DNA of 64,000 nucleotides from Rubellimicrobium arenae. GTDB lineage: Bacteria > Pseudomonadota > Alphaproteobacteria > Rhodobacterales > Rhodobacteraceae. Positions 1 through 64,000 of this stretch are shown in pieces. How positions within the stretch are numbered: position 1 is the first letter of the stretch; each line of letters starts with the position of its first letter. The position numbers and the translations under genes are program-made. The notes beneath the pieces were generated by a model that searched no databases, was not told the origin of the DNA, and saw only the letters and a list, made by a program, of their open reading frames with translations. The stretch is from positions 496,001 to 560,000 of the forward strand of contig NZ_JAFMST010000001.1 of the NCBI RefSeq assembly GCF_017916275.1. Direction: 5' to 3'.

Positions 1-560
1 CGTAAAGATGATTTAAGTCAGTCGCTGCACCGCCGACTGGTTGTTCGTCATGCAATCGACGCGTGAATTTCCAAGGTGATCTTCGGAATTGCGCCGATGT
101 GCTACATGGCTTGCACCCATTCTACCCGTACTCTCTGCTGCGCACATGTCCAAGGCACAGATGTGAACGGACGTTTTCCTCACAGCAGGATAAGGGCTCT
201 CTGGCCTGACTTGGAAGCGAGGCACAACTGTATAGGGGACCGCCGAAAAGGACAGGCACCCCGAAGCCACTGAAGGTCGGGTCCGCTCCTGCTACGCTCT
301 GCGCCTGTAGGGCACCGAAGGATGGACCTTGATCCCGACCTGCGATGAGATGTTCGGTTGCGGAGGCCAACCGCGGATCGGCGCCTCCTCGGGTCATGAA
401 ACCGCCAGCAGCCAAGGTAACAGCCCTGCCAGAACGGGGCTGATGCACGCCAGGATCAGTTCATGATCGCCCCTTTCTCTGGTCAGCGAGGTCGAACCAG
501 AGGCCGCAGCGGCGGACCCATGCGAAGCTACGTGCCGCGGCCGGCAATCTCGACAGCAGC
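1..560. other. gene-poor stretch at the left edge
   Basis: No convincing gene. Short open frames exist on both strands (for example 13-270 and 122-448, minus strand), but they overlap each other, look like random GC-rich translation (many Arg, Ser, Cys, Pro) and have no recognisable motif or ribosome-binding site. Base composition looks somewhat less GC-rich than the core genes. The stretch lies downstream of the RTX gene, which reads leftwards and stops at 561. I see no tRNA or strong terminator. Confidence 0.6.
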
Positions 561-2762
561 CTAGAAGTAATAAAGAGATCCCCTAAGGTCATCGAGATTC
601 TTCACGCCGGCCACGGTGAGAACGTCGCCGTCTCCGAAATCGAACAGCGCGTTCCCGGACACGATCTTGGCATGGTCGAGCAGTTCTTCCTCGGTCAGTG
701 CTCTTTCATCATAGACTGCGTCTTCGAACACGATCTGATCCTGCCCGACCTTGAAATCGGCCGCCCGGTCGTGTCCGCCGTTGTAGATGAAGGCATCCGA
801 GTCACCACCACCGTAAAGGACGTCGTCCCCCAGCCAGCCGTAAAGTTCGTCCATTCCTTCGCCGCCTCGCAAGGTGTTGTCCGAGGCGTTTCCTTCGATA
901 TAGTTGTTCAGGCGGTTCCCCGTCCCTGAGATCGCGCCGGCGCCGTCCGCCAGGAACAATTCCTCGACATTGGCGGGCAGGGCGAAGGTGACGCGGGTCA
1001 CGACGAAGTCGTAGCCCCCCACCAAATCCTCGATCACGCGATCTCCGTGGTTGTCCACCATGAAAAGATCGTCGCCCACGCCGCCTTCCATTCGGTCGGC
1101 CCCCCGGCCGCCATCTAGGGTGTCATTGCCGGCGTTGCCCTCAAGTCGATCCGCGCCACCAAGCCCGAACAGATTGTTGGCCTTGTTGGTGCCCACCAGC
1201 CGGTTCGCGTCCTCGTTGCCGGTGCCGTCCAGGGCGGATGCCGAGCGCAGGACCAGTTCCTCGAGGTTGTCGGGCAAGACGTAGCTGACGACGGAGTCGA
1301 TCCGGTCCCAGCCGTCGCCCGGCTGCTCCTTGACCCGGTCACCTGCTGAGTTGACCTTGAACACGTCATCGCCGTCGCCGCCCGACATCAGATCGTCGCC
1401 AACGCCACCGTCGAGCCAGTCGTTGCCAGTGCCGCCGTGCAGGACATCTCGGCCGTCGTCGCCCTCAAGGCGATCATGGCCGGCGCGTCCCGCCAAGGTG
1501 TTGTCCAGCTTGTTGCCGAGAAGTTCGTTGTCCGCTTCATTGCCGGTCCCTTCCACCGCCTTGGGACCCACGAGGACGAGCGTCTCCACGTTCTTGGCGA
1601 GTCGCAGGTTGACGGTGGAATGAACTTCGTCGTGTCCGCTCCGAGCGTTCTCGATGATCGTGTCAAGCCCATCGGTGTAGTAGATATCCGCCCCCGTCCC
1701 GCCTTCGAGGCGATCGACTCCCTCTCCTCCCCACAGATAATCCGCCCTGGCGCCTCCCAGAAGAGTATCGTCGCCGCGTCCGCCATAAAGGCTATCGTCC
1801 CCACCCCGTCCATCCAGGGTGTCGTTCCCGTTTTCGCCGTACTCGGTGTCGTACCAGCCGGACCCGGTGATCACATTGGCTCGATGATTGCCATGGCCCA
1901 CCTTATTTAGGATCGCTCCCTTGAGGATAATGTTCTCAAGGTTGCTGAGTCCTCGGAGATCGACATTTGCTGCCGTGACGGTATCAATTCCGCCGCCGGC
2001 CTTCTCACGAATGTTAGCCCCAGCCTTGAACTGCCAATTGGTAAAGTAATAGGTGTCGTTGCCCGAGCCACCGTTCATCGACGTTCGGCTCAGGCCGGAC
2101 AGGTGGTCGTCTCCGTCTCCCCCGTACAGTTTGCCTTCGGTGCTATACAGTACGTCGTTCCCGAGACCTCCGTATGCCGTGGGGCCAATCAGCCGGTCGT
2201 TGCCAGCGCCCCCTTGGAGAATCGAGCCCTGCCCGGATACGAGCGTGTCGTCGCCCTCGCCCCCGACCAGGGTTGCCGTGCCCTGAACCACGACATTGTC
2301 GTTTCCCTGACCGGCGTCGACGAAGCCGGCTTGGCCGCTGTCCTGCGTCTCGGGCATATACGTGCGGACGATGTCTGCGCCATCGCCGCAGACGATATGG
2401 GTCCTCTTTCCTTGAGTGTCTCCCATGATCACGTCCCCGCCGTCCATTCCCAAGATGCTGGCGGACATGGGAAAGCCGATGGACATGCTCACGGTCGCAG
2501 TGGCGGTTGTTCCGTCGGGCGACGTCACGGTGAACGAAAACGAATCCAGTCCAACATAGCCAAACTGCCAGCGATACTTGAAATATCCGGACGGTCCGAT
2601 CGACAGGAGGCCATGTTCGACCGTGCCGCCCGGTGTCTTGGAAAATATACCGCCAGAGCCAGCCAGATGGCCCTCAACCGACCAGCCGGAAAACTGGGGA
2701 CCCAGGATCACCAGTCCAGGTACGGCAACCGGCACGACCGCGTCCTGTGTTGTTGCGATCAT
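561..2762 (-). CDS. RTX calcium-binding repeat protein, probably type I secreted
   Basis: A 733-residue acidic protein. Residues about 1-105 resemble an Ig/cadherin-like adhesin domain (GYVGLDSFSFTVTSPDGT). From about 115 onward there are many GGxGxDxL nonapeptides that would form Ca2+-loaded beta-rolls. The last part contains three roughly 100-residue modules (GDRVxE...VxYxLPxNxEELxL...GTGN...N followed by GGxGxD rows). The C terminus (DVLTVAGVKNLDDL...YYF) fits an uncleaved type I secretion signal. No N-terminal signal peptide and no catalytic domain are visible, so an adhesin or surface protein is more likely than an enzyme. The ATG at 2762 was chosen because GGGAG lies just upstream; the frame stays open to 2900. 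No type I secretion genes are in the window. Confidence 0.85.
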   Translation of the reverse strand: MIATTQDAVVPVAVPGLVILGPQFSGWSVEGHLAGSGGIFSKTPGGTVEHGLLSIGPSGYFKYRWQFGYVGLDSFSFTVTSPDGTTATATVSMSIGFPMSASILGMDGGDVIMGDTQGKRTHIVCGDGADIVRTYMPETQDSGQAGFVDAGQGNDNVVVQGTATLVGGEGDDTLVSGQGSILQGGAGNDRLIGPTAYGGLGNDVLYSTEGKLYGGDGDDHLSGLSRTSMNGGSGNDTYYFTNWQFKAGANIREKAGGGIDTVTAANVDLRGLSNLENIILKGAILNKVGHGNHRANVITGSGWYDTEYGENGNDTLDGRGGDDSLYGGRGDDTLLGGARADYLWGGEGVDRLEGGTGADIYYTDGLDTIIENARSGHDEVHSTVNLRLAKNVETLVLVGPKAVEGTGNEADNELLGNKLDNTLAGRAGHDRLEGDDGRDVLHGGTGNDWLDGGVGDDLMSGGDGDDVFKVNSAGDRVKEQPGDGWDRIDSVVSYVLPDNLEELVLRSASALDGTGNEDANRLVGTNKANNLFGLGGADRLEGNAGNDTLDGGRGADRMEGGVGDDLFMVDNHGDRVIEDLVGGYDFVVTRVTFALPANVEELFLADGAGAISGTGNRLNNYIEGNASDNTLRGGEGMDELYGWLGDDVLYGGGDSDAFIYNGGHDRAADFKVGQDQIVFEDAVYDERALTEEELLDHAKIVSGNALFDFGDGDVLTVAGVKNLDDLRGSLYYF

Positions 2763-3896
2763 GATGACGTTCTCCCGGCTGGCAGTTCCCACGGCCTTGG
2801 GGAACCGGGCCAGCAGATCACGGGGACGTGAGCAATGCCACTCGTTGCGCGAGCTTTGGCTGGAGACATTACCGCAGGCCTGTTCGGGCCCAGGAGACAA
2901 TCGCTGCTCGAAAGGGCCAGAGCCATCCGTCAGCCCTGTAAGACCCGACCAGGGTCAATTCGCGTGCCAGCCTACCAGGGCTTCCTTCCAGCCAGACGAG
3001 GGATGGCTGGGGCCCGATTCAATGCGTTGGGCCCGGACCGGACGGGGTTCGTGGCTGGGCGGAGCGTCGGCTCCGACTGCTGGCCGTTCCTCGCCAGGTT
3101 CGGCGGCATGTTGGTCGACAGGAGGGAATCAGGGAACTCTGCAGCGAGGTCCATCGGGCAACGTGGCCCTGAGTTGGATGACGCTATCGCCGCACGCATC
3201 CGGGCCGGCAGGCTCACTTGCTGACCGGCCAAGTGAGATCGGCCGTCAAATTTTGGCGTCGGGCCGCCAAGCCATGAGGATCGTCGGAACGCGCCCCGAC
3301 CACCGCATGGCATGGCTCTCCATAGCGTGGGTCCGAGCGGCCGACGGTGGCGCGACGGATCCGTGTTCTTCGGTGTGCGCCCGTGGACCAGCGACGGTGC
3401 CGGTGGAGTCCGGGACGACAGGATCGGCCACGCGTCCCCTGAAAGCAGACAAGGCGAGGCACGGAGACGACCGGATCAGTTGGCCGGGCCCACGATGCTT
3501 GACGCGATCTTGGTGCCCCGGACCCGTCGCGAGCGCGCCGGGCGTGGCGACAGGACTATCCGACACCGATCGATTGAGCTTCGGTCGCCTCGATTGTCAT
3601 GCGACTGGTTTCCGCGGCCCGAACGTCCTCGCCTTGTTCGGCACAAACGTCGATTAACATCCGGGGGCGGCCCTGCCCGGTAAGTCTTGGGTGCTTCTCC
3701 TGCCAGGGCCTGATTCCCAGGACAGCGGAAGACGGGATCGAGCCGGCGTCGAGCCATGCCAGCCCGCTGATGGACCGAAGCGAGCCCGCTGTTACGGATG
3801 CCTAGCTCAGGCGATCCTTGGTTGCCGATGAGAATGGCGGCTCGACATCTCCGCATGACTGTCCAGCCGTCTCCCGCACGGAGGAGCCCGGCGAGG
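2763..3896. other. 1.1 kb region without a convincing gene
   Basis: Several overlapping open frames occur on both strands (2578-3657 and 2835-3224 plus; 2972-3313 and 3246-3566 minus). None has a recognisable domain, a good ribosome-binding site or plausible composition: the translations are rich in Arg, Pro, Gly, Trp and Ser, as expected of random GC-rich DNA. The right end abuts a tRNA gene. Together with 1-560 this frames the RTX gene with non-coding or decayed DNA, which would fit an insertion next to a tRNA, but I found no integrase or direct repeats. Confidence 0.5.
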
Positions 3897-3972
3897 TGGT
3901 AGGCCGGGAGGGACTCGAACCCCCAACCAAAGCGTTATGAGCGCTCGGCTCTAACCATTGAGCTACCGGCCC
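3897..3972 (-). tRNA. tRNA with CAT anticodon, probably tRNA-Ile2 (lysidine type)
   Basis: The reverse complement folds as a full cloverleaf: acceptor GGGCCGG/CCGGCCT (first pair G-U), D arm GCTC/GAGC, anticodon stem GAGCG/CGCTT with loop CTCATAA, T arm GGGGG-TTCGAGT-CCCTC, discriminator A and encoded CCA. Anticodon CAT could mean elongator Met, initiator Met or Ile2. The initiator GGG/CCC anticodon-stem signature is absent. The D loop and variable loop resemble E. coli ileX, so Ile2, with C34 converted to lysidine by TilS, is preferred. Elongator Met is not excluded. Confidence 0.85.
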
Positions 3973-4074
3973 GCCTGTTTCTCCCGTCGCAGAGGGGGCG
4001 CGTCCCGTCAAGCACCTCTGGCCCCTTGCTCACGCTTGGGCTAACGGGTGCACGTCGCAGAAGGGGGAACGGGC

Positions 4075-5109
4075 ATGAGCGGGCTGACCTACGCGCAGGC
4101 GGGCGTGGACATCGATGCGGGCAACGCGCTCGTGGAGCGGATCAAGCCGTTCGCCCGCCGGACCGAAAGGCCGGGAACGATGGCCGGCCTCGGCGGGTTC
4201 GGCGCGCTGTTCGACCTCAAGGCGGCAGGCTACTCGGACCCGATCCTGGTCGCCGCCACGGACGGCGTCGGCACCAAGCTGCGGATCGCCATCGAGACGG
4301 GGCATCTGGACGGCGTGGGCATCGACCTCGTGGCGATGTGCGTGAACGATCTCGTCTGCCAGGGCGCCGAGCCTCTTCTGTTCCTGGACTACTTCGCGAC
4401 CGGCAAGCTCGAGGTGGCGGAGGCCGCAAGGGTCATCGCCGGGATCGCCGCCGGTTGCGAGCAGAGCGGCTGCGCGCTTGTCGGCGGCGAAACGGCCGAG
4501 ATGCCGGGCATGTATCACGGGGGGGACTTCGACCTCGCCGGCTTTGCCGTTGGCGCCATGGAGCGCGGGACCGACCTGCCGCAAGGCGTCGTGGCGGGGG
4601 ACGTCCTGCTGGGCCTGGCCTCGGACGGGGTCCATTCCAACGGGTTCTCGCTCGTGCGGCGGGTGGCCGAGGTGGCGGGACTGTCCTGGAGTGATCGCGC
4701 CCCCTTTGCGGACGGTTCATTGGGCGAGGCGCTGCTTACGCCGACACGGCTTTACGTGAAGCCTGTCCTGTCGGCGATCCGCGCTGGCGGGGTCCATGCC
4801 CTGGCTCACATCACCGGCGGGGGCCTGACCGAAAACCTGCCGCGCGTGCTGCCAGAGGGACTTGGCGCCGAGATCGACCTGGGCGCCTGGACGCTGCCGC
4901 CCGTCTTCGCCTGGATGCGCCAGGCGGGTGGCATCGCCGAAGCCGAGATGCTCAAGACCTTCAACTCGGGCATCGGGATGGTGGCCGTGGTCGCAGCGGA
5001 CCGGGCCGAAGCCCTGGCTGCGCAACTTCGCGAGGCGGGGGAGACGGTGACCCGTCTGGGCGCCGTGACCGAAGGGCAGGGCGTGTCCTATCGGGGCAAT
5101 CTCGCGTGA
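4075..5109 (+). CDS. purM: phosphoribosylformylglycinamidine cyclo-ligase (AIR synthetase)
   Basis: 344 residues, the usual length. It catalyses ATP-dependent closure of FGAM to AIR, the fifth step of purine synthesis, in the cytoplasm. Visible family motifs are [10 protein letters not shown] and [12 protein letters not shown] near residues 40-70, [20 protein letters not shown], the [11 protein letters not shown] segment and [16 protein letters not shown] toward the C terminus. The ATG at 4075 was chosen over an in-frame GTG at 4048 because AGAAGGGGG lies just upstream and the homologous region begins with [17 protein letters not shown]. The stop overlaps the purN GTG start, so the two are translationally coupled. 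Confidence 0.97.
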
Positions 5110-5702
5110 CGCATCGCCGGGTCGCCATCCTTATCTCGGGCGGCGGCTCGAACATGGTGGCGCTCCTGCGCTCCATGCACGGCGACCATCCGGCGACGCC
5201 CGTGCTTGTCCTGTCCAACGATCCGGGCGCGGGCGGCCTTGTCCGTGCGCGTGAACTCGGCGTGGCTACTGCCGTCGTCGACCATCGGCCTTTTGCCGGT
5301 GATCGGGCGGCGTTCGAAGATTCGCTCCAGGCGGCCCTGGCGCCCCATGCGCCCGACCTGATCTGCCTGGCCGGGTTCATGCGGATCCTGACGCCCGGGT
5401 TCGTCGGACGCTGGAAAGGACGGATGCTGAACATCCACCCCTCGCTCCTCCCGCTCTATCCTGGCCTCCACACCCATGCCCGCGCCCTCGCCAATGGCGA
5501 CCGGGAACATGGCTGCACCGTCCACGAGGTGACGGACGAACTGGACCACGGCCCCATTCTCGGGCAGGCGCGCGTGCCCATCGAGCCGGGCGACACGCCC
5601 GACATCCTGGCGGCGCGGGTGCTGGTCAAGGAGCATCTGCTCTACCCTGCGGTGCTGCGGCGCTACGCCATGGGGGACCGGACACCCGTCCTCTTGCCCT
5701 GA
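5106..5702 (+). CDS. purN: phosphoribosylglycinamide formyltransferase (GAR transformylase)
   Basis: 198 residues. It transfers a formyl group from 10-formyl-THF to GAR, the third step of purine synthesis. The N terminus [17 protein letters not shown] is the phosphate-binding start of the formyltransferase fold. The catalytic region [39 protein letters not shown] contains the Asn-Ile-His triad region, and the Asp of the [10 protein letters not shown] segment completes the active site. The GTG start at 5106 overlaps the purM stop by four bases. No purL or purF is in the window; purC-purS-purQ form a separate locus at 11.9-13.9 kb. Confidence 0.96.
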
Positions 5703-5744
5703 CGGGCTTTTCAACGCTGCGTCAATCAGCTAAGTCGCAAGTCC

Positions 5745-6905
5745 ATGCAGATCATCACCACGACCGAGGCTTTGGCCGCCTTCTGCGAACGCGCGGCCCA
5801 GCATCCCTTCGTTACCGTCGACACCGAGTTCCTGCGCGAGCGGACCTATTACTCCAAGCTGTGCCTGCTCCAGATCGCTTATCCCGGCGACTCCGAGGAC
5901 GCGGCCGCCATCGTCGACCCCCTCGCGGGAGGGGAGCTGAGCCTCGCTCCTCTGTACGACCTGTTCCGGAACCCCGACGTGGTGAAGGTCTTCCACGCGG
6001 CGCGGCAGGACCTCGAGATCTTCTTCGTCGATGCCGGGGTCATTCCCGCGCCGCTCTTCGACACGCAGGTCGCGGCCATGGTCTGCGGCTTTGGCGACCA
6101 GGTGAGCTACGAGACCTTGGTCCGCAAGATCGCCAAGGCCGAGGTGGACAAGTCCTCCCGCTTCACCGACTGGTCGCACCGGCCCCTGTCCGAGGCGCAG
6201 CTCCGCTACGCCCTGGCCGACGTCACCTATCTCCGGACCGTGTATGTGCATCTGTCGGAACGGCTGAAGCGCACCGGCCGGGAGCATTGGGTCGGTGAGG
6301 AGATGGCAGTCCTCATGGATCCGGCCACCTACCGGACCGACCCGGCCAAGGCTTGGGAGCGGGTCAAGACCCGCCCGGGGTCGAGCAAGATGATGGCCGC
6401 CCTTGTCGAGTTGGCGCGCTTCCGCGAGGAGTATGCGCAGGGCAAGGACGTGCCGCGCAGCCGCGTTTTCAAGGACGACGCCTTGATCGAGCTCGCCACG
6501 ACGCGTCCGCTGAGCGAGGCCGACCTGTCCAAGTCCCGTCTTCTTCTCCGCGAAGGGCGGAGGGGGGACATCGCCGAAGGGATCCTCGCGTCCGTGAAGC
6601 GGGCGGCGGCCTACAGGCCCGAGGACGTTCCGCGCCTGAACGATTCGCGTGAACAGCTCCAGGTCAACCCGGCCCTGGCGGACCTGCTGCGCGTGCTGCT
6701 CAAGGCCAAGTCCGAAGGCGAGGGTGTGGCGGCACGGTTGATCGCCTCCTCGGCGGACCTGGACGCCATCGCGGCGGGCGAGCGGGATCTGCCCGCGCTC
6801 AAGGGCTGGCGGCGCGAAGTCTTCGGAGAGGAGGCGATCCGCCTCTGTGAGGGCAAGGTGGCCCTGGCGGCGAAGGGCCAGAACGTCGTGACCGTGCGCC
6901 TCTAG
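5745..6905 (+). CDS. rnd: ribonuclease D
   Basis: 386 residues. A 3'-5' exoribonuclease that trims tRNA precursors and other structured RNAs. The DEDD exonuclease domain is at residues about 15-180, with FVTVDTEFLRERTYY (Exo I Asp and Glu), VFHAARQDLEIFF (Exo II) and LRYALADVTYL (Exo III, DEDDy type with Tyr). It is followed by an HRDC domain around residues 205-290. The start MQIITTTEALAAF lies 43 bp after purN, so it may be read from the purMN transcript. Nothing unusual. Confidence 0.95.
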   Translation: MQIITTTEALAAFCERAAQHPFVTVDTEFLRERTYYSKLCLLQIAYPGDSEDAAAIVDPLAGGELSLAPLYDLFRNPDVVKVFHAARQDLEIFFVDAGVIPAPLFDTQVAAMVCGFGDQVSYETLVRKIAKAEVDKSSRFTDWSHRPLSEAQLRYALADVTYLRTVYVHLSERLKRTGREHWVGEEMAVLMDPATYRTDPAKAWERVKTRPGSSKMMAALVELARFREEYAQGKDVPRSRVFKDDALIELATTRPLSEADLSKSRLLLREGRRGDIAEGILASVKRAAAYRPEDVPRLNDSREQLQVNPALADLLRVLLKAKSEGEGVAARLIASSADLDAIAAGERDLPALKGWRREVFGEEAIRLCEGKVALAAKGQNVVTVRL

Positions 6906-6954
6906 ACTCCGGCGGAAGGGCACCTTACCTCCCCGTCGACAGCAGGAGACGCCC

Positions 6955-7365
6955 ATGGCCACCCCCGCCTTCGAAGACATCGCGGAGACGTTCGAGTTCC
7001 TGGGCGACTGGGAGGATCGCTACCGCGAGGTGATCGACCTGGGGAAGGCCATGGCGCCGATGCCCGAGGCGCTCAAGGTGCCCGCCACCAAGGTCAGTGG
7101 CTGCGCCTCGCAGGTCTGGATCCACCCGGAAATGTCCGGCGGCCGGTTCGACTTCCAGGGCGACAGCGACGCGACGATCGTCCGGGGTCTGATCGCGATC
7201 CTCAAGGCCCTCTACTCCGGCCTTCCCCTGGCCGAGGTCGGGAAGGTCGATGCCCAGGCCGAACTGGCGCGGCTGGGGCTGGACAGCCACCTGTCGGCGC
7301 AGCGATCCAATGGCCTCCGCGCCATGATCCGCCGGATCCAGGACGCCGCACGCGAGGCGGCCTGA
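6955..7365 (+). CDS. sufE: SufE-like cysteine desulfuration protein
   Basis: 136 residues, typical length. SufE accepts persulfide sulfur from the SufS desulfurase and passes it to the SufBCD Fe-S scaffold. The segment KVPATKVSGCASQVWI contains the persulfide-carrying Cys (about residue 51). The N-terminal IAETFEFLGDWEDRYREVIDLGK is the family helix. GCAGGAGACGCCC before the ATG at 6955 gives a good ribosome-binding site. No other suf gene is in the window, so this is an isolated member. It ends 35 bp before the convergent DUF1638 gene. Confidence 0.93.
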   Translation: MATPAFEDIAETFEFLGDWEDRYREVIDLGKAMAPMPEALKVPATKVSGCASQVWIHPEMSGGRFDFQGDSDATIVRGLIAILKALYSGLPLAEVGKVDAQAELARLGLDSHLSAQRSNGLRAMIRRIQDAAREAA

Positions 7366-7399
7366 CCAGGCTGGCCGGGCGACCGGCACGTCGGGCGGT

Positions 7400-8113
7400 C
7401 TAAAGCCGTCCGAGAGCCGTCGCGAGGTCCCCGTAGCCGGTGAAGCGCCGTTCGAACGCGAGCCCGAGCCGATCCGCGCAGTGGCGGGCCTTCGCGGTCA
7501 GGTCCGGGTTGTCCGTCTGGGCCTGGTACACCAGCGTCTCGTAGTTGCCGAAGTACATGTCCCGCAGTTCTGGATGCCGGTCGAGGCCAAGGGGCCGCCA
7601 GACGAAGGCATCGAACTGCCGCACGAGGAAGTCGGTCAGGTAGAAGGCCGTGAACTCGTCCCGAGCCGCGAAGGTCTCGTTCCCCTCGAAGAAGCTGTAG
7701 CAGTGCGGGCCTTCGACCATCGACACGCCCAAACGATCGCAGGCGGCGCGGAGCAGTCCGCCGGTCCCGCAGTCGGCATAGACCACAAAGATACTGTCGT
7801 AGCTCCCCCGCGCCTGGGTCACCGCAGCCTCAATGGCGGGCACGATCCGGTCAGGGGAGTTGTGCAGGATCGCGGGAAGGCACTGGAGGTCGAGATGGCT
7901 CCAGCCGTTCGCCTCCCTCAGCGCAAGGATCTCGCGGGCCAGTGCCCCGCAGGCGATGAGCAGGACGCGGCCACGCCCCTCCGGGGCGAGGCCTTCGTCC
8001 GTCAGTCCCGCATCAGTGGGCGGGAGCTTGGTTGTGCTTGCGTCCGACAAGAGTCTTCGCGGTCTCCACGGCGACGGCCGCATCGCGGCAATAAGCATCG
8101 GCCCCGATGGCAC
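7400..8113 (-). CDS. DUF1638-type protein coupled to a corrinoid protein gene
   Basis: Up to 237 residues; function unknown. The conserved core begins at GRGRVLLIACGALAREILAL and includes LQCLPAILHNSPDRI, a Cys-containing VVYADCGTGG and VEGPHCYSFFEG, features I associate with the DUF1638 family, which also occurs next to methylamine/corrinoid methyltransferases in methanogens. The coding frame overlaps the end of the upstream corrinoid gene (stop at 8013), so the two are almost surely translationally coupled. The start is uncertain: ATGs at 8113 and 8083 lie well inside the corrinoid gene, a TTG near 8050 would give a shorter overlap, and an ATG overlapping the corrinoid stop is out of frame. 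A role in cobalamin methyl transfer is inferred from context only. Confidence 0.8.
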   Translation of the reverse strand: MPSGPMLIAAMRPSPWRPRRLLSDASTTKLPPTDAGLTDEGLAPEGRGRVLLIACGALAREILALREANGWSHLDLQCLPAILHNSPDRIVPAIEAAVTQARGSYDSIFVVYADCGTGGLLRAACDRLGVSMVEGPHCYSFFEGNETFAARDEFTAFYLTDFLVRQFDAFVWRPLGLDRHPELRDMYFGNYETLVYQAQTDNPDLTAKARHCADRLGLAFERRFTGYGDLATALGRL

Positions 8114-8711
8114 GACCGAACTCCTCGTTCAGGGGTGCGCCGCCGACCAGGACGATATAGTCATCCCGGATGCCTTTTTCCTTCATCGTGTCGATCACGA
8201 CCTTCATGTAGGGCATGGTCGTGGTCAGCAGGGCCGACATGCCGAGGATGTCCGGCTTCTCGGCCTCCAGCGCGTCGAGGTACTTCTCGACGGCATTGTT
8301 GATGCCGAGGTCCACGACCTCGAAGCCCGCGCCTTCCATCATCATCGACACGAGGTTCTTGCCGATGTCGTGGATGTCGCCCTTCACCGTGCCGATCACC
8401 ATCTTGCCCACGCGCGGCGCACCCGTCTCGGCGAGAAGGGGCTTCAGGATCGCCATGCCGCCCTTCATGGCGTTGGCGGCGAGCAGCACCTCGGGAACGA
8501 AGAGGATGCCGTCCCGGAAGTCGGCGCCGACGATGGTCATGCCGCCCACGAGGGCCTTGGTCAGGATGTCGTAGGGCGTCCAACCGCGTTCGAGGAGGAT
8601 GTTCACGCCTTCCTCGATCTCGTCCTTGAGACCGTCGTACAGGTCGTCGAACATCTGCGCGACGAGTTCCTCGTCGTCGAGTTCGGACAGGATGATCTCG
8701 TCGTCGGCCAT
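8013..8711 (-). CDS. cobalamin-binding corrinoid protein, free-standing MetH B12 module
   Basis: 232 residues. An N-terminal helical cap (residues about 10-95, ending GMAILKPLLAE) precedes a Rossmann B12-binding domain with the base-off signature D112-x-H114-x-x-G117 in GTVKGDIHDIGKN; His114 would ligate cobalt from below. Later family segments are ILGMSALLTTTMPYM and LVGGAPLNEEFGRAIGADAYCRDA. The size and order match MtaC/MtbC/MtmC proteins or MetH cap-plus-B12 domains. It probably shuttles methyl groups between the pterin methyltransferase (59.9 kb) and the homocysteine methyltransferase (10.3 kb). The ATG at 8711 has GAGGAG just upstream. It is divergent from the radical SAM gene and overlaps the DUF1638 gene. 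Confidence 0.93.
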   Translation of the reverse strand: MADDEIILSELDDEELVAQMFDDLYDGLKDEIEEGVNILLERGWTPYDILTKALVGGMTIVGADFRDGILFVPEVLLAANAMKGGMAILKPLLAETGAPRVGKMVIGTVKGDIHDIGKNLVSMMMEGAGFEVVDLGINNAVEKYLDALEAEKPDILGMSALLTTTMPYMKVVIDTMKEKGIRDDYIVLVGGAPLNEEFGRAIGADAYCRDAAVAVETAKTLVGRKHNQAPAH

Positions 8712-8840
8712 GTCGGCTCCTCGTCTAATCTGTTGCGGACTGTGTGCGCCCGGGGCGTTCGCCGGTCGCAGCGGATTCCGACACCGCCTGCCCCGCAACC
8801 GACCAAAGGGCAAGAGCTTATCCGCGACTCGGCTTGCCAT

Positions 8841-8855
8841 GTTCCCCTTATGTTC
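8841..8855 (+). promoter_or_regulatory. LexA (SOS) box candidate
   Basis: The sequence GTTC-CCCTTAT-GTTC matches exactly the direct-repeat LexA operator GTTC-N7-GTTC known from alphaproteobacteria such as Rhodobacter, Caulobacter and Rhizobium. It ends 13 bp before the ATG of the SplB-like radical SAM gene at 8869, where bound LexA would block the promoter or early transcript. The divergent corrinoid gene starts 130 bp away. Confidence 0.65.
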
Positions 8856-8868
8856 TAGACTTGCCTCC

Positions 8869-9951
8869 ATGCCCGACGATGCGCCCTCCGTCCCAGCCCA
8901 CCAGCGCCCCGGCCGCGCCGCCGCCAGCAATGCCTCGGGGAGGTTCGAACCTCATGAGCGCGTGAAGTTCGATGACGGCTGGCCCGTGGAGGAGGAGCTT
9001 CCGCCCTTTCGAACACAGGTCACCGAGGAGCGGCCGCGCAAGGTCATCAGCGCCAACACGTCCCCCGACATCCCGTTCGAGCGGTCGCTGAACCCTTACC
9101 GGGGTTGCGAACATGGCTGCATCTACTGCTTTGCACGCCCGACCCACGCCTATCTTGGATTGTCGCCGGGTCTGGACTTCGAGACGAACCTCATCGCCAA
9201 GCCCCTTGCGCCGGCGGTCCTGGCGCGGGAGCTGCGGGGCAGGGGCTATGTGCCCAAGGTTCTTGCCCTCGGCACCAGCACCGATCCATATCAGCCGATC
9301 GAGCGGGATCGCCGGATCACCCGCGGCCTGATCGAGGTGCTGGCCGAGCATGGCCATCCCGTCACCATCACAACGAAGGGCACGCTGATCGAACGTGACA
9401 TCGACCTTCTTGCCCCCATGGCAGCCCGTGGTCTGGCGACGGTGGGGATGTCGGTGACGACTCTGGATCCAGCGGTTGCGCGCGCGATGGAGCCACGCTG
9501 CCCATCACCCGCCCGGCGCCTGGCCACCATCCGGCGGTTGTCCGAGGCCGGGATCCCGGTGCGCGTGCAGGTCTCGCCGGTCGTGCCTGCCCTGACCGAC
9601 CATGAGCTGGAGTCGATCCTTGCACAGGCCGCGCAGGCCGGAGCGCGGGCGGCCAGCATGATCGCCCTGCGTCTCCCGCGTGAGGTGGCCGGGCTGTTCC
9701 GGGAATGGCTGGCGGAACGCTTCCCCGACCGCGCCGCGCGGGTCATGAACCGGGTCCGGGACCTGCATGGCGGTCAGGACTACGATCCGGAGTGGGGCAC
9801 GCGCATGACCGGGCAGGGGGAATGGGCACGGCTTCTGTCCGCCCGTTTCGAACTGGCCTGTCGCAGGCTGGGCTACGGTCCGCTCCCGCCCCTGCGGACC
9901 GATCTCTTCCGGGTGCCCCAAGGGCCCGGCGCTCAGCTTTCGCTGTTCTGA
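8869..9951 (+). CDS. PA0069-family radical SAM protein (SplB/COG1533-like)
   Basis: 360 residues. The radical SAM cluster motif is C80-x3-C84-x2-C87 (NPYRGCEHGCIYCFARPTH). The surrounding segments IPFERSLNPYRG, LALGTSTDPYQPIER and VTITTKG are typical of the PA0069/SplB group, relatives of spore photoproduct lyase with poorly defined substrates. The ATG at 8869 was preferred over upstream in-frame starts because homology begins only after it. A perfect LexA-type box lies just upstream, which supports a DNA-damage role. The last 19 bp overlap the convergent small gene at 9933-10163. Confidence 0.9.
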   Translation: MPDDAPSVPAHQRPGRAAASNASGRFEPHERVKFDDGWPVEEELPPFRTQVTEERPRKVISANTSPDIPFERSLNPYRGCEHGCIYCFARPTHAYLGLSPGLDFETNLIAKPLAPAVLARELRGRGYVPKVLALGTSTDPYQPIERDRRITRGLIEVLAEHGHPVTITTKGTLIERDIDLLAPMAARGLATVGMSVTTLDPAVARAMEPRCPSPARRLATIRRLSEAGIPVRVQVSPVVPALTDHELESILAQAAQAGARAASMIALRLPREVAGLFREWLAERFPDRAARVMNRVRDLHGGQDYDPEWGTRMTGQGEWARLLSARFELACRRLGYGPLPPLRTDLFRVPQGPGAQLSLF

Positions 9952-10163
9952 GGACGCGTGACCGCGAGCCGCACCAGATCCGGCAACGCCTCGACGGGGA
10001 GAACGAAGCAGACGTCCGACCAGCCCTTGGACACGGGAATGGAGGATTCGAACAGAAGCTCGGTTCCGTCGTCGCTCAGGCGCGTGGTGACGTTGGCTTC
10101 CACCTTGCCATAACGGCGGCGAGTGTGGCCCTTGCGGAGGACCCGTTGGCCTTCCAACTGCAT
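9933..10163 (-). CDS. small conserved-looking protein of unknown function
   Basis: 76 residues starting MQLEGQRVLRKGHTRRRYGK. A basic N terminus is followed by alternating hydrophobic and charged stretches (VTTRLSDDGTELLFESSIPVSK, WSDVCFVLPVEALPDLVRLA) that suggest a small beta-sheet protein. I do not recognise the family. The start at 10163 has an excellent AAGGAG seven bases upstream, which argues for a real gene. It is tail-to-tail with, and slightly overlaps, the radical SAM gene, and it follows the terminator hairpin of the homocysteine methyltransferase gene, so it should have its own promoter. Confidence 0.65.
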   Translation of the reverse strand: MQLEGQRVLRKGHTRRRYGKVEANVTTRLSDDGTELLFESSIPVSKGWSDVCFVLPVEALPDLVRLAVTRPQNSES

Positions 10164-10218
10164 CTTGCAACTCCTTGTCTGGAACAAGAAGTAGATGGGG
10201 ATCGGAGAGGCAAAATGT

Positions 10219-10246
10219 AAGTCCCGCCAGCAGTTTGGCGGGACTT
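10219..10246 (-). terminator. strong stem-loop after the homocysteine methyltransferase gene
   Basis: Perfect 11-bp inverted repeat AAGTCCCGCCA / TGGCGGGACTT with a six-base loop, 45 bp beyond the end of the methyltransferase gene in its direction of transcription. Only a weak T-rich tract follows on the minus strand (ACATTTTG). It separates that gene from the small gene starting at 10163. Confidence 0.7.
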
Positions 10247-10290
10247 TCTATGGCGTCGCTTAAGGATTGGTCCGTGACCTCGCCGGCGGA

Positions 10291-11304
10291 TCAGCCGCGG
10301 CTCCGACGACTCCCCCGACGGGCCGTCGGCTCGTCCTCGCCCGTCCCGTCGGAGGCCGACGAGAAGCCCCCAAGCCGGTCGGCGATCACGTCCAGGGTGG
10401 GGCGGTCCCCACGCGGACGGGTTTCCAGCGCGTCGCGCATCTGACGCAAGTGATCGGGGCGGGTGCCGCAGCAGCCGCCGATGATCGTCGCGCCGGCGTC
10501 GCGGGCCAGGACCGCGTATTCGGCCATCAGCTCGGGCGTGCCGTCGTAATGGATGTGGCCCTCGTGGTACCGCGGGATCCCGGCGTTGCCCTTCGCGATG
10601 ATCGGGCGCTCCGGTCCGGCGGCGGAAAAGCCGAGCACCGTCCGCAGGAGGTCGGACGCGCCGACGCCGCAGTTCGCGCCGAAGGCGATCGGCGGATTCG
10701 GCAGCTTGGCGACCATCTTGACCATTTCGGCCGAGGTCAGGCCCATCATCGTCCGGCCTGCGGTGTCGAAGCTCATCGTGCCGCACCAAGGCATCCCCGC
10801 CAGGGCAAACCCCTCGGCGGCGGCCTTGAACTCCTCGGCGGCGCTGATCGTTTCGACCCAGAGGACATCGACGCCCCCATCCTTCAGACCTTCGGCCTGT
10901 TCGTGGAACATGGCCACGGCGGATTCATGGGTGAGCGTGCCCATGGGCGCCATGATCTCTCCGGTCGGGCCGACCGAACCCGCGACCACGACGGGCCTGC
11001 CGGCCGCATCGGCCACCTCGCGGCCGATCTCGGCGGCGACACGGTTCAACTCCCGCACACGCCCTTCGGCCCCGTGCAGCTTGAGCCGAGATGCGTTGCC
11101 GCCGAAGCTGTTGGTGAGGAACAGGTCGCTTCCCGCGTCGACCCAGCCCTGGTAGAGGCGCTTGATGCGGTCGGGATGCTCCAGGTTCCACATCTCGGGC
11201 GCGTCCCCGGCGGTCAGGCCCATGTTGAACAGGTTGGTTCCCGTGGCGCCATCGGTCAGAAGCCAATCGCGGGTTTCAAGCAGGCGGGACAGAGCATCAG
11301 TCAT
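10291..11304 (-). CDS. bmt: Zn-dependent homocysteine S-methyltransferase (BHMT/MetH N-terminal type)
   Basis: 337 residues forming one Hcy-methyltransferase barrel. The zinc ligands are visible as C212 (FGANCGVG) and C278-C279 (IIGGCCGTRP). The N terminus LLTDGATGTNLFNMGL and the segment TNSFGGNASRLKLHG are typical. The family covers betaine-homocysteine methyltransferase and the N-terminal module of MetH. Because free corrinoid, methyl-THF and reactivation modules are also in this window, it is likely the homocysteine module of a split B12-dependent methionine synthase. Direct use of betaine is the alternative. The C-terminal 20-30 residues are a basic, low-complexity tail. No SAM or SAH riboswitch was recognisable upstream. 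Confidence 0.9.
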   Translation of the reverse strand: MTDALSRLLETRDWLLTDGATGTNLFNMGLTAGDAPEMWNLEHPDRIKRLYQGWVDAGSDLFLTNSFGGNASRLKLHGAEGRVRELNRVAAEIGREVADAAGRPVVVAGSVGPTGEIMAPMGTLTHESAVAMFHEQAEGLKDGGVDVLWVETISAAEEFKAAAEGFALAGMPWCGTMSFDTAGRTMMGLTSAEMVKMVAKLPNPPIAFGANCGVGASDLLRTVLGFSAAGPERPIIAKGNAGIPRYHEGHIHYDGTPELMAEYAVLARDAGATIIGGCCGTRPDHLRQMRDALETRPRGDRPTLDVIADRLGGFSSASDGTGEDEPTARRGSRRSRG

Positions 11305-11468
11305 TCGTCAGTCTTTCCAGAATGCGGGCCGCGTTGCGTAGGCCGGGCATTGCACGGGCCGGACCTCGGTTCAAACCCAAATCGGTCGATGCCATCCCGC
11401 GGTTCCCAAGGGCCGCGCGCGGACCCTCGGCGGGGCCGCGCTGCTGCCCGGGACCTGCGGGCCGGCGG

Positions 11469-11786
11469 TCAGCCGACCTCGTTCATGATCTGCGCCTTGG
11501 CCTCGGCCAGAAGGCTGCGCATCTGCGCCCGGATCGTGGTGTCGTCGGCGTGGCTGCCCAGGTCCGCGCGGATCTTGCGGAAGACGTCCTCCTCGCCGGA
11601 TTCCTGGAAGTCGGACTTGATGACCTCGCGGGCGTAGGCATCCGCATCCGCCCCGGACTTGCCGAGCAGTCCGGCGGCCCAGAGTCCGAGAAGCTTGTTC
11701 CGGCGAGCCTCGGCCCGGAACTGCATCTCGGCGTCGTGGGCGAACTTGGCCTCGAAGGCGTGCTCGCGGTCATCGAAGGTCGTCAT
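11469..11786 (-). CDS. DUF1476 protein, F1Fo-ATPase inhibitor zeta subunit
   Basis: 105 residues starting MTTFDDREHAFEAKFAHDAEMQF, the hallmark N terminus of the alphaproteobacterial zeta subunit described in Paracoccus denitrificans, which blocks ATP hydrolysis by F1. The protein is helical and charged, with LLGLWAAGLLG in the middle. The ATG at 11786 was chosen over an upstream frame start because of AGGGGAA just before it and the family N terminus. It is divergent from purC with about 145 bp between the starts. Confidence 0.9.
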   Translation of the reverse strand: MTTFDDREHAFEAKFAHDAEMQFRAEARRNKLLGLWAAGLLGKSGADADAYAREVIKSDFQESGEEDVFRKIRADLGSHADDTTIRAQMRSLLAEAKAQIMNEVG

Positions 11787-11931
11787 CGGCGTTCCCCTGT
11801 TTCGGGCGGGCGCCGCGCCCGCCTGTGCCATGGGATCGATATGACCGTGGGGTGACTTGCCCGCAAGGGGGCCTTGCCGTATGAGGCCCCCAACCTCACA
11901 CGAGCGGGTCCCCCGGGCCCGGGGAGCCCCT

Positions 11932-12693
11932 ATGGCACGTCGCAAGAAGATCTACGAAGGCAAGGCGAAGATCCTCTACGAAGGGCCGGAGCCGGGCACC
12001 ATCGTACAGTACTTCAAGGATGACGCCACGGCCGGCAACGGCGCCAAGAAGGAAGTCTTCGAGGGCAAGGGCGTCCTGAACAACCGCCTGTCCGAATTCT
12101 TCATGACGGGCCTTCAGCAGATCGGCGTGCCCACCCACTTCATCCGCCGCCTCAACATGCGCGAGCAGCTTGTCCGGCAGGTCGAGATCATCCCGCTCGA
12201 GGTCATCGTCCGGAACTTCGCCGCTGGCTCCATGGCCAAGCGCCTGGGCCTCGACGAGGGGGCCCAGCTGCCCCGGCCGATCGTCGAGTTCTGCTACAAG
12301 GACGACCGCCTGGGCGACCCTCTCGTGCCCGAGGAGTACGTCATCGCGTTCGGCTGGGCGTCCCAGCAGGATCTGGACGACATCGTGGCGCTGGCGCTGC
12401 GGGTGAACGACTTCCTGTCGGGCGTCATGCACGGTGTCGGCATCAAGCTCGTCGACTTCAAGATCGAGATCGGCCGCATCTGGGACGGCGACTACCCCCG
12501 ACTGGTCGTCGCCGACGAGATCAGCCCCGATTCCTGCCGGTTGTGGGATATCGAGACCGGTCGCAAGCTGGACAAGGACGTGTTCCGCAGGGACCTCGGT
12601 TCGCTGACCGACGCCTATACCGAGGTGGCGCGGCGCCTGGGCGTGCTGCCCTCGAACGTGACCCACCGTCCCAAGCCTACGCTCATCAACTGA
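11932..12693 (+). CDS. purC: phosphoribosylaminoimidazole-succinocarboxamide synthase (SAICAR synthetase)
   Basis: 253 residues. It joins CAIR and aspartate using ATP in purine synthesis. [22 protein letters not shown] gives the nucleotide-binding beta strands. [20 protein letters not shown] and [31 protein letters not shown] are diagnostic segments. The ATG at 11932 has GGGGAG six bases upstream. It is followed 11 bp later by purS and is the first gene of purC-purS-purQ. Confidence 0.97.
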
Positions 12694-12704
12694 AAGCGCT
12701 CGAC

Positions 12705-12944
12705 ATGAAGGCCACCGTCACCGTGATGCTCAAGAACGGCGTGCTCGATCCCCAGGGCGAGGCTGTGCGCCGGGCGCTCGGCTCTCTGGGCTTCGAGGGT
12801 GTCGAGGGCGTTCGCCAGGGCAAGGTGATCGAACTCGACCTGTCGAGCCTGGATCGTGCCGCTGCGGAAACCGAGGTGCGGGCGATGTGCGAAAAGCTCC
12901 TCGCCAACACCGTCATCGAAAGCTACCGGATCGAGATCGCCTGA
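12705..12944 (+). CDS. purS: phosphoribosylformylglycinamidine synthase subunit PurS
   Basis: 79 residues, normal length for PurS, the small subunit that bridges PurL and PurQ in the three-component FGAM synthase. It starts MKATVTVMLKNGVLDPQGEAVRRAL, then GFEGVEGVRQGKVIELDL and a C-terminal TVIESYRIEI, all typical. It sits between purC and purQ. The catalytic partner purL is not in the window. Confidence 0.94.
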   Translation: MKATVTVMLKNGVLDPQGEAVRRALGSLGFEGVEGVRQGKVIELDLSSLDRAAAETEVRAMCEKLLANTVIESYRIEIA

Positions 12945-13184
12945 TCCGGCCAGCAGCCTCCCTGGCGAAGGCCCGGGGAGGCGGCCGATGGTTGAGCGGG
13001 GCTCGCCGGGCCGCGTGGGTTGCGCGGGTGGTGACGCCACGCGGCACGCAGCCGCAGTCGAAGCGCATCCGCTGGCTTCAAGGGCCGACGCGGAACGCGA
13101 TGGAGTGCGGCCAGCCTTGCTCAGGGTTGACGCGCCCCCGTGCGCGGGTGTTAAGGGCCACGCCAGCCCTGAGAAGGAGTCGCC

Positions 13185-13853
13185 ATGAAAGCCGCAGTTG
13201 TCGTCTTTCCGGGTTCGAACTGCGACCGTGATCTTGCCGTCGCCCTGCGTAACGCCGGCGCGGACGTCACCATGGCCTGGCACAAGGACGCGGCGTTGCC
13301 GGCTGGCACGGATCTCGTTGCCGTGCCGGGCGGGTTCTCCTTCGGGGATTATCTCCGCTGCGGCGCCATCGCGGCCCAGTCCCCGATCGGGGCGGCCGTC
13401 CAGGCCCATGCCCGTCGCGGCGGCTACGTGCTCGGTGTGTGCAACGGCTTCCAGGTGCTGACCGAGATGGGGCTGCTGCCTGGGGCACTGATGCGGAACG
13501 CCGGCCTCAAGTTCATCTGCCGGACCGCGGCGCTGCGCGTCGCCACCTCCGACAGCGCCTTCACCGGCAGCTTCGAACAGGGTCAGCTGGTCCGCTTTCC
13601 CGTGGCGCACCACGACGGCAACTACTTCGCCGACCCCGAGACGCTCGCCCGCCTTCGCGGCGAGGATCGTATCGCGTTCACCTATGCCGATCCCCTCAAC
13701 GGCTCGGTCGAGGATATCGCGGGGGTGCTGTCGTCGAACCGGCGTGTCCTAGGCCTTATGCCGCATCCCGAGCGGGCGGCGGATCCCGGCCATGGCGGGA
13801 CCGACGGGCAGGCGCTTTTCCGCGGGGTTGTGGAGCAGTTCGCGGTCGTCTGA
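13185..13853 (+). CDS. purQ: phosphoribosylformylglycinamidine synthase subunit PurQ (glutaminase)
   Basis: 222 residues, class I glutamine amidotransferase that delivers ammonia to PurL. It starts [17 protein letters not shown]. The nucleophile Cys is in [13 protein letters not shown] (about residue 86), and the catalytic His-x-Glu is in GLMPHPERA near the C terminus. GAGAAGGAGTCGCC precedes the ATG at 13185. A 240-bp gap without a recognisable gene separates it from purS, unusual in an otherwise compact cluster; it may hold a secondary promoter. Confidence 0.96.
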
Positions 13854-13898
13854 CCGCGGTTCCTTGAGGGCGGTCCTCACCCGGCGTAAGCCACCGCC

Positions 13899-15653
13899 AT
13901 GAGCATCGCCCGCGATATACCCGTGTCCCGATCCACCCGGTCCTGGTGGCCGCGCATCGCGCTGGCCCTGTTCTGCCTGGCTGCGATCGCGATCATCTGG
14001 ATCACCAACCAGGTCCTCACCCAGCGTTTCACCGAAACGACGCGCAACCGCGCGGAGGTGCGGTACACGCTCTACGTGGGTCAGCTCGTCTCCGAGCTGC
14101 AGCGGAACTCGATCGTGCCGCAGCTTCTGGGGCGGGATCCCGAGCTGATCAACGCGCTCCAGATGCAGGATTTCTCGCGCACCACGCAGCGGCTCCTGAG
14201 CCTTGTGGACGAGATCGGCGCGGCGTCGATCATGCTTTACGACCGGGACGGGCGGGTGGTCGCGGCCACCGAACGGACGCGCCTTGGCGAGAACCATCGG
14301 ACGGCTCCCTACTTCACCAACGCACTCCGCTCCAGGTCCACCGTGTTCACGGCGCTTGAGGGACCGACCGGAGCCTATGCCTTCCTCTATTCGCGGGCCG
14401 TGGACGACGGCGGGGATCCTCTGGGCGTCATTTCGGTCGAGGTGGACCTTGCCCGGCTCGAACAGAACTGGGCAGGCACGCAGGATGCCGTCATGGTCGT
14501 GGACAGCACCGGCCGGGTGATCCTCGCCACCGAGCGGCGCTGGCGCGGGCTGAGCGAGACCGACGCGCTGGAGCTCACGTCGGCGCCCACATCCATCGAA
14601 CGGGCGCTCCGGGCGACTCAGGATTGGACCACGCTGCCCGTCGACGCCTACGTGAGCGGAGAGGCGGTGATGCGGCGCGAGCTCCGCATCCCGTTCCAGG
14701 GCTGGCGGCTCGTCGGCTTCACCGCCTACGCCAGCGTCCGGGAGCGCGTGAACGGCGTCCTCGCCCTGGAGATCATGGGGTTCGCGATCCTGCTGGCCCT
14801 GGCGTTCTGGCTGTCGTCCCGCAAGACGGCCTCGCGCCTCGTGTCGACGCAGCGCGAGTCCGCCGAGCTCCGTCTCCTCAACGCGCGCCTGAGCCGGGAG
14901 ATCGCCGAGCGCGAGCGGATGGAGAAGACGCTCCAGGTCGCGGAGCAGACGCTCGCCCAGTCGTCCAAGCTGGCCGTGCTGGGCGAGATGTCGGCCGCCG
15001 TCAGCCATGAGCTGAACCAGCCTCTGGCCGCGATGAAGACCTATTTGGCGGGCGCGCGGCTCCTGATCCAGCGCAAGCGCCCCGAGGAGGCGCTGGCCTC
15101 GTTCCAGCGGATCGACGATCTGATCGACCGGATGGGCGCGATCACGCGCCAGCTCAAATCCTACGCGCGAAAGGGCTCGGACGCCTTCGAGCCGTTCGAC
15201 GTCCGCGACGCCGTCTCCTCGGCGCTGGCCATGATGGAGCCGCAGCTCAAATCCCGGCGCATCGCGATCACCCGGACCATGCCGGACGGACCGGCCCGCG
15301 TGATGGGCGACCGGCTGAGGCTGGAGCAGGTCATCATCAACCTTCTTCGCAACGCACTCGACGCCACACGGGGGGCAAAAGACCCTGCGGTCGACCTCCT
15401 TTTGGCCGCTGGACAGACCGTAAGTTTAACAGTCCGCGACAATGGGCCTGGAATCGAAGATCTAGACGCGCTCTTCGAGCCTTTCTATACGACTAAACAG
15501 CCTGGCGACGGGGTTGGCCTGGGGCTCGCCATTTCGTCCGGCATCGTGAACGACCTGGGCGGGCGGCTGACCGCACGGAATGGGGCCGATGGGGGCGCGG
15601 TGTTCGAGGTGGTCCTCCCCGCGCTGGACACGACGGCGGCCGCCGCTGAATAG
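13899..15653 (+). CDS. dctB: C4-dicarboxylate sensor histidine kinase DctB
   Basis: 584 residues, inner-membrane sensor. TM1 is at residues about 13-36 (IALALFCLAAIAIIWI), then a periplasmic double-Cache-like sensing domain to about 285, TM2 (MGFAILLALAFWL), a coiled coil (ESAELRLLNARLSREIAERER), and the HisKA H-box AAVSHELNQPLAAMKTY with phospho-His near residue 369. The ATPase domain shows N (NLLRNALDATRG), G1 (DNGPGIED) and G2 (GDGVGLGLAISSGI) boxes. The order and the paired regulator 12 bp downstream match DctB/DctD, which control C4-dicarboxylate uptake. No dctA or dctPQM is in the window, so the ligand is inferred. Confidence 0.88.
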   Translation: MSIARDIPVSRSTRSWWPRIALALFCLAAIAIIWITNQVLTQRFTETTRNRAEVRYTLYVGQLVSELQRNSIVPQLLGRDPELINALQMQDFSRTTQRLLSLVDEIGAASIMLYDRDGRVVAATERTRLGENHRTAPYFTNALRSRSTVFTALEGPTGAYAFLYSRAVDDGGDPLGVISVEVDLARLEQNWAGTQDAVMVVDSTGRVILATERRWRGLSETDALELTSAPTSIERALRATQDWTTLPVDAYVSGEAVMRRELRIPFQGWRLVGFTAYASVRERVNGVLALEIMGFAILLALAFWLSSRKTASRLVSTQRESAELRLLNARLSREIAERERMEKTLQVAEQTLAQSSKLAVLGEMSAAVSHELNQPLAAMKTYLAGARLLIQRKRPEEALASFQRIDDLIDRMGAITRQLKSYARKGSDAFEPFDVRDAVSSALAMMEPQLKSRRIAITRTMPDGPARVMGDRLRLEQVIINLLRNALDATRGAKDPAVDLLLAAGQTVSLTVRDNGPGIEDLDALFEPFYTTKQPGDGVGLGLAISSGIVNDLGGRLTARNGADGGAVFEVVLPALDTTAAAAE

Positions 15654-15665
15654 GAAGGACGGGGA

Positions 15666-17000
15666 ATGTCCAAGGCCATGAAGATCGCCATCATTGATGA
15701 CGAGAAGGATATGCGTCAGTCGATCAGCCAGTGGCTGGCGCTTTCAGGATTCGACACCGAGACCTACGCCTCTGCCGAAGATGCCCTCAAGGGTCTGTCC
15801 GCCGACTATCCTGGGATCGTTGTCAGCGATGTCAAGATGCCGGGCATGGATGGAATGCAACTTTTGCGAAAGTTGAAGAGCATCGACTCCACTTTGCCCG
15901 TGATCATGATCACCGGGCACGGGGATGTCCCCATGGCGGTCGAGGCCATGCGGGTCGGAGCCTTCGACTTTCTTGAAAAGCCGTTCAATCCTGACCGGAT
16001 GACCGAGCTGGCCAAGAAGGCGACGCAGGTCCGTCGGCTCGCGCTCGATTCCCGCGCGCTGCGGCGGGAGCTGTCGGACCGCGACGCCCTGATGCGAAAG
16101 CTGATCGGCGCCTCGCCGGCGATGGAACGGCTCAAGGAGGACATCCTCGACCTGGGCCAGGCCGAAGGGCACATTCTGATCGAGGGCGAGACCGGGACCG
16201 GCAAGACCCTGGTCGCGCACGCCCTTCACGCCGTGAGCGCGCGGTCCTCCCGCAAGTTCGTTCTGCTGTCGTGCTCGGCCTTCGACGACGAGACGCTGAC
16301 CCGCCGCCTCTTCGGCCCACCCCAGCAGGACGAGCCCATGCCCGCGATGGAGGAGGCGCGGGGCGGGACCCTGGTGCTCGAGGATGTCGAGGCGCTGTCC
16401 CCCGGGCTGCAGGCGCGCCTGCTGACCGCCATCAACGACCAGGGCACCCCGGCCGAAACGCGCATCATTGCCATCTGCAACCTGCAGGACGAGGGCAAGA
16501 CCTGCGAATCGGTTCTGCGGCCGGATCTGTTCTACCGTCTCGCGGCGCTCCGGATCACCGTTCCGCCGCTGCGCCAGCGTGGGGAGGATATCCTGACGCT
16601 CTTCACGCGGCTGTCCGAACAGTTCGCCGAGGAGTATGGCTGCGAGACGCCCGAGGTGAGTGCGCAGGAAGCCGCTCAGCTTCTCCAGGCCCCCTGGCCG
16701 GGCAACGTGCGCCAGCTCATCAACGTGGCCGAGCGTGCGGTGCTGCAGAATCGCCGCGGGACAGGGACGATCGCGTCCCTCCTGATGGCCGACAGCGACG
16801 AGACCGCCAAGCCCGCGATGACGACGGAAGGCAAGCCGCTCAAGGAGTTCGTGGAAGCCTTCGAGCGGATGCTGATCGACAACACGATGCGCCGGCACAA
16901 GGGATCCATCGTCGCGGTGATGGAGGAGCTGTGCCTTCCGCGGCGGACGCTCAACGAGAAGATGGCCAAGTACAACCTGAGCCGGTCGGACTACCTCTGA
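15666..17000 (+). CDS. dctD: DctD-type response regulator lacking the sigma-54 contact loop
   Basis: 444 residues. Receiver domain 1-125 with Asp55 (VVSDVKMPG), Thr83 region and Lys105 (EKPF); AAA+ domain about 147-370 with Walker A GETGTGKT at 174-181; C-terminal Fis-type helix-turn-helix (HKGSIVAVMEELCLPRRTLNEKMAKY). Two features are odd. After LFG (215-217) the GAFTGA loop that contacts sigma-54 is missing and replaced by an acidic Pro-rich linker. The Walker B core reads GGTLVLED instead of the usual GGTLFLDE. It may activate through sigma-70, as known for Rhodobacter capsulatus NtrC. The arginine-finger region (LRPDLFYRL) and WPGNVRQL remain. Confidence 0.86.
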   Translation: MSKAMKIAIIDDEKDMRQSISQWLALSGFDTETYASAEDALKGLSADYPGIVVSDVKMPGMDGMQLLRKLKSIDSTLPVIMITGHGDVPMAVEAMRVGAFDFLEKPFNPDRMTELAKKATQVRRLALDSRALRRELSDRDALMRKLIGASPAMERLKEDILDLGQAEGHILIEGETGTGKTLVAHALHAVSARSSRKFVLLSCSAFDDETLTRRLFGPPQQDEPMPAMEEARGGTLVLEDVEALSPGLQARLLTAINDQGTPAETRIIAICNLQDEGKTCESVLRPDLFYRLAALRITVPPLRQRGEDILTLFTRLSEQFAEEYGCETPEVSAQEAAQLLQAPWPGNVRQLINVAERAVLQNRRGTGTIASLLMADSDETAKPAMTTEGKPLKEFVEAFERMLIDNTMRRHKGSIVAVMEELCLPRRTLNEKMAKYNLSRSDYL

Positions 17001-17397
17001 CCGGGCTTGCGGTTGCCCATTGTGCATCCGCGCCTGCGTTGGCTATGAAGGGAGGAACGGGTTCGCACATGCTGTGCGCCCCGCCGATGAATTTCCGCCC
17101 GACCGGACTGCGGCCATCGACCGCTACGGCCGGTGCGGACTGGACTGGGTCGTTTTGGCCCTAACGTATCCCCGGCCGCGTCGCTCTCGGTGGCGCCAAG
17201 GGGAATTGAACGGGCGTCGTGAACTTCCGCGACGTCGGAGAAGAACCCGCGATGCTGCTCGCGCATGATGTTGGAAGTCAGGGACCGGTCCAAGGCGACC
17301 GTGGCCCCGCTTCCGCGCGCGCCGTCGCTCTTATTGGACACGCCCGGCACGGTGGAGCCCTTCAGGGGGCCCCGCCGGGCTGCGCGTGCAGGATCAC
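17001..17397 (+). promoter_or_regulatory. 397-bp leader upstream of rne
   Basis: No convincing gene. The stretch lies between dctD and rne in the same orientation and contains GC-rich inverted segments, for example CATCGACCGCTACGGCC-type and GGGGGCCCCGCC-type near 17370. RNase E genes in other bacteria carry long 5' untranslated regions through which the enzyme destabilises its own mRNA, so this may serve the same purpose. I could not recognise a conserved rne-leader motif or a clear promoter. Confidence 0.4.
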
Positions 17398-20331
17398 ATG
17401 GCCAAGAAAATGCTCATCGACGCCACGCACGCGGAAGAGACCCGCGTCGTCGTGGTGGACGGCAACAAGGTCGAGGATTTCGACTTTGAATCCGCGTCCA
17501 AGCGTCAGCTTGCCGGAAACATCTACCTCGCAAAGGTCACTCGCGTAGAGCCTTCGCTCCAGGCCGCCTTTGTCGACTACGGCGGCAACCGGCATGGCTT
17601 CCTCGCCTTTGCGGAGATCCACCCGGACTATTACCAGATCCCCGTCGCCGACCGTCAGGCCATCCTCGCCGAGGAGCGGGCTTTGGCCGAGCAGCAGGAC
17701 GAGGACGAACCCTCCGAGGACGAGCGCGACGAGCCCCGTGCCGAAGAGCAGGGCGAACGCCGCCGCGACGGCCGGCGGACCCGTGTCCGCGGCCGGGGCC
17801 GGTCCCGTCCCCTGAACCGTGAAGGGGAAGGCGACGCCGTCGCCACCCGCGATCCCGCGGCCGAACCCGCGGGCATGGAGACCATCGACCTCGAGGACGA
17901 GGGCGGGACGGATGCGGCCGAGCTCGAAGGCCTGTCCCCGATGACGACGGTCGCGGAAACCCCCATCGAAACGCCCGAGATCGTCGATCCGACCGACAGC
18001 GGCGACGCCGAGGACGGCGCCTCCGACGAAGGATCGGACGAAGGCGTGGAGGTCGTCGAAAAGGACGAAACGATCGAGGTCGTCGCCGAGGAGGACGACC
18101 ACCTCGACATGCGCCCGGCGCGCAAGCCGTCGCGCGCGCGCCGCTACAAGATCCAGGAGGTCGTCAAGGTCCGGCAGATCATGCTGGTCCAGGTCGTCAA
18201 GGAGGAGCGCGGCAACAAGGGCGCGGCGCTGACCACTTACCTGTCCCTCGCGGGCCGCTACTGCGTCCTGATGCCCAACACCGCGCGCGGTGGCGGCATC
18301 TCCCGCAAGATCACCAACGCCGCCGACCGCAAGAAGCTCAAGGAGATCGCATCCGAGATGGATGTGCCGGAGGGGGCGGGGCTCATCATCCGCACCGCCG
18401 GAAGCCAGCGCACCAAACCCGAGATCAAGCGGGACTACGAATACCTGCAGCGCCTTTGGGAGCAGATCCGCGAGCTGACGCTCAAGTCGATCGCACCCGC
18501 CAAGATCTACGAGGAAGGCGACATCATCAAGCGGTCCATCCGCGACCTGTACTCCAAGGAGATCGACGAGGTGATCGTCGAAGGGTCCGAGGGGTACCGG
18601 AACGCCCGCGACTTCATGAAGATGATCATGCCGGCGCATGTGCAGAACGTGGTGCACTACCACGAGCCGCTGCCGCTCTTCGCCCGCTATCAGGTCGAGA
18701 GCTATCTCGCCTCGATGTTCAACCCGGTCGTGCAGCTTCCCTCGGGCGGCTACATCGTCATCGGCGTGACCGAGGCGCTCGTCGCCATCGACGTGAACTC
18801 GGGCCGGGCCACCAAGGAAGGCTCGATCGAGCAGACGGCGCTCAAGACCAACCTTGAGGCCGCCGACGAGGTGTCGCGCCAGCTCCGGCTCCGCGACCTT
18901 GCAGGCCTGATCGTGATCGACTTCATCGACATGGAGGAGCGCAAGAACAACGCCGCCGTCGAGAAGCGCTTCAAGGACAAGCTGAAGACCGACCGCGCCC
19001 GCATTCAGGTAGGCCGCATCTCGGGCTTCGGCCTCCTGGAGATGTCGCGCCAGCGGCTCCGTCCGGGGATGCTTGAATCCACGACGCAGCCTTGCCCGCA
19101 CTGCCATGGCACCGGGCATCTCCGCTCGGACGACAGCGTTGCGCTCGCGATCCTGCGGCAGCTGGACGAAGAGGGTGTGCGCGGCCGGACCAAGGAGGTT
19201 CTGGTCCGCGTCCCCGTGGGCATCGCCAACTACCTGATGAACCACAAGCGCGAGCATATCGCCGGGATCGAGCAGCGCTATGCGATGGCCGTGCGGGTCG
19301 AAGCCGACACGCGGCTGATCTCGCCGGACTTCAACATCGAGAAGTTCAAGACCGCGACCCGCGCCGTGCCCGAGCCTCAGGCCATTGTCATGGCCGGCCA
19401 GCCCACGCTGATGCCGGATGAGGACGAGTTCGTCGAGGACGTCGCCGAGGAGGAGGTCGAAGCCGAGGCCGAGGCGGCTCCCGAAGCCGAGTCGGAGGAA
19501 GCGTCGGTCCAGGGCAACGGCGAGGATGACCGTCCCCGCAAGAAGCGCCGTCGTCGTCGTCGTCGCCGGAACGGTGAGCGCGGCGATCAGGTTCTGGCGG
19601 ACGGCTCGCCCGAGGCGGATGACGACTCGGATGAGGGGGCCGAAGACGACGCGTTCGAAGCTTCGGACGCCGTCGAGACGGGCGACCCGGTCGATGCGGG
19701 CGAAGTTTCCGAGGAGCCCGCGCCGTCCGTCCCGGAGCCTGCCGACGAGCCCCTCACGGCCGAGGTGGTTGCTCCGGCCGCGCCGGAGCCGGTCATCGCC
19801 GTCGAGGCCGAGCCTGCTCCGGTGGCCGAAGCGGCTGCTCCCGTGGTGGAGGTGGCCGCCGAGCCCGCGCCCAAGAAGCGGAGCCGTGCGCGGAAGGCCG
19901 CACCGGAAGCCCCTGCGGAGGCTGCCGTTCCCGAAACGGCCGAGCCCGCGCCCAAGAAGCGCAACCGCACCCGGAAGGCCGATGCCGCTCCGGTCGCCGA
20001 AGCCGCCGAGGAGGCGAAGCCGGCCAAGCCCACCCGCAGCCGTCGGTCGCGCTCTGGCGCGGCGGTCGCGGGCGAGGCCGAGGTGCCGCTGCCCGTTCCG
20101 GCCAACCCGGACGACGAGGTCGAGGCCGCTCTGGCGCTCGATGACGAGCCGGCCATCGACGTTGCCGCCCCCCCGGGAGACGCACCCGCGACACCCGAGG
20201 CGGCCCGCGAGGAGGCCGAGCAACTCTTCGAACCGGCGGCTCCTGCCGCATCGGAGGAACCGACCCCGGCCAACGCCTCCGCAGAGCCCGAACCGGATCG
20301 GCCCAAGCGTCGAGGCTGGTGGTCGCGCTAG
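17398..20331 (+). CDS. rne: ribonuclease E
   Basis: 977 residues, the endonuclease that organises mRNA decay and rRNA/tRNA processing. It starts MAKKMLIDATHAEETRVVVVDGNKVEDF. The S1 domain begins near residue 36 and is split by an acidic then basic low-complexity insertion (about 97-245) before resuming at KIQEVVKVRQIMLVQVVKEERGNKGAALT. The catalytic Mg-binding Asps are in AIDVNSGR (about 464) and IDFIDMEER (about 507). The Zn-link CPHC (565-568) supports tetramer assembly. The tail from about 680 is acidic and Ala/Pro/Lys-rich with an RRRRRRRR patch, a degradosome scaffold and RNA-binding region. ATG at 17398 was preferred to an in-frame GTG four codons earlier. A strong terminator follows. 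Confidence 0.95.
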   Translation: MAKKMLIDATHAEETRVVVVDGNKVEDFDFESASKRQLAGNIYLAKVTRVEPSLQAAFVDYGGNRHGFLAFAEIHPDYYQIPVADRQAILAEERALAEQQDEDEPSEDERDEPRAEEQGERRRDGRRTRVRGRGRSRPLNREGEGDAVATRDPAAEPAGMETIDLEDEGGTDAAELEGLSPMTTVAETPIETPEIVDPTDSGDAEDGASDEGSDEGVEVVEKDETIEVVAEEDDHLDMRPARKPSRARRYKIQEVVKVRQIMLVQVVKEERGNKGAALTTYLSLAGRYCVLMPNTARGGGISRKITNAADRKKLKEIASEMDVPEGAGLIIRTAGSQRTKPEIKRDYEYLQRLWEQIRELTLKSIAPAKIYEEGDIIKRSIRDLYSKEIDEVIVEGSEGYRNARDFMKMIMPAHVQNVVHYHEPLPLFARYQVESYLASMFNPVVQLPSGGYIVIGVTEALVAIDVNSGRATKEGSIEQTALKTNLEAADEVSRQLRLRDLAGLIVIDFIDMEERKNNAAVEKRFKDKLKTDRARIQVGRISGFGLLEMSRQRLRPGMLESTTQPCPHCHGTGHLRSDDSVALAILRQLDEEGVRGRTKEVLVRVPVGIANYLMNHKREHIAGIEQRYAMAVRVEADTRLISPDFNIEKFKTATRAVPEPQAIVMAGQPTLMPDEDEFVEDVAEEEVEAEAEAAPEAESEEASVQGNGEDDRPRKKRRRRRRRRNGERGDQVLADGSPEADDDSDEGAEDDAFEASDAVETGDPVDAGEVSEEPAPSVPEPADEPLTAEVVAPAAPEPVIAVEAEPAPVAEAAAPVVEVAAEPAPKKRSRARKAAPEAPAEAAVPETAEPAPKKRNRTRKADAAPVAEAAEEAKPAKPTRSRRSRSGAAVAGEAEVPLPVPANPDDEVEAALALDDEPAIDVAAPPGDAPATPEAAREEAEQLFEPAAPAASEEPTPANASAEPEPDRPKRRGWWSR

Positions 20332-20339
20332 GACTCCAG

Positions 20340-20366
20340 AAGGCCCCGCCCGAACGGCGGGGCCTT
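20340..20366 (+). terminator. rho-independent terminator after rne
   Basis: Perfect 11-bp stem AAGGCCCCGCC / GGCGGGGCCTT with loop CGAAC, followed by CAGCTTTT. It lies 9 bp after the rne stop and abuts the stop codon of the convergent tusA gene, so it may work in both directions. Confidence 0.85.
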
Positions 20367-20608
20367 CAGCTTTTCAGGGCCTCGCCGCGCCGGATCAGGT
20401 GAACCTGCGCGCCGTCCTCCATGTGCAGGGCCAGGTGCTCGTGCCCGGCCTCGATGCAGAAATGCGGCAGGTCGATCGCGGCCATCGCATCATCGGCCAG
20501 CAGGCGAAGGATCTGGCCGGGCTTCATGTCCATGAGGATCTTTCGGGCTCGCAGCACCGGAAGGGGGCAAATCAGGCCCCTCGCATCGACTTCGCGATCC
20601 GGTGTCAC
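20366..20608 (-). CDS. tusA: TusA-family sulfurtransferase
   Basis: 80 residues, normal for TusA/SirA proteins, which relay persulfide sulfur for tRNA thiolation or molybdenum-cofactor and other sulfur-transfer paths. The active Cys lies in the family motif C-P-x-P (VDARGLICPLPVLRARKIL). The C-terminal half (AAIDLPHFCIEAGHEHLAL) adds a second Cys. The GTG start at 20608 overlaps the stop of the upstream cupin gene by four bases and has GAGG just upstream, so it is coupled to that gene. Confidence 0.9.
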   Translation of the reverse strand: MTPDREVDARGLICPLPVLRARKILMDMKPGQILRLLADDAMAAIDLPHFCIEAGHEHLALHMEDGAQVHLIRRGEALKS

Positions 20609-21036
20609 GGCCGCCTCGGGATGTCGAACGACGGCTCGGCCAGTTCGAAGCCCTCGAACCGGAAGCCGGGACTGACCGTGCAGCCCACCAGCGTCCAGTC
20701 CCCCAGGCTCTGGGCGGCCTGCCAGCAGCCGTCGGGCACGACAATCTGGGGCGATTGCCCTCGCAGGAGGTCGGGGCCGAGGACGTGCTCGTCCGCCGGT
20801 CCCGCATCGGTCGAGGACAGTCGCAACGTGAGCGGAGCGCCCGCGTAGAAGTGCCAGATCTCGGTCGCGTCGACGCGGTGCCAGTGGCTCCGCTCTCCCT
20901 GCCGGAGAAGGAAATGGATGCACGTCCCGGCGGGCCGCTCTCCGGGAACCGCTGCGGCCTGCCATGTCTGCCGATACCATCCTCCTTCCGGGTGCGGCTC
21001 GAGCTTCAGCCGGTCGATGATCTCCTGGGCCGTCAT
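20605..21036 (-). CDS. DUF985 cupin-fold protein
   Basis: 143 residues. LKLEPHPEGGWYRQTW is the typical DUF985 opening. The cupin metal-site region FLLRQGERSHWHRVDATEIWHFYAGAPL has the His-x-His-type pattern and Glu, and VVPDGCWQAAQSLGDWTLVGCTVSPGF is the second cupin strand pair. The enzymatic role of this family is not established. ATG at 21036. It overlaps both neighbours by four bases (membrane protein before, tusA after), so all three proteins are made together. Confidence 0.9.
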   Translation of the reverse strand: MTAQEIIDRLKLEPHPEGGWYRQTWQAAAVPGERPAGTCIHFLLRQGERSHWHRVDATEIWHFYAGAPLTLRLSSTDAGPADEHVLGPDLLRGQSPQIVVPDGCWQAAQSLGDWTLVGCTVSPGFRFEGFELAEPSFDIPRRP

Positions 21037-21404
21037 GTCTCGTCGTCCTTGTTCATCTCGAGGTGCAGTGCATGGAGCATTCGTTGCACGAAGGGGTAGA
21101 CGATCACGCTGAGCAACGCCGTCCAGGCCAGTCCCGCGCACAGGGCATAGATGCTCGCGAAGATTTTGGCGCGATCGGTCGGCATCGCGTTCGCCGGGCC
21201 CATGCCGCTCAGGATCATGGAAGCGTTGAACACGGAGTCGACCCAACTCAGCCCCGCGATGTCATGATAACCCCAGGTCCCGAGGGCCAGGGCGAGCCCG
21301 ATCCCGCCCAACCCGAAGGCGGTGAAGCCCGCCACCCGTGCCGCGAACTGGCCGGGCGTGAGGAGCGGCGGGCTGGGTCGACGCATGCGGCGGGTGTTGG
21401 GCAT
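21033..21404 (-). CDS. small ion-channel-like membrane protein
   Basis: 123 residues. An N-terminal basic stretch is followed by hydrophobic helices at about 24-45 (AGFTAFGLGGIGLALALGTWG) and 85-107 (IFASIYALCAGLAWTALLSVIV), with a re-entrant-like segment between (SWVDSVFNASMILSGMGPANAM). This layout resembles small two-TM potassium-channel-like proteins (Ion_trans_2 type), but the selectivity filter TVGYG is replaced by LSGMGP, so K+ conduction is doubtful. The start at 21404 was chosen for CGGAGG six bases upstream; longer ATG starts exist at 21431 and 21440. First gene of the trio with the cupin and TusA genes. Confidence 0.75.
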   Translation of the reverse strand: MPNTRRMRRPSPPLLTPGQFAARVAGFTAFGLGGIGLALALGTWGYHDIAGLSWVDSVFNASMILSGMGPANAMPTDRAKIFASIYALCAGLAWTALLSVIVYPFVQRMLHALHLEMNKDDET

Positions 21405-21810
21405 CAAGCCTCCGGCGGTGGTCTGACGCATGTATTCCAACGCGTCGCCCTCAAGGACAAGGCCGTCCAGCGCCGTTGCCGGCCCGGCATGCCGATCCAG
21501 CGCCCAGGCCGGTCACCTGTTCTGTTCGGCGCCTCGCAGGCTGTCGGATGACGATTCTCGCGACTATCGTGATCGTCTCTCGCGACTATCGTGATCGTCG
21601 TGGCAAGAGCCCCCTGGGAACGGCTCAGCGTTCGACCTTGGCGGGACCAGGAAGGGGGCGACAGGTCTGACGGGGCCGGGGCGCTTCGGCCCGCCCTGGC
21701 CCCCGTCGGGCGCGACACTTGCGACGCGGGATGCAGTCCTCTCAGCCCTCCGGCCGGATTGGACCCGGCAGGGCCGCCACGAGCAGCGGCGACCCCATTG
21801 GTGGCCGGGT
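21405..21810 (-). promoter_or_regulatory. intergenic region upstream of the tusA trio
   Basis: 406 bp without a convincing gene, between eno (its 3' end is at 21811) and the channel-like gene. It probably carries the promoter of the trio and the end of the eno transcript. The only clear structure is the perfect tandem repeat at 21556-21599, listed separately. Confidence 0.5.
21556..21599. repeat. perfect tandem duplication of a 22-bp unit
   Basis: Two adjacent identical 22-bp copies beginning TCTCGCGACTATCGTGAT (21556-21577 and 21578-21599). They lie about 150 bp before the channel-like gene. The 22-bp period puts both copies on the same DNA face, as in paired operator sites. No other copy was noticed in the window. 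Confidence 0.9.
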
Positions 21811-24057
<2,247 letters not shown>

Positions 24058-24061
<4 letters not shown>

Positions 24062-24480
24062 CCCCGGGGCTTTCGGCCGATGGGCGTGCCGTACAGCTCC
24101 AGCCGGTGGCCGACGAGGCGGTAGCCCAGCTTCTGCGCGATGCGCTCCTGCAGCTGCTCGATCTCGGGGTCGACGAACTCGATGACCTCTCCCGTGGAAA
24201 GGTCGATGAGGTGGTCGTGATGATCGCGGTCGGCGGTCTCGTAGCGGGCGCGCCCGTCCCGGAACTCGTGCCGTTCCAGGATGCCCGCCTCCTCGAACAG
24301 CTTGACCGTGCGATAGACGGTCGCGATCGAGATGCGGGGGTCCTCCCGCGAGGCGCGGGCGTGCAGCTCCTCGACATCGGGGTGATCCTCGGACTCCTGC
24401 AGGACGCGGGCAATCACGCGGCGCTGCTCGGTCAGGCGAAGCCCTTGGGCCTCGCAGCGTTCCAGGATCGAACCGGTCAT
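24058..24480 (-). CDS. Fur-family metalloregulator, Mur/Fur type of alphaproteobacteria
   Basis: 140 residues. Winged helix residues 1-85 with LTEQRRVIARVLQESEDHPDVEEL and SIATVYRTVKLFEEAGILERHEF, then a dimerisation domain with metal-binding YETADRDHHDHLIDLSTGEVIEFVDPEIEQLQERI. The CxxC zinc site of E. coli Fur is absent: the usual Cys positions read LIDLSTGEV. This pattern is that of rhizobial Mur, which represses manganese (and some iron) uptake. Irr is unlikely because its heme-binding features are missing. Gene order fur/mur-DMT with ATGA overlap suggests that the transporter may be part of the same response. Confidence 0.88.
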
Positions 24481-24516
24481 GAAGGGGGTCCTGCCTCAGG
24501 ATGTCACCGGGGCCGA

Positions 24517-25383
24517 TTAACCCCTCCGGCGGAGGGACGCCAGACGGCGCGGGACCGGGAGCCGCAGCCAGCTGCCCCCCAGAGCACGCACCTGCGCCCC
24601 AGCCCCGATCTTGAACCGCGCCAGGCCCGGGTTCCCTTCGGTGTCGAGCGTCCCGAGGTCGAGCCGCTGGAGCCCCATCCCGGCGAACCGCCGCGCGGCC
24701 TCCATGAGGAGGAGATGGTGGGCCGAGCTTTGCCGCCCGCGTTCGCCGGTCCAGCCGATCTGGTAGGTCACGACCGGCGCGTGAAGCAGGAACAGCATCC
24801 CGGCGACGGGTCCGTCCGCGTCGCTGGCCGTCAGGATCAGGGCGGCATCGGTCGCTACGCGGGCATAGCTGGAGGCAAAAGCCTGGGGTAGGGCGTGATA
24901 CCGCCGGTCCCGCCTTTGGCGCGCCTCTCGGATCAAGAGCCAGTGACGAGGATCGCCGTCGAAGGTCGTCCAGTTCAGCGACATCCGCGCGCGCTGGGCC
25001 TGCCGGAGGTGCCCCCGCCATTTCGGGGCAAGTCGCCTGACGCGCTCCTCGGTTGGAACGCGCAGGTCGAGCTCGGCCGCATGAGCCGGAGTCATGACCT
25101 GCCGGAAGCCTGCGTCGTGGAGCACGGGGCAGGGCGCATCGGCCTCGATCAGCCAGACCCCCGCGCGACACAACCTTTCGACCGCCTCGGCCCGGGCGCA
25201 CCTGTCGGATGTCGCCCAGATCGGCCCGCGCGGGACATAGGCCACCTCGCCCAAGATGGGATACCGACGCCGCACCAGGACTGCCCGACCCGCGCAGCCC
25301 AGGTCCAGAACCTCGGCCGTTCGCCCCATCGCGCAAAGGGCGTCGGCAAACCGGGGATGCTGCTGAAGGGGAACGGGGTCCAT
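24517..25383 (-). CDS. FemAB/GNAT-like acyltransferase
   Basis: 288 residues resembling the FemAB-type branch of GNAT proteins. LAPKWRGHLRQAQRARMSLNW marks the basic helix that follows the first half-domain, and GPVAGMLFLLHAPVVTYQIGWTG with HHLLLMEAARRFAGMGLQRLDLGTLD and GNPGLARFKIGAGAQVRALGGSWLRLP is the second acyltransferase half. Proteins of this kind transfer aminoacyl or acyl groups to peptidoglycan, lipids or sugars; the substrate is unknown here. It ends 36 bp from the fur/mur start and is divergent from a small membrane peptide gene with an 11-bp inverted repeat between them. Confidence 0.8.
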   Translation of the reverse strand: MDPVPLQQHPRFADALCAMGRTAEVLDLGCAGRAVLVRRRYPILGEVAYVPRGPIWATSDRCARAEAVERLCRAGVWLIEADAPCPVLHDAGFRQVMTPAHAAELDLRVPTEERVRRLAPKWRGHLRQAQRARMSLNWTTFDGDPRHWLLIREARQRRDRRYHALPQAFASSYARVATDAALILTASDADGPVAGMLFLLHAPVVTYQIGWTGERGRQSSAHHLLLMEAARRFAGMGLQRLDLGTLDTEGNPGLARFKIGAGAQVRALGGSWLRLPVPRRLASLRRRG

Positions 25384-25385
25384 TG

Positions 25386-25426
25386 CCCCGTTAAGCCATT
25401 AGAAACCTAACGCGTGCTTAACGGGG
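25386..25426. repeat. 11-bp inverted repeat between divergent genes
   Basis: CCCCGTTAAGC (25386-25396) and GCTTAACGGGG (25416-25426) are perfect inverted copies with 30 bp centre-to-centre spacing. They fill the gap between the starts of the FemAB/GNAT gene (25383, minus) and the small membrane peptide (25429, plus). Each arm holds a TTAA core, and CTAA-CGCGTGC-TTAAC within it is one base off the CtrA-type TTAA-N7-TTAAC site. It could be a shared operator. Confidence 0.75.
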
Positions 25427-25428
25427 TC

Positions 25429-25566
25429 ATGCAGCAAACCAATCCGGTCATGGGTGTCCACGCCCCCAGCCCCCGGCTCACGCCCCTTGGGGCGCTCCTC
25501 ATCGCCATGCTCACCAGCCTGCCGGTGGGGGCCATCCTGTCGCTGGCGGCCTGGCTCTGGGGCTGA
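25429..25566 (+). CDS. small single-span membrane peptide
   Basis: 45 residues, MQQTNPVMGVHAPSPRLTP followed by one hydrophobic helix (LGALLIAMLTSLPVGAILSL) ending AAWLWG. No family recognised. Support for being real: a clean N-in type membrane span, a location directly after the inverted repeat, and ACGGGG before the ATG as a modest ribosome-binding site. It ends about 44 bp before the convergent tyrS gene. A chance open frame cannot be excluded. Confidence 0.45.
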   Translation: MQQTNPVMGVHAPSPRLTPLGALLIAMLTSLPVGAILSLAAWLWG

Positions 25567-25609
25567 TCGGGCGGGGCGCCGGTTCAACCCGGTCCCCGGC
25601 CCTGACCGG

Positions 25610-26857
25610 TCACCCGATCCGCACGAGGGCGTGCCGCTTCTTTCCGGCGGTGAGCTTCAGCCCGCCCTGCACCTCGTCCAGCGTGAGGAGCCGCGCCTCG
25701 GTCACGATCTGGTCGTTGATCCGCGCACCGCCCTCGGCGAAGAGCCGCTTGGCCTCCTTGCCCGATGAGGCGAGCCCGGCCTGCACGAACAGCGCCGTGT
25801 TGGCGAGGCCCGCCTCCACCTGCGCCGTGGTCACGATGACGGTGGGCAGGTCGTCCCCCACGCCACCAGCCTCGAAGACCTCGCGCGCGGTGCGCTCGGC
25901 GGCCTGCGCGGCATCCTGGCCGTGCAGCAGGGCGGTGACCTCGTTGGCCAGGACGATCTTGGCGTGGTTGATCTCGGCGCCGCCCAGGTTGCCCAGCCGC
26001 TCGCACTCCCGCACCGGCAACTCGGTGTAGAGCTTGAGGAACCGCTCCACGTCCGCGTCGGTGGTGTTGCGCCAGAACTGCCAGAACTCGTACGGGCTCA
26101 GCATGTCCCCGTTCAGCCACACGGCCCCGCCCTGGGACTTGCCCATCTTGCGCCCGTCCGAGGTGGTGAGCAGCGGCGTCGTCAGGCCGTAGATCTCGGT
26201 CCCGTCCACGCGGCGGGTGAGGTCGATGCCGTTGACGATGTTGCCCCACTGGTCCGACCCGCCCATCTGCAGCAGGCAGCCATAGCGCCGATTCAGCTCC
26301 AGGAAGTCGTAGGCCTGGAGGATCATGTAGTTGAACTCCAGGAACGACAGCGACTGCTCGCGGTCCAGCCGGCTCTTGACGCTCTCGAAGGACAGCATCC
26401 GGTTGACGCTGAAGTGCCGCCCGATGTCCCGCAGGAAGTCGAGGTAGTTCAGGCTGTCCAGCCACTCGGCGTTGTTGAGCATGATGGCGTCGCTCGGCCC
26501 GTCGCCATAGGCGATGAGCTTGCCGAACACGTTCTTGAACCCTTCGATGTTGCGGTCGATCTGCTCGGAGGTGAGCAGCGGCCGTTCCTCGGACCGGAAG
26601 GACGGATCGCCCACCTTGGTCGTGCCGCCGCCCATCAGCGTGATCGGCTTGCCCCCGGTCTTCTGCAGCCAGCGCAGCACCATGATGTTCATCAGGTGCC
26701 CGACATGGAGCGACGGCGCCGTCGCGTCATAGCCGATGTAGGCCGGCACGACCCCGGCCATCAGCGCGGCATCGAGCGCCTCCAGATCCGTGCAGTCGGC
26801 GTAATACCCACGCTCGATCAGCACGTGGAGAAAGTCGGACTTGGGCTGATGAGTCAT
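25610..26857 (-). CDS. tyrS: tyrosyl-tRNA synthetase
   Basis: 415 residues. Class I synthetase with the HIGH-like motif [14 protein letters not shown] and the KMSKS-like motif [13 protein letters not shown], the latter in the eubacterial GK form. [25 protein letters not shown] forms the tyrosine pocket. The C-terminal S4 RNA-binding domain is at residues about 350-415 ([20 protein letters not shown]). The ATG at 26857 ([18 protein letters not shown]) was preferred over a TTG six codons upstream, supported by AGGGAAC before it. It is divergent from anmK. Confidence 0.97.
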
Positions 26858-26919
26858 GGCCTTGTTCCCTGTCAAAGGTCGCGGCAGTCTATAGGCTCTG
26901 CGGCAGCCGAGGAAAAGCG

Positions 26920-28005
26920 ATGTCGGGCGACAAGACGGTCCTGGGGACGATGTCCGGCACCTCGTTGGATGGCGTGGACGCGGCGGTGCTCGTGACCGAC
27001 GGCGAACGGATCCGGTCCTTCGGTCCGACGGCCTACCGCCCCTACACCTCGGACGAACGCGCCACGCTGCGCCGGGCCCTGGGGCGATGGGACGGTCCCG
27101 AGGTGGAGGCCGCCGCCCGGATCGTCGAGGCCGCCCATGCCGAGGTTCTGGGCGGCTTCTCCGGCGTGGACCTGATCGGCTTCCACGGCCAGACGCTGGC
27201 CCATGATCCGCGCGGCCGCGGGACCCTGCAGGTGGGCGATGGCGCAGGGCTCGCGCAGAGGATGGGCGTTCCCGTGGCGTGGGACTTCCGAACCGAGGAC
27301 GTGCGCCAGGGTGGGGAGGGCGCTCCCCTCGCGCCCTTCTACCACTTTGCCCTGGCTCAATGGATCGGAGCGACCGCGCCGCTGGCCGTCCTGAACCTCG
27401 GCGGGGTGGGCAACCTCACCTGGATCGACCCCGGCCAAGGCGCGCCCGAGGCCGAAGGGGCGCTTCTGGCCTTCGACACGGGCCCCGCCAACGCGCCGGT
27501 TGACGACCTGCTTCACCGCCGCCGGGGGCAGGCCCGGGACGAGGACGGACGGCTCGCCGCGCAGGGTCGCGTGTCCGAACCGGTCATCGAGCGGTTCCTG
27601 GCGCATGCCTTCGTCCTGCGCCCCCCGCCCAAGTCGCTCGACCGCGATGCCTTTGCCGGACTGGCGGCCGAGGTCGAGCCCTTGTCCGACGCCGATGCGG
27701 CGGCCACCCTGACCGCCTGCTCGGCGGCCGCGGTCGGGCGTGCGCTCGCGCTCTGCCCCAAGCCGCCCGCGCGTCTTCTCGTGACGGGAGGGGGGCGTCG
27801 CAATCCGACGCTGATGGCCATGATCGCCGGGCACGCGAACTGCCCCGTCGAGCCGGTCGAAGCCGTGGGCCTCGACGGCGACATGCTGGAGGCACAGGCC
27901 TTTGCGTTTCTCGCGATGCGGGTGGCGCGCGGCCTGCCGATCTCCGCGCCCATGACGACAGGGGCGCCTCGGCCGATCAGGGGCGGCAGGCTCAGCCAGG
28001 GCTGA
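26920..28005 (+). CDS. anmK: anhydro-N-acetylmuramic acid kinase
   Basis: 361 residues, ASKHA-fold kinase that phosphorylates and hydrolyses 1,6-anhydroMurNAc to MurNAc-6-phosphate during cell-wall recycling. The phosphate-1 loop [18 protein letters not shown] is at the N terminus. [13 protein letters not shown] and [14 protein letters not shown] form the substrate/Mg site, and [17 protein letters not shown] is the adenosine region. No MurQ, NagZ or AmpG lies nearby. The ATG at 26920 is preceded by GAGGAAAAGCG. Confidence 0.95.
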
Positions 28006-28295
28006 CCGACCAGCGGCCCACCCGATCGGTGCAGGCGCCGCGTCCCGGCGCGCCGGACCGCCGCCCGAGCCTCTGGCCTGGCCGTCCGGCAGGACCGGTC
28101 CAGCGCCGCGGCTCACGTTGCCCCTCTGGATGTGCTGTGGCGGGCGATGGACAGGAATGTGTCCATATTGCCACAAACAGGTCAGGGATACCTCACCTTG
28201 ATTGAAGGGGTCGTTCTCGAACATAGCTATGGAGCGGTCAAGGATCCCGCCCTGCCGGGCCCGGATCGCCTATTGGATAAGGAAGGTAGACCAAA
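28006..28295 (+). promoter_or_regulatory. upstream region of the outer-membrane protein gene
   Basis: 290 bp with no gene. It contains TGGACA-N6-TGTCCA (28148-28165), a perfect 6-bp inverted repeat, and a possible but weak promoter, TTGATT at 28198 and a CATAGC/TAGCTA-like -10 near 28222-28229. AAGGAAGG precedes the ATG at 28296 as a good ribosome-binding site. Promoter placement is tentative. Confidence 0.4.
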
Positions 28296-28922
28296 ATGAT
28301 TCATCGCGTCTCACTGATTTCCGCGGCTGCGCTTCTCGTCGCGGCGCCGGCCATGGCGGGCGGCTTCACCCCGACGATCGAAGCCACGCCCCCGGCCGCC
28401 CCTGTGGTCGTGACCGCCACGCCGCCGGCCGCTCCCAGCTGGACCGGCTTCTATGTCGGTGGCGACCTGTCCTATGGCTCGATCGACTCGGACGACTTCG
28501 ACTCGGACGCTGACGGCGCCCTGTTCGGTCTGCACGTCGGCTACCAGCGCGACTTCGGCCGCTTCGTCCTCGGCGCCGAGCTCGAGCACGACTGGAGCAA
28601 CATCTCCGTCGACGACGCCGGCCTGGCGGCCGACGTCGACCTCGACCGCGTCGCCCGGGCCAAGCTGAAGGCCGGCTATGATGCGGGCCGCTTCATGCCC
28701 TACGTGACTGGTGGCTGGGCTCAGGCCTACCTGTCGTCCGACGCGTTCAGCGACGACGAAGAGGCGGACGGCACCTTCTACGGCGTCGGCGTGAGCTACC
28801 AGCTCAACGACCGCTTCGACGTGGGCGCCGAAGTGCTCCGTCACAACTTCGACGAGATCGCTGACTCGGACATTGAAGCCGACGTGACCACCATCGGCCT
28901 GCGCGGCTCGATCCGGTTCTAA
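28296..28922 (+). CDS. outer-membrane beta-barrel protein, OmpA/Opa-like porin family
   Basis: 208 residues. Signal peptide at 1-20 (MIHRVSLISAAALLVAAPAMA, cleavage after AMA). A Pro/Ala/Thr-rich linker is followed by an eight-stranded barrel pattern that starts WTGFYVGGDLSYGSIDS and ends with GLRGSIRF, whose terminal Phe is the BAM recognition signature. Similar small barrels (PF13505 type) are abundant surface proteins in Rhodobacteraceae. The acidic loops (DSDDFDSDADG, FSDDEEADG) may bind cations. It is a monocistronic gene with its own terminator. Confidence 0.88.
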   Translation: MIHRVSLISAAALLVAAPAMAGGFTPTIEATPPAAPVVVTATPPAAPSWTGFYVGGDLSYGSIDSDDFDSDADGALFGLHVGYQRDFGRFVLGAELEHDWSNISVDDAGLAADVDLDRVARAKLKAGYDAGRFMPYVTGGWAQAYLSSDAFSDDEEADGTFYGVGVSYQLNDRFDVGAEVLRHNFDEIADSDIEADVTTIGLRGSIRF

Positions 28923-28935
28923 GGTTTCGAAGATC

Positions 28936-28967
28936 TCGGCCGGCACTCCTGCAAGGGTGCCGGCCGA
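28936..28967 (+). terminator. rho-independent terminator of the outer-membrane protein gene
   Basis: 11-bp perfect stem TCGGCCGGCAC / GTGCCGGCCGA with a ten-base loop, followed by ATTGTATCTT. It is 14 bp after the stop at 28922 and just before the end of the convergent aminotransferase gene. Confidence 0.8.
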
Positions 28968-28976
28968 ATTGTATCT

Positions 28977-30194
28977 TCAGCCCAGTTCCGCCGGGAAATG
29001 CGCGGCCCCTTGGGCCCGCCCGGCCACCAGCCGCCCGGCCAGGTCCAGCAGCCGCCGAAGCGCGTCCTCGTAGGCTGCATCGTCCACCGTCATCGCGACC
29101 CGCACATGGCCCGCCGAGGCCGTGCCGAAGCTTTCGCCCGGCAGGACGGCGATCCGTTCCTCGTCGAGGAGCCGGACGGCAAAGCCCTCGCCGGACAGGC
29201 CGGTCGCCCTCACGTCCAGCATCGCATACATCGCGCCGCGCTGCGGGGCCGCCCGCACGACGTTCTGCGCGCCCAGCAGCCGCTGGGTGATCTCCCGCCG
29301 CCGCCGGAACGGGGCCGCGATCCCCGCCTCGTACTGCGGCCCTTGCGCCAGGGCGAAGACGCCCGCCTCCTGGATGAAGCCCGGGATGCCGTAGTTCGAC
29401 ACCGTGGACAGGTCCCAGAGCAGATCCATCGCGTCGGCCGGTCCGACGACCCAGCCCAGGCGGCTGCCGGTCATCGCATGGCTCTTGGACAGCGATCCGA
29501 CGACGAGCGTCCGGTCCGCCATGCCCGGGATGGCCCGCGCGGAGATGTGCCGCCCGTCCCAGACCTGGCTGTCGTAGACCTCGTCCGAGATGACCCAAAG
29601 ATCATGCGCGTCGGCGACGCGGGCCAGTCCCTGCAGGGTCCGCTCGGAGTAGATCACGCCGGTCGGATTGTTGGGCGAGTTCACGAGGATGGACCGTGCC
29701 CCGGGCGCGGCGGCCATCAGGTCGTCCTCGACGGGCTCGAACCCGGCCTCGGCGCGCGCGACCACCGTCGACGGCACGAGGCCCGCCGCCCGGATGGTGC
29801 CGGGATAGGTCGGATAGTAGGGGTCGATGTGAAGCGCCCGATCTCCGGGGTCCGCCACGAGCTGGTGCGCCGAGAACAGCGCCGCCTGCCCGCCGGGGGT
29901 GATGATGACGTTCTCGGGCGCGGTCGGAACTCCGGTCAGGCGCTGGGTCCGCTCGGCGACGGCGGCGCGAAGCTCCGGGATTCCGGGGATCGAGGCGTAG
30001 CCGGTGTTCCCCTGCCGCGCCGCGCCGTACATGGCGTCGAGGATCGCGGGGTCGGTCTTGACGTCATGCTCGCCGATGGTGAGCTCGGTGACCTGGATCC
30101 CCTGACGGATCAGGTCCTTGGCGCGATAGAACAGGTCCCATCCGTCCGAGCCGTCGCCGGTGATGCGCCTGATGCGGTGCGAAGGTGTAGCCAT
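28977..30194 (-). CDS. class I/II PLP-dependent aminotransferase
   Basis: 405 residues. The PLP-binding Lys is in GSLSKSHAMTGSRLGWVVG. SPNNPTGVIYS and VISDEVYDSQVW give the conserved Asn and Asp/Tyr that hold the cofactor, and the C-terminal arginine is in GHVRVAMT. It is most like aspartate or aromatic-type aminotransferases of subgroup I-gamma; the substrate is unclear. The ATG at 30194 (MATPSHRIRRITGDGSDGW) was chosen as family-like; an upstream start at 30227 adds a Pro-rich 11 residues. It is divergent from cysS. Confidence 0.88.
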   Translation of the reverse strand: MATPSHRIRRITGDGSDGWDLFYRAKDLIRQGIQVTELTIGEHDVKTDPAILDAMYGAARQGNTGYASIPGIPELRAAVAERTQRLTGVPTAPENVIITPGGQAALFSAHQLVADPGDRALHIDPYYPTYPGTIRAAGLVPSTVVARAEAGFEPVEDDLMAAAPGARSILVNSPNNPTGVIYSERTLQGLARVADAHDLWVISDEVYDSQVWDGRHISARAIPGMADRTLVVGSLSKSHAMTGSRLGWVVGPADAMDLLWDLSTVSNYGIPGFIQEAGVFALAQGPQYEAGIAAPFRRRREITQRLLGAQNVVRAAPQRGAMYAMLDVRATGLSGEGFAVRLLDEERIAVLPGESFGTASAGHVRVAMTVDDAAYEDALRRLLDLAGRLVAGRAQGAAHFPAELG

Positions 30195-30284
30195 GATGGG
30201 CTTCGGATGCGGGACCGGCGGGGCCAAGTCAACAGGCTTCGGAATCGGTGGACGCCGGGGCAGGGGGCTGCTATGTGGGCGGCC

Positions 30285-30326
30285 ATGACGATCCGTGGCA
30301 TCATCCTCTGCCTCATTCCCTGCTGA
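30285..30326 (+). CDS. possible cysteine-containing leader peptide before cysS
   Basis: A 13-codon open frame, MTIRGIILCLIPC, with two TGC cysteine codons among its last five and then TGA, starting 120 bp before cysS. GGGGGC and GGGCGGCC lie upstream. Downstream of it, two mutually exclusive helices are possible (see the structure at 30336-30395). This arrangement is what a translation-sensing leader for cysteine or charged tRNA-Cys would look like. The peptide is too short for homology to be judged, so this is a hypothesis. Confidence 0.4.
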   Translation: MTIRGIILCLIPC

Positions 30327-30335
30327 CTCACGTCA

Positions 30336-30395
30336 CGCGGGCCGCATCGTCACACTCTCCAGTGAGATCGAGAAGAGCCCGCGGGCCAACCCGCG
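30336..30395 (+). promoter_or_regulatory. competing hairpins in the cysS leader
   Basis: CGCGGGC at 30336-30342 can pair with GCCCGCG at 30377-30383. The alternative is a compact hairpin, CGCGGG (30380-30385), loop CCAA, CCCGCG (30390-30395), that uses part of the same segment. The two pairings exclude each other. The second ends 9 bp before the cysS ATG and abuts its weak GCGAG ribosome-binding region. CTCAC (30327) can also pair with GTGAG near 30362. Confidence 0.45.
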
Positions 30396-30404
30396 CGAGC
30401 CGCC

Positions 30405-31811
30405 ATGACGACGATCCGCCTGACGAACTCCAGAACCCGCCGCAAGGAGGTTCTTGAGCCGATCGATCCCCGGAACCTCCGCATGTATGTCTGCGGGCCC
30501 ACGGTCTACGACCGCGCGCACCTAGGCAACGCCCGCCCGGTGGTGGTCTTCGACGTGCTCTTCCGGCTGTTGCGGCACGTCTACGGGACCGAACACGTCA
30601 CCTATGTCCGCAACTTCACGGACGTGGACGACAAGATCAACGCCCGCGCCGCCGAGACGGGCCGTCCGATCCGCGCCATCACCGACGAGACGATCGGCTG
30701 GTACCACGACGACATGGATGCGCTGGGCGCCCTGCGGCCCTCGCAGGAGCCGCGCGCGACCGAGTGGATCGGCGCCATGATCGCGATGATCGAGCAGCTG
30801 ATCGCGGGCGGCCACGCCTATGCCGCCGAGGGTCACGTGCTGTTCCGGGTCCGCAGTTACGCGGCCTATGGCCAGCTTTCGGGACGTTCGGTCGACGACA
30901 TGATCGCCGGCGCCCGGGTCGAGGTCGCCCCCTTCAAGGAGGACCCGCTCGACTTCGTCCTCTGGAAGCCCTCGGACGAGGCCACCCCCGGCTGGGACTC
31001 GCCCTGGGGCCGTGGCAGGCCCGGTTGGCACATCGAGTGCTCGGCCATGGCCTATGAGCTGCTGGGGGCGAGCTTCGACATCCACGGCGGCGGCCTCGAC
31101 CTCCAGTTTCCGCACCACGAGAACGAGATCGCCCAAAGCTGCTGCGCTCATCCCGAGGGCGGCTTCGCCCGGGTCTGGCTCCACAACGAGATGCTGCAGG
31201 TCGAGGGGCGGAAGATGTCCAAGTCGCTGGGCAACTTCTTCACTGTGCGCGACCTGCTCGATCAGGGAATCCCGGGCGAGGTCATCCGCTTCGTCCTCCT
31301 CGGCACGCATTACGGCAAGCCCATGGATTGGACCGACCGCAAGCGCCAGGAGGGCGAGGCCACGCTGCGCCGGTGGCGGGAACGGACCCGGGACGTGCAG
31401 CCGGGCGCGATCCCGCCCGCCGTCATCGAGGCGCTGGCCGACGACCTGAACACGCCCCAGGCGATGGCCGAGCTTCATGCCCTGGCCGGCGCGGGCGACC
31501 TTTCCGCGCTCCTGGCCGGGGCGCGACTAATCGGCCTGCTCACCGACGATCTCGGCGGCTGGGACGAGGACGGCCTCGCGCCCGCCGACCTTTCCCGCCT
31601 CGAGGCGCTTCAGGCAAGGCTCGTGGCCGCGCGCGACGAGGCCAAGCAGTCGAAGGACTTCGCGGAGGTGGACCGGCTCAAGACGGCGCTGGCCGGAGCC
31701 GGCGTCGAGGTCCGGATGTCCCGCGACGCCATCGAGCTGAAGCCAGGGCCGGCTTACGACCGCGACCGGGTGCAGGCGATCCCGCTCGATCGCGTGGCAG
31801 GCCAGCGATGA
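30405..31811 (+). CDS. cysS: cysteinyl-tRNA synthetase
   Basis: 468 residues, class I synthetase. The Zn2+ site that selects cysteine is visible: Cys in [20 protein letters not shown], Cys and His in [10 protein letters not shown] and in [15 protein letters not shown]. The HIGH-like motif overlaps HLGN, and the KMSKS motif is [12 protein letters not shown]. The C-terminal DALR-type helical part (about 350-450) is intact. The ATG at 30405 follows a leader with a possible Cys peptide and competing hairpins, suggesting control by cysteine supply. Confidence 0.97.
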
Positions 31812-31926
31812 TGCCGGCCCGTTCCCCGTCGAACGACCTGTCATCGGCCTTTGGGGCGTCGTGCCTCGGGACGCATGGCCGATTCCTCATCCGAGATGCC
31901 TCCGAACGGCACAAAGGACGCTGCCG

Positions 31927-33552
31927 ATGACCTCCCGCCTTTACCTCTACGACACGACGCTGCGCGACGGGCAGCAGACGCAGGGCGTGCAGTTCTCGAC
32001 CGCCGAGAAGATCCGCATCGGGCAGATGCTCGACGCGCTTGGCGTCGATTACATCGAGGGGGGGTGGCCCGGGGCGAACCCCACGGATTCGGACTTCTTC
32101 GACGCCGCGCCACGGACCCGCGCGACCATGACCGCCTTTGGCATGACCAAGAGGTCGGGCCGCTCGGCGGAGAACGACGACGTGCTGGCCGCCGTGCTCA
32201 ACGCCCGGACGCCCGCCGTCTGCCTCGTCGGCAAGAGCCACGAATTCCACGTCCGCACCGCCCTGGGCATCCCGCTCGACGAGAACGTCGAGAACATCCG
32301 CGCTTCCTTCGCCCATATCCGTGGCCAGGGCCGCGAGGCGCTGTTCGACGCCGAGCATTTCTTCGATGGCTACCGCGCCGACCCCGCCTATGCGCTGGCC
32401 TGCCTCCACGCCGCCCACTCGGAGGGCGCGCGCTGGGTCATCCTGTGCGACACCAACGGCGGCACCCTGCCGGACGAGATCCGCTCGACCGTCGAGGCCG
32501 TGATCGCCTCCGGCATCCCCGGCGACCACCTGGGCATCCATACGCACGACGACACTGGCCATGCGGTCGCCAACAGCCTGGCTGCCGTCGAGGCCGGCGC
32601 GCGCCAGATCCAGGGCACGCTCAACGGCCTGGGCGAGCGTTGCGGCAACGCCAACCTCACCACGATCATCCCCACGCTCCTCCTCAAGGAGCCCTTCGCG
32701 GCCCGGTTCGAAACCGGCGTCACCGAGGACGCGCTCAGGGGGCTGCTGCGCGCGTCCCGCATGCTCGACGACATCCTGAACCGGGTTCCCGCCCGGCAGG
32801 CCCCCTATGTCGGCGGCTCGGCCTTCGCGCACAAGGCGGGGCTCCACGCCAGCGCCATCGCCAAGGACCCCTCGACCTACGAGCACATCGACCCGGCCCG
32901 CGTCGGGAACGAACGCATCGTCCCCATGTCCAACCAGGCGGGCCAGTCCAACCTGCGCCAGCGCCTGCGCGAGGCGGGCCTCGATGTTCCGGCGGGCGAC
33001 CCGCGCCTCGCCCGCATCCTCGAGATCGTCAAAGACCGCGAGGCCAGGGGCTACGCCTACGACACCGCCCAGGCGAGCTTCGAGCTGCTCGCCCGGCAGG
33101 AGCTGGGCCTGCTCCCCGGCTACTTCGACGTCGAACGCTACCGCGTGATCTCCGAACGCCGCCGCAACGCCAAGGGGCAGATCGTCACCGTGTCCGAGGC
33201 CGTGGTGACCATCCAGATCGGCGCCCGCCGGATCACCAGCTTCCACGAGAACCACCATACCCCCGAAGAGGGCGACACCGGACCGGTCCACGCGCTGTCC
33301 CGCGCCCTCGCCGCCGACCTGGGGGTGCTGCAGGACTACATCGACGACCTTCGCCTCGCCGACTTCGCCGTCCGTATCGTCGGCAGCGGCACCGAGGCCG
33401 TGACCCGCGTTGTCATCGACAGCGAGGATGGGCAGGGCCGGCAATGGACCACGGTCGGCGTGTCGGGCAACATCATCGATGCCAGCTTCGACGCCCTCGT
33501 GGACGCGATCACCTGGAAGCTCGTCCGCGACGGCGCCCCGGTGCCGGCATGA
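31927..33552 (+). CDS. cimA: citramalate synthase (CimA, LeuA-like)
   Basis: 541 residues, the long LeuA2/CimA form. It condenses pyruvate and acetyl-CoA to citramalate, opening the pyruvate route to isoleucine. The N terminus YLYDTTLRDGQQTQGVQFS holds the metal-binding RD pair, and LGIHTHDDTGHAVANSLAAVEAGARQIQGTLNGLGERCGNANL is the HMGL-like signature with two metal-binding His residues. The C-terminal regulatory domain (about 400-540) would bind isoleucine. The ATG at 31927 has AAAGGA upstream. The stop overlaps the next gene's ATG. Confidence 0.9.
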   Translation: MTSRLYLYDTTLRDGQQTQGVQFSTAEKIRIGQMLDALGVDYIEGGWPGANPTDSDFFDAAPRTRATMTAFGMTKRSGRSAENDDVLAAVLNARTPAVCLVGKSHEFHVRTALGIPLDENVENIRASFAHIRGQGREALFDAEHFFDGYRADPAYALACLHAAHSEGARWVILCDTNGGTLPDEIRSTVEAVIASGIPGDHLGIHTHDDTGHAVANSLAAVEAGARQIQGTLNGLGERCGNANLTTIIPTLLLKEPFAARFETGVTEDALRGLLRASRMLDDILNRVPARQAPYVGGSAFAHKAGLHASAIAKDPSTYEHIDPARVGNERIVPMSNQAGQSNLRQRLREAGLDVPAGDPRLARILEIVKDREARGYAYDTAQASFELLARQELGLLPGYFDVERYRVISERRRNAKGQIVTVSEAVVTIQIGARRITSFHENHHTPEEGDTGPVHALSRALAADLGVLQDYIDDLRLADFAVRIVGSGTEAVTRVVIDSEDGQGRQWTTVGVSGNIIDASFDALVDAITWKLVRDGAPVPA

Positions 33553-34310
33553 GCCTCGAGGCCTGTGCCGCCCTGGTGGAGCGGGGCGACCCGGACCGGT
33601 TCCGGGCGGCCATGGCCGCGCCGCCGCCCGCGCGTGCGCTGCTGTTCCCGCTCTACGCCTTCAACCTCGAGGTGGCTCGCGCGCCCTGGGTCACGCGTGA
33701 GCCGATGCTGGCCGAGATGCGCCTTCAATGGTGGCGCGACGTGGTCGAGAACGCCGCCGCCGGCCAGCCGTCGCCCGCCCACGAGATCGCGGGCCCGTTC
33801 GGCGACCTCGTGCGCGCAGGGCGTCTTGACCCCGCACCTCTCGACGCCCTGATCGAAGCCCGTCGCCGTGACATCGTGGCCGAGCCATTCACGGCCGCCG
33901 AGCTTCGACCGTACCTGGAGGGCACGGCGGGCAACCTGCTCTGGGCCTCCTGCGCCGGGCTGGGGGCGCCCATGCCCACGCGCGAGGCGGTGTTCCAGGC
34001 GGGCTTCGCGGGCGGGCTTGCCTCCTGGCTCCAGGCCTTGCCCGACCTGTCCAGCCATAATCGCGGTCTGGCCGATCCGTCGCCGGCGGTCATCCGCGGC
34101 CTGGCCGAGGAGGGGCTCGCCACCCTGGCCGAGGCGCGTCGGGCCCGGTTCGGCCCCGCCGTGCCCGCTCTCCGCGCCGTGACCCTGGCCGGCCCCGTCC
34201 TGGCCGCAGCCGCCCGTAACCCCGACGCCGCGCTCCAAGGCCAACTCGCCCCGCCCGAGGGGATGAAGCGCCTGCGGCTCCTGTGGGCCGCGCTCCGCAA
34301 CGGCTGGTAG
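33549..34310 (+). CDS. squalene/phytoene-synthase-like protein, possibly NDUFAF6-like
   Basis: 253 residues of the all-helical isoprenoid-synthase type. MLAEMRLQWWRDVVEN and the EGTAGNLLWASCAGLGAP segment match the branch that contains mitochondrial complex I assembly factor NDUFAF6. The catalytic Asp-rich DxxxD motifs of true phytoene synthases are not evident, so a carotenoid enzyme is unlikely. Arg-rich FPLYAFNLEVARAPW is also typical of that branch. ATGA overlap with cimA means co-translation, yet no functional link to citramalate is known. Ends just before the convergent MFS gene. Confidence 0.8.
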   Translation: MSLEACAALVERGDPDRFRAAMAAPPPARALLFPLYAFNLEVARAPWVTREPMLAEMRLQWWRDVVENAAAGQPSPAHEIAGPFGDLVRAGRLDPAPLDALIEARRRDIVAEPFTAAELRPYLEGTAGNLLWASCAGLGAPMPTREAVFQAGFAGGLASWLQALPDLSSHNRGLADPSPAVIRGLAEEGLATLAEARRARFGPAVPALRAVTLAGPVLAAAARNPDAALQGQLAPPEGMKRLRLLWAALRNGW

Positions 34311-34311
34311 G

Positions 34312-35544
34312 TCAGCGCACCGGCCGGGGCCGCATCGACAGCCAGATCAGCGCCGCACCGGCCAACACCAGGAACGGGGCCATCGCCAGGTTGACGAGGT
34401 GCCACCCCTCCACCGCGCTTCCGCCCGCGCAATTCATGAGCCCCCCGGAGGCCAGCGAGGCCAGCGTCACGCAGCCCATGACGATCGAGTCGTTCATGCC
34501 CTGAACGCGTCCGCGCTCGGCCGGCGAATGAGCGGCCGTCAGCATCGAGGTCGCGCCGATGAACCCGAAGTTCCATCCCAGCCCCAGGAGCATCAGGGTG
34601 CCGAAGAAGTGCGACAGCTCCACCCCCGACAGCGCCACGCCTCCGGCCAGAGCCAGCAGGACGAGGCCCGCCATCACGACCCTTTGCGCTCCGAACCGCG
34701 TCACGAGATGGCCGGTGAAGAAGGACGGCACGAACATGGCCAGCACATGCGCCGAGATGACGTCCGCCGCATTCCCGGCCGTGTAGCCGCAGCCCACGAT
34801 CGCCAGCGGGGTCGAGGTCATCACGAGGTTCATGAGGGCGTAGGACACCATCGCGCAGACCACGGCGACCAGGATGGGCGGCCGCGACAGCAGCTCCCCC
34901 CAGGACGGTCCCCCCGCGGGCCGCGCCTCGCCCCGTGGCGGGGCGGGAACATCCAGGAGCAGGAACAGCGGCGCGCCCACCACGCTGATGATCATGGCGG
35001 CGAGGTAGGTGCCCAGGAACGGCACCGCGAACATGTCGGTGGTGACCTTGACGAGCTGCGGCCCGGTCAGCGCCGAGATCAGGCCCCCGGCCATGACCCA
35101 GGAAATCGCCTTGGGCTTGAAGCTGTCCGAGGCGGTGTCGGTGGCGGCGAAGCGGTAGAAGCCCTGCGCCGCCATGTAGGTCCCCGTCAGGAAGCTGCCG
35201 GCCAGGAAGGTCGGGAAGCTGGACGTCGAGAGCCCCCAGGCCGCGAGCGCCGATCCCAGCGCCCCCCCGGCCACCCCAAGGAAGAACCCGGCCCTGCGCC
35301 CGTGCCTCTGCATGAAGCCCGACAGCCACGGCGCGGTCAGCATTGCCCCGAACACGATCATCGAGATGGGGAGCGTGGCGAGGCAGTGGATCGGCGCCAG
35401 CATGTTCCCGGCCAGCCCGCCGACCACGAACACCATCGTGACCTGGCTGCCCAGGATCGCCTGCGCGGCCACGAGCACGCCCACGTTGCGGCGGGCGCGG
35501 CGGTCGTCGGGGAGCGGTGTGCTGACGGCGGCGATCTCGGTCAT
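34312..35544 (-). CDS. MFS transporter
   Basis: 410 residues with about twelve hydrophobic helices. MQRHGRRAGFFLGVAGGALGSALAAWGL corresponds to the loop 2-3 motif region and GHLVTRFGAQRVVMAG to its repeat in the second half. The substrate cannot be predicted. The ATG at 35544 overlaps the stop of cobB (ATGA), so it is the last gene of the cobA-cobB transcript; a role in cobalamin or precursor traffic is possible but unsupported by sequence. Confidence 0.88.
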   Translation of the reverse strand: MTEIAAVSTPLPDDRRARRNVGVLVAAQAILGSQVTMVFVVGGLAGNMLAPIHCLATLPISMIVFGAMLTAPWLSGFMQRHGRRAGFFLGVAGGALGSALAAWGLSTSSFPTFLAGSFLTGTYMAAQGFYRFAATDTASDSFKPKAISWVMAGGLISALTGPQLVKVTTDMFAVPFLGTYLAAMIISVVGAPLFLLLDVPAPPRGEARPAGGPSWGELLSRPPILVAVVCAMVSYALMNLVMTSTPLAIVGCGYTAGNAADVISAHVLAMFVPSFFTGHLVTRFGAQRVVMAGLVLLALAGGVALSGVELSHFFGTLMLLGLGWNFGFIGATSMLTAAHSPAERGRVQGMNDSIVMGCVTLASLASGGLMNCAGGSAVEGWHLVNLAMAPFLVLAGAALIWLSMRPRPVR

Positions 35545-36851
35545 GATCCGACCGTTAGTCGGGGCGTGGCGACCTGTCCATCCACACGGTCGATCAGATG
35601 GGCGAAACTTCCTGAGACCCGGCCCCGGCGCAGGCCCATGGGCGGAAGCTGCGTGCCTTCGGCATCCCGGGCCCGGAACAGTGGCGGACCCTCGGCCCGG
35701 ACGGTCGTGGCGTAATGGAACTCGTGCGCGGTCCAGCGTCCCGGGAACGGACCTCCCAAGGCGTCCACCTCCCGGTAGCCCAAGTGCAGCCGCCGTGTCG
35801 CGAAGGAGGTCTCGAGCGACAGGAGGCCCGCCATGCCATGGGTGACCCCCTCGGCATCCACGAGGCTGTCCCCCAGCACCATGTATCCCCCGCACTCCCC
35901 ATATATGTCAGAGGCTTGCGACGGAGACCTGAGGGATTGCATGAACACGGACGCCCCCGCGATGCGACCGGCGTGCAGCTCGGGGTAGCCGCCGGGGAGG
36001 ATGACGAGATCGACCTCGGGAACCGCTTCGTCGGCGAGGGGTGAAAAGAAGGCCAGCTCCGCCCCCTGCGCCCGCCAGTCCGACAGCAGGTGCGGATAGG
36101 CAAAGGCAAAGGCCTCGTCCCGCGCGATCGCGATGCGCTGGGCGGGCGGCGCGACGCTGGGACATCGAGGTCCCGGCCCGAGCCGGGTGCCAGCCCCTAG
36201 CGCCACCAGGGCATCGAGGTCCAGTCCTGCCTCGATCCGGTCCGCCGCCGCGTCCAGGAAGGCGTCGAGGTCCGGCCGCTCCCCCGCCTGCACGAGCCCG
36301 AGGTGCCGGGACGGGTGGGCAAGGTCGCCGCTCCGGCCAAGAAGTCCCAGCACCGGCAGGCCGACGGCTTCGACCGCGCGGCGCAGCATCCGCGCATGAC
36401 GCTCGGAGCCGACCTTGTTCAGGATCACCCCGGCCACCTTCACGCGGGGATCGTGCCGCGCGAACCCGGCAACGAGGGGGCCGATCGACTGCGCCATCCG
36501 GCTCGCATCGACGACAAGGACGACGGGCAGGTCCAGCAGCCGCGCCAGATCCGCGGTCGCGCCGCGTCCGTCGGGGGGCGCCCCGTCGAACAGGCCCATT
36601 GCCCCCTCGATGACCAGGAGCCCGCCCCCCGCGGCCAGGGACCGCAGCCGATCCTCGCTCATGGCCCAGGCGTCGAGGTTCACGCAGGGTTGCCCGCAGG
36701 CCGCCTCGTGGAACCGTGGATCGATGTAGTCGGGCCCGGACTTCGCGGCGCGAACCGGCACTCCCTTCCGTGACAGCGCCCGCAGCAGGCCCAGCGTCAC
36801 CGTGGTCTTGCCCGACCCCGAGGAGGGCGCCGCGACGATCAGCCCGCCCAT
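35541..36851 (-). CDS. cobB: cobyrinate/hydrogenobyrinate a,c-diamide synthase
   Basis: 436 residues. The N-terminal P-loop domain MGGLIVAAPSSGSGKTTVTLGLLRAL binds ATP; GPDYIDPRFH and VIEGAMGLFDG are family segments. The C-terminal type-1 glutamine amidotransferase has its nucleophile Cys in DIYGECGGYMVLG and a final His in SGSFAHLIDRV. It amidates the a and c side chains of the corrin ring. The start ATG at 36851 was selected because everything upstream in frame is Arg-rich noise. It lies 4 bp after the cobA stop and overlaps the MFS gene. Confidence 0.93.
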   Translation of the reverse strand: MGGLIVAAPSSGSGKTTVTLGLLRALSRKGVPVRAAKSGPDYIDPRFHEAACGQPCVNLDAWAMSEDRLRSLAAGGGLLVIEGAMGLFDGAPPDGRGATADLARLLDLPVVLVVDASRMAQSIGPLVAGFARHDPRVKVAGVILNKVGSERHARMLRRAVEAVGLPVLGLLGRSGDLAHPSRHLGLVQAGERPDLDAFLDAAADRIEAGLDLDALVALGAGTRLGPGPRCPSVAPPAQRIAIARDEAFAFAYPHLLSDWRAQGAELAFFSPLADEAVPEVDLVILPGGYPELHAGRIAGASVFMQSLRSPSQASDIYGECGGYMVLGDSLVDAEGVTHGMAGLLSLETSFATRRLHLGYREVDALGGPFPGRWTAHEFHYATTVRAEGPPLFRARDAEGTQLPPMGLRRGRVSGSFAHLIDRVDGQVATPRLTVGS

Positions 36852-36855
36852 CCGG

Positions 36856-37677
36856 TCAGGCGCTTTCCGGACGCGCCCGGGTGCCCAGGGGGTCCGTCCG
36901 GCCCGGCCCGGCCTGCCAGTCGAGCGCGTGCCGCAGCAGGACGTTGCGCCCGATGCAGATGATCGCCGGCGGCTCCACCCGCTGGGCGTCCTCGGGCAAC
37001 CGGCCCAGCGTGGTCTCAAGCACCGCCTGCCGGGGCGTGGTCGCGTCCGTGACGATGGCCACGGGCTCCGACCCAAGGCGGCCCGCGGCGATCAGTTCGC
37101 CCGTGATCTGCGCCGCGTGCTTCAGGCCCATATAGATGACGATGACCTCGGACGCCCGGGCGATCGCCCCCCAGTCCAGCGCCGAAGGCGCCTGTCCCGT
37201 CTGGTCATGTCCGGTCACGAAGATGACCGACTGGTTCACGTCCCGATGCGTCACGGGGATCCCGGCATAGGCCAGGCCCCCGATCCCCGCCGAGATGCCC
37301 GGCACCACCCGGATCGGGACGCCATGCTCGACCAGCGTCTGTCCTTCCTCGCCGCCGCGCCCGAAGACGAAAGGGTCCCCGCCCTTCAGCCGCAGGACGC
37401 GCTTGCCCTGCCGCGCCAGATCGACGAGCCGCAGCGAGATGTCCCGCTGGAGCGGCGACGGCTTGCCGCCCCGCTTTCCGGCGTAGATCCGTTCCGCGCG
37501 CGGCGCCCAGTCCAGGATGCGCGGCTCCACGAGAGCGTCATAGACAACCACGTCCGCCTCTCGCAGCGCATGGAGCGCATGAAGGGTCAGGAGGCCGGGG
37601 TCGCCGGGCCCCGCGCCGCACAGCCAGACCCAGCCGGGCAGGAACACGGGCCATTCGAAAGGAGGAAGGTCGGACAT
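36856..37677 (-). CDS. cobA: uroporphyrinogen-III C-methyltransferase (SUMT)
   Basis: 273 residues, single-domain SUMT. It uses two SAM to make precorrin-2, the branch point to B12 and siroheme. The SAM-binding WLCGAGPGDPGLLTLHAL and the later RVLRLKGGDPFVFGRGGEE, VVPGISAGIGGLAYAGIPVTHR and VIYMGLKHAAQI motifs are all present. No CysG dehydrogenase domain is fused. It precedes cobB and is divergent from cbiD, with 140 bp between starts. Confidence 0.95.
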   Translation of the reverse strand: MSDLPPFEWPVFLPGWVWLCGAGPGDPGLLTLHALHALREADVVVYDALVEPRILDWAPRAERIYAGKRGGKPSPLQRDISLRLVDLARQGKRVLRLKGGDPFVFGRGGEEGQTLVEHGVPIRVVPGISAGIGGLAYAGIPVTHRDVNQSVIFVTGHDQTGQAPSALDWGAIARASEVIVIYMGLKHAAQITGELIAAGRLGSEPVAIVTDATTPRQAVLETTLGRLPEDAQRVEPPAIICIGRNVLLRHALDWQAGPGRTDPLGTRARPESA

Positions 37678-37817
37678 GCGCCCTCATAGGCGCGAAGACG
37701 CCGCCCGGAAAGACGGAACCCGACACCCTCCGGACCGCGCGCGACCCGGCCCGGTCCCAGCCGCGTCGGCCGGCATCCCCTTGCGGCCCGGCTTGTCCGG
37801 CCCCATCATGTCGGACC

Positions 37818-38876
37818 GTGACCACCTTGCCCCCTCCCGACGCGCCGCCCCTTCGGCGGGGCTGGACCACCGGCGCCTGCGCGACGGCGGCCACCAAGGC
37901 CGCGCTCCTGCGGCTCTGGGGGGGCGACTGGCCGGACACCGTCCAGCTCACGCTGCCTCGAGGCGAGACGCCCAGCTTCGCGGTCGCGCATCGCAACGAG
38001 GGCGAGGGCTGGGCCGAAGCGGGGATCGTCAAGGACGCCGGCGACGATCCCGACGTGACCCATGGGGCCATGATCCTGGCGCGCGTGACCCGTGGGACGT
38101 CCGGCGTGACCTTCCGCGCCGGCCCCGGGGTCGGCACCGTGACCCGTCCGGGCCTGCCCATCCCCCCCGGCGAGCCTGCCATCAATCCGGTGCCGCGCTC
38201 CATGATGGACGAGGTGGTCGCCACCCTGGCATCCGAGTTCGGCCAGCCCCCCGACATCGAGATCACGGTCTCGGTCCCCGGGGGCGAGGAGATCGCGGCC
38301 AGGACCTGGAATCCTCGGCTCGGCATCGTCGGCGGTCTCTCGATCCTCGGGACGACCGGGATCGTGCGCCCCTTCTCCTGCGCCGCCTGGATCGCCTCGA
38401 TCCACCGGGGCATCGACGTCGCGCGCGCCTCGGGGCTCGGCCATGTGGCGGGCTGCACCGGCGCCACGAGCGAAGCCGCCGTCCGCGCGCTCCATGGCCT
38501 CCCCGAGATCGCCATGATCGACATGGGGGATTTCGCGGGCGGGATGCTGAAGTACCTGCGCCGCCACCCGGTCCCGCGCGTCACCCTGGGCGGCGGCTTC
38601 GGCAAGATCGCCAAGTTCGCCCAGGGCGCGCAGGACCTGCATTCGGGCCGAAGCCAGCTAGACATGGCCCGCCTGGCCGACTGGGCCGGGGACCCCCGTA
38701 TCGCCGAGGCTCCGACCGGGCTCGCCGCGCTGACCCAGAGTGGGCCCCTCCTGGCCGAGCGGGTCGCTCGCGAGGCGCGGCTGCGGCTCGACGCGATGCT
38801 GGAAGGGGCCGGGATCGCCGCCGATGTGGTGATCGTGGACCGGGCCGGGGCCGTGATCGCCCAGGCCGGGCCGTGA
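37818..38876 (+). CDS. cbiD: cobalt-precorrin-5B C(1)-methyltransferase
   Basis: 352 residues. The opening RRGWTTGACATAATKAALL and the pair GVGTVTRPGLPIPPGEPAINPVPR are diagnostic, as is LGGGFGKIAKFAQG. CbiD performs the C1 methylation in the anaerobic route; organisms with the aerobic Cob pathway may use CbiD instead of CobF, giving a mixed gene set. GTG start at 37818. The stop overlaps the cobK GTG start. Gene order cbiD-cobK is common in Rhodobacteraceae. Confidence 0.94.
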   Translation: MTTLPPPDAPPLRRGWTTGACATAATKAALLRLWGGDWPDTVQLTLPRGETPSFAVAHRNEGEGWAEAGIVKDAGDDPDVTHGAMILARVTRGTSGVTFRAGPGVGTVTRPGLPIPPGEPAINPVPRSMMDEVVATLASEFGQPPDIEITVSVPGGEEIAARTWNPRLGIVGGLSILGTTGIVRPFSCAAWIASIHRGIDVARASGLGHVAGCTGATSEAAVRALHGLPEIAMIDMGDFAGGMLKYLRRHPVPRVTLGGGFGKIAKFAQGAQDLHSGRSQLDMARLADWAGDPRIAEAPTGLAALTQSGPLLAERVAREARLRLDAMLEGAGIAADVVIVDRAGAVIAQAGP

Positions 38877-39634
38877 CGCTCCTGCTGCTGTCGGGGACCT
38901 CGGAGGCGCGCCGCCTGGCCGAACGGCTCGCGGCGGCGAAGGTCCCGGCCTGGGCCTCGCTGGCCGGGGCGACGCGGACGCCGGCGCCGCTCCCGATCCC
39001 GACCCGGCAGGGCGGCTTCGGCGGCGACGAGGGGTTCGCCCGGTTCGTCACGTCCCACGGCATCGGCGCGGTGATCGACGCCACCCACCCTTTCGCGGCC
39101 CGCATCACCGCCCGGACGCACCGGATCTGCAGCGAACTCGGCATTCCCCTCCTGCGGCTTGAACGGCCCGGATGGCAACCCGGGCCGGCGGATCGCTGGA
39201 CCTTCGTCGCCGACGAGTCCGAGGCCAAGCGCCGGCTCCCCCCGGAGGCGGTGGTGTTCCTCGCCACCGGCCGCCAGTCGCTGCCGGCCTGGAGCGGGCT
39301 GGCGGTGCGCCGCGTCCATCTCAGGGTCATCGACCCGCCCGCCGGGCCGTTCCCGTTTCCGGGCGGCTTCGTCCAGGCCCGCGCACCCTTTGACCTGGCC
39401 AGCGAGATCGACCAGTTCCGCCGGCTCGGCGTGACGCATCTGGTCGCCAAGGATTCCGGCGCCGGCGACGCCCGCCCCAAGCTGGACGCCGCCCGCGCCC
39501 TTGGCCTCGAGGTCATGCTGCTGCGCCGCCCTCCGGTCCCGCCCGGGCTCCATGTGGTGCCGACGGTCGACGAGGCCCTGGCCTGGATCGACCGGTTGCC
39601 GTTTTGTTCTGGCGCGTCTATCTCGGGGGCATGA
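38873..39634 (+). CDS. cobK: precorrin-6A/cobalt-precorrin-6A reductase
   Basis: 253 residues, NAD(P)H-dependent reductase of the corrin ring. TLLLLSGTSEARRLAERLA at the N terminus, GIGAVIDATHPFAARITARTHRIC and VTHLVAKDSGAGDARPKLDAA are the typical CobK/CbiJ stretches. The GTG at 38873 overlaps the cbiD stop, and its own stop overlaps the ATG of the glycosylase gene that follows, so translation of three genes is chained. Confidence 0.93.
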   Translation: MTLLLLSGTSEARRLAERLAAAKVPAWASLAGATRTPAPLPIPTRQGGFGGDEGFARFVTSHGIGAVIDATHPFAARITARTHRICSELGIPLLRLERPGWQPGPADRWTFVADESEAKRRLPPEAVVFLATGRQSLPAWSGLAVRRVHLRVIDPPAGPFPFPGGFVQARAPFDLASEIDQFRRLGVTHLVAKDSGAGDARPKLDAARALGLEVMLLRRPPVPPGLHVVPTVDEALAWIDRLPFCSGASISGA

Positions 39635-40254
39635 GGATCATCCAGTCCAACGACTGCATCGAGGAAGGCGCCGCCTGGCTCGGCGCGCGCGAGCCGCGGT
39701 TCGCCACCGCCTATGCCATGGCCGCGCCGCTGCCGCTCCGCCGTTATCCGGACGGCTTCGACCGGCTCCTGTCCGCCATCGTGAGCCAGCAGGTCTCGAC
39801 GGCGGCGGCGACGTCGATCTGGAACCGGATGGTCGAGCAGGGGCTCACCAGCCCCGAGGCCGTCCTGGCCGCGCCCGAGGAGCAGCTCCGCGCTGTCGGA
39901 CTGTCGCGGCAGAAGGTCCGCTACGCCAAGGCCCTGGCCGCCGAAGGGATCGACTACGACTCGCTCCGCGGCCTCCCGACCGAGGAGGTGATCGCCCGGC
40001 TGATCCACGTCCCGGGCATCGGCCGCTGGACCGCCGAGATGTATGCGATGTTCGCGCTGGGCCATGCCGATGTCTTCGCCCCCGCCGACCTCGCCCTCCA
40101 GGAAGGCGTGCGGCTGCTCTTCGACCTGCCCGACCGCCCGAGGGAAGCCGCCCTGCGCCAGATGGCCGAGGCGTGGTCGCCCTGGCGGGCCGTGGCCGCC
40201 CGCATCCTCTGGGGCTACTACCACCTGGTGAAGTCCCGCGAGGGCGTCCGCTGA
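39631..40254 (+). CDS. DNA-3-methyladenine glycosylase II (AlkA-type, HhH-GPD)
   Basis: 207 residues. AIVSQQVSTAAATSIWNRM is the conserved helix. The helix-hairpin-helix is VIARLIHVPGIGRWTAEMYAMFALGHADVFAPADLALQEG, with catalytic Asp in PADLAL. It removes alkylated purines in base-excision repair. Shorter than E. coli AlkA because the N-terminal domain is missing, as in many bacterial relatives. The ATG at 39631 overlaps the cobK stop, so it hitch-hikes on cobalamin gene transcription. No LexA-type box was seen near it. Confidence 0.92.
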   Translation: MRIIQSNDCIEEGAAWLGAREPRFATAYAMAAPLPLRRYPDGFDRLLSAIVSQQVSTAAATSIWNRMVEQGLTSPEAVLAAPEEQLRAVGLSRQKVRYAKALAAEGIDYDSLRGLPTEEVIARLIHVPGIGRWTAEMYAMFALGHADVFAPADLALQEGVRLLFDLPDRPREAALRQMAEAWSPWRAVAARILWGYYHLVKSREGVR

Positions 40255-40315
40255 CACTGGCTTGGCCCGGTGCCCCGCGCTATCTCCGCGCGGCCACGTC
40301 ACGGAAGGATGGAAC

Positions 40316-40993
40316 ATGGACAAGCCCACGCGCGCGCTTCGGGCCGAACGGGTCGAACCCCTCTCGGGCGAGACCCGCTCCTGCGTCGTGTTCCTCCACG
40401 GCTACGGCGCGAACGGCAAGGACCTGATCGGGCTGGCCGAGCCGCTGGGCGAGCATATGCCCGACACGCTCTTCCTGTCGCCCGACGCCCCCGAGGCCTG
40501 CATCGGCGCGCCCTTCGGGCTCCAGTGGTTCCCGATCCCCTGGATCGACGGCTCCTCCGAGGAGATGGCCCGGAACGGCGTCCTCCGCGCGGCCGAGGAC
40601 CTCCAGGCCTTCCTCGACGGCGTCATGGTGGACGAGGATCTCCTGCCCGAGCAGGTGATGCTGTTCGGCTTCTCGCAGGGCACCATGATGGCGCTGCACG
40701 TCGCGCCCCGCCGCGAGGATCCGGTCGCGGGCGTCGTTGCCTTCTCGGGCCGCCTGCTCGAACCCGAGCTCCTGGCCGACGAGGCGCAGTGCCGCCCGCC
40801 CGTCCTGCTGGTCCACGGCGACCTCGACGACGTTGTGCCGATCCAGGCCCTCCCCGAGGCCGCCCGCGCGCTCGAGGATGCCGGCTGGACCGAAGTCTAT
40901 GCCCATATCATGAAAGGCACCCCCCACGGGATCGCGCCCGACGGGCTGTCCGTCGCCCTGGCCTTCATGAGGGAACGGCTCGGCGTGGTCTGA
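40316..40993 (+). CDS. phospholipase/carboxylesterase family alpha/beta hydrolase
   Basis: 225 residues, PF02230-like serine esterase. CVVFLHGYGANGKDLIGLAEPLG is the oxyanion-loop strand. The nucleophile Ser is in MLFGFSQGTMMAL, the acid Asp in LLVHGDLDDVVPIQALP and the His in MKGTPHGIAPDG. It acts on small acyl esters; some relatives depalmitoylate proteins or cleave lysophospholipids. The ATG at 40316 is preceded by AAGGATGG. No linkage to neighbours is obvious. Confidence 0.9.
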   Translation: MDKPTRALRAERVEPLSGETRSCVVFLHGYGANGKDLIGLAEPLGEHMPDTLFLSPDAPEACIGAPFGLQWFPIPWIDGSSEEMARNGVLRAAEDLQAFLDGVMVDEDLLPEQVMLFGFSQGTMMALHVAPRREDPVAGVVAFSGRLLEPELLADEAQCRPPVLLVHGDLDDVVPIQALPEAARALEDAGWTEVYAHIMKGTPHGIAPDGLSVALAFMRERLGVV

Positions 40994-41114
40994 GTGTCAC
41001 GGTGCCGTCACCTTCCCGCGATACCTTGCGTCGAGATGGAGCGAGGCTTGCCGCGTGTTTGGCCCGATATATAGTGGGTTACACGGACATGCGGAGACGG
41101 GGAGTCGGGCAAGC

Positions 41115-41714
41115 ATGACGGCACTGGCGACGGACGAAGAGTTTCGGACCAGCTTCGTGCGGGATCCCGCATCACTTCGCCATCATCCCGCACTTGTCCT
41201 GAACGCCGATTACCGTCCCTTGTCCTACTACCCGCTATCGCTCTGGCCCTGGCAGGAGGCCGTGAAGGCCGCCTTCCTCGACCGCGTGCAGATCGTGGCG
41301 ACCTACGAAGAATGCGTCCATTCGCCGACGACGACGATCAGGATCCCCTCGGTCGTCGTGCTCAAGGACTACGTCAGGCCGCAGAAGCAGGTGGCCTTCA
41401 CGCGGTTCAACCTGTTCCTGCGCGACGAGTTCTGCTGCCAGTACTGCGGCGCTAGGGGCGACCTGACCTTCGACCACGTGGTGCCCCGCTCCAAGGGCGG
41501 CCTCACGAGCTGGGAGAACGTGGTCGCGGCCTGCTCGTCCTGCAACCTCCACAAGGGGTCCAAGTCGCTCCGGCAGGCGGGGCTGTCCCTGCGGCGTCCG
41601 CCCCGCCAGCCGGGGTCCGAGGATCTGCGGAACATCGGGCGCAAGTTCCCGCCCAACTACCTCCACGACTCCTGGACCGACTACCTCTACTGGGACGCCG
41701 AACTGGAGGCGTGA
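41115..41714 (+). CDS. HNH endonuclease family protein
   Basis: 199 residues. The N terminus (LVLNADYRPLSYYPLSLWPWQEAVKAAFLDRVQIV) is typical of HNH proteins conserved across alphaproteobacteria. The HNH core is CQYCGARGDLTFDHVVPRSKGGLTSWENVVAACSSCNLHKGSK: two CxxC pairs bind zinc and DHV, N and H complete the beta-beta-alpha-metal site. Its biological target is unknown; it is not part of a visible restriction or phage module. ATG at 41115 with GGGC upstream, chosen because homology begins there. Confidence 0.9.
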   Translation: MTALATDEEFRTSFVRDPASLRHHPALVLNADYRPLSYYPLSLWPWQEAVKAAFLDRVQIVATYEECVHSPTTTIRIPSVVVLKDYVRPQKQVAFTRFNLFLRDEFCCQYCGARGDLTFDHVVPRSKGGLTSWENVVAACSSCNLHKGSKSLRQAGLSLRRPPRQPGSEDLRNIGRKFPPNYLHDSWTDYLYWDAELEA

Positions 41715-41718
41715 CCCC

Positions 41719-41925
41719 TCACTTGTTGGTCCGGCCCCTTTGGTTCGGGTCGACCCCGCCCTGGGGCGTGGTGTCGCTCAGGACGTCGCCTTCGAAGGTG
41801 TTGTCGCCATCCACGACGTCCTCATCGTCCTGGCCCGTGGTGCCGGCCGAGCTTCCGATGCCCGGATTGCCCTTGAGGTCGGCGTCGCTGGGATCGTGGG
41901 TCTTGGGATGCTTGCTGGAGCTCAT
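41719..41925 (-). CDS. small acidic, disordered hydrophilic protein
   Basis: 68 residues, MSSSKHPKTHDPSDADLKGNPG then GIGSSAGTTGQDDEDVVDGDNTFEGD and ending PNQRGRTNK. It has almost no hydrophobic residues and is rich in Asp, Gly, Asn and Thr, so intrinsically disordered. I recall similar small proteins among stress-associated alphaproteobacterial genes, but I assign no function. AAGGGAACGGACGCG before the ATG at 41925 supports translation. It is convergent with the HNH gene, with only four bases between stops. Confidence 0.7.
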   Translation of the reverse strand: MSSSKHPKTHDPSDADLKGNPGIGSSAGTTGQDDEDVVDGDNTFEGDVLSDTTPQGGVDPNQRGRTNK

Positions 41926-42264
41926 CGCGTCCGTTCCCTTTCTGGGGCTTGGTGCCAAAGGAACGCCCGGCAGCCGCCGCGGTTTCGTCAGGCTGCGCGC
42001 GGGGCGAGCCCGCGACGGGCGAACGGCCGCGCAACGCCGCGGCATCCGGCCGTGCCGGACCGGCGTCAGGGGTCGCAGGGATGGAGCCGCGCTTGACATC
42101 GGCGCGACCCAGACCGGAGAAGGGGCGGCGCGGATGGCCGCTGCGCCGGGCCCGGCCGGACCCCGAACCGGTCGGCGCGGGTTCGGGCCTTGGCTGGACG
42201 CGGCGCCGGGATAGGGGTAAGTCGACCGCTGTTAGCGCTAACGGTCCTGGAAGGAGCCATAGGC
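41926..42264 (+). promoter_or_regulatory. upstream region of zwf and of the small acidic gene
   Basis: 339 bp with no gene between the divergent small acidic gene and zwf. The only clear element is the 12-bp palindrome at 42231. The rest is GC-rich and Arg-coding in all frames, without a recognisable sigma-70 promoter. It should contain promoters for both directions. Confidence 0.5.
42231..42242. promoter_or_regulatory. LacI-family-type operator before zwf
   Basis: Perfect palindrome GTTAGCGCTAAC, 22 bp before the zwf ATG and just upstream of its ribosome-binding site. The central CG-dyad half-site pattern fits operators of LacI/GalR-family sugar regulators. A repressor here would block zwf-pgl-pgi transcription. 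No LacI-type gene is in the window. Confidence 0.6.
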
Positions 42265-43719
42265 ATGGTCTCGCGCGTCATCCCGGTCGAACCCTTCGAC
42301 CTCGTGATCTTCGGCGGCACGGGCGACCTCGCGCGGCGCAAGATCCTTCCCGGGCTGTTCCGCCGCTTCCGCGCGGGCCAGATGCCGCCCGACGCCCGGG
42401 TCATCGGCGCCGCCCGGACCGAGATGGACGCCTCCGCCTACCGCGACATGATCCGCGACGGCATCCTCAAGTTCGGGGGCGAGGAGTCGCGCGACAGCGA
42501 GAGCCTCGAGGCCTTCCTGCAGCGGCTCGACTACGTGGCCATCGACGCCACGGGAGAGGGGGGATGGCAGCATTTGGCCGGCATCATGCGCCCGGGCGTC
42601 GTGCGGGCCTTCTACTTTTCGGTCGCGCCCAGCCTGTTCGGCCCGCTGGCCGAACGCCTCCACCAGCACGGCATCGCCGACCAGGAGGCGCGCATCGTCG
42701 TCGAGAAGCCCTTCGGCCGCGACCTCGAATCGGCCCGCGCCCTGAACCAGACGCTGGCCGCCCACTTCCGCGAGGAGCAGATCTACCGGATCGACCACTA
42801 CCTCGGAAAGGAAACGGTCCAGAACCTCATGGCCGTCCGCTTCGGCAACGTCCTGTTCGAGCCCTTGTGGAACAACCATTACGTCGACCACATCCAGATC
42901 ACCGTGGCCGAGACGGTGGGCGTCGAGGGGCGCGGCGGCTATTACGACAAGTCCGGCGCCATGCGGGACATGGTGCAGAACCACCTCATGCAACTCCTGT
43001 GCCTGATCGCCATGGAGCCGCCCTTCCGGTTCGAGGCCGCCGCCGTCCGCGACGAAAAGCTCAAGGTCATCCACGCGCTCAAGCCCGTCCTCGCCCACCA
43101 CATCGTGCGCGGGCAGTACGACGCCGACGGCGACGGCCCCAGCTACCGCGAGGAGGCGGGCAACCCCCGTAGCTTCACCGAATCCTTCATCGCCATCCGG
43201 GCCGAGATCGCCAACTGGCGCTGGGCGGGCGTGCCCTTCTACCTGCGCACCGGCAAGAAGCTCCGCGCCCGGCACAGCGAGATCGCGGTCGTGTTCAAGG
43301 ATCTGCCGCACACGATCTTCGAGGGCGACCAGGCGCGCCACCGCAACATCCTGTCCATCCGCCTCCAGCCGAACGAGGGCATCGACCTCTTCGTCACCAT
43401 CAAGGAGCCCGGCCCGGGCGGGATGCGGCTGATCGACCGTCCGCTCGACATGACCTTCGCCACCGCCTTGGGCGAGGATGGCAAGGACGTGCCCGACGCC
43501 TATGAACGGCTCATCATGGACGTGATCCGGGGCAACCAGACCCTGTTCATGCGCGGCGACGAGGTCGAGGCCGCCTGGGCCTGGACCGACCCGATCATCG
43601 CGGGCTGGGAACGGCGCAACGACGTGCCCAAGCTTTACGACCCGGGATCGTCCGGCCCGGACGACGCCCTGATGCTCCTCCACCGCGAGGGGCGGCGCTG
43701 GCGCGACATCAGGGGCTAG
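42265..43719 (+). CDS. zwf: glucose-6-phosphate 1-dehydrogenase
   Basis: 484 residues. It oxidises G6P to 6-phosphogluconolactone with NADP+, entry to the pentose-phosphate and Entner-Doudoroff routes. The NAD(P) fingerprint is LVIFGGTGDLARRKILPGLF. The substrate motif RIDHYLGKETVQNLM carries the catalytic His and Lys region. VPFYLRTGKKL is also typical. AAGGAG precedes the ATG at 42265. First gene of zwf-pgl-pgi; the Entner-Doudoroff genes edd and eda are not in the window. Confidence 0.97.
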   Translation: MVSRVIPVEPFDLVIFGGTGDLARRKILPGLFRRFRAGQMPPDARVIGAARTEMDASAYRDMIRDGILKFGGEESRDSESLEAFLQRLDYVAIDATGEGGWQHLAGIMRPGVVRAFYFSVAPSLFGPLAERLHQHGIADQEARIVVEKPFGRDLESARALNQTLAAHFREEQIYRIDHYLGKETVQNLMAVRFGNVLFEPLWNNHYVDHIQITVAETVGVEGRGGYYDKSGAMRDMVQNHLMQLLCLIAMEPPFRFEAAAVRDEKLKVIHALKPVLAHHIVRGQYDADGDGPSYREEAGNPRSFTESFIAIRAEIANWRWAGVPFYLRTGKKLRARHSEIAVVFKDLPHTIFEGDQARHRNILSIRLQPNEGIDLFVTIKEPGPGGMRLIDRPLDMTFATALGEDGKDVPDAYERLIMDVIRGNQTLFMRGDEVEAAWAWTDPIIAGWERRNDVPKLYDPGSSGPDDALMLLHREGRRWRDIRG

Positions 43720-43768
43720 GCGGCGGCCCAAGGCTGCCTATGCTCTCCCCGGTCGCTTGAGGAATCCC

Positions 43769-44440
43769 ATGGAACTCGTCACCTACCCCGACTCCGAGAT
43801 GATGATGATCGAGCTTGCCCAGCGCCTCGCGGGCGAGCTTCGGCAGGCCCTCCAATCCAGCGAGGCGGCCTCCCTGGCCGTCCCGGGGGGCACGACGCCG
43901 GGCCCGATCTTCGATTCGCTCTGCGCCGCCGACCTCGACTGGGACCGCGTCTCGGTCATGCTGACCGACGAACGCTGGGTGCCCGAGGAGTCGCCACGCT
44001 CGAACACGCGGCTGCTGCGCCAGCGGCTGCTGGTCGGCAAGGCCGCCGCGGCGCGCTACCTTCCCCTCCACGCGCCGACCGCGACGCCCGAGGAGGGCAT
44101 CCCCGCCCTGGCCGAGGCGATCTCCGAGGTGTTGCCCCTCACCGTCTGCCTATTGGGCATGGGGGCGGACATGCACACCGCATCGCTCTTTCCCGGCGCG
44201 GACCGGCTGGATGAGGCCCTGACGGGCGAGGTGATCCTTGTGCCGATGCGGGCCCCGGGCGCGCCGGAACCGCGCGTGACCCTGTCCGCCGCCGTCCTGA
44301 GCCGCGCCATCTCGCGTCACATCGTCATCACCGGGGCCGAAAAGCGCGACGCGCTCGAGCGGGCCCGGTCCCTTCCGCCCGAGGAGGCGCCCGTCGCGGC
44401 CGTCCTCAAGGGCGCCACTGTTCACTGGGCGGAGAGCTGA
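43769..44440 (+). CDS. pgl: 6-phosphogluconolactonase
   Basis: 223 residues, DevB/SOL-type lactonase. It hydrolyses 6-phosphogluconolactone to 6-phosphogluconate, immediately after Zwf. LAVPGGTTPGPIFDSL and VSVMLTDERWVPEESPRSNTRLLRQRLL are the phosphate and active-site segments, and LLGMGADMHTASLFPG has the catalytic His. ATG at 43769 with GAGGA upstream was chosen over a TTG four codons earlier. It lies 49 bp after zwf and 3 bp before pgi. Confidence 0.94.
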   Translation: MELVTYPDSEMMMIELAQRLAGELRQALQSSEAASLAVPGGTTPGPIFDSLCAADLDWDRVSVMLTDERWVPEESPRSNTRLLRQRLLVGKAAAARYLPLHAPTATPEEGIPALAEAISEVLPLTVCLLGMGADMHTASLFPGADRLDEALTGEVILVPMRAPGAPEPRVTLSAAVLSRAISRHIVITGAEKRDALERARSLPPEEAPVAAVLKGATVHWAES

Positions 44441-44443
44441 GCC

Positions 44444-46048
44444 ATGTGGGATTCCCTGCGCGCGCACCATGACGCGGTCAAGGACCGCCCCATCCTGTCC
44501 CTCTTCGACGGCACCGACCGCGCCGAGGACTTCTCGGTCCGCGTCGGCGACATGCTGTTCGACTACAGCAAGACCAACATCGACGAAGAAGGGCGCCGGC
44601 TCCTGATCGGGCTGCTCGATGCGGCGGGCGTCGCCCAGAAGCGCGACGCGATGTTCCGGGGCGACAAGATCAACGAGACCGAGGGCCGGGCCGTCCTCCA
44701 CACCGCGCTGCGCAACCTCGACGGCGGCCCGGTGATGGTGGACGGACAGGACGTCATGCCCGGCGTGCTCGACACCCTGGCGCGCATGGAGGCCTTCGCG
44801 GCCGCCGTCCGCGACGGGCGCGAGAAAGGGCAGGGCGGCCGCTACACCGACGTCGTGAACATCGGCATCGGCGGGTCGGACCTCGGGCCCAAGATGGGGG
44901 CCATCGCGCTCGCCCCCTATCATAACGGCCCGCGCACGCATTTCGTCTCCAACGTGGACCCCGCCGACATCGCCGACGTGCTGCGGGCCTGCGACCCGGC
45001 CACGACGCTGGTGATCGTCGCCTCCAAGACCTTCACCACTCAGGAAACCATGGCCAACGCCCGCACGGCCAAGGCCTGGATGTCGCAGACCGTGCCGGAC
45101 GCCGCGGCCCAGTTCGCGGCGCTCTCGACCGCCGGCGACAAGACCGCCGCCTTCGGCATCGACCCGTCCCGCGTCTTCGGCTTCGAGGACTGGGTCGGCG
45201 GGCGCTACTCCATGTGGGGGCCGATCGGCCTATCGCTGATGATCGCCATCGGGCCCGAGGCGTTCCGCGCCTTCCTGCGCGGCGGGCAGGCCATGGACCG
45301 CCACTTCCAGGCCGCCGCATGGCACGAGAACATGCCCGCGCTCCTCGCGCTCGTGGGGGTCTGGCACAACCAGGTCTGCGATTACGCCACCCGCGCCGTG
45401 CTGCCCTACGACAACCGCCTGATGCGGCTCCCCGCCTACCTCCAGCAGCTCGAGATGGAGTCGAACGGCAAGCGGGTCAGCATGGACGGCACGCCGCTCG
45501 ACGTGCCCTCGGGTCCTGTGGTCTGGGGCGAGCCCGGCACCAACGGCCAGCACGCCTTCTACCAGCTCATCCACCAGGGCACCCGCGTCATCCCCTGCGA
45601 GTTCCTGGTCGCCGCGCGGGGGCACGAGGAGGACCTGCACCACCAGCACCAGCTCCTGATCGCCAACTGCCTGGCGCAGAGCGAGGCGCTCATGCGTGGA
45701 CGCTCCATGGACGAGGCGCGGGGAATCATGTCGCAGCGCGGCCTGACCGGCGAGGAGCTGGAGCGTCAGGCCAGCCACCGCGTCTTCCCCGGCAACCGCC
45801 CCTCGACGACGCTGGCCTATCCGCAGCTCGACCCGTTCACCCTGGGCCAGATCATCGCGCTCTACGAGCACCGGGTCTTCGTCGAGGGCGCCATCCTCGG
45901 CATCAACTCCTACGACCAGTGGGGCGTGGAGTTGGGCAAGGAGCTGGCGAACACGCTCGCCCCGATGGTCTCGGGGGAACAGGACACCACCGGCAAGGAC
46001 GCCTCGACCGCCGGCCTGGTCCGGTTCCTGCGAACGAACGGGGCGTGA
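44444..46048 (+). CDS. pgi: glucose-6-phosphate isomerase
   Basis: 534 residues, full length. It interconverts G6P and F6[18 protein letters not shown] and [19 protein letters not shown] are the phosphosugar-binding signatures, [19 protein letters not shown] carries the catalytic Glu and His, and the C-terminal [14 protein letters not shown] contains the catalytic Lys. It starts 3 bp after pgl, so is clearly in the same operon. A strong hairpin lies about 370 bp downstream. Confidence 0.97.
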
Positions 46049-46505
46049 TCCGCTGACCTGCGACGGTGCGGCGGCCCCGGCTTCGGTGGCCGTCCAGCGC
46101 CACCGATGGCCGACCGCCCGCGAGAGCGACCATCTCATCGGTTGCGCGATTCGGGCCCGCACCGCGCGGTGGCGTAGGGTCTCGTTAACCTGTTCCTGCC
46201 AGTCTGCATCGCACCAGACCCCATTTCGGCCGGGCCGTCCGCCCGGGGATCGGAGAGCATGAGCAGGCTTGGCGCCCCGTCGTGGGCGCCCCATCGGCGC
46301 GCCACGTTGAGCCGCCTTCATACCGGGCCGGGGAGATCCTCCCCCGCGCCCCCATAGACTCAAGCCCGTCCGATGGGACGGCCTGGCCAGGTCCGCAACG
46401 TCCCCGCGTCGGGGTCCCGCGGGCAACCCAGGGGCCCCGCGGGATCTTTTCATGTCTGCCAACCGCCTCGCGGGCCTGATCGGCCGAGCGAAAGCCGGTT
46501 TCGCG
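46049..46505. other. intergenic region after pgi with terminator
   Basis: 457 bp between convergent pgi and ridA, without a convincing gene. A 46452-47117 frame begins MSANRLAGLIGRAKAG but runs through ridA and the tRNA and is a chance frame. The clearest structure is the terminator at 46415-46450. A TTAACC sequence near 46185 is isolated. Confidence 0.6.
46415..46450 (+). terminator. rho-independent terminator downstream of pgi
   Basis: Stem TCCCGCGGG (46415-46423) and CCCGCGGGA (46436-46444), a perfect 9-bp pair around a 12-base loop, followed directly by TCTTTT. It is in the right orientation for zwf-pgl-pgi, though 370 bp after the pgi stop. Confidence 0.7.
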
Positions 46506-46850
46506 TCAGGCCGCCGCCGTGACGATGATCTCGACCTTGTAGTCAGGGGTGGCGAGCTTGGCCTCGCCCGTCCAGCGGGCCGGAGGATTGTCCCGGTCCA
46601 CCCACTCGTCCCAGACGGCGTTCATCTCGCCGAAGGTGCCGATATCCGAGAGCCAGATCTGCGTGGTGAGGATACGCGCCTTGCTCGTGCCTGCCTCGGC
46701 CAGCAGGCGGTCCACCTCGGCCAGCACGCCGCGCGTCTGCTCGGTCACGGTCGCGCCCTCGGCGATCTGCCCGGCCAGGTAAACGATGCCGTTGAACACC
46801 ACGGCCTCGCTCATGCGCGGGCCCGGGCCGATGCGGCGGATGTCGGTCAT
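46506..46850 (-). CDS. RidA/YjgF/Rid-family protein
   Basis: 114 residues. EAVVFNGIVYLAGQIAEGATVTEQTRGVLAEVDRLLAEAG and PPARWTGEAKLATPDYKVEIIVTAA show the Rid fold; the Arg in the PPARW segment is at the position of the catalytic Arg of RidA. RidA enzymes hydrolyse reactive enamine/imine products of PLP enzymes. It could be RidA itself or one of the Rid1-7 paralogues, whose activity varies. ATG at 46850 with AAGGGAGAG upstream. It follows tRNA-Gly on the same strand. Confidence 0.88.
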   Translation of the reverse strand: MTDIRRIGPGPRMSEAVVFNGIVYLAGQIAEGATVTEQTRGVLAEVDRLLAEAGTSKARILTTQIWLSDIGTFGEMNAVWDEWVDRDNPPARWTGEAKLATPDYKVEIIVTAAA

Positions 46851-46953
46851 GTGACTCTCCCTTGTCGTGGTCGCGGATCGCTTACGTCGATCCGGCCGGA
46901 AAGGCCACCCGATCCGGGGAACCGGCCTGTCCGTCGCGTCGAGGAGGGAGGTT

Positions 46954-47027
46954 TGGAGCGGGTAACGGGAATCGAACCCGTAACTGAAGCTTGGGAAGCT
47001 TTCGTGATACCTTTTCACCATACCCGC
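46954..47027 (-). tRNA. tRNA-Gly (CCC anticodon)
   Basis: The reverse complement gives acceptor GCGGGTA/TACCCGC, D arm GTGA/TCAC, anticodon stem-loop around TTCCCAA, T arm with ACGGG-TTCGATT-CCCGT and encoded CCA after T. The anticodon CCC reads the GGG glycine codon. The outermost anticodon-stem pair is an A-C mismatch. It lies between ridA and the corrinoid-reactivation gene, all on the minus strand. Confidence 0.93.
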
Positions 47028-47073
47028 GGTGATGCGCCCGGAGGTAAATGGTCCTCCGGGCGGCGTCAAGGCG

Positions 47074-50734
<3,661 letters not shown>

Positions 50735-50737
50735 CGC

Positions 50738-51901
50738 ATGACGCCAGGGGCCCGCATAGCGGCCGCGGCCGATCTCCTCGATGAGGTGCTGGCCGGCACC
50801 CCAGCCGAGCGGGCGCTCACCAACTGGGCGCGCGCCTCGCGCTTTGCCGGGAGCAAGGATCGCGCGGCAGTCCGGGACCTCGTCTACGATGCGCTGCGCC
50901 GACGTCGCTCGCTGGCCTGGGTCGGCGGGTCCGAGACCGGGCGCGGGCTCATGCTCGGGCGCCTGCGTTTTGCGGGGGTCGATCCGGCGTCGATGATGAC
51001 CGGCGAGGGGCACGCCCTGGCTCCGCCGACGGAGGGCGACGGTGGTCTCGACCTGTCGGATGCGCCGCTCGCGGTGCGGCTGGATGTGCCGGACTGGCTT
51101 TTGCCGCGGCTGCAGGCCTCTCTGGGCCCCGAAGTCGAGCAGGTCTGCCTCGCCTTGACGGCCCGCGCGCCTGTTCACCTGAGGGTCAACCTCCGCAAGG
51201 CCACCCCAGAGGAGGCGCGATCCCTCCTCGCGGCGGAGGGCATCTCGACCGAGCCCAGCGCGCAGGTTCGGACCGCGCTCCGGGTCACCGAGGGGGCGGC
51301 CAGGGTCGGAGGTTCCAAGGCCTACCTGGGCGGCCTCGTCGAGCTTCAGGACGCCTCGTCCCAGGCCGCCGTCCTCCGGCTGCCTGTGGCACCCGGTGCG
51401 AGGGTCCTGGACTATTGCGCGGGCGGCGGCGGCAAGACTCTGGCCATGGGCGCCCTGGCGGAGATGAGCCTCCATGCTCATGACATCGACGCCCGGAGGA
51501 TGATCGACCTCCCGCCCCGGGCGGACCGGGCCGGGCTCCACGTCACGACAGTTCAGGACCCGGTCGCCTCTGCCCCCTACGATCTGGTTCTCGTGGACGC
51601 CCCATGCTCGGGCAGCGGCACTTGGCGGCGAACCCCCGATGCCAAATGGCGCCTGACGCCGGACCGTCTGGACGAGCTTTGCGCCATTCAGGATCAGATT
51701 CTGACCAAGGCCGCGCCGCTGGTCCGGACCGGCGGACACCTCGCCTACGCGACCTGTTCCGTCCTTTTGGACGAATGCGAACATCGTGTCGACGCATTCC
51801 TGGGCCACCATCCCGGATGGGTGGTGGTGGACCGGATGCGGCTGTCCCCGGGCGAGGAGGGGGACGGCTTCTTCCAAACGGTTCTCCGGCGAACGTCCTG
51901 A
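50738..51901 (+). CDS. RsmB/NOP-family rRNA cytosine-C5 methyltransferase
   Basis: 387 residues. An NusB-like helical N-terminal part (about 10-80) is followed by the SAM-dependent core: VLDYCAGGGGKTLAMGAL (motif I), DLVLVDAPCSGSGTWRRTPDAKWRLT (motif IV with catalytic PCS Cys) and HLAYATCSVLLDECEHRV (motif VI, second catalytic Cys). It most likely methylates a 16S rRNA cytosine such as C967, but substrate assignment within the family is uncertain. Shorter than E. coli RsmB. It is transcribed with guaB. Confidence 0.9.
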   Translation: MTPGARIAAAADLLDEVLAGTPAERALTNWARASRFAGSKDRAAVRDLVYDALRRRRSLAWVGGSETGRGLMLGRLRFAGVDPASMMTGEGHALAPPTEGDGGLDLSDAPLAVRLDVPDWLLPRLQASLGPEVEQVCLALTARAPVHLRVNLRKATPEEARSLLAAEGISTEPSAQVRTALRVTEGAARVGGSKAYLGGLVELQDASSQAAVLRLPVAPGARVLDYCAGGGGKTLAMGALAEMSLHAHDIDARRMIDLPPRADRAGLHVTTVQDPVASAPYDLVLVDAPCSGSGTWRRTPDAKWRLTPDRLDELCAIQDQILTKAAPLVRTGGHLAYATCSVLLDECEHRVDAFLGHHPGWVVVDRMRLSPGEEGDGFFQTVLRRTS

Positions 51902-51923
51902 GACGCGGACCCGCTGGCGCATC

Positions 51924-51939
51924 TTAACCGGAAGTTAAG
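51924..51939. promoter_or_regulatory. CtrA-type binding site before cckA
   Basis: TTAA-CCGGAAG-TTAA matches the CtrA full-site core TTAA-N7-TTAA; the surrounding CTTAAC and GTTAAG form an inverted repeat as well. It lies 45 bp before the cckA GTG start, within or next to the probable promoter. The match is to the known consensus; binding is inferred. Confidence 0.55.
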
Positions 51940-51983
51940 CATTCTGTGGTCTGTCTCGAACGCTTGAGCGGGCAGGAGGTCAG

Positions 51984-54317
51984 GTGACCGAAGCGGATCG
52001 CAAACGTGCCGGGGCGGACGGGGCATCGGCCCTTCCCGATCATGGGAGCGGCCGTCGCAGACGCGCTCCTCCTGGCCAGGACTCGACCTCGCACCGACGT
52101 CGCGGGTCGCTGGCGTCGGGCGTCCTGCTGGCAGCCGTCCTCATCACGGCCGGGTCGGCTCTGCCTGTCTCGGATTGGCTCCGGATGACGGCTCGGTTCG
52201 CCGGCGCGATCCTGTTCGGCGTCGCAATCGTCGTGGTCGCCGCCATGCTTTGGCGCTCCGCCATGCGACAGGCCCAGATCCAGGCCTTCATGGCCTTTGC
52301 CGAGCATGATCCCTCAGAGGGCTTCCTCGTCGATGAGGCGGGCAGGATCCTGCGTCATGGCGAAAGCCTCCCGTCGCAGGACACCTTGGCCGAGGTGTTG
52401 CGGCCGCTTGTCGCCGATGCCGAGGCGACCATGGATCGTCTGCTTGCCCGAGCGCGAGAAAGCGGCTTTGCGAACGAAGCGCTGGCGTCGCCGGATCGCA
52501 AGGTCCGGCTCTCGGTTCACCGCGTCGCACCGGATCTCGCCATCTGGCGCATGGAACGCGACGGTGCGGAACGAACGGAGATCGCCTCGGTTCAGGCCGA
52601 CGCCGAGGGGGCTATCCTTTCGGGAAATGCGGCCTTCCGGGCGCTGGGGGGGATCCTGCCACAGCACATCGATGAGCTTGCGGCGGATGCTCCGTTGCGG
52701 CTGGGTCGGGTGCAGTTCGTGTCCTGCTTCGGCGACCGTCGCCTGCAACTCGTGGCGGAGGCGACCCGGTTGCCCGGCGGGAACCGGACGATCCTCCTGC
52801 TGCCGCCGCCGGAGATACAGCCGGGTCTGGGCGAATGGGCGGCCGTCGAGGATCTCCCGGTCCCGCTCCTGAAGATCGGTCCGTCGGGGGTCATCCTGGC
52901 GGCCAACCGACACGCCCGGACGCTACTGCCCATGCCTTTGGGACCGGACGTCCGGCTGTCCGACATCCTGGAAGGCCTGGGTCGCCCGATCATCGAGTGG
53001 GTGTCGGATGTGATGGATGGGCGGCCCAACGCGGGGCCGCAGGTCCTGCGGGGCTCGGGGGCGTATCAGGACACCGTGGTCCGGGTCTCGCTCAGTCCTG
53101 CGGGTCCGGCCGACACCCCGCAGTTGATCGCCGTCTTGGACGACGTCAGCGAGCTGAAGGCCCTGGAGGCGCAGTTCACCCAAAGCCAGAAGATGCAGGC
53201 CCTGGGTCAGTTGGCCGGCGGGGTCGCCCATGACTTCAACAACCTGCTGACCGCGATCTCGGGACATTGCGACCTGTTGCTGTTGCGGCACGACGAGGGC
53301 GACCTGGAATACGCGGACCTGATCCAGATCCGACATAACGTGAACCGCGCGGCCAGTTTGGTGGGACAGCTTCTGGCATTCTCGCGGAAGCAGAACATGA
53401 TGCCGGAAACGCTGGACCTGCGGGATGCCCTGTCGGACCTGACGCATCTGCTCAACCGCCTCGTGGGCGAAAAGGTCAGTCTGGCGCTTCATCACGACCC
53501 TGCCTTGCTGCACGTCCGGGCTGACCGGCGCCAACTGGAACAGGTCATCATGAATCTCGTGGTGAACGCGCGGGATGCCATGCCGACCGGCGGGACGATC
53601 CGCATCGAGACGACCAACCGGCATCTGGACCTTCCCCAGACCATCGGCCGCGCCAACGTCCCGGCCGGGCGGTATGTGCTCGTGCAGGTCACGGACGAGG
53701 GGGTCGGCATTCCACCTGACCGCCTGTCGAAGATCTTCGAGCCCTTCTACACCACCAAGAAGCCGGGTGAGGGGACTGGGCTGGGGCTTTCCACGGTCTA
53801 CGGCATCGTCAAGCAGTCCGGCGGCTTCATCTTCGTGGAAAGCGAGGTCGGCCGGGGCTCGACGTTCACGCTCTGGCTGCCTGCGCATGATCGCCCCAAG
53901 GACGAAGCTCCGCGACCTGTGAGCCAGCGTCCGGTCCTTCGCCCGACGACGGCCACCATCCTGCTCGTGGAGGATGAAGACCCGGTCCGGGCCTTTGCGG
54001 CGCGGGCGCTCCGCCTGCGCGGGCACAACGTCCGTGAGGCCGCAACCGCGGCGGCGGCCCTCGATGTCCTGTCGGATCCCGACCTGCAACTGGACCTGAT
54101 CCTGACCGACGTCGTGCTCCCGGACATGGACGGCCCGAGCTGGGTGCAGGCCGCTCTGGCCACGCGGCCAGGTCTCAAGGTCATCTTCGCCTCCGGCTAC
54201 GCCGAGGAGACGTTCACGGAACGGAAGGCACAGGTGCCGGGCTCGGTGTTCCTGCCGAAACCCTTCTCTCTCACTGAACTCACCGCGCTGGTCGAGCGTC
54301 AGCTCTCCACGGACTAG
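51984..54317 (+). CDS. cckA: hybrid histidine kinase CckA
   Basis: 777 residues. Two N-terminal membrane spans at about 45-90 (LLAAVLITAGSALP, FAGAILFGVAIVVVAAML) are followed by PAS-like regions to about 390. The HisKA H-box AGGVAHDFNNLLTAISGHCDLLLLRHDEGD has His416, in the wording characteristic of CckA. The ATPase N box is VMNLVVNARDAMPTGG and the G boxes DEGVGIPPDRL and GEGTGLGLSTVYGI. The C-terminal receiver has phospho-Asp near 707 (LILTDVVLPDMDG). It passes phosphate through ChpT to CtrA and CpdR, controlling cell cycle and, in Rhodobacteraceae, gene-transfer-agent and motility genes. GTG start at 51984. Confidence 0.9.
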   Translation: MTEADRKRAGADGASALPDHGSGRRRRAPPGQDSTSHRRRGSLASGVLLAAVLITAGSALPVSDWLRMTARFAGAILFGVAIVVVAAMLWRSAMRQAQIQAFMAFAEHDPSEGFLVDEAGRILRHGESLPSQDTLAEVLRPLVADAEATMDRLLARARESGFANEALASPDRKVRLSVHRVAPDLAIWRMERDGAERTEIASVQADAEGAILSGNAAFRALGGILPQHIDELAADAPLRLGRVQFVSCFGDRRLQLVAEATRLPGGNRTILLLPPPEIQPGLGEWAAVEDLPVPLLKIGPSGVILAANRHARTLLPMPLGPDVRLSDILEGLGRPIIEWVSDVMDGRPNAGPQVLRGSGAYQDTVVRVSLSPAGPADTPQLIAVLDDVSELKALEAQFTQSQKMQALGQLAGGVAHDFNNLLTAISGHCDLLLLRHDEGDLEYADLIQIRHNVNRAASLVGQLLAFSRKQNMMPETLDLRDALSDLTHLLNRLVGEKVSLALHHDPALLHVRADRRQLEQVIMNLVVNARDAMPTGGTIRIETTNRHLDLPQTIGRANVPAGRYVLVQVTDEGVGIPPDRLSKIFEPFYTTKKPGEGTGLGLSTVYGIVKQSGGFIFVESEVGRGSTFTLWLPAHDRPKDEAPRPVSQRPVLRPTTATILLVEDEDPVRAFAARALRLRGHNVREAATAAAALDVLSDPDLQLDLILTDVVLPDMDGPSWVQAALATRPGLKVIFASGYAEETFTERKAQVPGSVFLPKPFSLTELTALVERQLSTD

Positions 54318-54472
54318 CGTGTTCCGATCTCGCGATGACCGGCGCCGTGTCCCCGCCGCGCGGTCCGGCCGGTTCTGCACGTTGTGATATGATTCCGCGC
54401 TTGCCGGCTTGGACTCAGGGGGCGGTCAATCCTCAGACGAGCAGGGCAGGCCTGAGGTCACCTGCACCCTGC
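54318..54472. other. short intergenic region between cckA and glk
   Basis: 155 bp between convergent genes. GAGCAGGG (54439-54446) and CCCTGCTC (54467-54474) form an inverted repeat that overlaps the glk stop; CCTCAG/CTGAGG (54431 and 54451) can also pair. These may terminate transcription from one or both sides, but no T tract is visible. Confidence 0.4.
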
Positions 54473-55489
54473 TCAGATGAGACGTCGCTGCAGGATCCCG
54501 GCGATGTGCGCCGCGGACCCCGTCAGGGCCGCGTTGTCGTCCTCGATGATCCCGACCCCGAAGCTCCTCATGAACTCCGAGAAGCGCCCCTTGTCGCGGA
54601 AGGCTTCGGCGAACCCGAACTCTGCCAGATAAGGGCCAAAGGCCCGTGCGAGCCCGCCGACGAGCCAGATACCCCCAAAAGGCAAGGTCGTCAGTGCCAG
54701 ATCCCCAGCCACGGCTCCGAGCATCTGCACGAAGACGCGACCGGCCCGGCCGGCCCGGCTGTCGGCCTCGCGGGACATCTCGTCCATGATCTCGGACGAG
54801 GTCGCGCGCCGGTCGTCGCCCTCCTCCTGGCCGAGCCAGTCGAAGACCTGCACGATGCCCCGGCCGGACAGAACCTCCTCGACCGAACCGAACCCATGCG
54901 TCTGCCCGACGAACCGGGCCAGACGAAGGTCACGTTCGGAGCGGACGGGCAGGGTGACATGCCCGGCCTCGGCCGCTGGCACGAGACGCCCCGCCTCGGT
55001 GTCGAACACCTGGGCGATGTTGAAGCCCGTGCCCAGGTTGATCACCAGCTTGGGCGCATGGGGGATGATCTCGGTGGCGGGGATGACAGAGATGGTCCGG
55101 GCCGGGTCGACGAAGCCGATCGCATGACCCTGCGCCTGAAGATCGTTGAGGATCGCGGCGGTCGGGGCCCCTGTCGCCCGGCTCAGGGTCGCGTTGTCGA
55201 TGGCCCAGTCGCGATTGGTCAGGGTCCCGCGTCCATCCTTGACCGGACCCGCCACGGCGACGCAGGCCGCCGCCAGTCCGCTGACCGCTTCGTCGGAGAT
55301 GAAGCGACGCAGCGCATCCTCCAGGGTCGGGTAATCGGCATTCGCGTAACGCCGGATGGTCGAGGTCACCACCTCCGACCCTTGTGCGATCGCAACGCGC
55401 GTATTGGTCCCGCCGACGTCGGCAACCAAGGTCAGCATGGAGGACGGAACGGGCATGGGGAACCTCGTGGCAGGGGCTTCGATGCTCAT
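54473..55489 (-). CDS. glk: glucokinase
   Basis: 338 residues, Glk family (not ROK). LTLVADVGGTNTRVAIAQG is the phosphate-1 site, LTNRDWAIDNATL and ILNDLQAQGHAIG carry the sugar-binding Asn and Asp, and NLGTGFNIAQVF with PAAEAGHVTLPVRSE the second phosphate/glucose segment. GGIWLVGGLARAF is the adenosine region. It phosphorylates free glucose from the alpha-glucosidase. The start at 55489 has AAGGAG but only three bases of spacing; the ATG at 55456 has GAGG at better spacing and is a fair alternative. Divergent from the glucosidase gene. Confidence 0.93.
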   Translation of the reverse strand: MSIEAPATRFPMPVPSSMLTLVADVGGTNTRVAIAQGSEVVTSTIRRYANADYPTLEDALRRFISDEAVSGLAAACVAVAGPVKDGRGTLTNRDWAIDNATLSRATGAPTAAILNDLQAQGHAIGFVDPARTISVIPATEIIPHAPKLVINLGTGFNIAQVFDTEAGRLVPAAEAGHVTLPVRSERDLRLARFVGQTHGFGSVEEVLSGRGIVQVFDWLGQEEGDDRRATSSEIMDEMSREADSRAGRAGRVFVQMLGAVAGDLALTTLPFGGIWLVGGLARAFGPYLAEFGFAEAFRDKGRFSEFMRSFGVGIIEDDNAALTGSAAHIAGILQRRLI

Positions 55490-55641
55490 AGGCTCCTTCG
55501 GCACCGGGCATCAAGGTTGCGCGACGCAGGCCGAACTTGCCAGGAGGCTGCCCCCGGAACATCTGTGCGGCTCTGGGGGGACTCTGGACGTCGACTCCGG
55601 GGTCTGCCAACACCACCTCTGCCCGTTCAACGAGGACAACG

Positions 55642-57312
55642 ATGCTGTCAACCAGCGAGACCGGACCTGATTACCTCCCCGGAGTGACGCCTCTTCCCTT
55701 GGATCCGGAATGGTGGCGTGGGGCGGTCATCTACCAGATCTATCCCCGGAGCTACCAGGACTCGGACGGGGACGGGATCGGAGACCTTGCCGGCATCGCC
55801 GACCGCCTGCCGCACATCGCCCGCCTCGGGGCCGAGGCGATCTGGATCAGCCCCTTCTTCACCTCGCCGATGAAGGACTTCGGCTACGACGTTTCGGACT
55901 ACTGCGACGTCGATCCGATGTTCGGGACGCTGGCGGACTTCGACCGCGTCGTTGCGACCGCCCACGATCTCGGACTGAGGGTCATGATCGACCTGGTCCT
56001 GTCGCACACGTCCGACCGGCATCCCTGGTTCATGGAAAGCAAGCAGTCGCGCGACAACCCGCGGGCCAACTGGTATGTCTGGGCCGAACCCAAGGCCGAC
56101 GGGTCGCCGCCGAACAACTGGCTGTCCGTGTTCGGCGGCTCGGCGTGGCAATGGCATCCCGGGCGCGAGCAGTATTACCTGCACAATTTCCTGACCTCCC
56201 AGCCGGACCTCAACCTCCACGACCCCGAGGTGCAGGACGCGCTTCTCGACGTGGTGCGGTTCTGGCTGAAGCGCGGGGTCGACGGGTTCCGGCTGGACAC
56301 CATCAACTTCTACTTTGCCGACAGATATCTGCGGGACAACCCTCCACTTCCGAAGGAGATGCGGAACGACTCCATCGCGCCGTCGGTCAACCCCTACAAC
56401 CACCAGCTCCACCTGTTCTCGAAGAACCAACCCGAGAACCTTGAATTCCTGCGGAGATTTCGGTCCGAGCTGGTGCCCTACGGTGCGGCGGCGGTGGGCG
56501 AGGTGGGCGACGCGCAGCGTGGCCTCGAGATCATGGCCGAATACACGAGCGGCGGGGACAAGGTGCAGATGTGCTACCCCTTCGAGCTGCTCCAGCCGAG
56601 CCGTGCCACGGCCCCCTTCATCGCGACCGCCTTCGACCGCCTGTCGCGGGCGGCGCCTGATGCCTGGCCGTGCTGGTCCTATTCGAACCACGACACCGTT
56701 CGCCATTTCACGCGCTGGAACCTGTCGGACGAGGCCGCAAGGGCTTACACCACGCTGCTGATGTGCCTGCGCGGCTCGGTCTGCCTGTACCAGGGCGAAG
56801 AACTTGGCTTTCCCGAGGCCGACGTGGCGTTCGAGGACCTGCAGGATCCCTACGGCATCGCTTTCTGGCCCGAGTTCAAGGGGCGGGACGGAGCCCGCAC
56901 GCCGATGGTCTGGGAGCCATCGAACCAGGCTGGCGGCTTCTCGACAGGGCGCCCCTGGCTTCCGGTCTCGCCAACGCATCTGCCGCTCTCGGTCGCGTCC
57001 CAGGATGAGGACGAGTCCTCCATGCTCTCGCACTACCGTCGGGCGGTTGCCTTCCGAAAGGCCCACCAGGCGCTGCGCACCGGCGCGCAGTCCCCGATGC
57101 TGGCGGCCGGCAACGTGGTGGAGTTCGTTCGGATCGGCGGGGGCGAGCAGGTCTTTGTCGCCGTGAACCTGGGCGGCACGGCGAGCACGATCGCAGTCCC
57201 CCCGGGGGAGTGGACGGTGGCGGATCCCGTCCTGTCCGTTCCCGTGGCCGACGGGGCAGCCGAGGTGACGCTCGGCCCGTGGCAGGTTTGCCTCATGCTG
57301 AAGGCGGGCTGA
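55642..57312 (+). CDS. GH13 alpha-glucosidase
   Basis: 556 residues, probably cytoplasmic because no signal peptide is seen. GH13 signatures: AVIYQIYPRSYQDSDGDGIGDLAGI, VMIDLVLSHTSDRHPWF, nucleophile Asp219 in DGFRLDTINFYFAD, acid/base Glu near 286 in AVGEVGDAQ, and transition-state Asp in SNHDTVRHFT. The sequence resembles rhizobial AglA, which cleaves alpha-glucosides such as sucrose and maltose taken up by AglEFGK; no such transporter is in the window. ATG at 55642 with GAGGACAACG upstream was chosen. Together with glk it supplies G6P to zwf and pgi. Confidence 0.92.
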   Translation: MLSTSETGPDYLPGVTPLPLDPEWWRGAVIYQIYPRSYQDSDGDGIGDLAGIADRLPHIARLGAEAIWISPFFTSPMKDFGYDVSDYCDVDPMFGTLADFDRVVATAHDLGLRVMIDLVLSHTSDRHPWFMESKQSRDNPRANWYVWAEPKADGSPPNNWLSVFGGSAWQWHPGREQYYLHNFLTSQPDLNLHDPEVQDALLDVVRFWLKRGVDGFRLDTINFYFADRYLRDNPPLPKEMRNDSIAPSVNPYNHQLHLFSKNQPENLEFLRRFRSELVPYGAAAVGEVGDAQRGLEIMAEYTSGGDKVQMCYPFELLQPSRATAPFIATAFDRLSRAAPDAWPCWSYSNHDTVRHFTRWNLSDEAARAYTTLLMCLRGSVCLYQGEELGFPEADVAFEDLQDPYGIAFWPEFKGRDGARTPMVWEPSNQAGGFSTGRPWLPVSPTHLPLSVASQDEDESSMLSHYRRAVAFRKAHQALRTGAQSPMLAAGNVVEFVRIGGGEQVFVAVNLGGTASTIAVPPGEWTVADPVLSVPVADGAAEVTLGPWQVCLMLKAG

Positions 57313-57333
57313 CGGTCGCGCGGGCGGATCGGA

Positions 57334-58443
57334 TCAGAGGGCATCCTCGAGCACGCCGTCCGCGCTCATCTGCGCGTAAAGCAGCCCCTCGCGCAGGCCC
57401 CGGTCCGCTACCGAAAGTCGGTCCGTGGGCCAGAGCCGCATCAGGGCCTGCAGGATCGCCGCGCCCGACATGATGAGCTCGTGCCGGTCCTTGCCGATTC
57501 GAGGGTCGGCCCTGCGTCCGTCCGGACCTAGCATCAGGTAATCCCGGACCACCGCGTCGATCTGGTCCGAGGTCATCCTGAGCCCGTCGACCTTGGCGCG
57601 GTCGTACCGCTTGAGGCCAAGATGGCTCGCCGCCACTGTGGTCACGGTGCCGGAGGTGCCGATGATCTGGAACCCTTCGCGCGACTGCGGCGTGGCCGAG
57701 GGGGCAAAGGCTGCGAGGTTCTCCTCGAAGTACCAGCTCATCAGGGCAAAGCGGGCCGCGTCGTCCTCGACGTCCTCGAACTGGTCGCGGAGAGTCGCGA
57801 CGCCCAGCGGCACGCTGATCCAGTCGACGACCTTGGCCACCGGAAACGGGGCAGGCGCCTGCCGGAACCCCGCGTGGAGCCGCATGATGGCGCGCGGCCG
57901 CTCCCGCCGGGGAACGCTGGTGAGATCGATCCAGACGAGCTCGGTGGAGCCGCCGCCGATGTCGACGACCAGAAGCTGCTCGGTCCGGGTCGAAACGAGC
58001 GGCGCGCAGGAGATGACGGCGAGCCGGGCCTCCTCCTCGGGCTGGATGATCTCGAGCGCGAGGCCCGTCTCGCGGCGGACCTGCTGGAGGAACTGGGCGC
58101 CGTTCCGGGCGCGGCGGCAGGCTTCGGTCGCAACAAGCCGCATCCGGCCGACGTTGTGCCGGGCCAGCTTCTGCTTGCAGATCCGGATGGCCCCGATGGT
58201 CCGGGCCATGGCCGTTCGCGACAGACGTCCCGTCGCCTCCAGCCCCTGACCGAGCTGGACGGACTTCGAGAAGCTGTCGACCACATGGAACCCGCTGCCC
58301 TTCGGCTGCGCGATCAGCATGCGGCAACTGTTAGTGCCCAGGTCCAGCGCCGCATAAAGCGTCGCCGGATCGGGAATTGCTGGCGCGGGCGACTCGACCG
58401 CGATTGGGAATGCGCCCGCGCTCTCGGGACGCCTGGGCGCCAT
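57334..58443 (-). CDS. Ppx/GppA-family phosphatase
   Basis: 369 residues, ASKHA fold. YAALDLGTNSCRMLIAQP (phosphate 1), VVDIGGGSTELVWID (phosphate 2) and FQIIGTSGTVTTVAASHLGL are present, and IIQPEEEARL holds catalytic Glu residues. It hydrolyses either inorganic polyphosphate or pppGpp; the two cannot be told apart here. It lacks the C-terminal HD-like half of E. coli Ppx, as is common in alphaproteobacteria. ATG at 58443 preceded by GGAGGG. Divergent from the small PF13769-type gene, with about 155 bp between starts. Confidence 0.9.
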   Translation of the reverse strand: MAPRRPESAGAFPIAVESPAPAIPDPATLYAALDLGTNSCRMLIAQPKGSGFHVVDSFSKSVQLGQGLEATGRLSRTAMARTIGAIRICKQKLARHNVGRMRLVATEACRRARNGAQFLQQVRRETGLALEIIQPEEEARLAVISCAPLVSTRTEQLLVVDIGGGSTELVWIDLTSVPRRERPRAIMRLHAGFRQAPAPFPVAKVVDWISVPLGVATLRDQFEDVEDDAARFALMSWYFEENLAAFAPSATPQSREGFQIIGTSGTVTTVAASHLGLKRYDRAKVDGLRMTSDQIDAVVRDYLMLGPDGRRADPRIGKDRHELIMSGAAILQALMRLWPTDRLSVADRGLREGLLYAQMSADGVLEDAL

Positions 58444-58600
58444 GGACGCGCCCTCCAATCTGAACTTGCTTCGACTGTAGCGGCAGGAGCGCGGTCGGCG
58501 CAAGTCTCACGCAGTCGCATGGAACGCGGGACATGTCGAAAACCGGCATTGCGAATGTCGTGTCCTGGCATAGAAGCAGGCCAGGAACTGCGAGGACCCC

Positions 58601-58897
58601 ATGCCTGACGTCACGATCGTTTACTGGCGCGACATCCCGGCCCAGATCATCGTCGGGTCGGGCCGCCGTGGAACCAAGATCCAGCTGAGCGAACGGTTCG
58701 AGCAGGCGATCGACCGTGCCGCCATGAAGGCCGGCGCGCGCGATACCGACTCCTACCTCGCTGAATGGCGCAAGGCCCCGGCCTACCCGGTCGAGGGAGA
58801 GCCCGCCGAGGTCGCGCGCGCCGAAGCCGATCGGATCGAGGCCGAATACGACACCGCGCGTCTCAGGACGCTGATCGACAACGACGGCCGGGCGTGA
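58601..58897 (+). CDS. small PF13769-type protein upstream of metF-like gene
   Basis: 98 residues: VTIVYWRDIPAQIIVGSGRRGTKIQLSERFEQAIDRAAM then a charged helix (EVARAEADRIEAEYDTARLRTLI). I recognise it as the family labelled 'virulence factor' (PF13769) in databases, a historic name with no proven function. The location 26 bp before the MetF-like gene and the same strand imply a shared role in folate or methyl transfer, and it lacks catalytic-looking motifs, so it may be an accessory subunit. ATG at 58601 with GCGAGGACCCC upstream. Confidence 0.8.
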   Translation: MPDVTIVYWRDIPAQIIVGSGRRGTKIQLSERFEQAIDRAAMKAGARDTDSYLAEWRKAPAYPVEGEPAEVARAEADRIEAEYDTARLRTLIDNDGRA

Positions 58898-58923
58898 CGT
58901 CCCTGCGCCTTCCGGAGGTTCTC

Positions 58924-59853
58924 ATGTCGCTTCTCCCCTTCATGCGCCGCAAGGCCGAGGCTCCTGCCACGCCCGGCATCGGCACCGCACAATTCCTCAA
59001 GGGCTGGTCCATCGAGGTCATGCCCCGCACCGCCGAGAAGGTGGAGGACTTCCGTGCGATCCTGCCACCCGGCACGCGCGTCTACATCGCCCATATCGAT
59101 GGCACCGCCATCGAGGACATGGTCGCGACCGCCAAGCGGATCGCGGGGCAGGGCTTCGACGTCATGCCGCACTTCCCGGCCCGCTCGATCGCCGACCGCG
59201 CCACGCTCGCGGACTGGATCGCCCGTTACCAGGGCGAGGCCGGCATCACCGAGGGCCTGATCCTCGCCGGTGGGCGCAAGGACCCGGCGGGCGACTTCGC
59301 CTCCTCCATGGACCTGCTGGAGACCGGGCTCTTCGACCATCACGGGTTCAAGCGCCTGCACCTGGCCGGCCACCCGGAAGGCAACAAGGACATCGATCCG
59401 GACGGGTCCGACCGCATGGTGATGGAGGCCCTGCGCTGGAAGCAGGCCTTCGCGCAGCGGACCGGAGCCAAGCTGGCGCTCGCCACCCAGTTCTGCTTCG
59501 ACGCCCAGCCCGTGATCGCCTGGGTGGACCGCCTGAAGGCCGAGGGGATCGACCTGCCGGTCCATATCGGCATCGCGGGTCCCGCCAAGCTCCAGACCCT
59601 GATCAAGTTCGCCATCGCCTGTGGCGTGGGTCCCTCGCTTCAGGTGCTGCAGAAGCGCGCGCTGGACGTGACCAAGCTTCTCCTGCCTTATGAGCCCGAC
59701 GATGTCGTGGACCAGCTGGCCGCGCACAAGGCCGCGCACCCGGCCTTCGGGATCGAGCAGGTCCACATCTTCCCGCTGGGCGGCATCTCGACCGCCGCCA
59801 GCTGGGCCAACACCCGCACCGGGCAATCGCCCGCCCTCGCAGCCAACGGATAG
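58924..59853 (+). CDS. methylenetetrahydrofolate reductase-like protein
   Basis: 309 residues. PF02219-like TIM barrel. The segment KGWSIEVMPRTAEKVEDF aligns with E. coli MetF SFEFFPP and keeps the Glu that protonates the substrate. HFPARSIADRATLADWIARYQGE and ILAGGRKDPAGDF match the His-Ala-Arg and substrate strands of the family. LATQFCFDAQPVIAWVDRLKAEGIDLPVHIGIAGPAKLQTLIKFA is the C-terminal part. It would reduce 5,10-methylene-THF to 5-methyl-THF, feeding the methyltransferase that starts 3 bp later. It diverges enough from MetF that a distinct flavin or pterin use is possible. Confidence 0.85.
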   Translation: MSLLPFMRRKAEAPATPGIGTAQFLKGWSIEVMPRTAEKVEDFRAILPPGTRVYIAHIDGTAIEDMVATAKRIAGQGFDVMPHFPARSIADRATLADWIARYQGEAGITEGLILAGGRKDPAGDFASSMDLLETGLFDHHGFKRLHLAGHPEGNKDIDPDGSDRMVMEALRWKQAFAQRTGAKLALATQFCFDAQPVIAWVDRLKAEGIDLPVHIGIAGPAKLQTLIKFAIACGVGPSLQVLQKRALDVTKLLLPYEPDDVVDQLAAHKAAHPAFGIEQVHIFPLGGISTAASWANTRTGQSPALAANG

Positions 59854-59856
59854 AGA

Positions 59857-60906
59857 ATGACCCGTACCATCGTCGAATCGCAGACGAAAACCGCGATCAT
59901 CGGCTTCGACCAGCCCTTCTGCGTGATCGGCGAGCGCATCAACCCGACGGGGCGCAAGAAGCTCGCGGCCGAGCTGGAGGCGGGGGACTTCTCGACCGTC
60001 GAGGCGGACGCCATCGCCCAGGTCGCCTGCGGGGCCACCGTTCTCGATATCAACGCCGGGGTGGTCTACAACTCCAACCCCAACCCGAACGAGACCGAGC
60101 CGCCGCTGATGCGCAAGATCATCGAGCTCGTGCAGGGGCTGGTGGACGTGCCGCTCTGCATCGACTCCTCGGTTCCGGCCGCGCTCGAGGCCGGTCTGCA
60201 GGTGTGCAAGGGCCGCCCGCTCCTCAACTCGGTCACGGGCGAGGAGGAGCGGCTCGAATTCGTGCTGCCGCTCGTCAAGAAGTACAACGTGCCGGTCGTG
60301 GCGATCTCGAACGACGACACCGGCATCAGCGAGGACCCCGACGTCCGCTTTGCCGTCGCCAAGAAGATCGTGCAGCGCGCGGCCGACTTCGGCATCCCGG
60401 CCCATGACATCGTCGTGGACCCGCTGGTGATGCCGGTGGGCGCGATGGCGACCGCCGGGCTGCAGGTGTTCACGCTCGTCCGCCGCCTGCGCGAGGAACT
60501 GGGCGTCAACACGACCTGCGGGGCGTCCAACATCTCGTTCGGGCTCCCGAACCGGCACGGCATCAACAACGCCTTCCTGCCGATGGCCATGGGCGCGGGC
60601 ATGACCAGCGCCATCATGAACCCGGTGGCGCTGCCGATCACGCAGAAGGCCATCGCCGAAAAGAAGGCCGAGGTCGCTGCCGCGGGCGTCGTCCTTCCCG
60701 AAGGCATGGACGATGAGACCTTCGTGCAGCTGTTCGGCCTGGGGTCGACCAAGGCCCGCCCCGGCAAGGAAATGGAAGCCATCCGCGCCGCCAACTTCCT
60801 GACCAACAACGATCCCTCGGGCGGTGACTGGATCAAGTTCAATCGCCCGCCCGCGGCCGAGGGCGAGGGTCGTCAGCGCCGGGCCGGGGGTCGCCGTCGC
60901 GCCTGA
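59857..60906 (+). CDS. methyltetrahydrofolate:corrinoid methyltransferase (pterin-binding)
   Basis: 349 residues, DHPS-like pterin-binding barrel. [21 protein letters not shown] (25-45), [12 protein letters not shown] (64-68 DINAG) and [16 protein letters not shown] are the hallmarks, with [13 protein letters not shown] and [23 protein letters not shown] later. It moves the methyl group of 5-methyl-THF to the Co(I) of a corrinoid protein, the role of the second MetH module or of AcsE/MtgA. The C terminus is a Gly/Arg-rich tail ([14 protein letters not shown]), absent from classic family members. Third gene after the PF13769-type and MetF-like genes. Confidence 0.9.
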
Positions 60907-60988
60907 CGTCCCGGATCCTTCCGCCCGTGGTGGCAACTTCCTGAACGAAGGCCTATCTGGCGGAAGGAATCTGACGAACGGTGTTGCC

Positions 60989-61768
60989 ATGCCCAAGCCC
61001 CCGACCGGAAAGCCGACCTCTGGACGGGGGCAGCGCGACCTGACCGTCAAGGTGAAGACGGCCAAGGGGCGCAAGCTGTCCTCCAAGCTCTGGCTCGAGC
61101 GGCAGCTGAACGATCCCTATGTGAGGCGCGCCAAGGCCGAGGGGTATCGGGGCCGCGCCGCCTACAAGCTGATCGAGCTGGACGACAAGTTCCATTTTCT
61201 CGTGCCGGGCGCACGGATCGTGGACCTCGGCTCGGCCCCCGGAGGCTGGGCGCAGGTGGCGGTGCCCCGGGTCAACGCCCTGGGCGAGAAGTCGGGCAAG
61301 CCTCAGGGCCGCGTTCTCGGGCTCGACCTGCAGGAGGTGGATCCCGTCGCGGGCGCCGAGATCCACCAGCTCGACTTCCTCAGCGACGGGGCCGACGAGA
61401 AGGTCAAGGAATGGCTGGGCGGGCAGGCGGACGTCGTCATGTCGGACATGGCTGCCTCTGCCTCGGGCCACAAGCAGACCGATCACCTTCGTATCATCGC
61501 GCTCTGCGAGGCGGCGGCCGAACTGGCCTTCGACGTGCTCGCCCCGGGCGGGGTGTTCGTGGCCAAGGTCCTGGCGGGCGGCGCGGAAGGAGAGCTGCAG
61601 AAACGGCTCAAGCTGGCCTTCCGGAAGGTCGAGAACGTGAAGCCCCCGGCCTCGCGCTCGGATTCGTCGGAGAAGTTCGTCGTGGCGACCGGCTTTCGCG
61701 GCCGGCCCTCCTCGGACGCCGACTTGTCCGACCCGGACCGCGACGTGGAACCGTCCGGGATCACCTGA
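60989..61768 (+). CDS. rlmE: 23S rRNA (uridine-2'-O)-methyltransferase RlmE
   Basis: 259 residues, FtsJ/RrmJ family. A basic N-terminal extension ([24 protein letters not shown]) leads into [44 protein letters not shown], which gives the SAM site and the first catalytic Lys. [20 protein letters not shown] carries the Asp, [10 protein letters not shown] the second Lys and the C-terminal [13 protein letters not shown] the Glu: the K-D-K-E tetrad. It methylates U2552 of 23S rRNA, a late step in 50S assembly. ATG at 60989, preceded by GGAAGGAATC some 14 bases upstream. Confidence 0.93.
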
Positions 61769-61910
61769 GCGGAGCTTGACCGGTCCGGGCCAAGCCCGCG
61801 CCCGACACTCGTGGTTCGCATCGGAACCTGGGTTGTCGAGGCGGACGTTGGCGGGCCGGCGCGGCCATGCTAGGCCCTTGATCCACATCCCGTTCCGCTG
61901 GCCCCCGACC

Positions 61911-62612
61911 ATGACCCCGAGCCTCGTGATCTTCGACTGCGATGGTGTTCTCATCGACAGCGAGGTCATCTCGGCCCGCGTGCTGGTCGAGCTCGCCCGC
62001 GAGGCCGGTGTGATGTTCGACGAAGCCTACGTTCGCCGGAACTTCCTTGGGCGGAGCTTTCCGACCGTCGCCCGGCATATTCGCGAGGTGCTGGGCGCGG
62101 CCTTGCCGGCCGACTTCGAGGCGGCTTACCGCCGCAGGCTTCTCGAACGCTTCGAGGTGGATCTGCGGCCGACGACCGGCGTCCTCGACGTCCTGGCTCG
62201 CCTGGCCGTTCGCGCCTGCGTCGCGACGTCCTCCTCGCCCGAGAGGGCGGCGCGGAGCCTCGCCATCGCGGGGCTGGACCGCTTCTTCCCCCGGGTCTTC
62301 ACGGCGAGCGAGGTGCCGCGTGGCAAGCCCGCCCCCGACCTGTTCCTCCATGCGGCGCAGCAGATGGGCGTCGCGCCGCAGGCCTGCCTAGTCATCGAGG
62401 ACAGCGCCCCTGGCCTGGAGGCCGCGCAGGCCGCAGGAATGCAGGTCGCGTTCTTCGCGGGGGCCAGCCATCTCGCCTCCCTGCGGGACGGGGACATTGC
62501 CCAGCCATTTGACAGCGAGAGCCGGTTGACGCCATTCTGGTCGTGGACGGACCTCGTGGCGGTCTATCCGACCCTTGTCGAGGCTCGGCCAGAATCGGAG
62601 CTTCGAAGTTGA
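61911..62612 (+). CDS. HAD-superfamily sugar phosphatase or phosphoglucomutase-like
   Basis: 233 residues. HAD motif I is LVIFDCDGVLIDSEVIS, with nucleophile and acid/base Asp; motif II Ser/Thr is in RACVATSSSPERAAR; motif III/IV is in GKPAPDLFLHAA and LVIEDSAPGLEAA. The helical cap 1 (residues about 18-85) is that of beta-phosphoglucomutase and GS1-type phosphatases. Located before the SorC regulator and SmoE-like gene, it may act on a polyol or ketose phosphate. Its TGA overlaps the TTG start of the regulator (TTGA). Confidence 0.88.
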   Translation: MTPSLVIFDCDGVLIDSEVISARVLVELAREAGVMFDEAYVRRNFLGRSFPTVARHIREVLGAALPADFEAAYRRRLLERFEVDLRPTTGVLDVLARLAVRACVATSSSPERAARSLAIAGLDRFFPRVFTASEVPRGKPAPDLFLHAAQQMGVAPQACLVIEDSAPGLEAAQAAGMQVAFFAGASHLASLRDGDIAQPFDSESRLTPFWSWTDLVAVYPTLVEARPESELRS

Positions 62613-63565
62613 CGACCCAACGTTTCTCATCTCCTCCCACCCGGCTGGACGAGGCCGCCCGTGCGGGCTGGCTGTATTACGTCGCCGGGAACACCCAGGA
62701 CGAGATCGCCCAGAAGATGGGCGTGTCGCGGCAGACGGCGCAGCGGCTCGTCGCGATGGCCATGGCGGAACGGCTGGTGAAGGTCCGGCTCGATCACCCG
62801 ATCGGCCGGTGCATGGATCTGGCTGCGGCGCTGACCGACCGCTATGGCCTTCGGCTGGCCGAGGTGGTGCCCTCGGACCCTGCCGCGCCTGACCTCCTGG
62901 CCGGAGTGGCCAGTGCCGCTGCCGGGCTGCTGGAAAAGACGCTCCGGAGCCCCGACCCCAAGATCATCGCGCTTGGCACCGGCCGCGCGCTCAAGGCCAC
63001 GGTCGAGGCGCTGTCCCGGATGGATTGCCCGCAGCATCGGATCGTGTCCTTGCTCGGCAACATGATGTCGGACGGGCAGGCCACCGCCTACAACGCCGTC
63101 ATCCGGATGGCCGACCGGGTCGGTGCGCCGCACTATCCATTCCCTCTGCCGGTTCTGGCCGAGGACGAGGCCGAACTGGCCGTGCTCCATGGGCAGAAAT
63201 CCGTGCGCCACACCCTGGCGCTCTGCGCAAAGGCTGACCTGACCCTCGTGGGGGTGGGACCGATCGGGCCGAAGGCCCCGCTCGTCGTCGATGGCTTCAT
63301 GACCCTCGATGAAATGAAGGAGCTGGTCCGGGCCGGAGCCGCGGGCGAGATCACGTCCTGGGTCTACGATGCCGATGGGCAGGTGATGGACAGCCCGTTC
63401 ACCCGTCGCGTCGCCTCTGCGCCTCTTCCCCGGGCAGACGAGCGGATGGTCGTCGCCGTCGCCGTCGGCGAGGGCAAGGTTCCCGCCATCCGCGCGGCTC
63501 TGAGGGGACAGCTGGTCAGCGGTCTGGTCACCAACGAGGCCACGGCCGAATGGTTGCTCCGATGA
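62609..63565 (+). CDS. SorC/DeoR-type sugar-binding transcriptional regulator
   Basis: 318 residues. Helix-turn-helix at residues about 18-55 (LYYVAGNTQDEIAQKMGVSRQTAQRLVAMAMAERLVKVRLD). The effector domain follows with IIALGTGRALKATVEALSRM, the LLGNMMSDGQATAYNAVIRMAD region, LTLVGVGPIGPKAPLVVDGFM and MVVAVAVGEGKVPAIRAALRGQLVSGLVTNEATA, which is the sugar-phosphate pocket of SorC proteins. It resembles SmoC, the sorbitol/mannitol regulator of Rhodobacter sphaeroides. Start at TTG 62609, overlapping the HAD stop, with GGAG upstream; no upstream ATG suits. Confidence 0.9.
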   Translation: MTTQRFSSPPTRLDEAARAGWLYYVAGNTQDEIAQKMGVSRQTAQRLVAMAMAERLVKVRLDHPIGRCMDLAAALTDRYGLRLAEVVPSDPAAPDLLAGVASAAAGLLEKTLRSPDPKIIALGTGRALKATVEALSRMDCPQHRIVSLLGNMMSDGQATAYNAVIRMADRVGAPHYPFPLPVLAEDEAELAVLHGQKSVRHTLALCAKADLTLVGVGPIGPKAPLVVDGFMTLDEMKELVRAGAAGEITSWVYDADGQVMDSPFTRRVASAPLPRADERMVVAVAVGEGKVPAIRAALRGQLVSGLVTNEATAEWLLR

Positions 63566-63621
63566 AGCGGCAAGCTACTGTCCTAGTTCGGTTTATGCCG
63601 CATCGCGGCGTGGAACCTGTC

Positions 63622-63650
63622 TTGACAGGCGGGCCGTAGGTCAAGAATAT
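63622..63650 (+). promoter_or_regulatory. sigma-70 promoter before the SmoE-like gene
   Basis: TTGACA (63622-63627), 17-base spacer, GAATAT (63645-63650): perfect -35 and a 4/6 -10 with ideal spacing. The transcription start should fall near 63657, inside the inverted repeats that follow, making them good candidates for repressor binding. Confidence 0.75.
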
Positions 63651-63686
63651 TTGCTCACCGAGTAAGCATTTGCCCGAACGGGCAAA
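63651..63686. promoter_or_regulatory. operator-like inverted repeats before the SmoE-like gene
   Basis: TTGCT-CACCGAGTA-AGCA (63651-63668) contains TGCT/AGCA arms, and TTTGCCCG-AA-CGGGCAAA (63669-63686) is a perfect 8-bp inverted repeat. Both sit between the -10 and the ribosome-binding site GGGGAGGAACA. The upstream SorC regulator is the natural candidate to bind one of them. Confidence 0.6.
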
Positions 63687-63697
63687 GGGGAGGAACA

Positions 63698-64000
63698 ATG
63701 ACAATGACGACCCGGGCCCTTCTGGGGGCAACGGCGCTTTGCGCCATCGGCTTGGCCGCGTCGGCCCAGGAAACGACGCTGACCATCGCCACCGTGAACA
63801 ACGGCGACATGGTCCGGATGCAGGGCCTGACCGACGACTTCACCGCCCAGCATCCCGACATCGCCCTGGAATGGGTGACCCTCGAAGAGAACGTGCTGCG
63901 CCAGAACGTGACGACGGACATCGCCACGAACGGCGGCCAGTATGACGTGATCACCATCGGCACCTACGAGGTTCCGATCTGGGGCAAGCAGGGCTGGCTC
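63698..64000 (+). CDS. sugar/polyol ABC transporter substrate-binding protein, partial (SmoE-like)
   Basis: 101 residues are visible; the gene runs off the window. Signal peptide at 1-23 (ALLGATALCAIGLAASAQ). The mature protein starts QETTLTIATVNNGDMVRMQGLTDDF, then EWVTLEENVLRQNVTTDIATNGGQYDVITIGTYEVPIWGKQGWL, which matches SmoE of the sorbitol/mannitol/arabitol ABC system (CUT1 family). ATG at 63698 has GGGGAGG. SmoFGK, SmoS and MtlK are expected to the right. Confidence 0.85.
   Translation, partial: MTMTTRALLGATALCAIGLAASAQETTLTIATVNNGDMVRMQGLTDDFTAQHPDIALEWVTLEENVLRQNVTTDIATNGGQYDVITIGTYEVPIWGKQGWL

Follow-up and report, generated by a model that had tools for sequence, protein, structure and literature searches.

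A split B12-dependent methionine synthase in Rubellimicrobium arenae and a candidate third protein for its reactivation

Methionine synthase is a single large protein in many bacteria. In the analysed 64,000-nucleotide stretch of Rubellimicrobium arenae DNA (the window), its modules are encoded as separate genes, which raises the question of whether these genes together form a working methionine synthase and which proteins keep its corrinoid active. The window very probably (about 0.9) encodes the B12-dependent methionine synthase known from Rhodobacterales as a set of separate proteins, together with its known reactivation partners. The system itself is not new: Price 2018 described a split synthase in Phaeobacter, and Mausz 2025 later named the parts in Ruegeria MtgC, MtgD and MtgE, with RamA and DUF1638. 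The preliminary description of the window had noted that a three-part MetH with RamA-like reactivation has been proposed for roseobacters from genetic data. The following features were identified.

7400..~8050, minus strand: DUF1638 protein, directly downstream of mtgC (PF07796, E 3.2e-30)
8013..8711, minus strand: mtgC, corrinoid protein with helical cap and B12 domain (PF02310 B12-binding, E 1.4e-26; PF02607 cap, B12-binding_2, E 4.1e-17)
8749..9951, plus strand: radical SAM gene, a conserved neighbour and not a part, flanked by mtgC and mtgE, which run the other way (PF04055)
10291..11304, minus strand: mtgE, homocysteine methyltransferase barrel (PF02574 S-methyl_trans, E 3.9e-65)
47074..49137, minus strand: RamA/RACo-like corrinoid reductive activase (PF17650, PF17651 and PF14574, the RACo linker, middle and C-terminal domains, E 1.7e-85)
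58601..58897, plus strand: PF13769 ('Virulence_fact') protein of 98 aa, just before metF2-mtgD (E 4.2e-30)
58924..59853, plus strand: metF2, divergent methylenetetrahydrofolate reductase (match to 7xg9, a solved enzyme of this type, E 6.7e-54)
59857..60906, plus strand: mtgD, methyl-THF:corrinoid methyltransferase barrel (PF00809 Pterin_bind, E 4.2e-26)

Parts of the synthase

Open reading frames were confirmed at all five positions named in the preliminary description (mtgC, mtgE, mtgD, metF2 and the activase), and Pfam or solved relatives bear out the proteins. The DUF1638 gene directly after mtgC and the PF13769 gene had been overlooked. Cysteines 212, 278 and 279 of MtgE align with three cysteines of the MetH fragment 1q7m. 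The corresponding cysteines of MetH are zinc ligands, and the three in MtgE are predicted to be so too. MtgD is similar to the same MetH fragment (E 5e-35) and to methyl-THF corrinoid/iron-sulfur protein methyltransferases (about E 1e-33). MtgC has the motif DIHDIG at residue 112 (DxHxxG type), its best solved match is 1y80 (E 4.3e-53), and it is the sole protein of the genome with PF02607, the MetH-type corrinoid cap. It does not reach the cut-offs of the anaerobe MtgC models (NF047996, 198 against 370 bits; NF047995, 167.5 against 310 bits), in keeping with the separate branch that Mausz described (PMC12478193).

The homocysteine, folate, cap and B12 modules of MetH are thus all represented, with matching residues. 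In MetH, however, they form a single chain that also includes a reactivation domain, PF02965, for which a profile search of the whole genome gave 0 matches. The MetE domain PF01717 likewise had 0 matches, so that the absence of an intact MetH or MetE, first described for the window, extends to the rest of the genome. Because the genome is 99.58% complete, a gap hiding metH or metE is possible but unlikely. Each part aligns solely to its own stretch of TIGR02082 (MetH), and no one-chain MetH was found. By these profile results, no methionine synthase other than the separate-protein B12 enzyme is visible in the genome.

Based on orthologues with mutants, MtgD would transfer the methyl group of methyl-THF to cob(I)alamin in MtgC, after which the Zn barrel MtgE would pass it from MtgC to homocysteine to give methionine. 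MetF2, previously read as the supplier of methyl groups, gave no Pfam match at E ≤ 0.001 and only a weak one to TIGR00676 (E 3.9e-6). Since a canonical MetF is encoded on another contig (PF02219, E 1.4e-85) and the role given to MetF2 in the literature is the oxidation of methyl-folate (Mausz 2025, PMC12478193), the metF2 product is probably a methyl-folate oxidase and not a supplier. A MetV partner (PF12225) for MetF2 was sought by profile search and not found in the genome. No consensus match to promoters or terminators was seen around metF2 genes.

Reactivation and the PF13769 protein

Cobalt that has become oxidised to Co(II) would be reduced by the [2Fe-2S]/ASKHA activase using ATP, together with DUF1638. 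The activase matches RACo 3zyy (E 1e-87) and has an N-terminal [2Fe-2S]-type motif, C51-x5-C57-x2-C60...C105; its start codon is uncertain, with a TTG at 49137. Like RACo and the RamA of methanogens, it combines an ASKHA activase with an Fe-S domain. In contrast to these, it would act beside DUF1638 and, as proposed here, PF13769. Both the RamA-like activase and DUF1638 are present in a single copy in the genome. According to Price 2018 (PMC5764234), Phaeobacter needs both the activase and DUF1638, and mutants in the DUF1638 orthologue are rescued by methionine. The preliminary description had methionine synthesis run by four diffusible proteins. The separate-protein synthase stands, but this list is too short, as Phaeobacter depends on DUF1638, and PF13769 is probably a further part.

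The start of DUF1638 is also uncertain (in-frame TTG at 8050; the ORF list begins at a GTG at 8113). Its cysteines 11, 34, 71 and 94 (numbering of the 193-aa core) are kept in all 75 of the 75 aligned sequences. The predicted structure is confident (pLDDT 91.3) and places two of these cysteines at strand ends and two in loops. With them, DUF1638 may bind a metal cluster that lies on the electron route to the activase. A fold-family assignment was dropped, since structure comparison of the model gave no convincing fold match and neither sequence nor profile gave a match in the PDB. A DUF1638 protein of S. meliloti appears in a table row of PMC12542648.

Of 121 genomes, 74 have both DUF1638 and RACo, 43 have neither and 4 are discordant. 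For PF13769 and RACo, 77 genomes have both, 43 neither, one PF13769 alone (G061) and none RACo alone, although these are not 121 independent events because one family supplies most of the co-occurrence. Outside that family, both are present in 7 genomes and neither in 41, out of 48. On this pattern and on its position, next to metF2 in nearly all family genomes compared, the PF13769 protein is put forward here, as new and less securely than the synthase, as a probable third component of the reactivation set. On a Terrarubrum plasmid, a single uninterrupted reading frame of 760 aa joins PF13769, Fer2 and RACo, adjoining MtgC and DUF1638. The same order recurs in Azoarcus and, with intervening genes, in S. 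meliloti. Six of the genomes outside the family have DUF1638, and in four of them PF13769 lies no more than 1.2 kb from it. The protein has neither Cys nor His and is therefore unlikely to be a redox carrier itself. As PF13769 directly precedes the [2Fe-2S] domain in the fusion, a role in docking an electron donor or MtgC to the activase is suggested.

Another possibility might be that PF13769 is a partner of MetF2/MetV in methyl-folate oxidation and not of the activase. With 17 of 87 genomes set aside (16 outside the family and G049, whose MetF2 match is weak), 70 family genomes with strong MetF2 matches were compared; in 68 of these, PF13769 and MetF2 are no more than 1.2 kb apart. In S. meliloti and Azoarcus, PF13769 stands just before MetV-MetF. 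Nevertheless, this is unlikely in view of the activase fusion in Terrarubrum; the 18-kb stretch examined there has no annotated MetF or MtgD. In addition, G087 has PF13769 in the cluster yet no PF12225 match in the genome, and the gap between PF13769 and mtgD is there filled by another reading frame.

It is more doubtful still that PF13769 is a passenger, i.e. a conserved small gene without a role in the cluster. It is missing from three Paracoccus plasmids with DUF1638 and RACo (by tblastn over the records, and for two clusters also by profile) and from the cluster of G073, where it is found on another contig. On the other hand, its occurrence is nearly identical to that of RACo, also outside the family, it is naturally fused with the activase, and the gene order is conserved in Alpha- and Betaproteobacteria. 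PF13769 occurs without DUF1638 in three genomes (G015, G040 and G079). In the controls, B. subtilis has PF13769 and no PF14574 match, while Methanosarcina acetivorans has RACo, MTTB and DUF1638 matches and no PF13769.

Since Methanosarcina acetivorans lacks PF13769 but has the other parts, this protein may let an anaerobe-type activase function in air. A wider proposal has about even odds: PF13769 would be an overlooked third reactivation component in aerobic proteobacteria with activase and DUF1638, probably for docking of the donor at the [2Fe-2S] domain, possibly permitting such an activase to work in air, with DUF1638 perhaps carrying a metal cluster. Corrinoid reactivation without the MetH domain, and the role of DUF1638 in it, would thereby be narrowed to a test of three genes (activase, DUF1638 and PF13769). 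If the proposal is true, the name 'virulence factor' misleads for these PF13769 proteins and ought to be replaced.

A search of the PF13769 profile against the PDB gave a single match (E 0.43), and a single-sequence structure model was discarded for its pLDDT of 51.4. In open-licence PMC papers, no mention of PF13769 was found. Searches there for conserved virulence factor C, CvfC or Virulence_fact gave no match on this system among the top ones listed, as judged by title and abstract start, and no paper joining activase and virulence factor was among the matches listed. The main text of Price 2018 (PMC5764234) has 0 occurrences of 'virulence', and that of Mausz 2025 (PMC12478193) has 0 of both 'virulence' and PF13769.

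Possible use of methyl groups from betaine

The MtgBCDE system of Ruegeria pomeroyi is described as a dual methionine synthase and glycine betaine methyltransferase (PMC12478193). As in Rubellimicrobium arenae, it has MtgC, MtgD, MtgE, RamA and DUF1638, with MetF2 beside mtgD and MTTB proteins encoded elsewhere. The identity to R. pomeroyi SZCCDBG043 is 90% for MtgC and 73% for DUF1638. Unlike in R. pomeroyi, metF2 precedes mtgD here. By comparison with Ruegeria, MTTB-type betaine demethylases encoded elsewhere would pass methyl groups to the same MtgC; MtgD would then work in reverse and MetF2 would oxidise the methyl-THF. MTTB (PF06253) has five matches in the genome, four of them listed with places, and one MTTB gene is one gene away from an OpuAC betaine-binding protein. 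The five matches suggest that MtgC takes methyl groups from betaines too; on the same grounds, it probably docks with more than the three partners originally ascribed to it. A Rieske oxygenase potentially acting on betaine is also present in the genome, another difference from R. pomeroyi.

The MTTB matches, the neighbouring OpuAC protein, the placing of MtgE by NCBIfam among betaine-homocysteine methyltransferases (607.6 bits, cut-off 338) and a second PF02574 protein in the genome would also suit a set that serves only the breakdown of glycine betaine or other methylamines, with methionine from elsewhere, yet this is highly improbable: the genome lacks both MetH and MetE domains, MtgE is closer to MetH (1q7m, E 5.1e-37) than to the solved betaine-homocysteine methyltransferases (1umy and 1lt7, at just E 1.2e-15 and 1.3e-14), and mutants reported in PMC5764234 and PMC12478193 show that two genera, Phaeobacter and Ruegeria, depend on the orthologues for methionine. 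The second PF02574 protein might make methionine from another methyl donor. The split synthase of Rubellimicrobium arenae, a genus absent from the main text of both papers, adds support for methionine synthesis carried wholly by separate B12 modules that are shared with betaine breakdown.

Gene order and spacing

The order MtgE-radical SAM-MtgC-DUF1638 is conserved, with MtgC present in 77, radical SAM in 62 and MtgE in 57 of 80 related loci, as counted within the stretch examined, some loci ending at contig ends. According to Price 2018 (PMC5764234), Phaeobacter inhibens has the same domains in the order DUF1638-mtgC-radical SAM-mtgE (locus tags c13340-c13370), and the gene at the radical SAM position is not important in minimal media. 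The same paper places the activase and mtgD elsewhere on the chromosome and gives no MetH. In Rubellimicrobium arenae, by contrast, all parts lie within 53.5 kb. This span, given earlier as a 53-kb locus, is real, but the cluster was rejected as a functional unit: in 21 of 22 other genomes picked by eye (23 with Rubellimicrobium arenae), at least two of DUF1638, activase and MetF2 share a contig, and the distances between them range from 3.0 kb to 1.01 Mb. The spread is loose synteny.

Rfam at gathering scores identified two tRNAs in the window and nothing else. The genes between the parts include PGI and an L-PSP family protein by Pfam, and GuaB, RsmB and Ppx as named by eye; in the parts of the window that were read (up to about 13.9 kb, about 44.4-51.9 kb and from about 55.5 kb), the intervening genes look unrelated.

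Split methionine synthase of R. arenae

The five proteins named in the preliminary description as separate modules of methionine synthase are all real at the following positions, as judged from reading frames and from Pfam or solved relatives. They are listed here with two further proteins considered below.

8013-8711, minus strand: MtgC, corrinoid protein
10291-11304, minus strand: MtgE, homocysteine barrel
59857-60906, plus strand: MtgD, methyl-THF barrel
58924-59853, plus strand: MetF2, divergent MetF-like protein
47074-49137, minus strand: activase, RamA/RACo-like reactivator (PF14574)
7400 to ~8050, minus strand: DUF1638 protein (PF07796), downstream of mtgC
58601-58897, plus strand: PF13769 'virulence factor' protein, 98 aa, immediately upstream of metF2-mtgD

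Domain and residue reading indicates that MtgC has a cap and a B12 domain with the motif DIHDIG. Three Cys of MtgE align with three Cys of the T. maritima MetH fragment 1q7m, where they serve as zinc ligands. The closest solved relatives of MtgD are methyl-THF:corrinoid/iron-sulfur protein methyltransferases and the folate barrel of 1q7m. All of RACo is represented in the activase, which has a [2Fe-2S]-type motif, C-x5-C-x2-C...C. The residues were read from the sequence itself, and the functional roles of the motifs in these four proteins are general knowledge. MtgC and MtgE are 88% and 77% identical to their counterparts in Phaeobacter sp. J2-8, and MtgC is 90% identical to that of R. pomeroyi SZCCDBG043; these are close orthologues.

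Across the whole 4.55 Mb genome (99.58% complete; window at G000:C11:496001-560000), there are no matches to PF02965 (MetH reactivation domain), PF01717 (MetE) or PF12225 (MetV). Single matches were found for PF02607 (corrinoid cap), PF02219 (canonical MetF), PF14574, PF07796 and PF13769, two for PF02574 (homocysteine barrel) and five for PF06253 (MTTB). Therefore, the split enzyme is the sole methionine synthase visible in this genome. The idea of a split synthase is already in print (Price et al. 2018, PMC5764234; Mausz et al., PMC12478193). The former showed by transposon fitness in Phaeobacter that the three parts, DUF1638 and a RamA-like protein matter when methionine is not supplied. Overall, the system is an ordinary, previously described one, well supported in this genome, with the PF13769 protein as its one new, testable part.

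A radical SAM gene (8749-9951) sits between mtgC and mtgE on the opposite strand, and 62 of 80 related loci contain it. PMC5764234 describes the Phaeobacter counterpart as unimportant in minimal media. The second, more distant PF02574 protein (C4:27609-28487, 125 bits) is MmuM-like by eye. One MTTB match (locus L144, C1:89000-100000) adjoins a Fer2-domain reductase (6499-7689) and a Rieske oxygenase (7574-8950), possibly a GbcAB-like betaine demethylase, and this one genome may hold two routes. Another (C1:57000-69000) adjoins a LysR regulator and lies one gene from an OpuAC betaine-binding protein, with nitrous oxide reductase-type genes coming next.

Distribution and gene order among relatives

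The relatives set comprised R. arenae and 120 other genomes, with 73 assigned to its family by their label (f1). Within the family, DUF1638, RACo, MTTB and PF13769 occur in 69, 70, 70 and 71 of the 73 genomes, and PF02965 in 10. Two family genomes (G030 and G053) contain PF02965 and lack DUF1638, RACo, MTTB, MetF2 and PF13769, as if MetH-type and split systems replace each other. However, eight family genomes carry PF02965 and DUF1638 together, and outside the family the two are not opposed (3/6 vs 24/42). Because the genomes are related, Fisher values for co-occurrence are not probabilities of independent events. One genome (G079) has 7% contamination, its matches being short pieces at contig ends, and a family genome (G071) has two DUF1638, two activase and one PF13769 match (contigs C261, C393, C69, C160).

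Outside the family, the genes lie in compact clusters. By annotation, the order in Azoarcus is mtgC-DUF1638-PF13769-MetV-MetF-mtgD-activase, which is kept in S. meliloti with other genes interspersed. Comparable clusters are found in G105, G108 and G112, where the MetF genes (two in G105) were named by eye; the 18 kb taken from G108 contain no MtgC match. From these outside-family genomes, rather than from a tree, we infer that the compact form is ancestral. On pSymB of S. meliloti, a 112-aa protein without a Pfam match (L139:12058-12396) is encoded between mtgD and the activase gene.

Within the family, the cluster is split between DUF1638 and PF13769. PF13769-metF2-mtgD is intact in all 12 family loci fetched (L118-L127, L134, L135), and RlmE-MtgD-MetF2-PF13769-Ppx...RsmB-GuaB-activase is kept in the five genus loci fetched (L118-L122, from five of seven same-genus genomes). 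The distance between DUF1638 and the activase is 38-54 kb in R. arenae, G002, G004 and G005. G006 and G001 show larger distances of 153 and 393 kb, respectively, and in G007 and G003 the two genes are on separate contigs. The 53-kb spread is therefore read as a synteny remnant.

The PF13769 protein

The PF13769 protein contains no Cys or His; W9, R10, D11, I12, P13, Q15, G21, R22, K26, L29, R32 and F33, among others, are invariant in eight sequences. PF13769 and RACo occur together in 77 genomes, PF13769 alone in one (G061), RACo alone in none and neither in 43. Among plasmid records, PF13769 is present in 8, DUF1638 in 10 and RACo-like proteins in 16. All 10 DUF1638 records contain RACo and seven contain PF13769, the other three being Paracoccus plasmids, two from one species. 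A Pseudorhodobacter plasmid carries PF13769 without DUF1638 or RACo, and both DUF1638 and PF13769 are missing from six RACo records of remote groups (30-35% identity).

The best single evidence that PF13769 would work with the activase rather than MetF2 is one natural fusion. Plasmid unnamed3 of Terrarubrum flagellatum (L137:9001-11283) encodes, after mtgC and DUF1638, a 760-aa PF13769-Fer2-RACo linker-middle-C-ter protein annotated only as 'virulence factor'; neither MetF nor MtgD is annotated in this 18-kb stretch. Against this link, the clusters of the Paracoccus plasmids and of G073 lack PF13769, and a control search found the domain in B. subtilis. The protein may be supplied from another place in the genome, or it may serve other functions.

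MetF2 and DUF1638

MetF2 has no Pfam MTHFR match, and a canonical MetF is located on contig 34. In an alignment of MetF2 (58924-59853) with 13 loci (L118-L127, L133-L135), the Asp of the RGD in the solved enzyme 1v93 is replaced by Gly or Ala in 14/14 sequences. The best solved relative, 7xg9, retains this Asp, so its loss is not a hallmark of the group as a whole. The change may mean an altered flavin site, which would fit, short of proof, the published oxidative role of MetF2.

Fold comparison of DUF1638 yielded nothing convincing. Cys 11, 34, 71 and 94 are conserved in 75/75 sequences and in another set of seven, and were read in translations from L128-L132, Terrarubrum, Azoarcus, S. meliloti and P. 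aminovorans. In the predicted model (pLDDT 91.3), Cys 11 and 34 each sit at a strand end (strands 6-11 and 30-35); Cys 71 occupies a loop following strand 63-67, and Cys 94 one preceding helix 96-99. A metal-binding site in DUF1638 is plausible.
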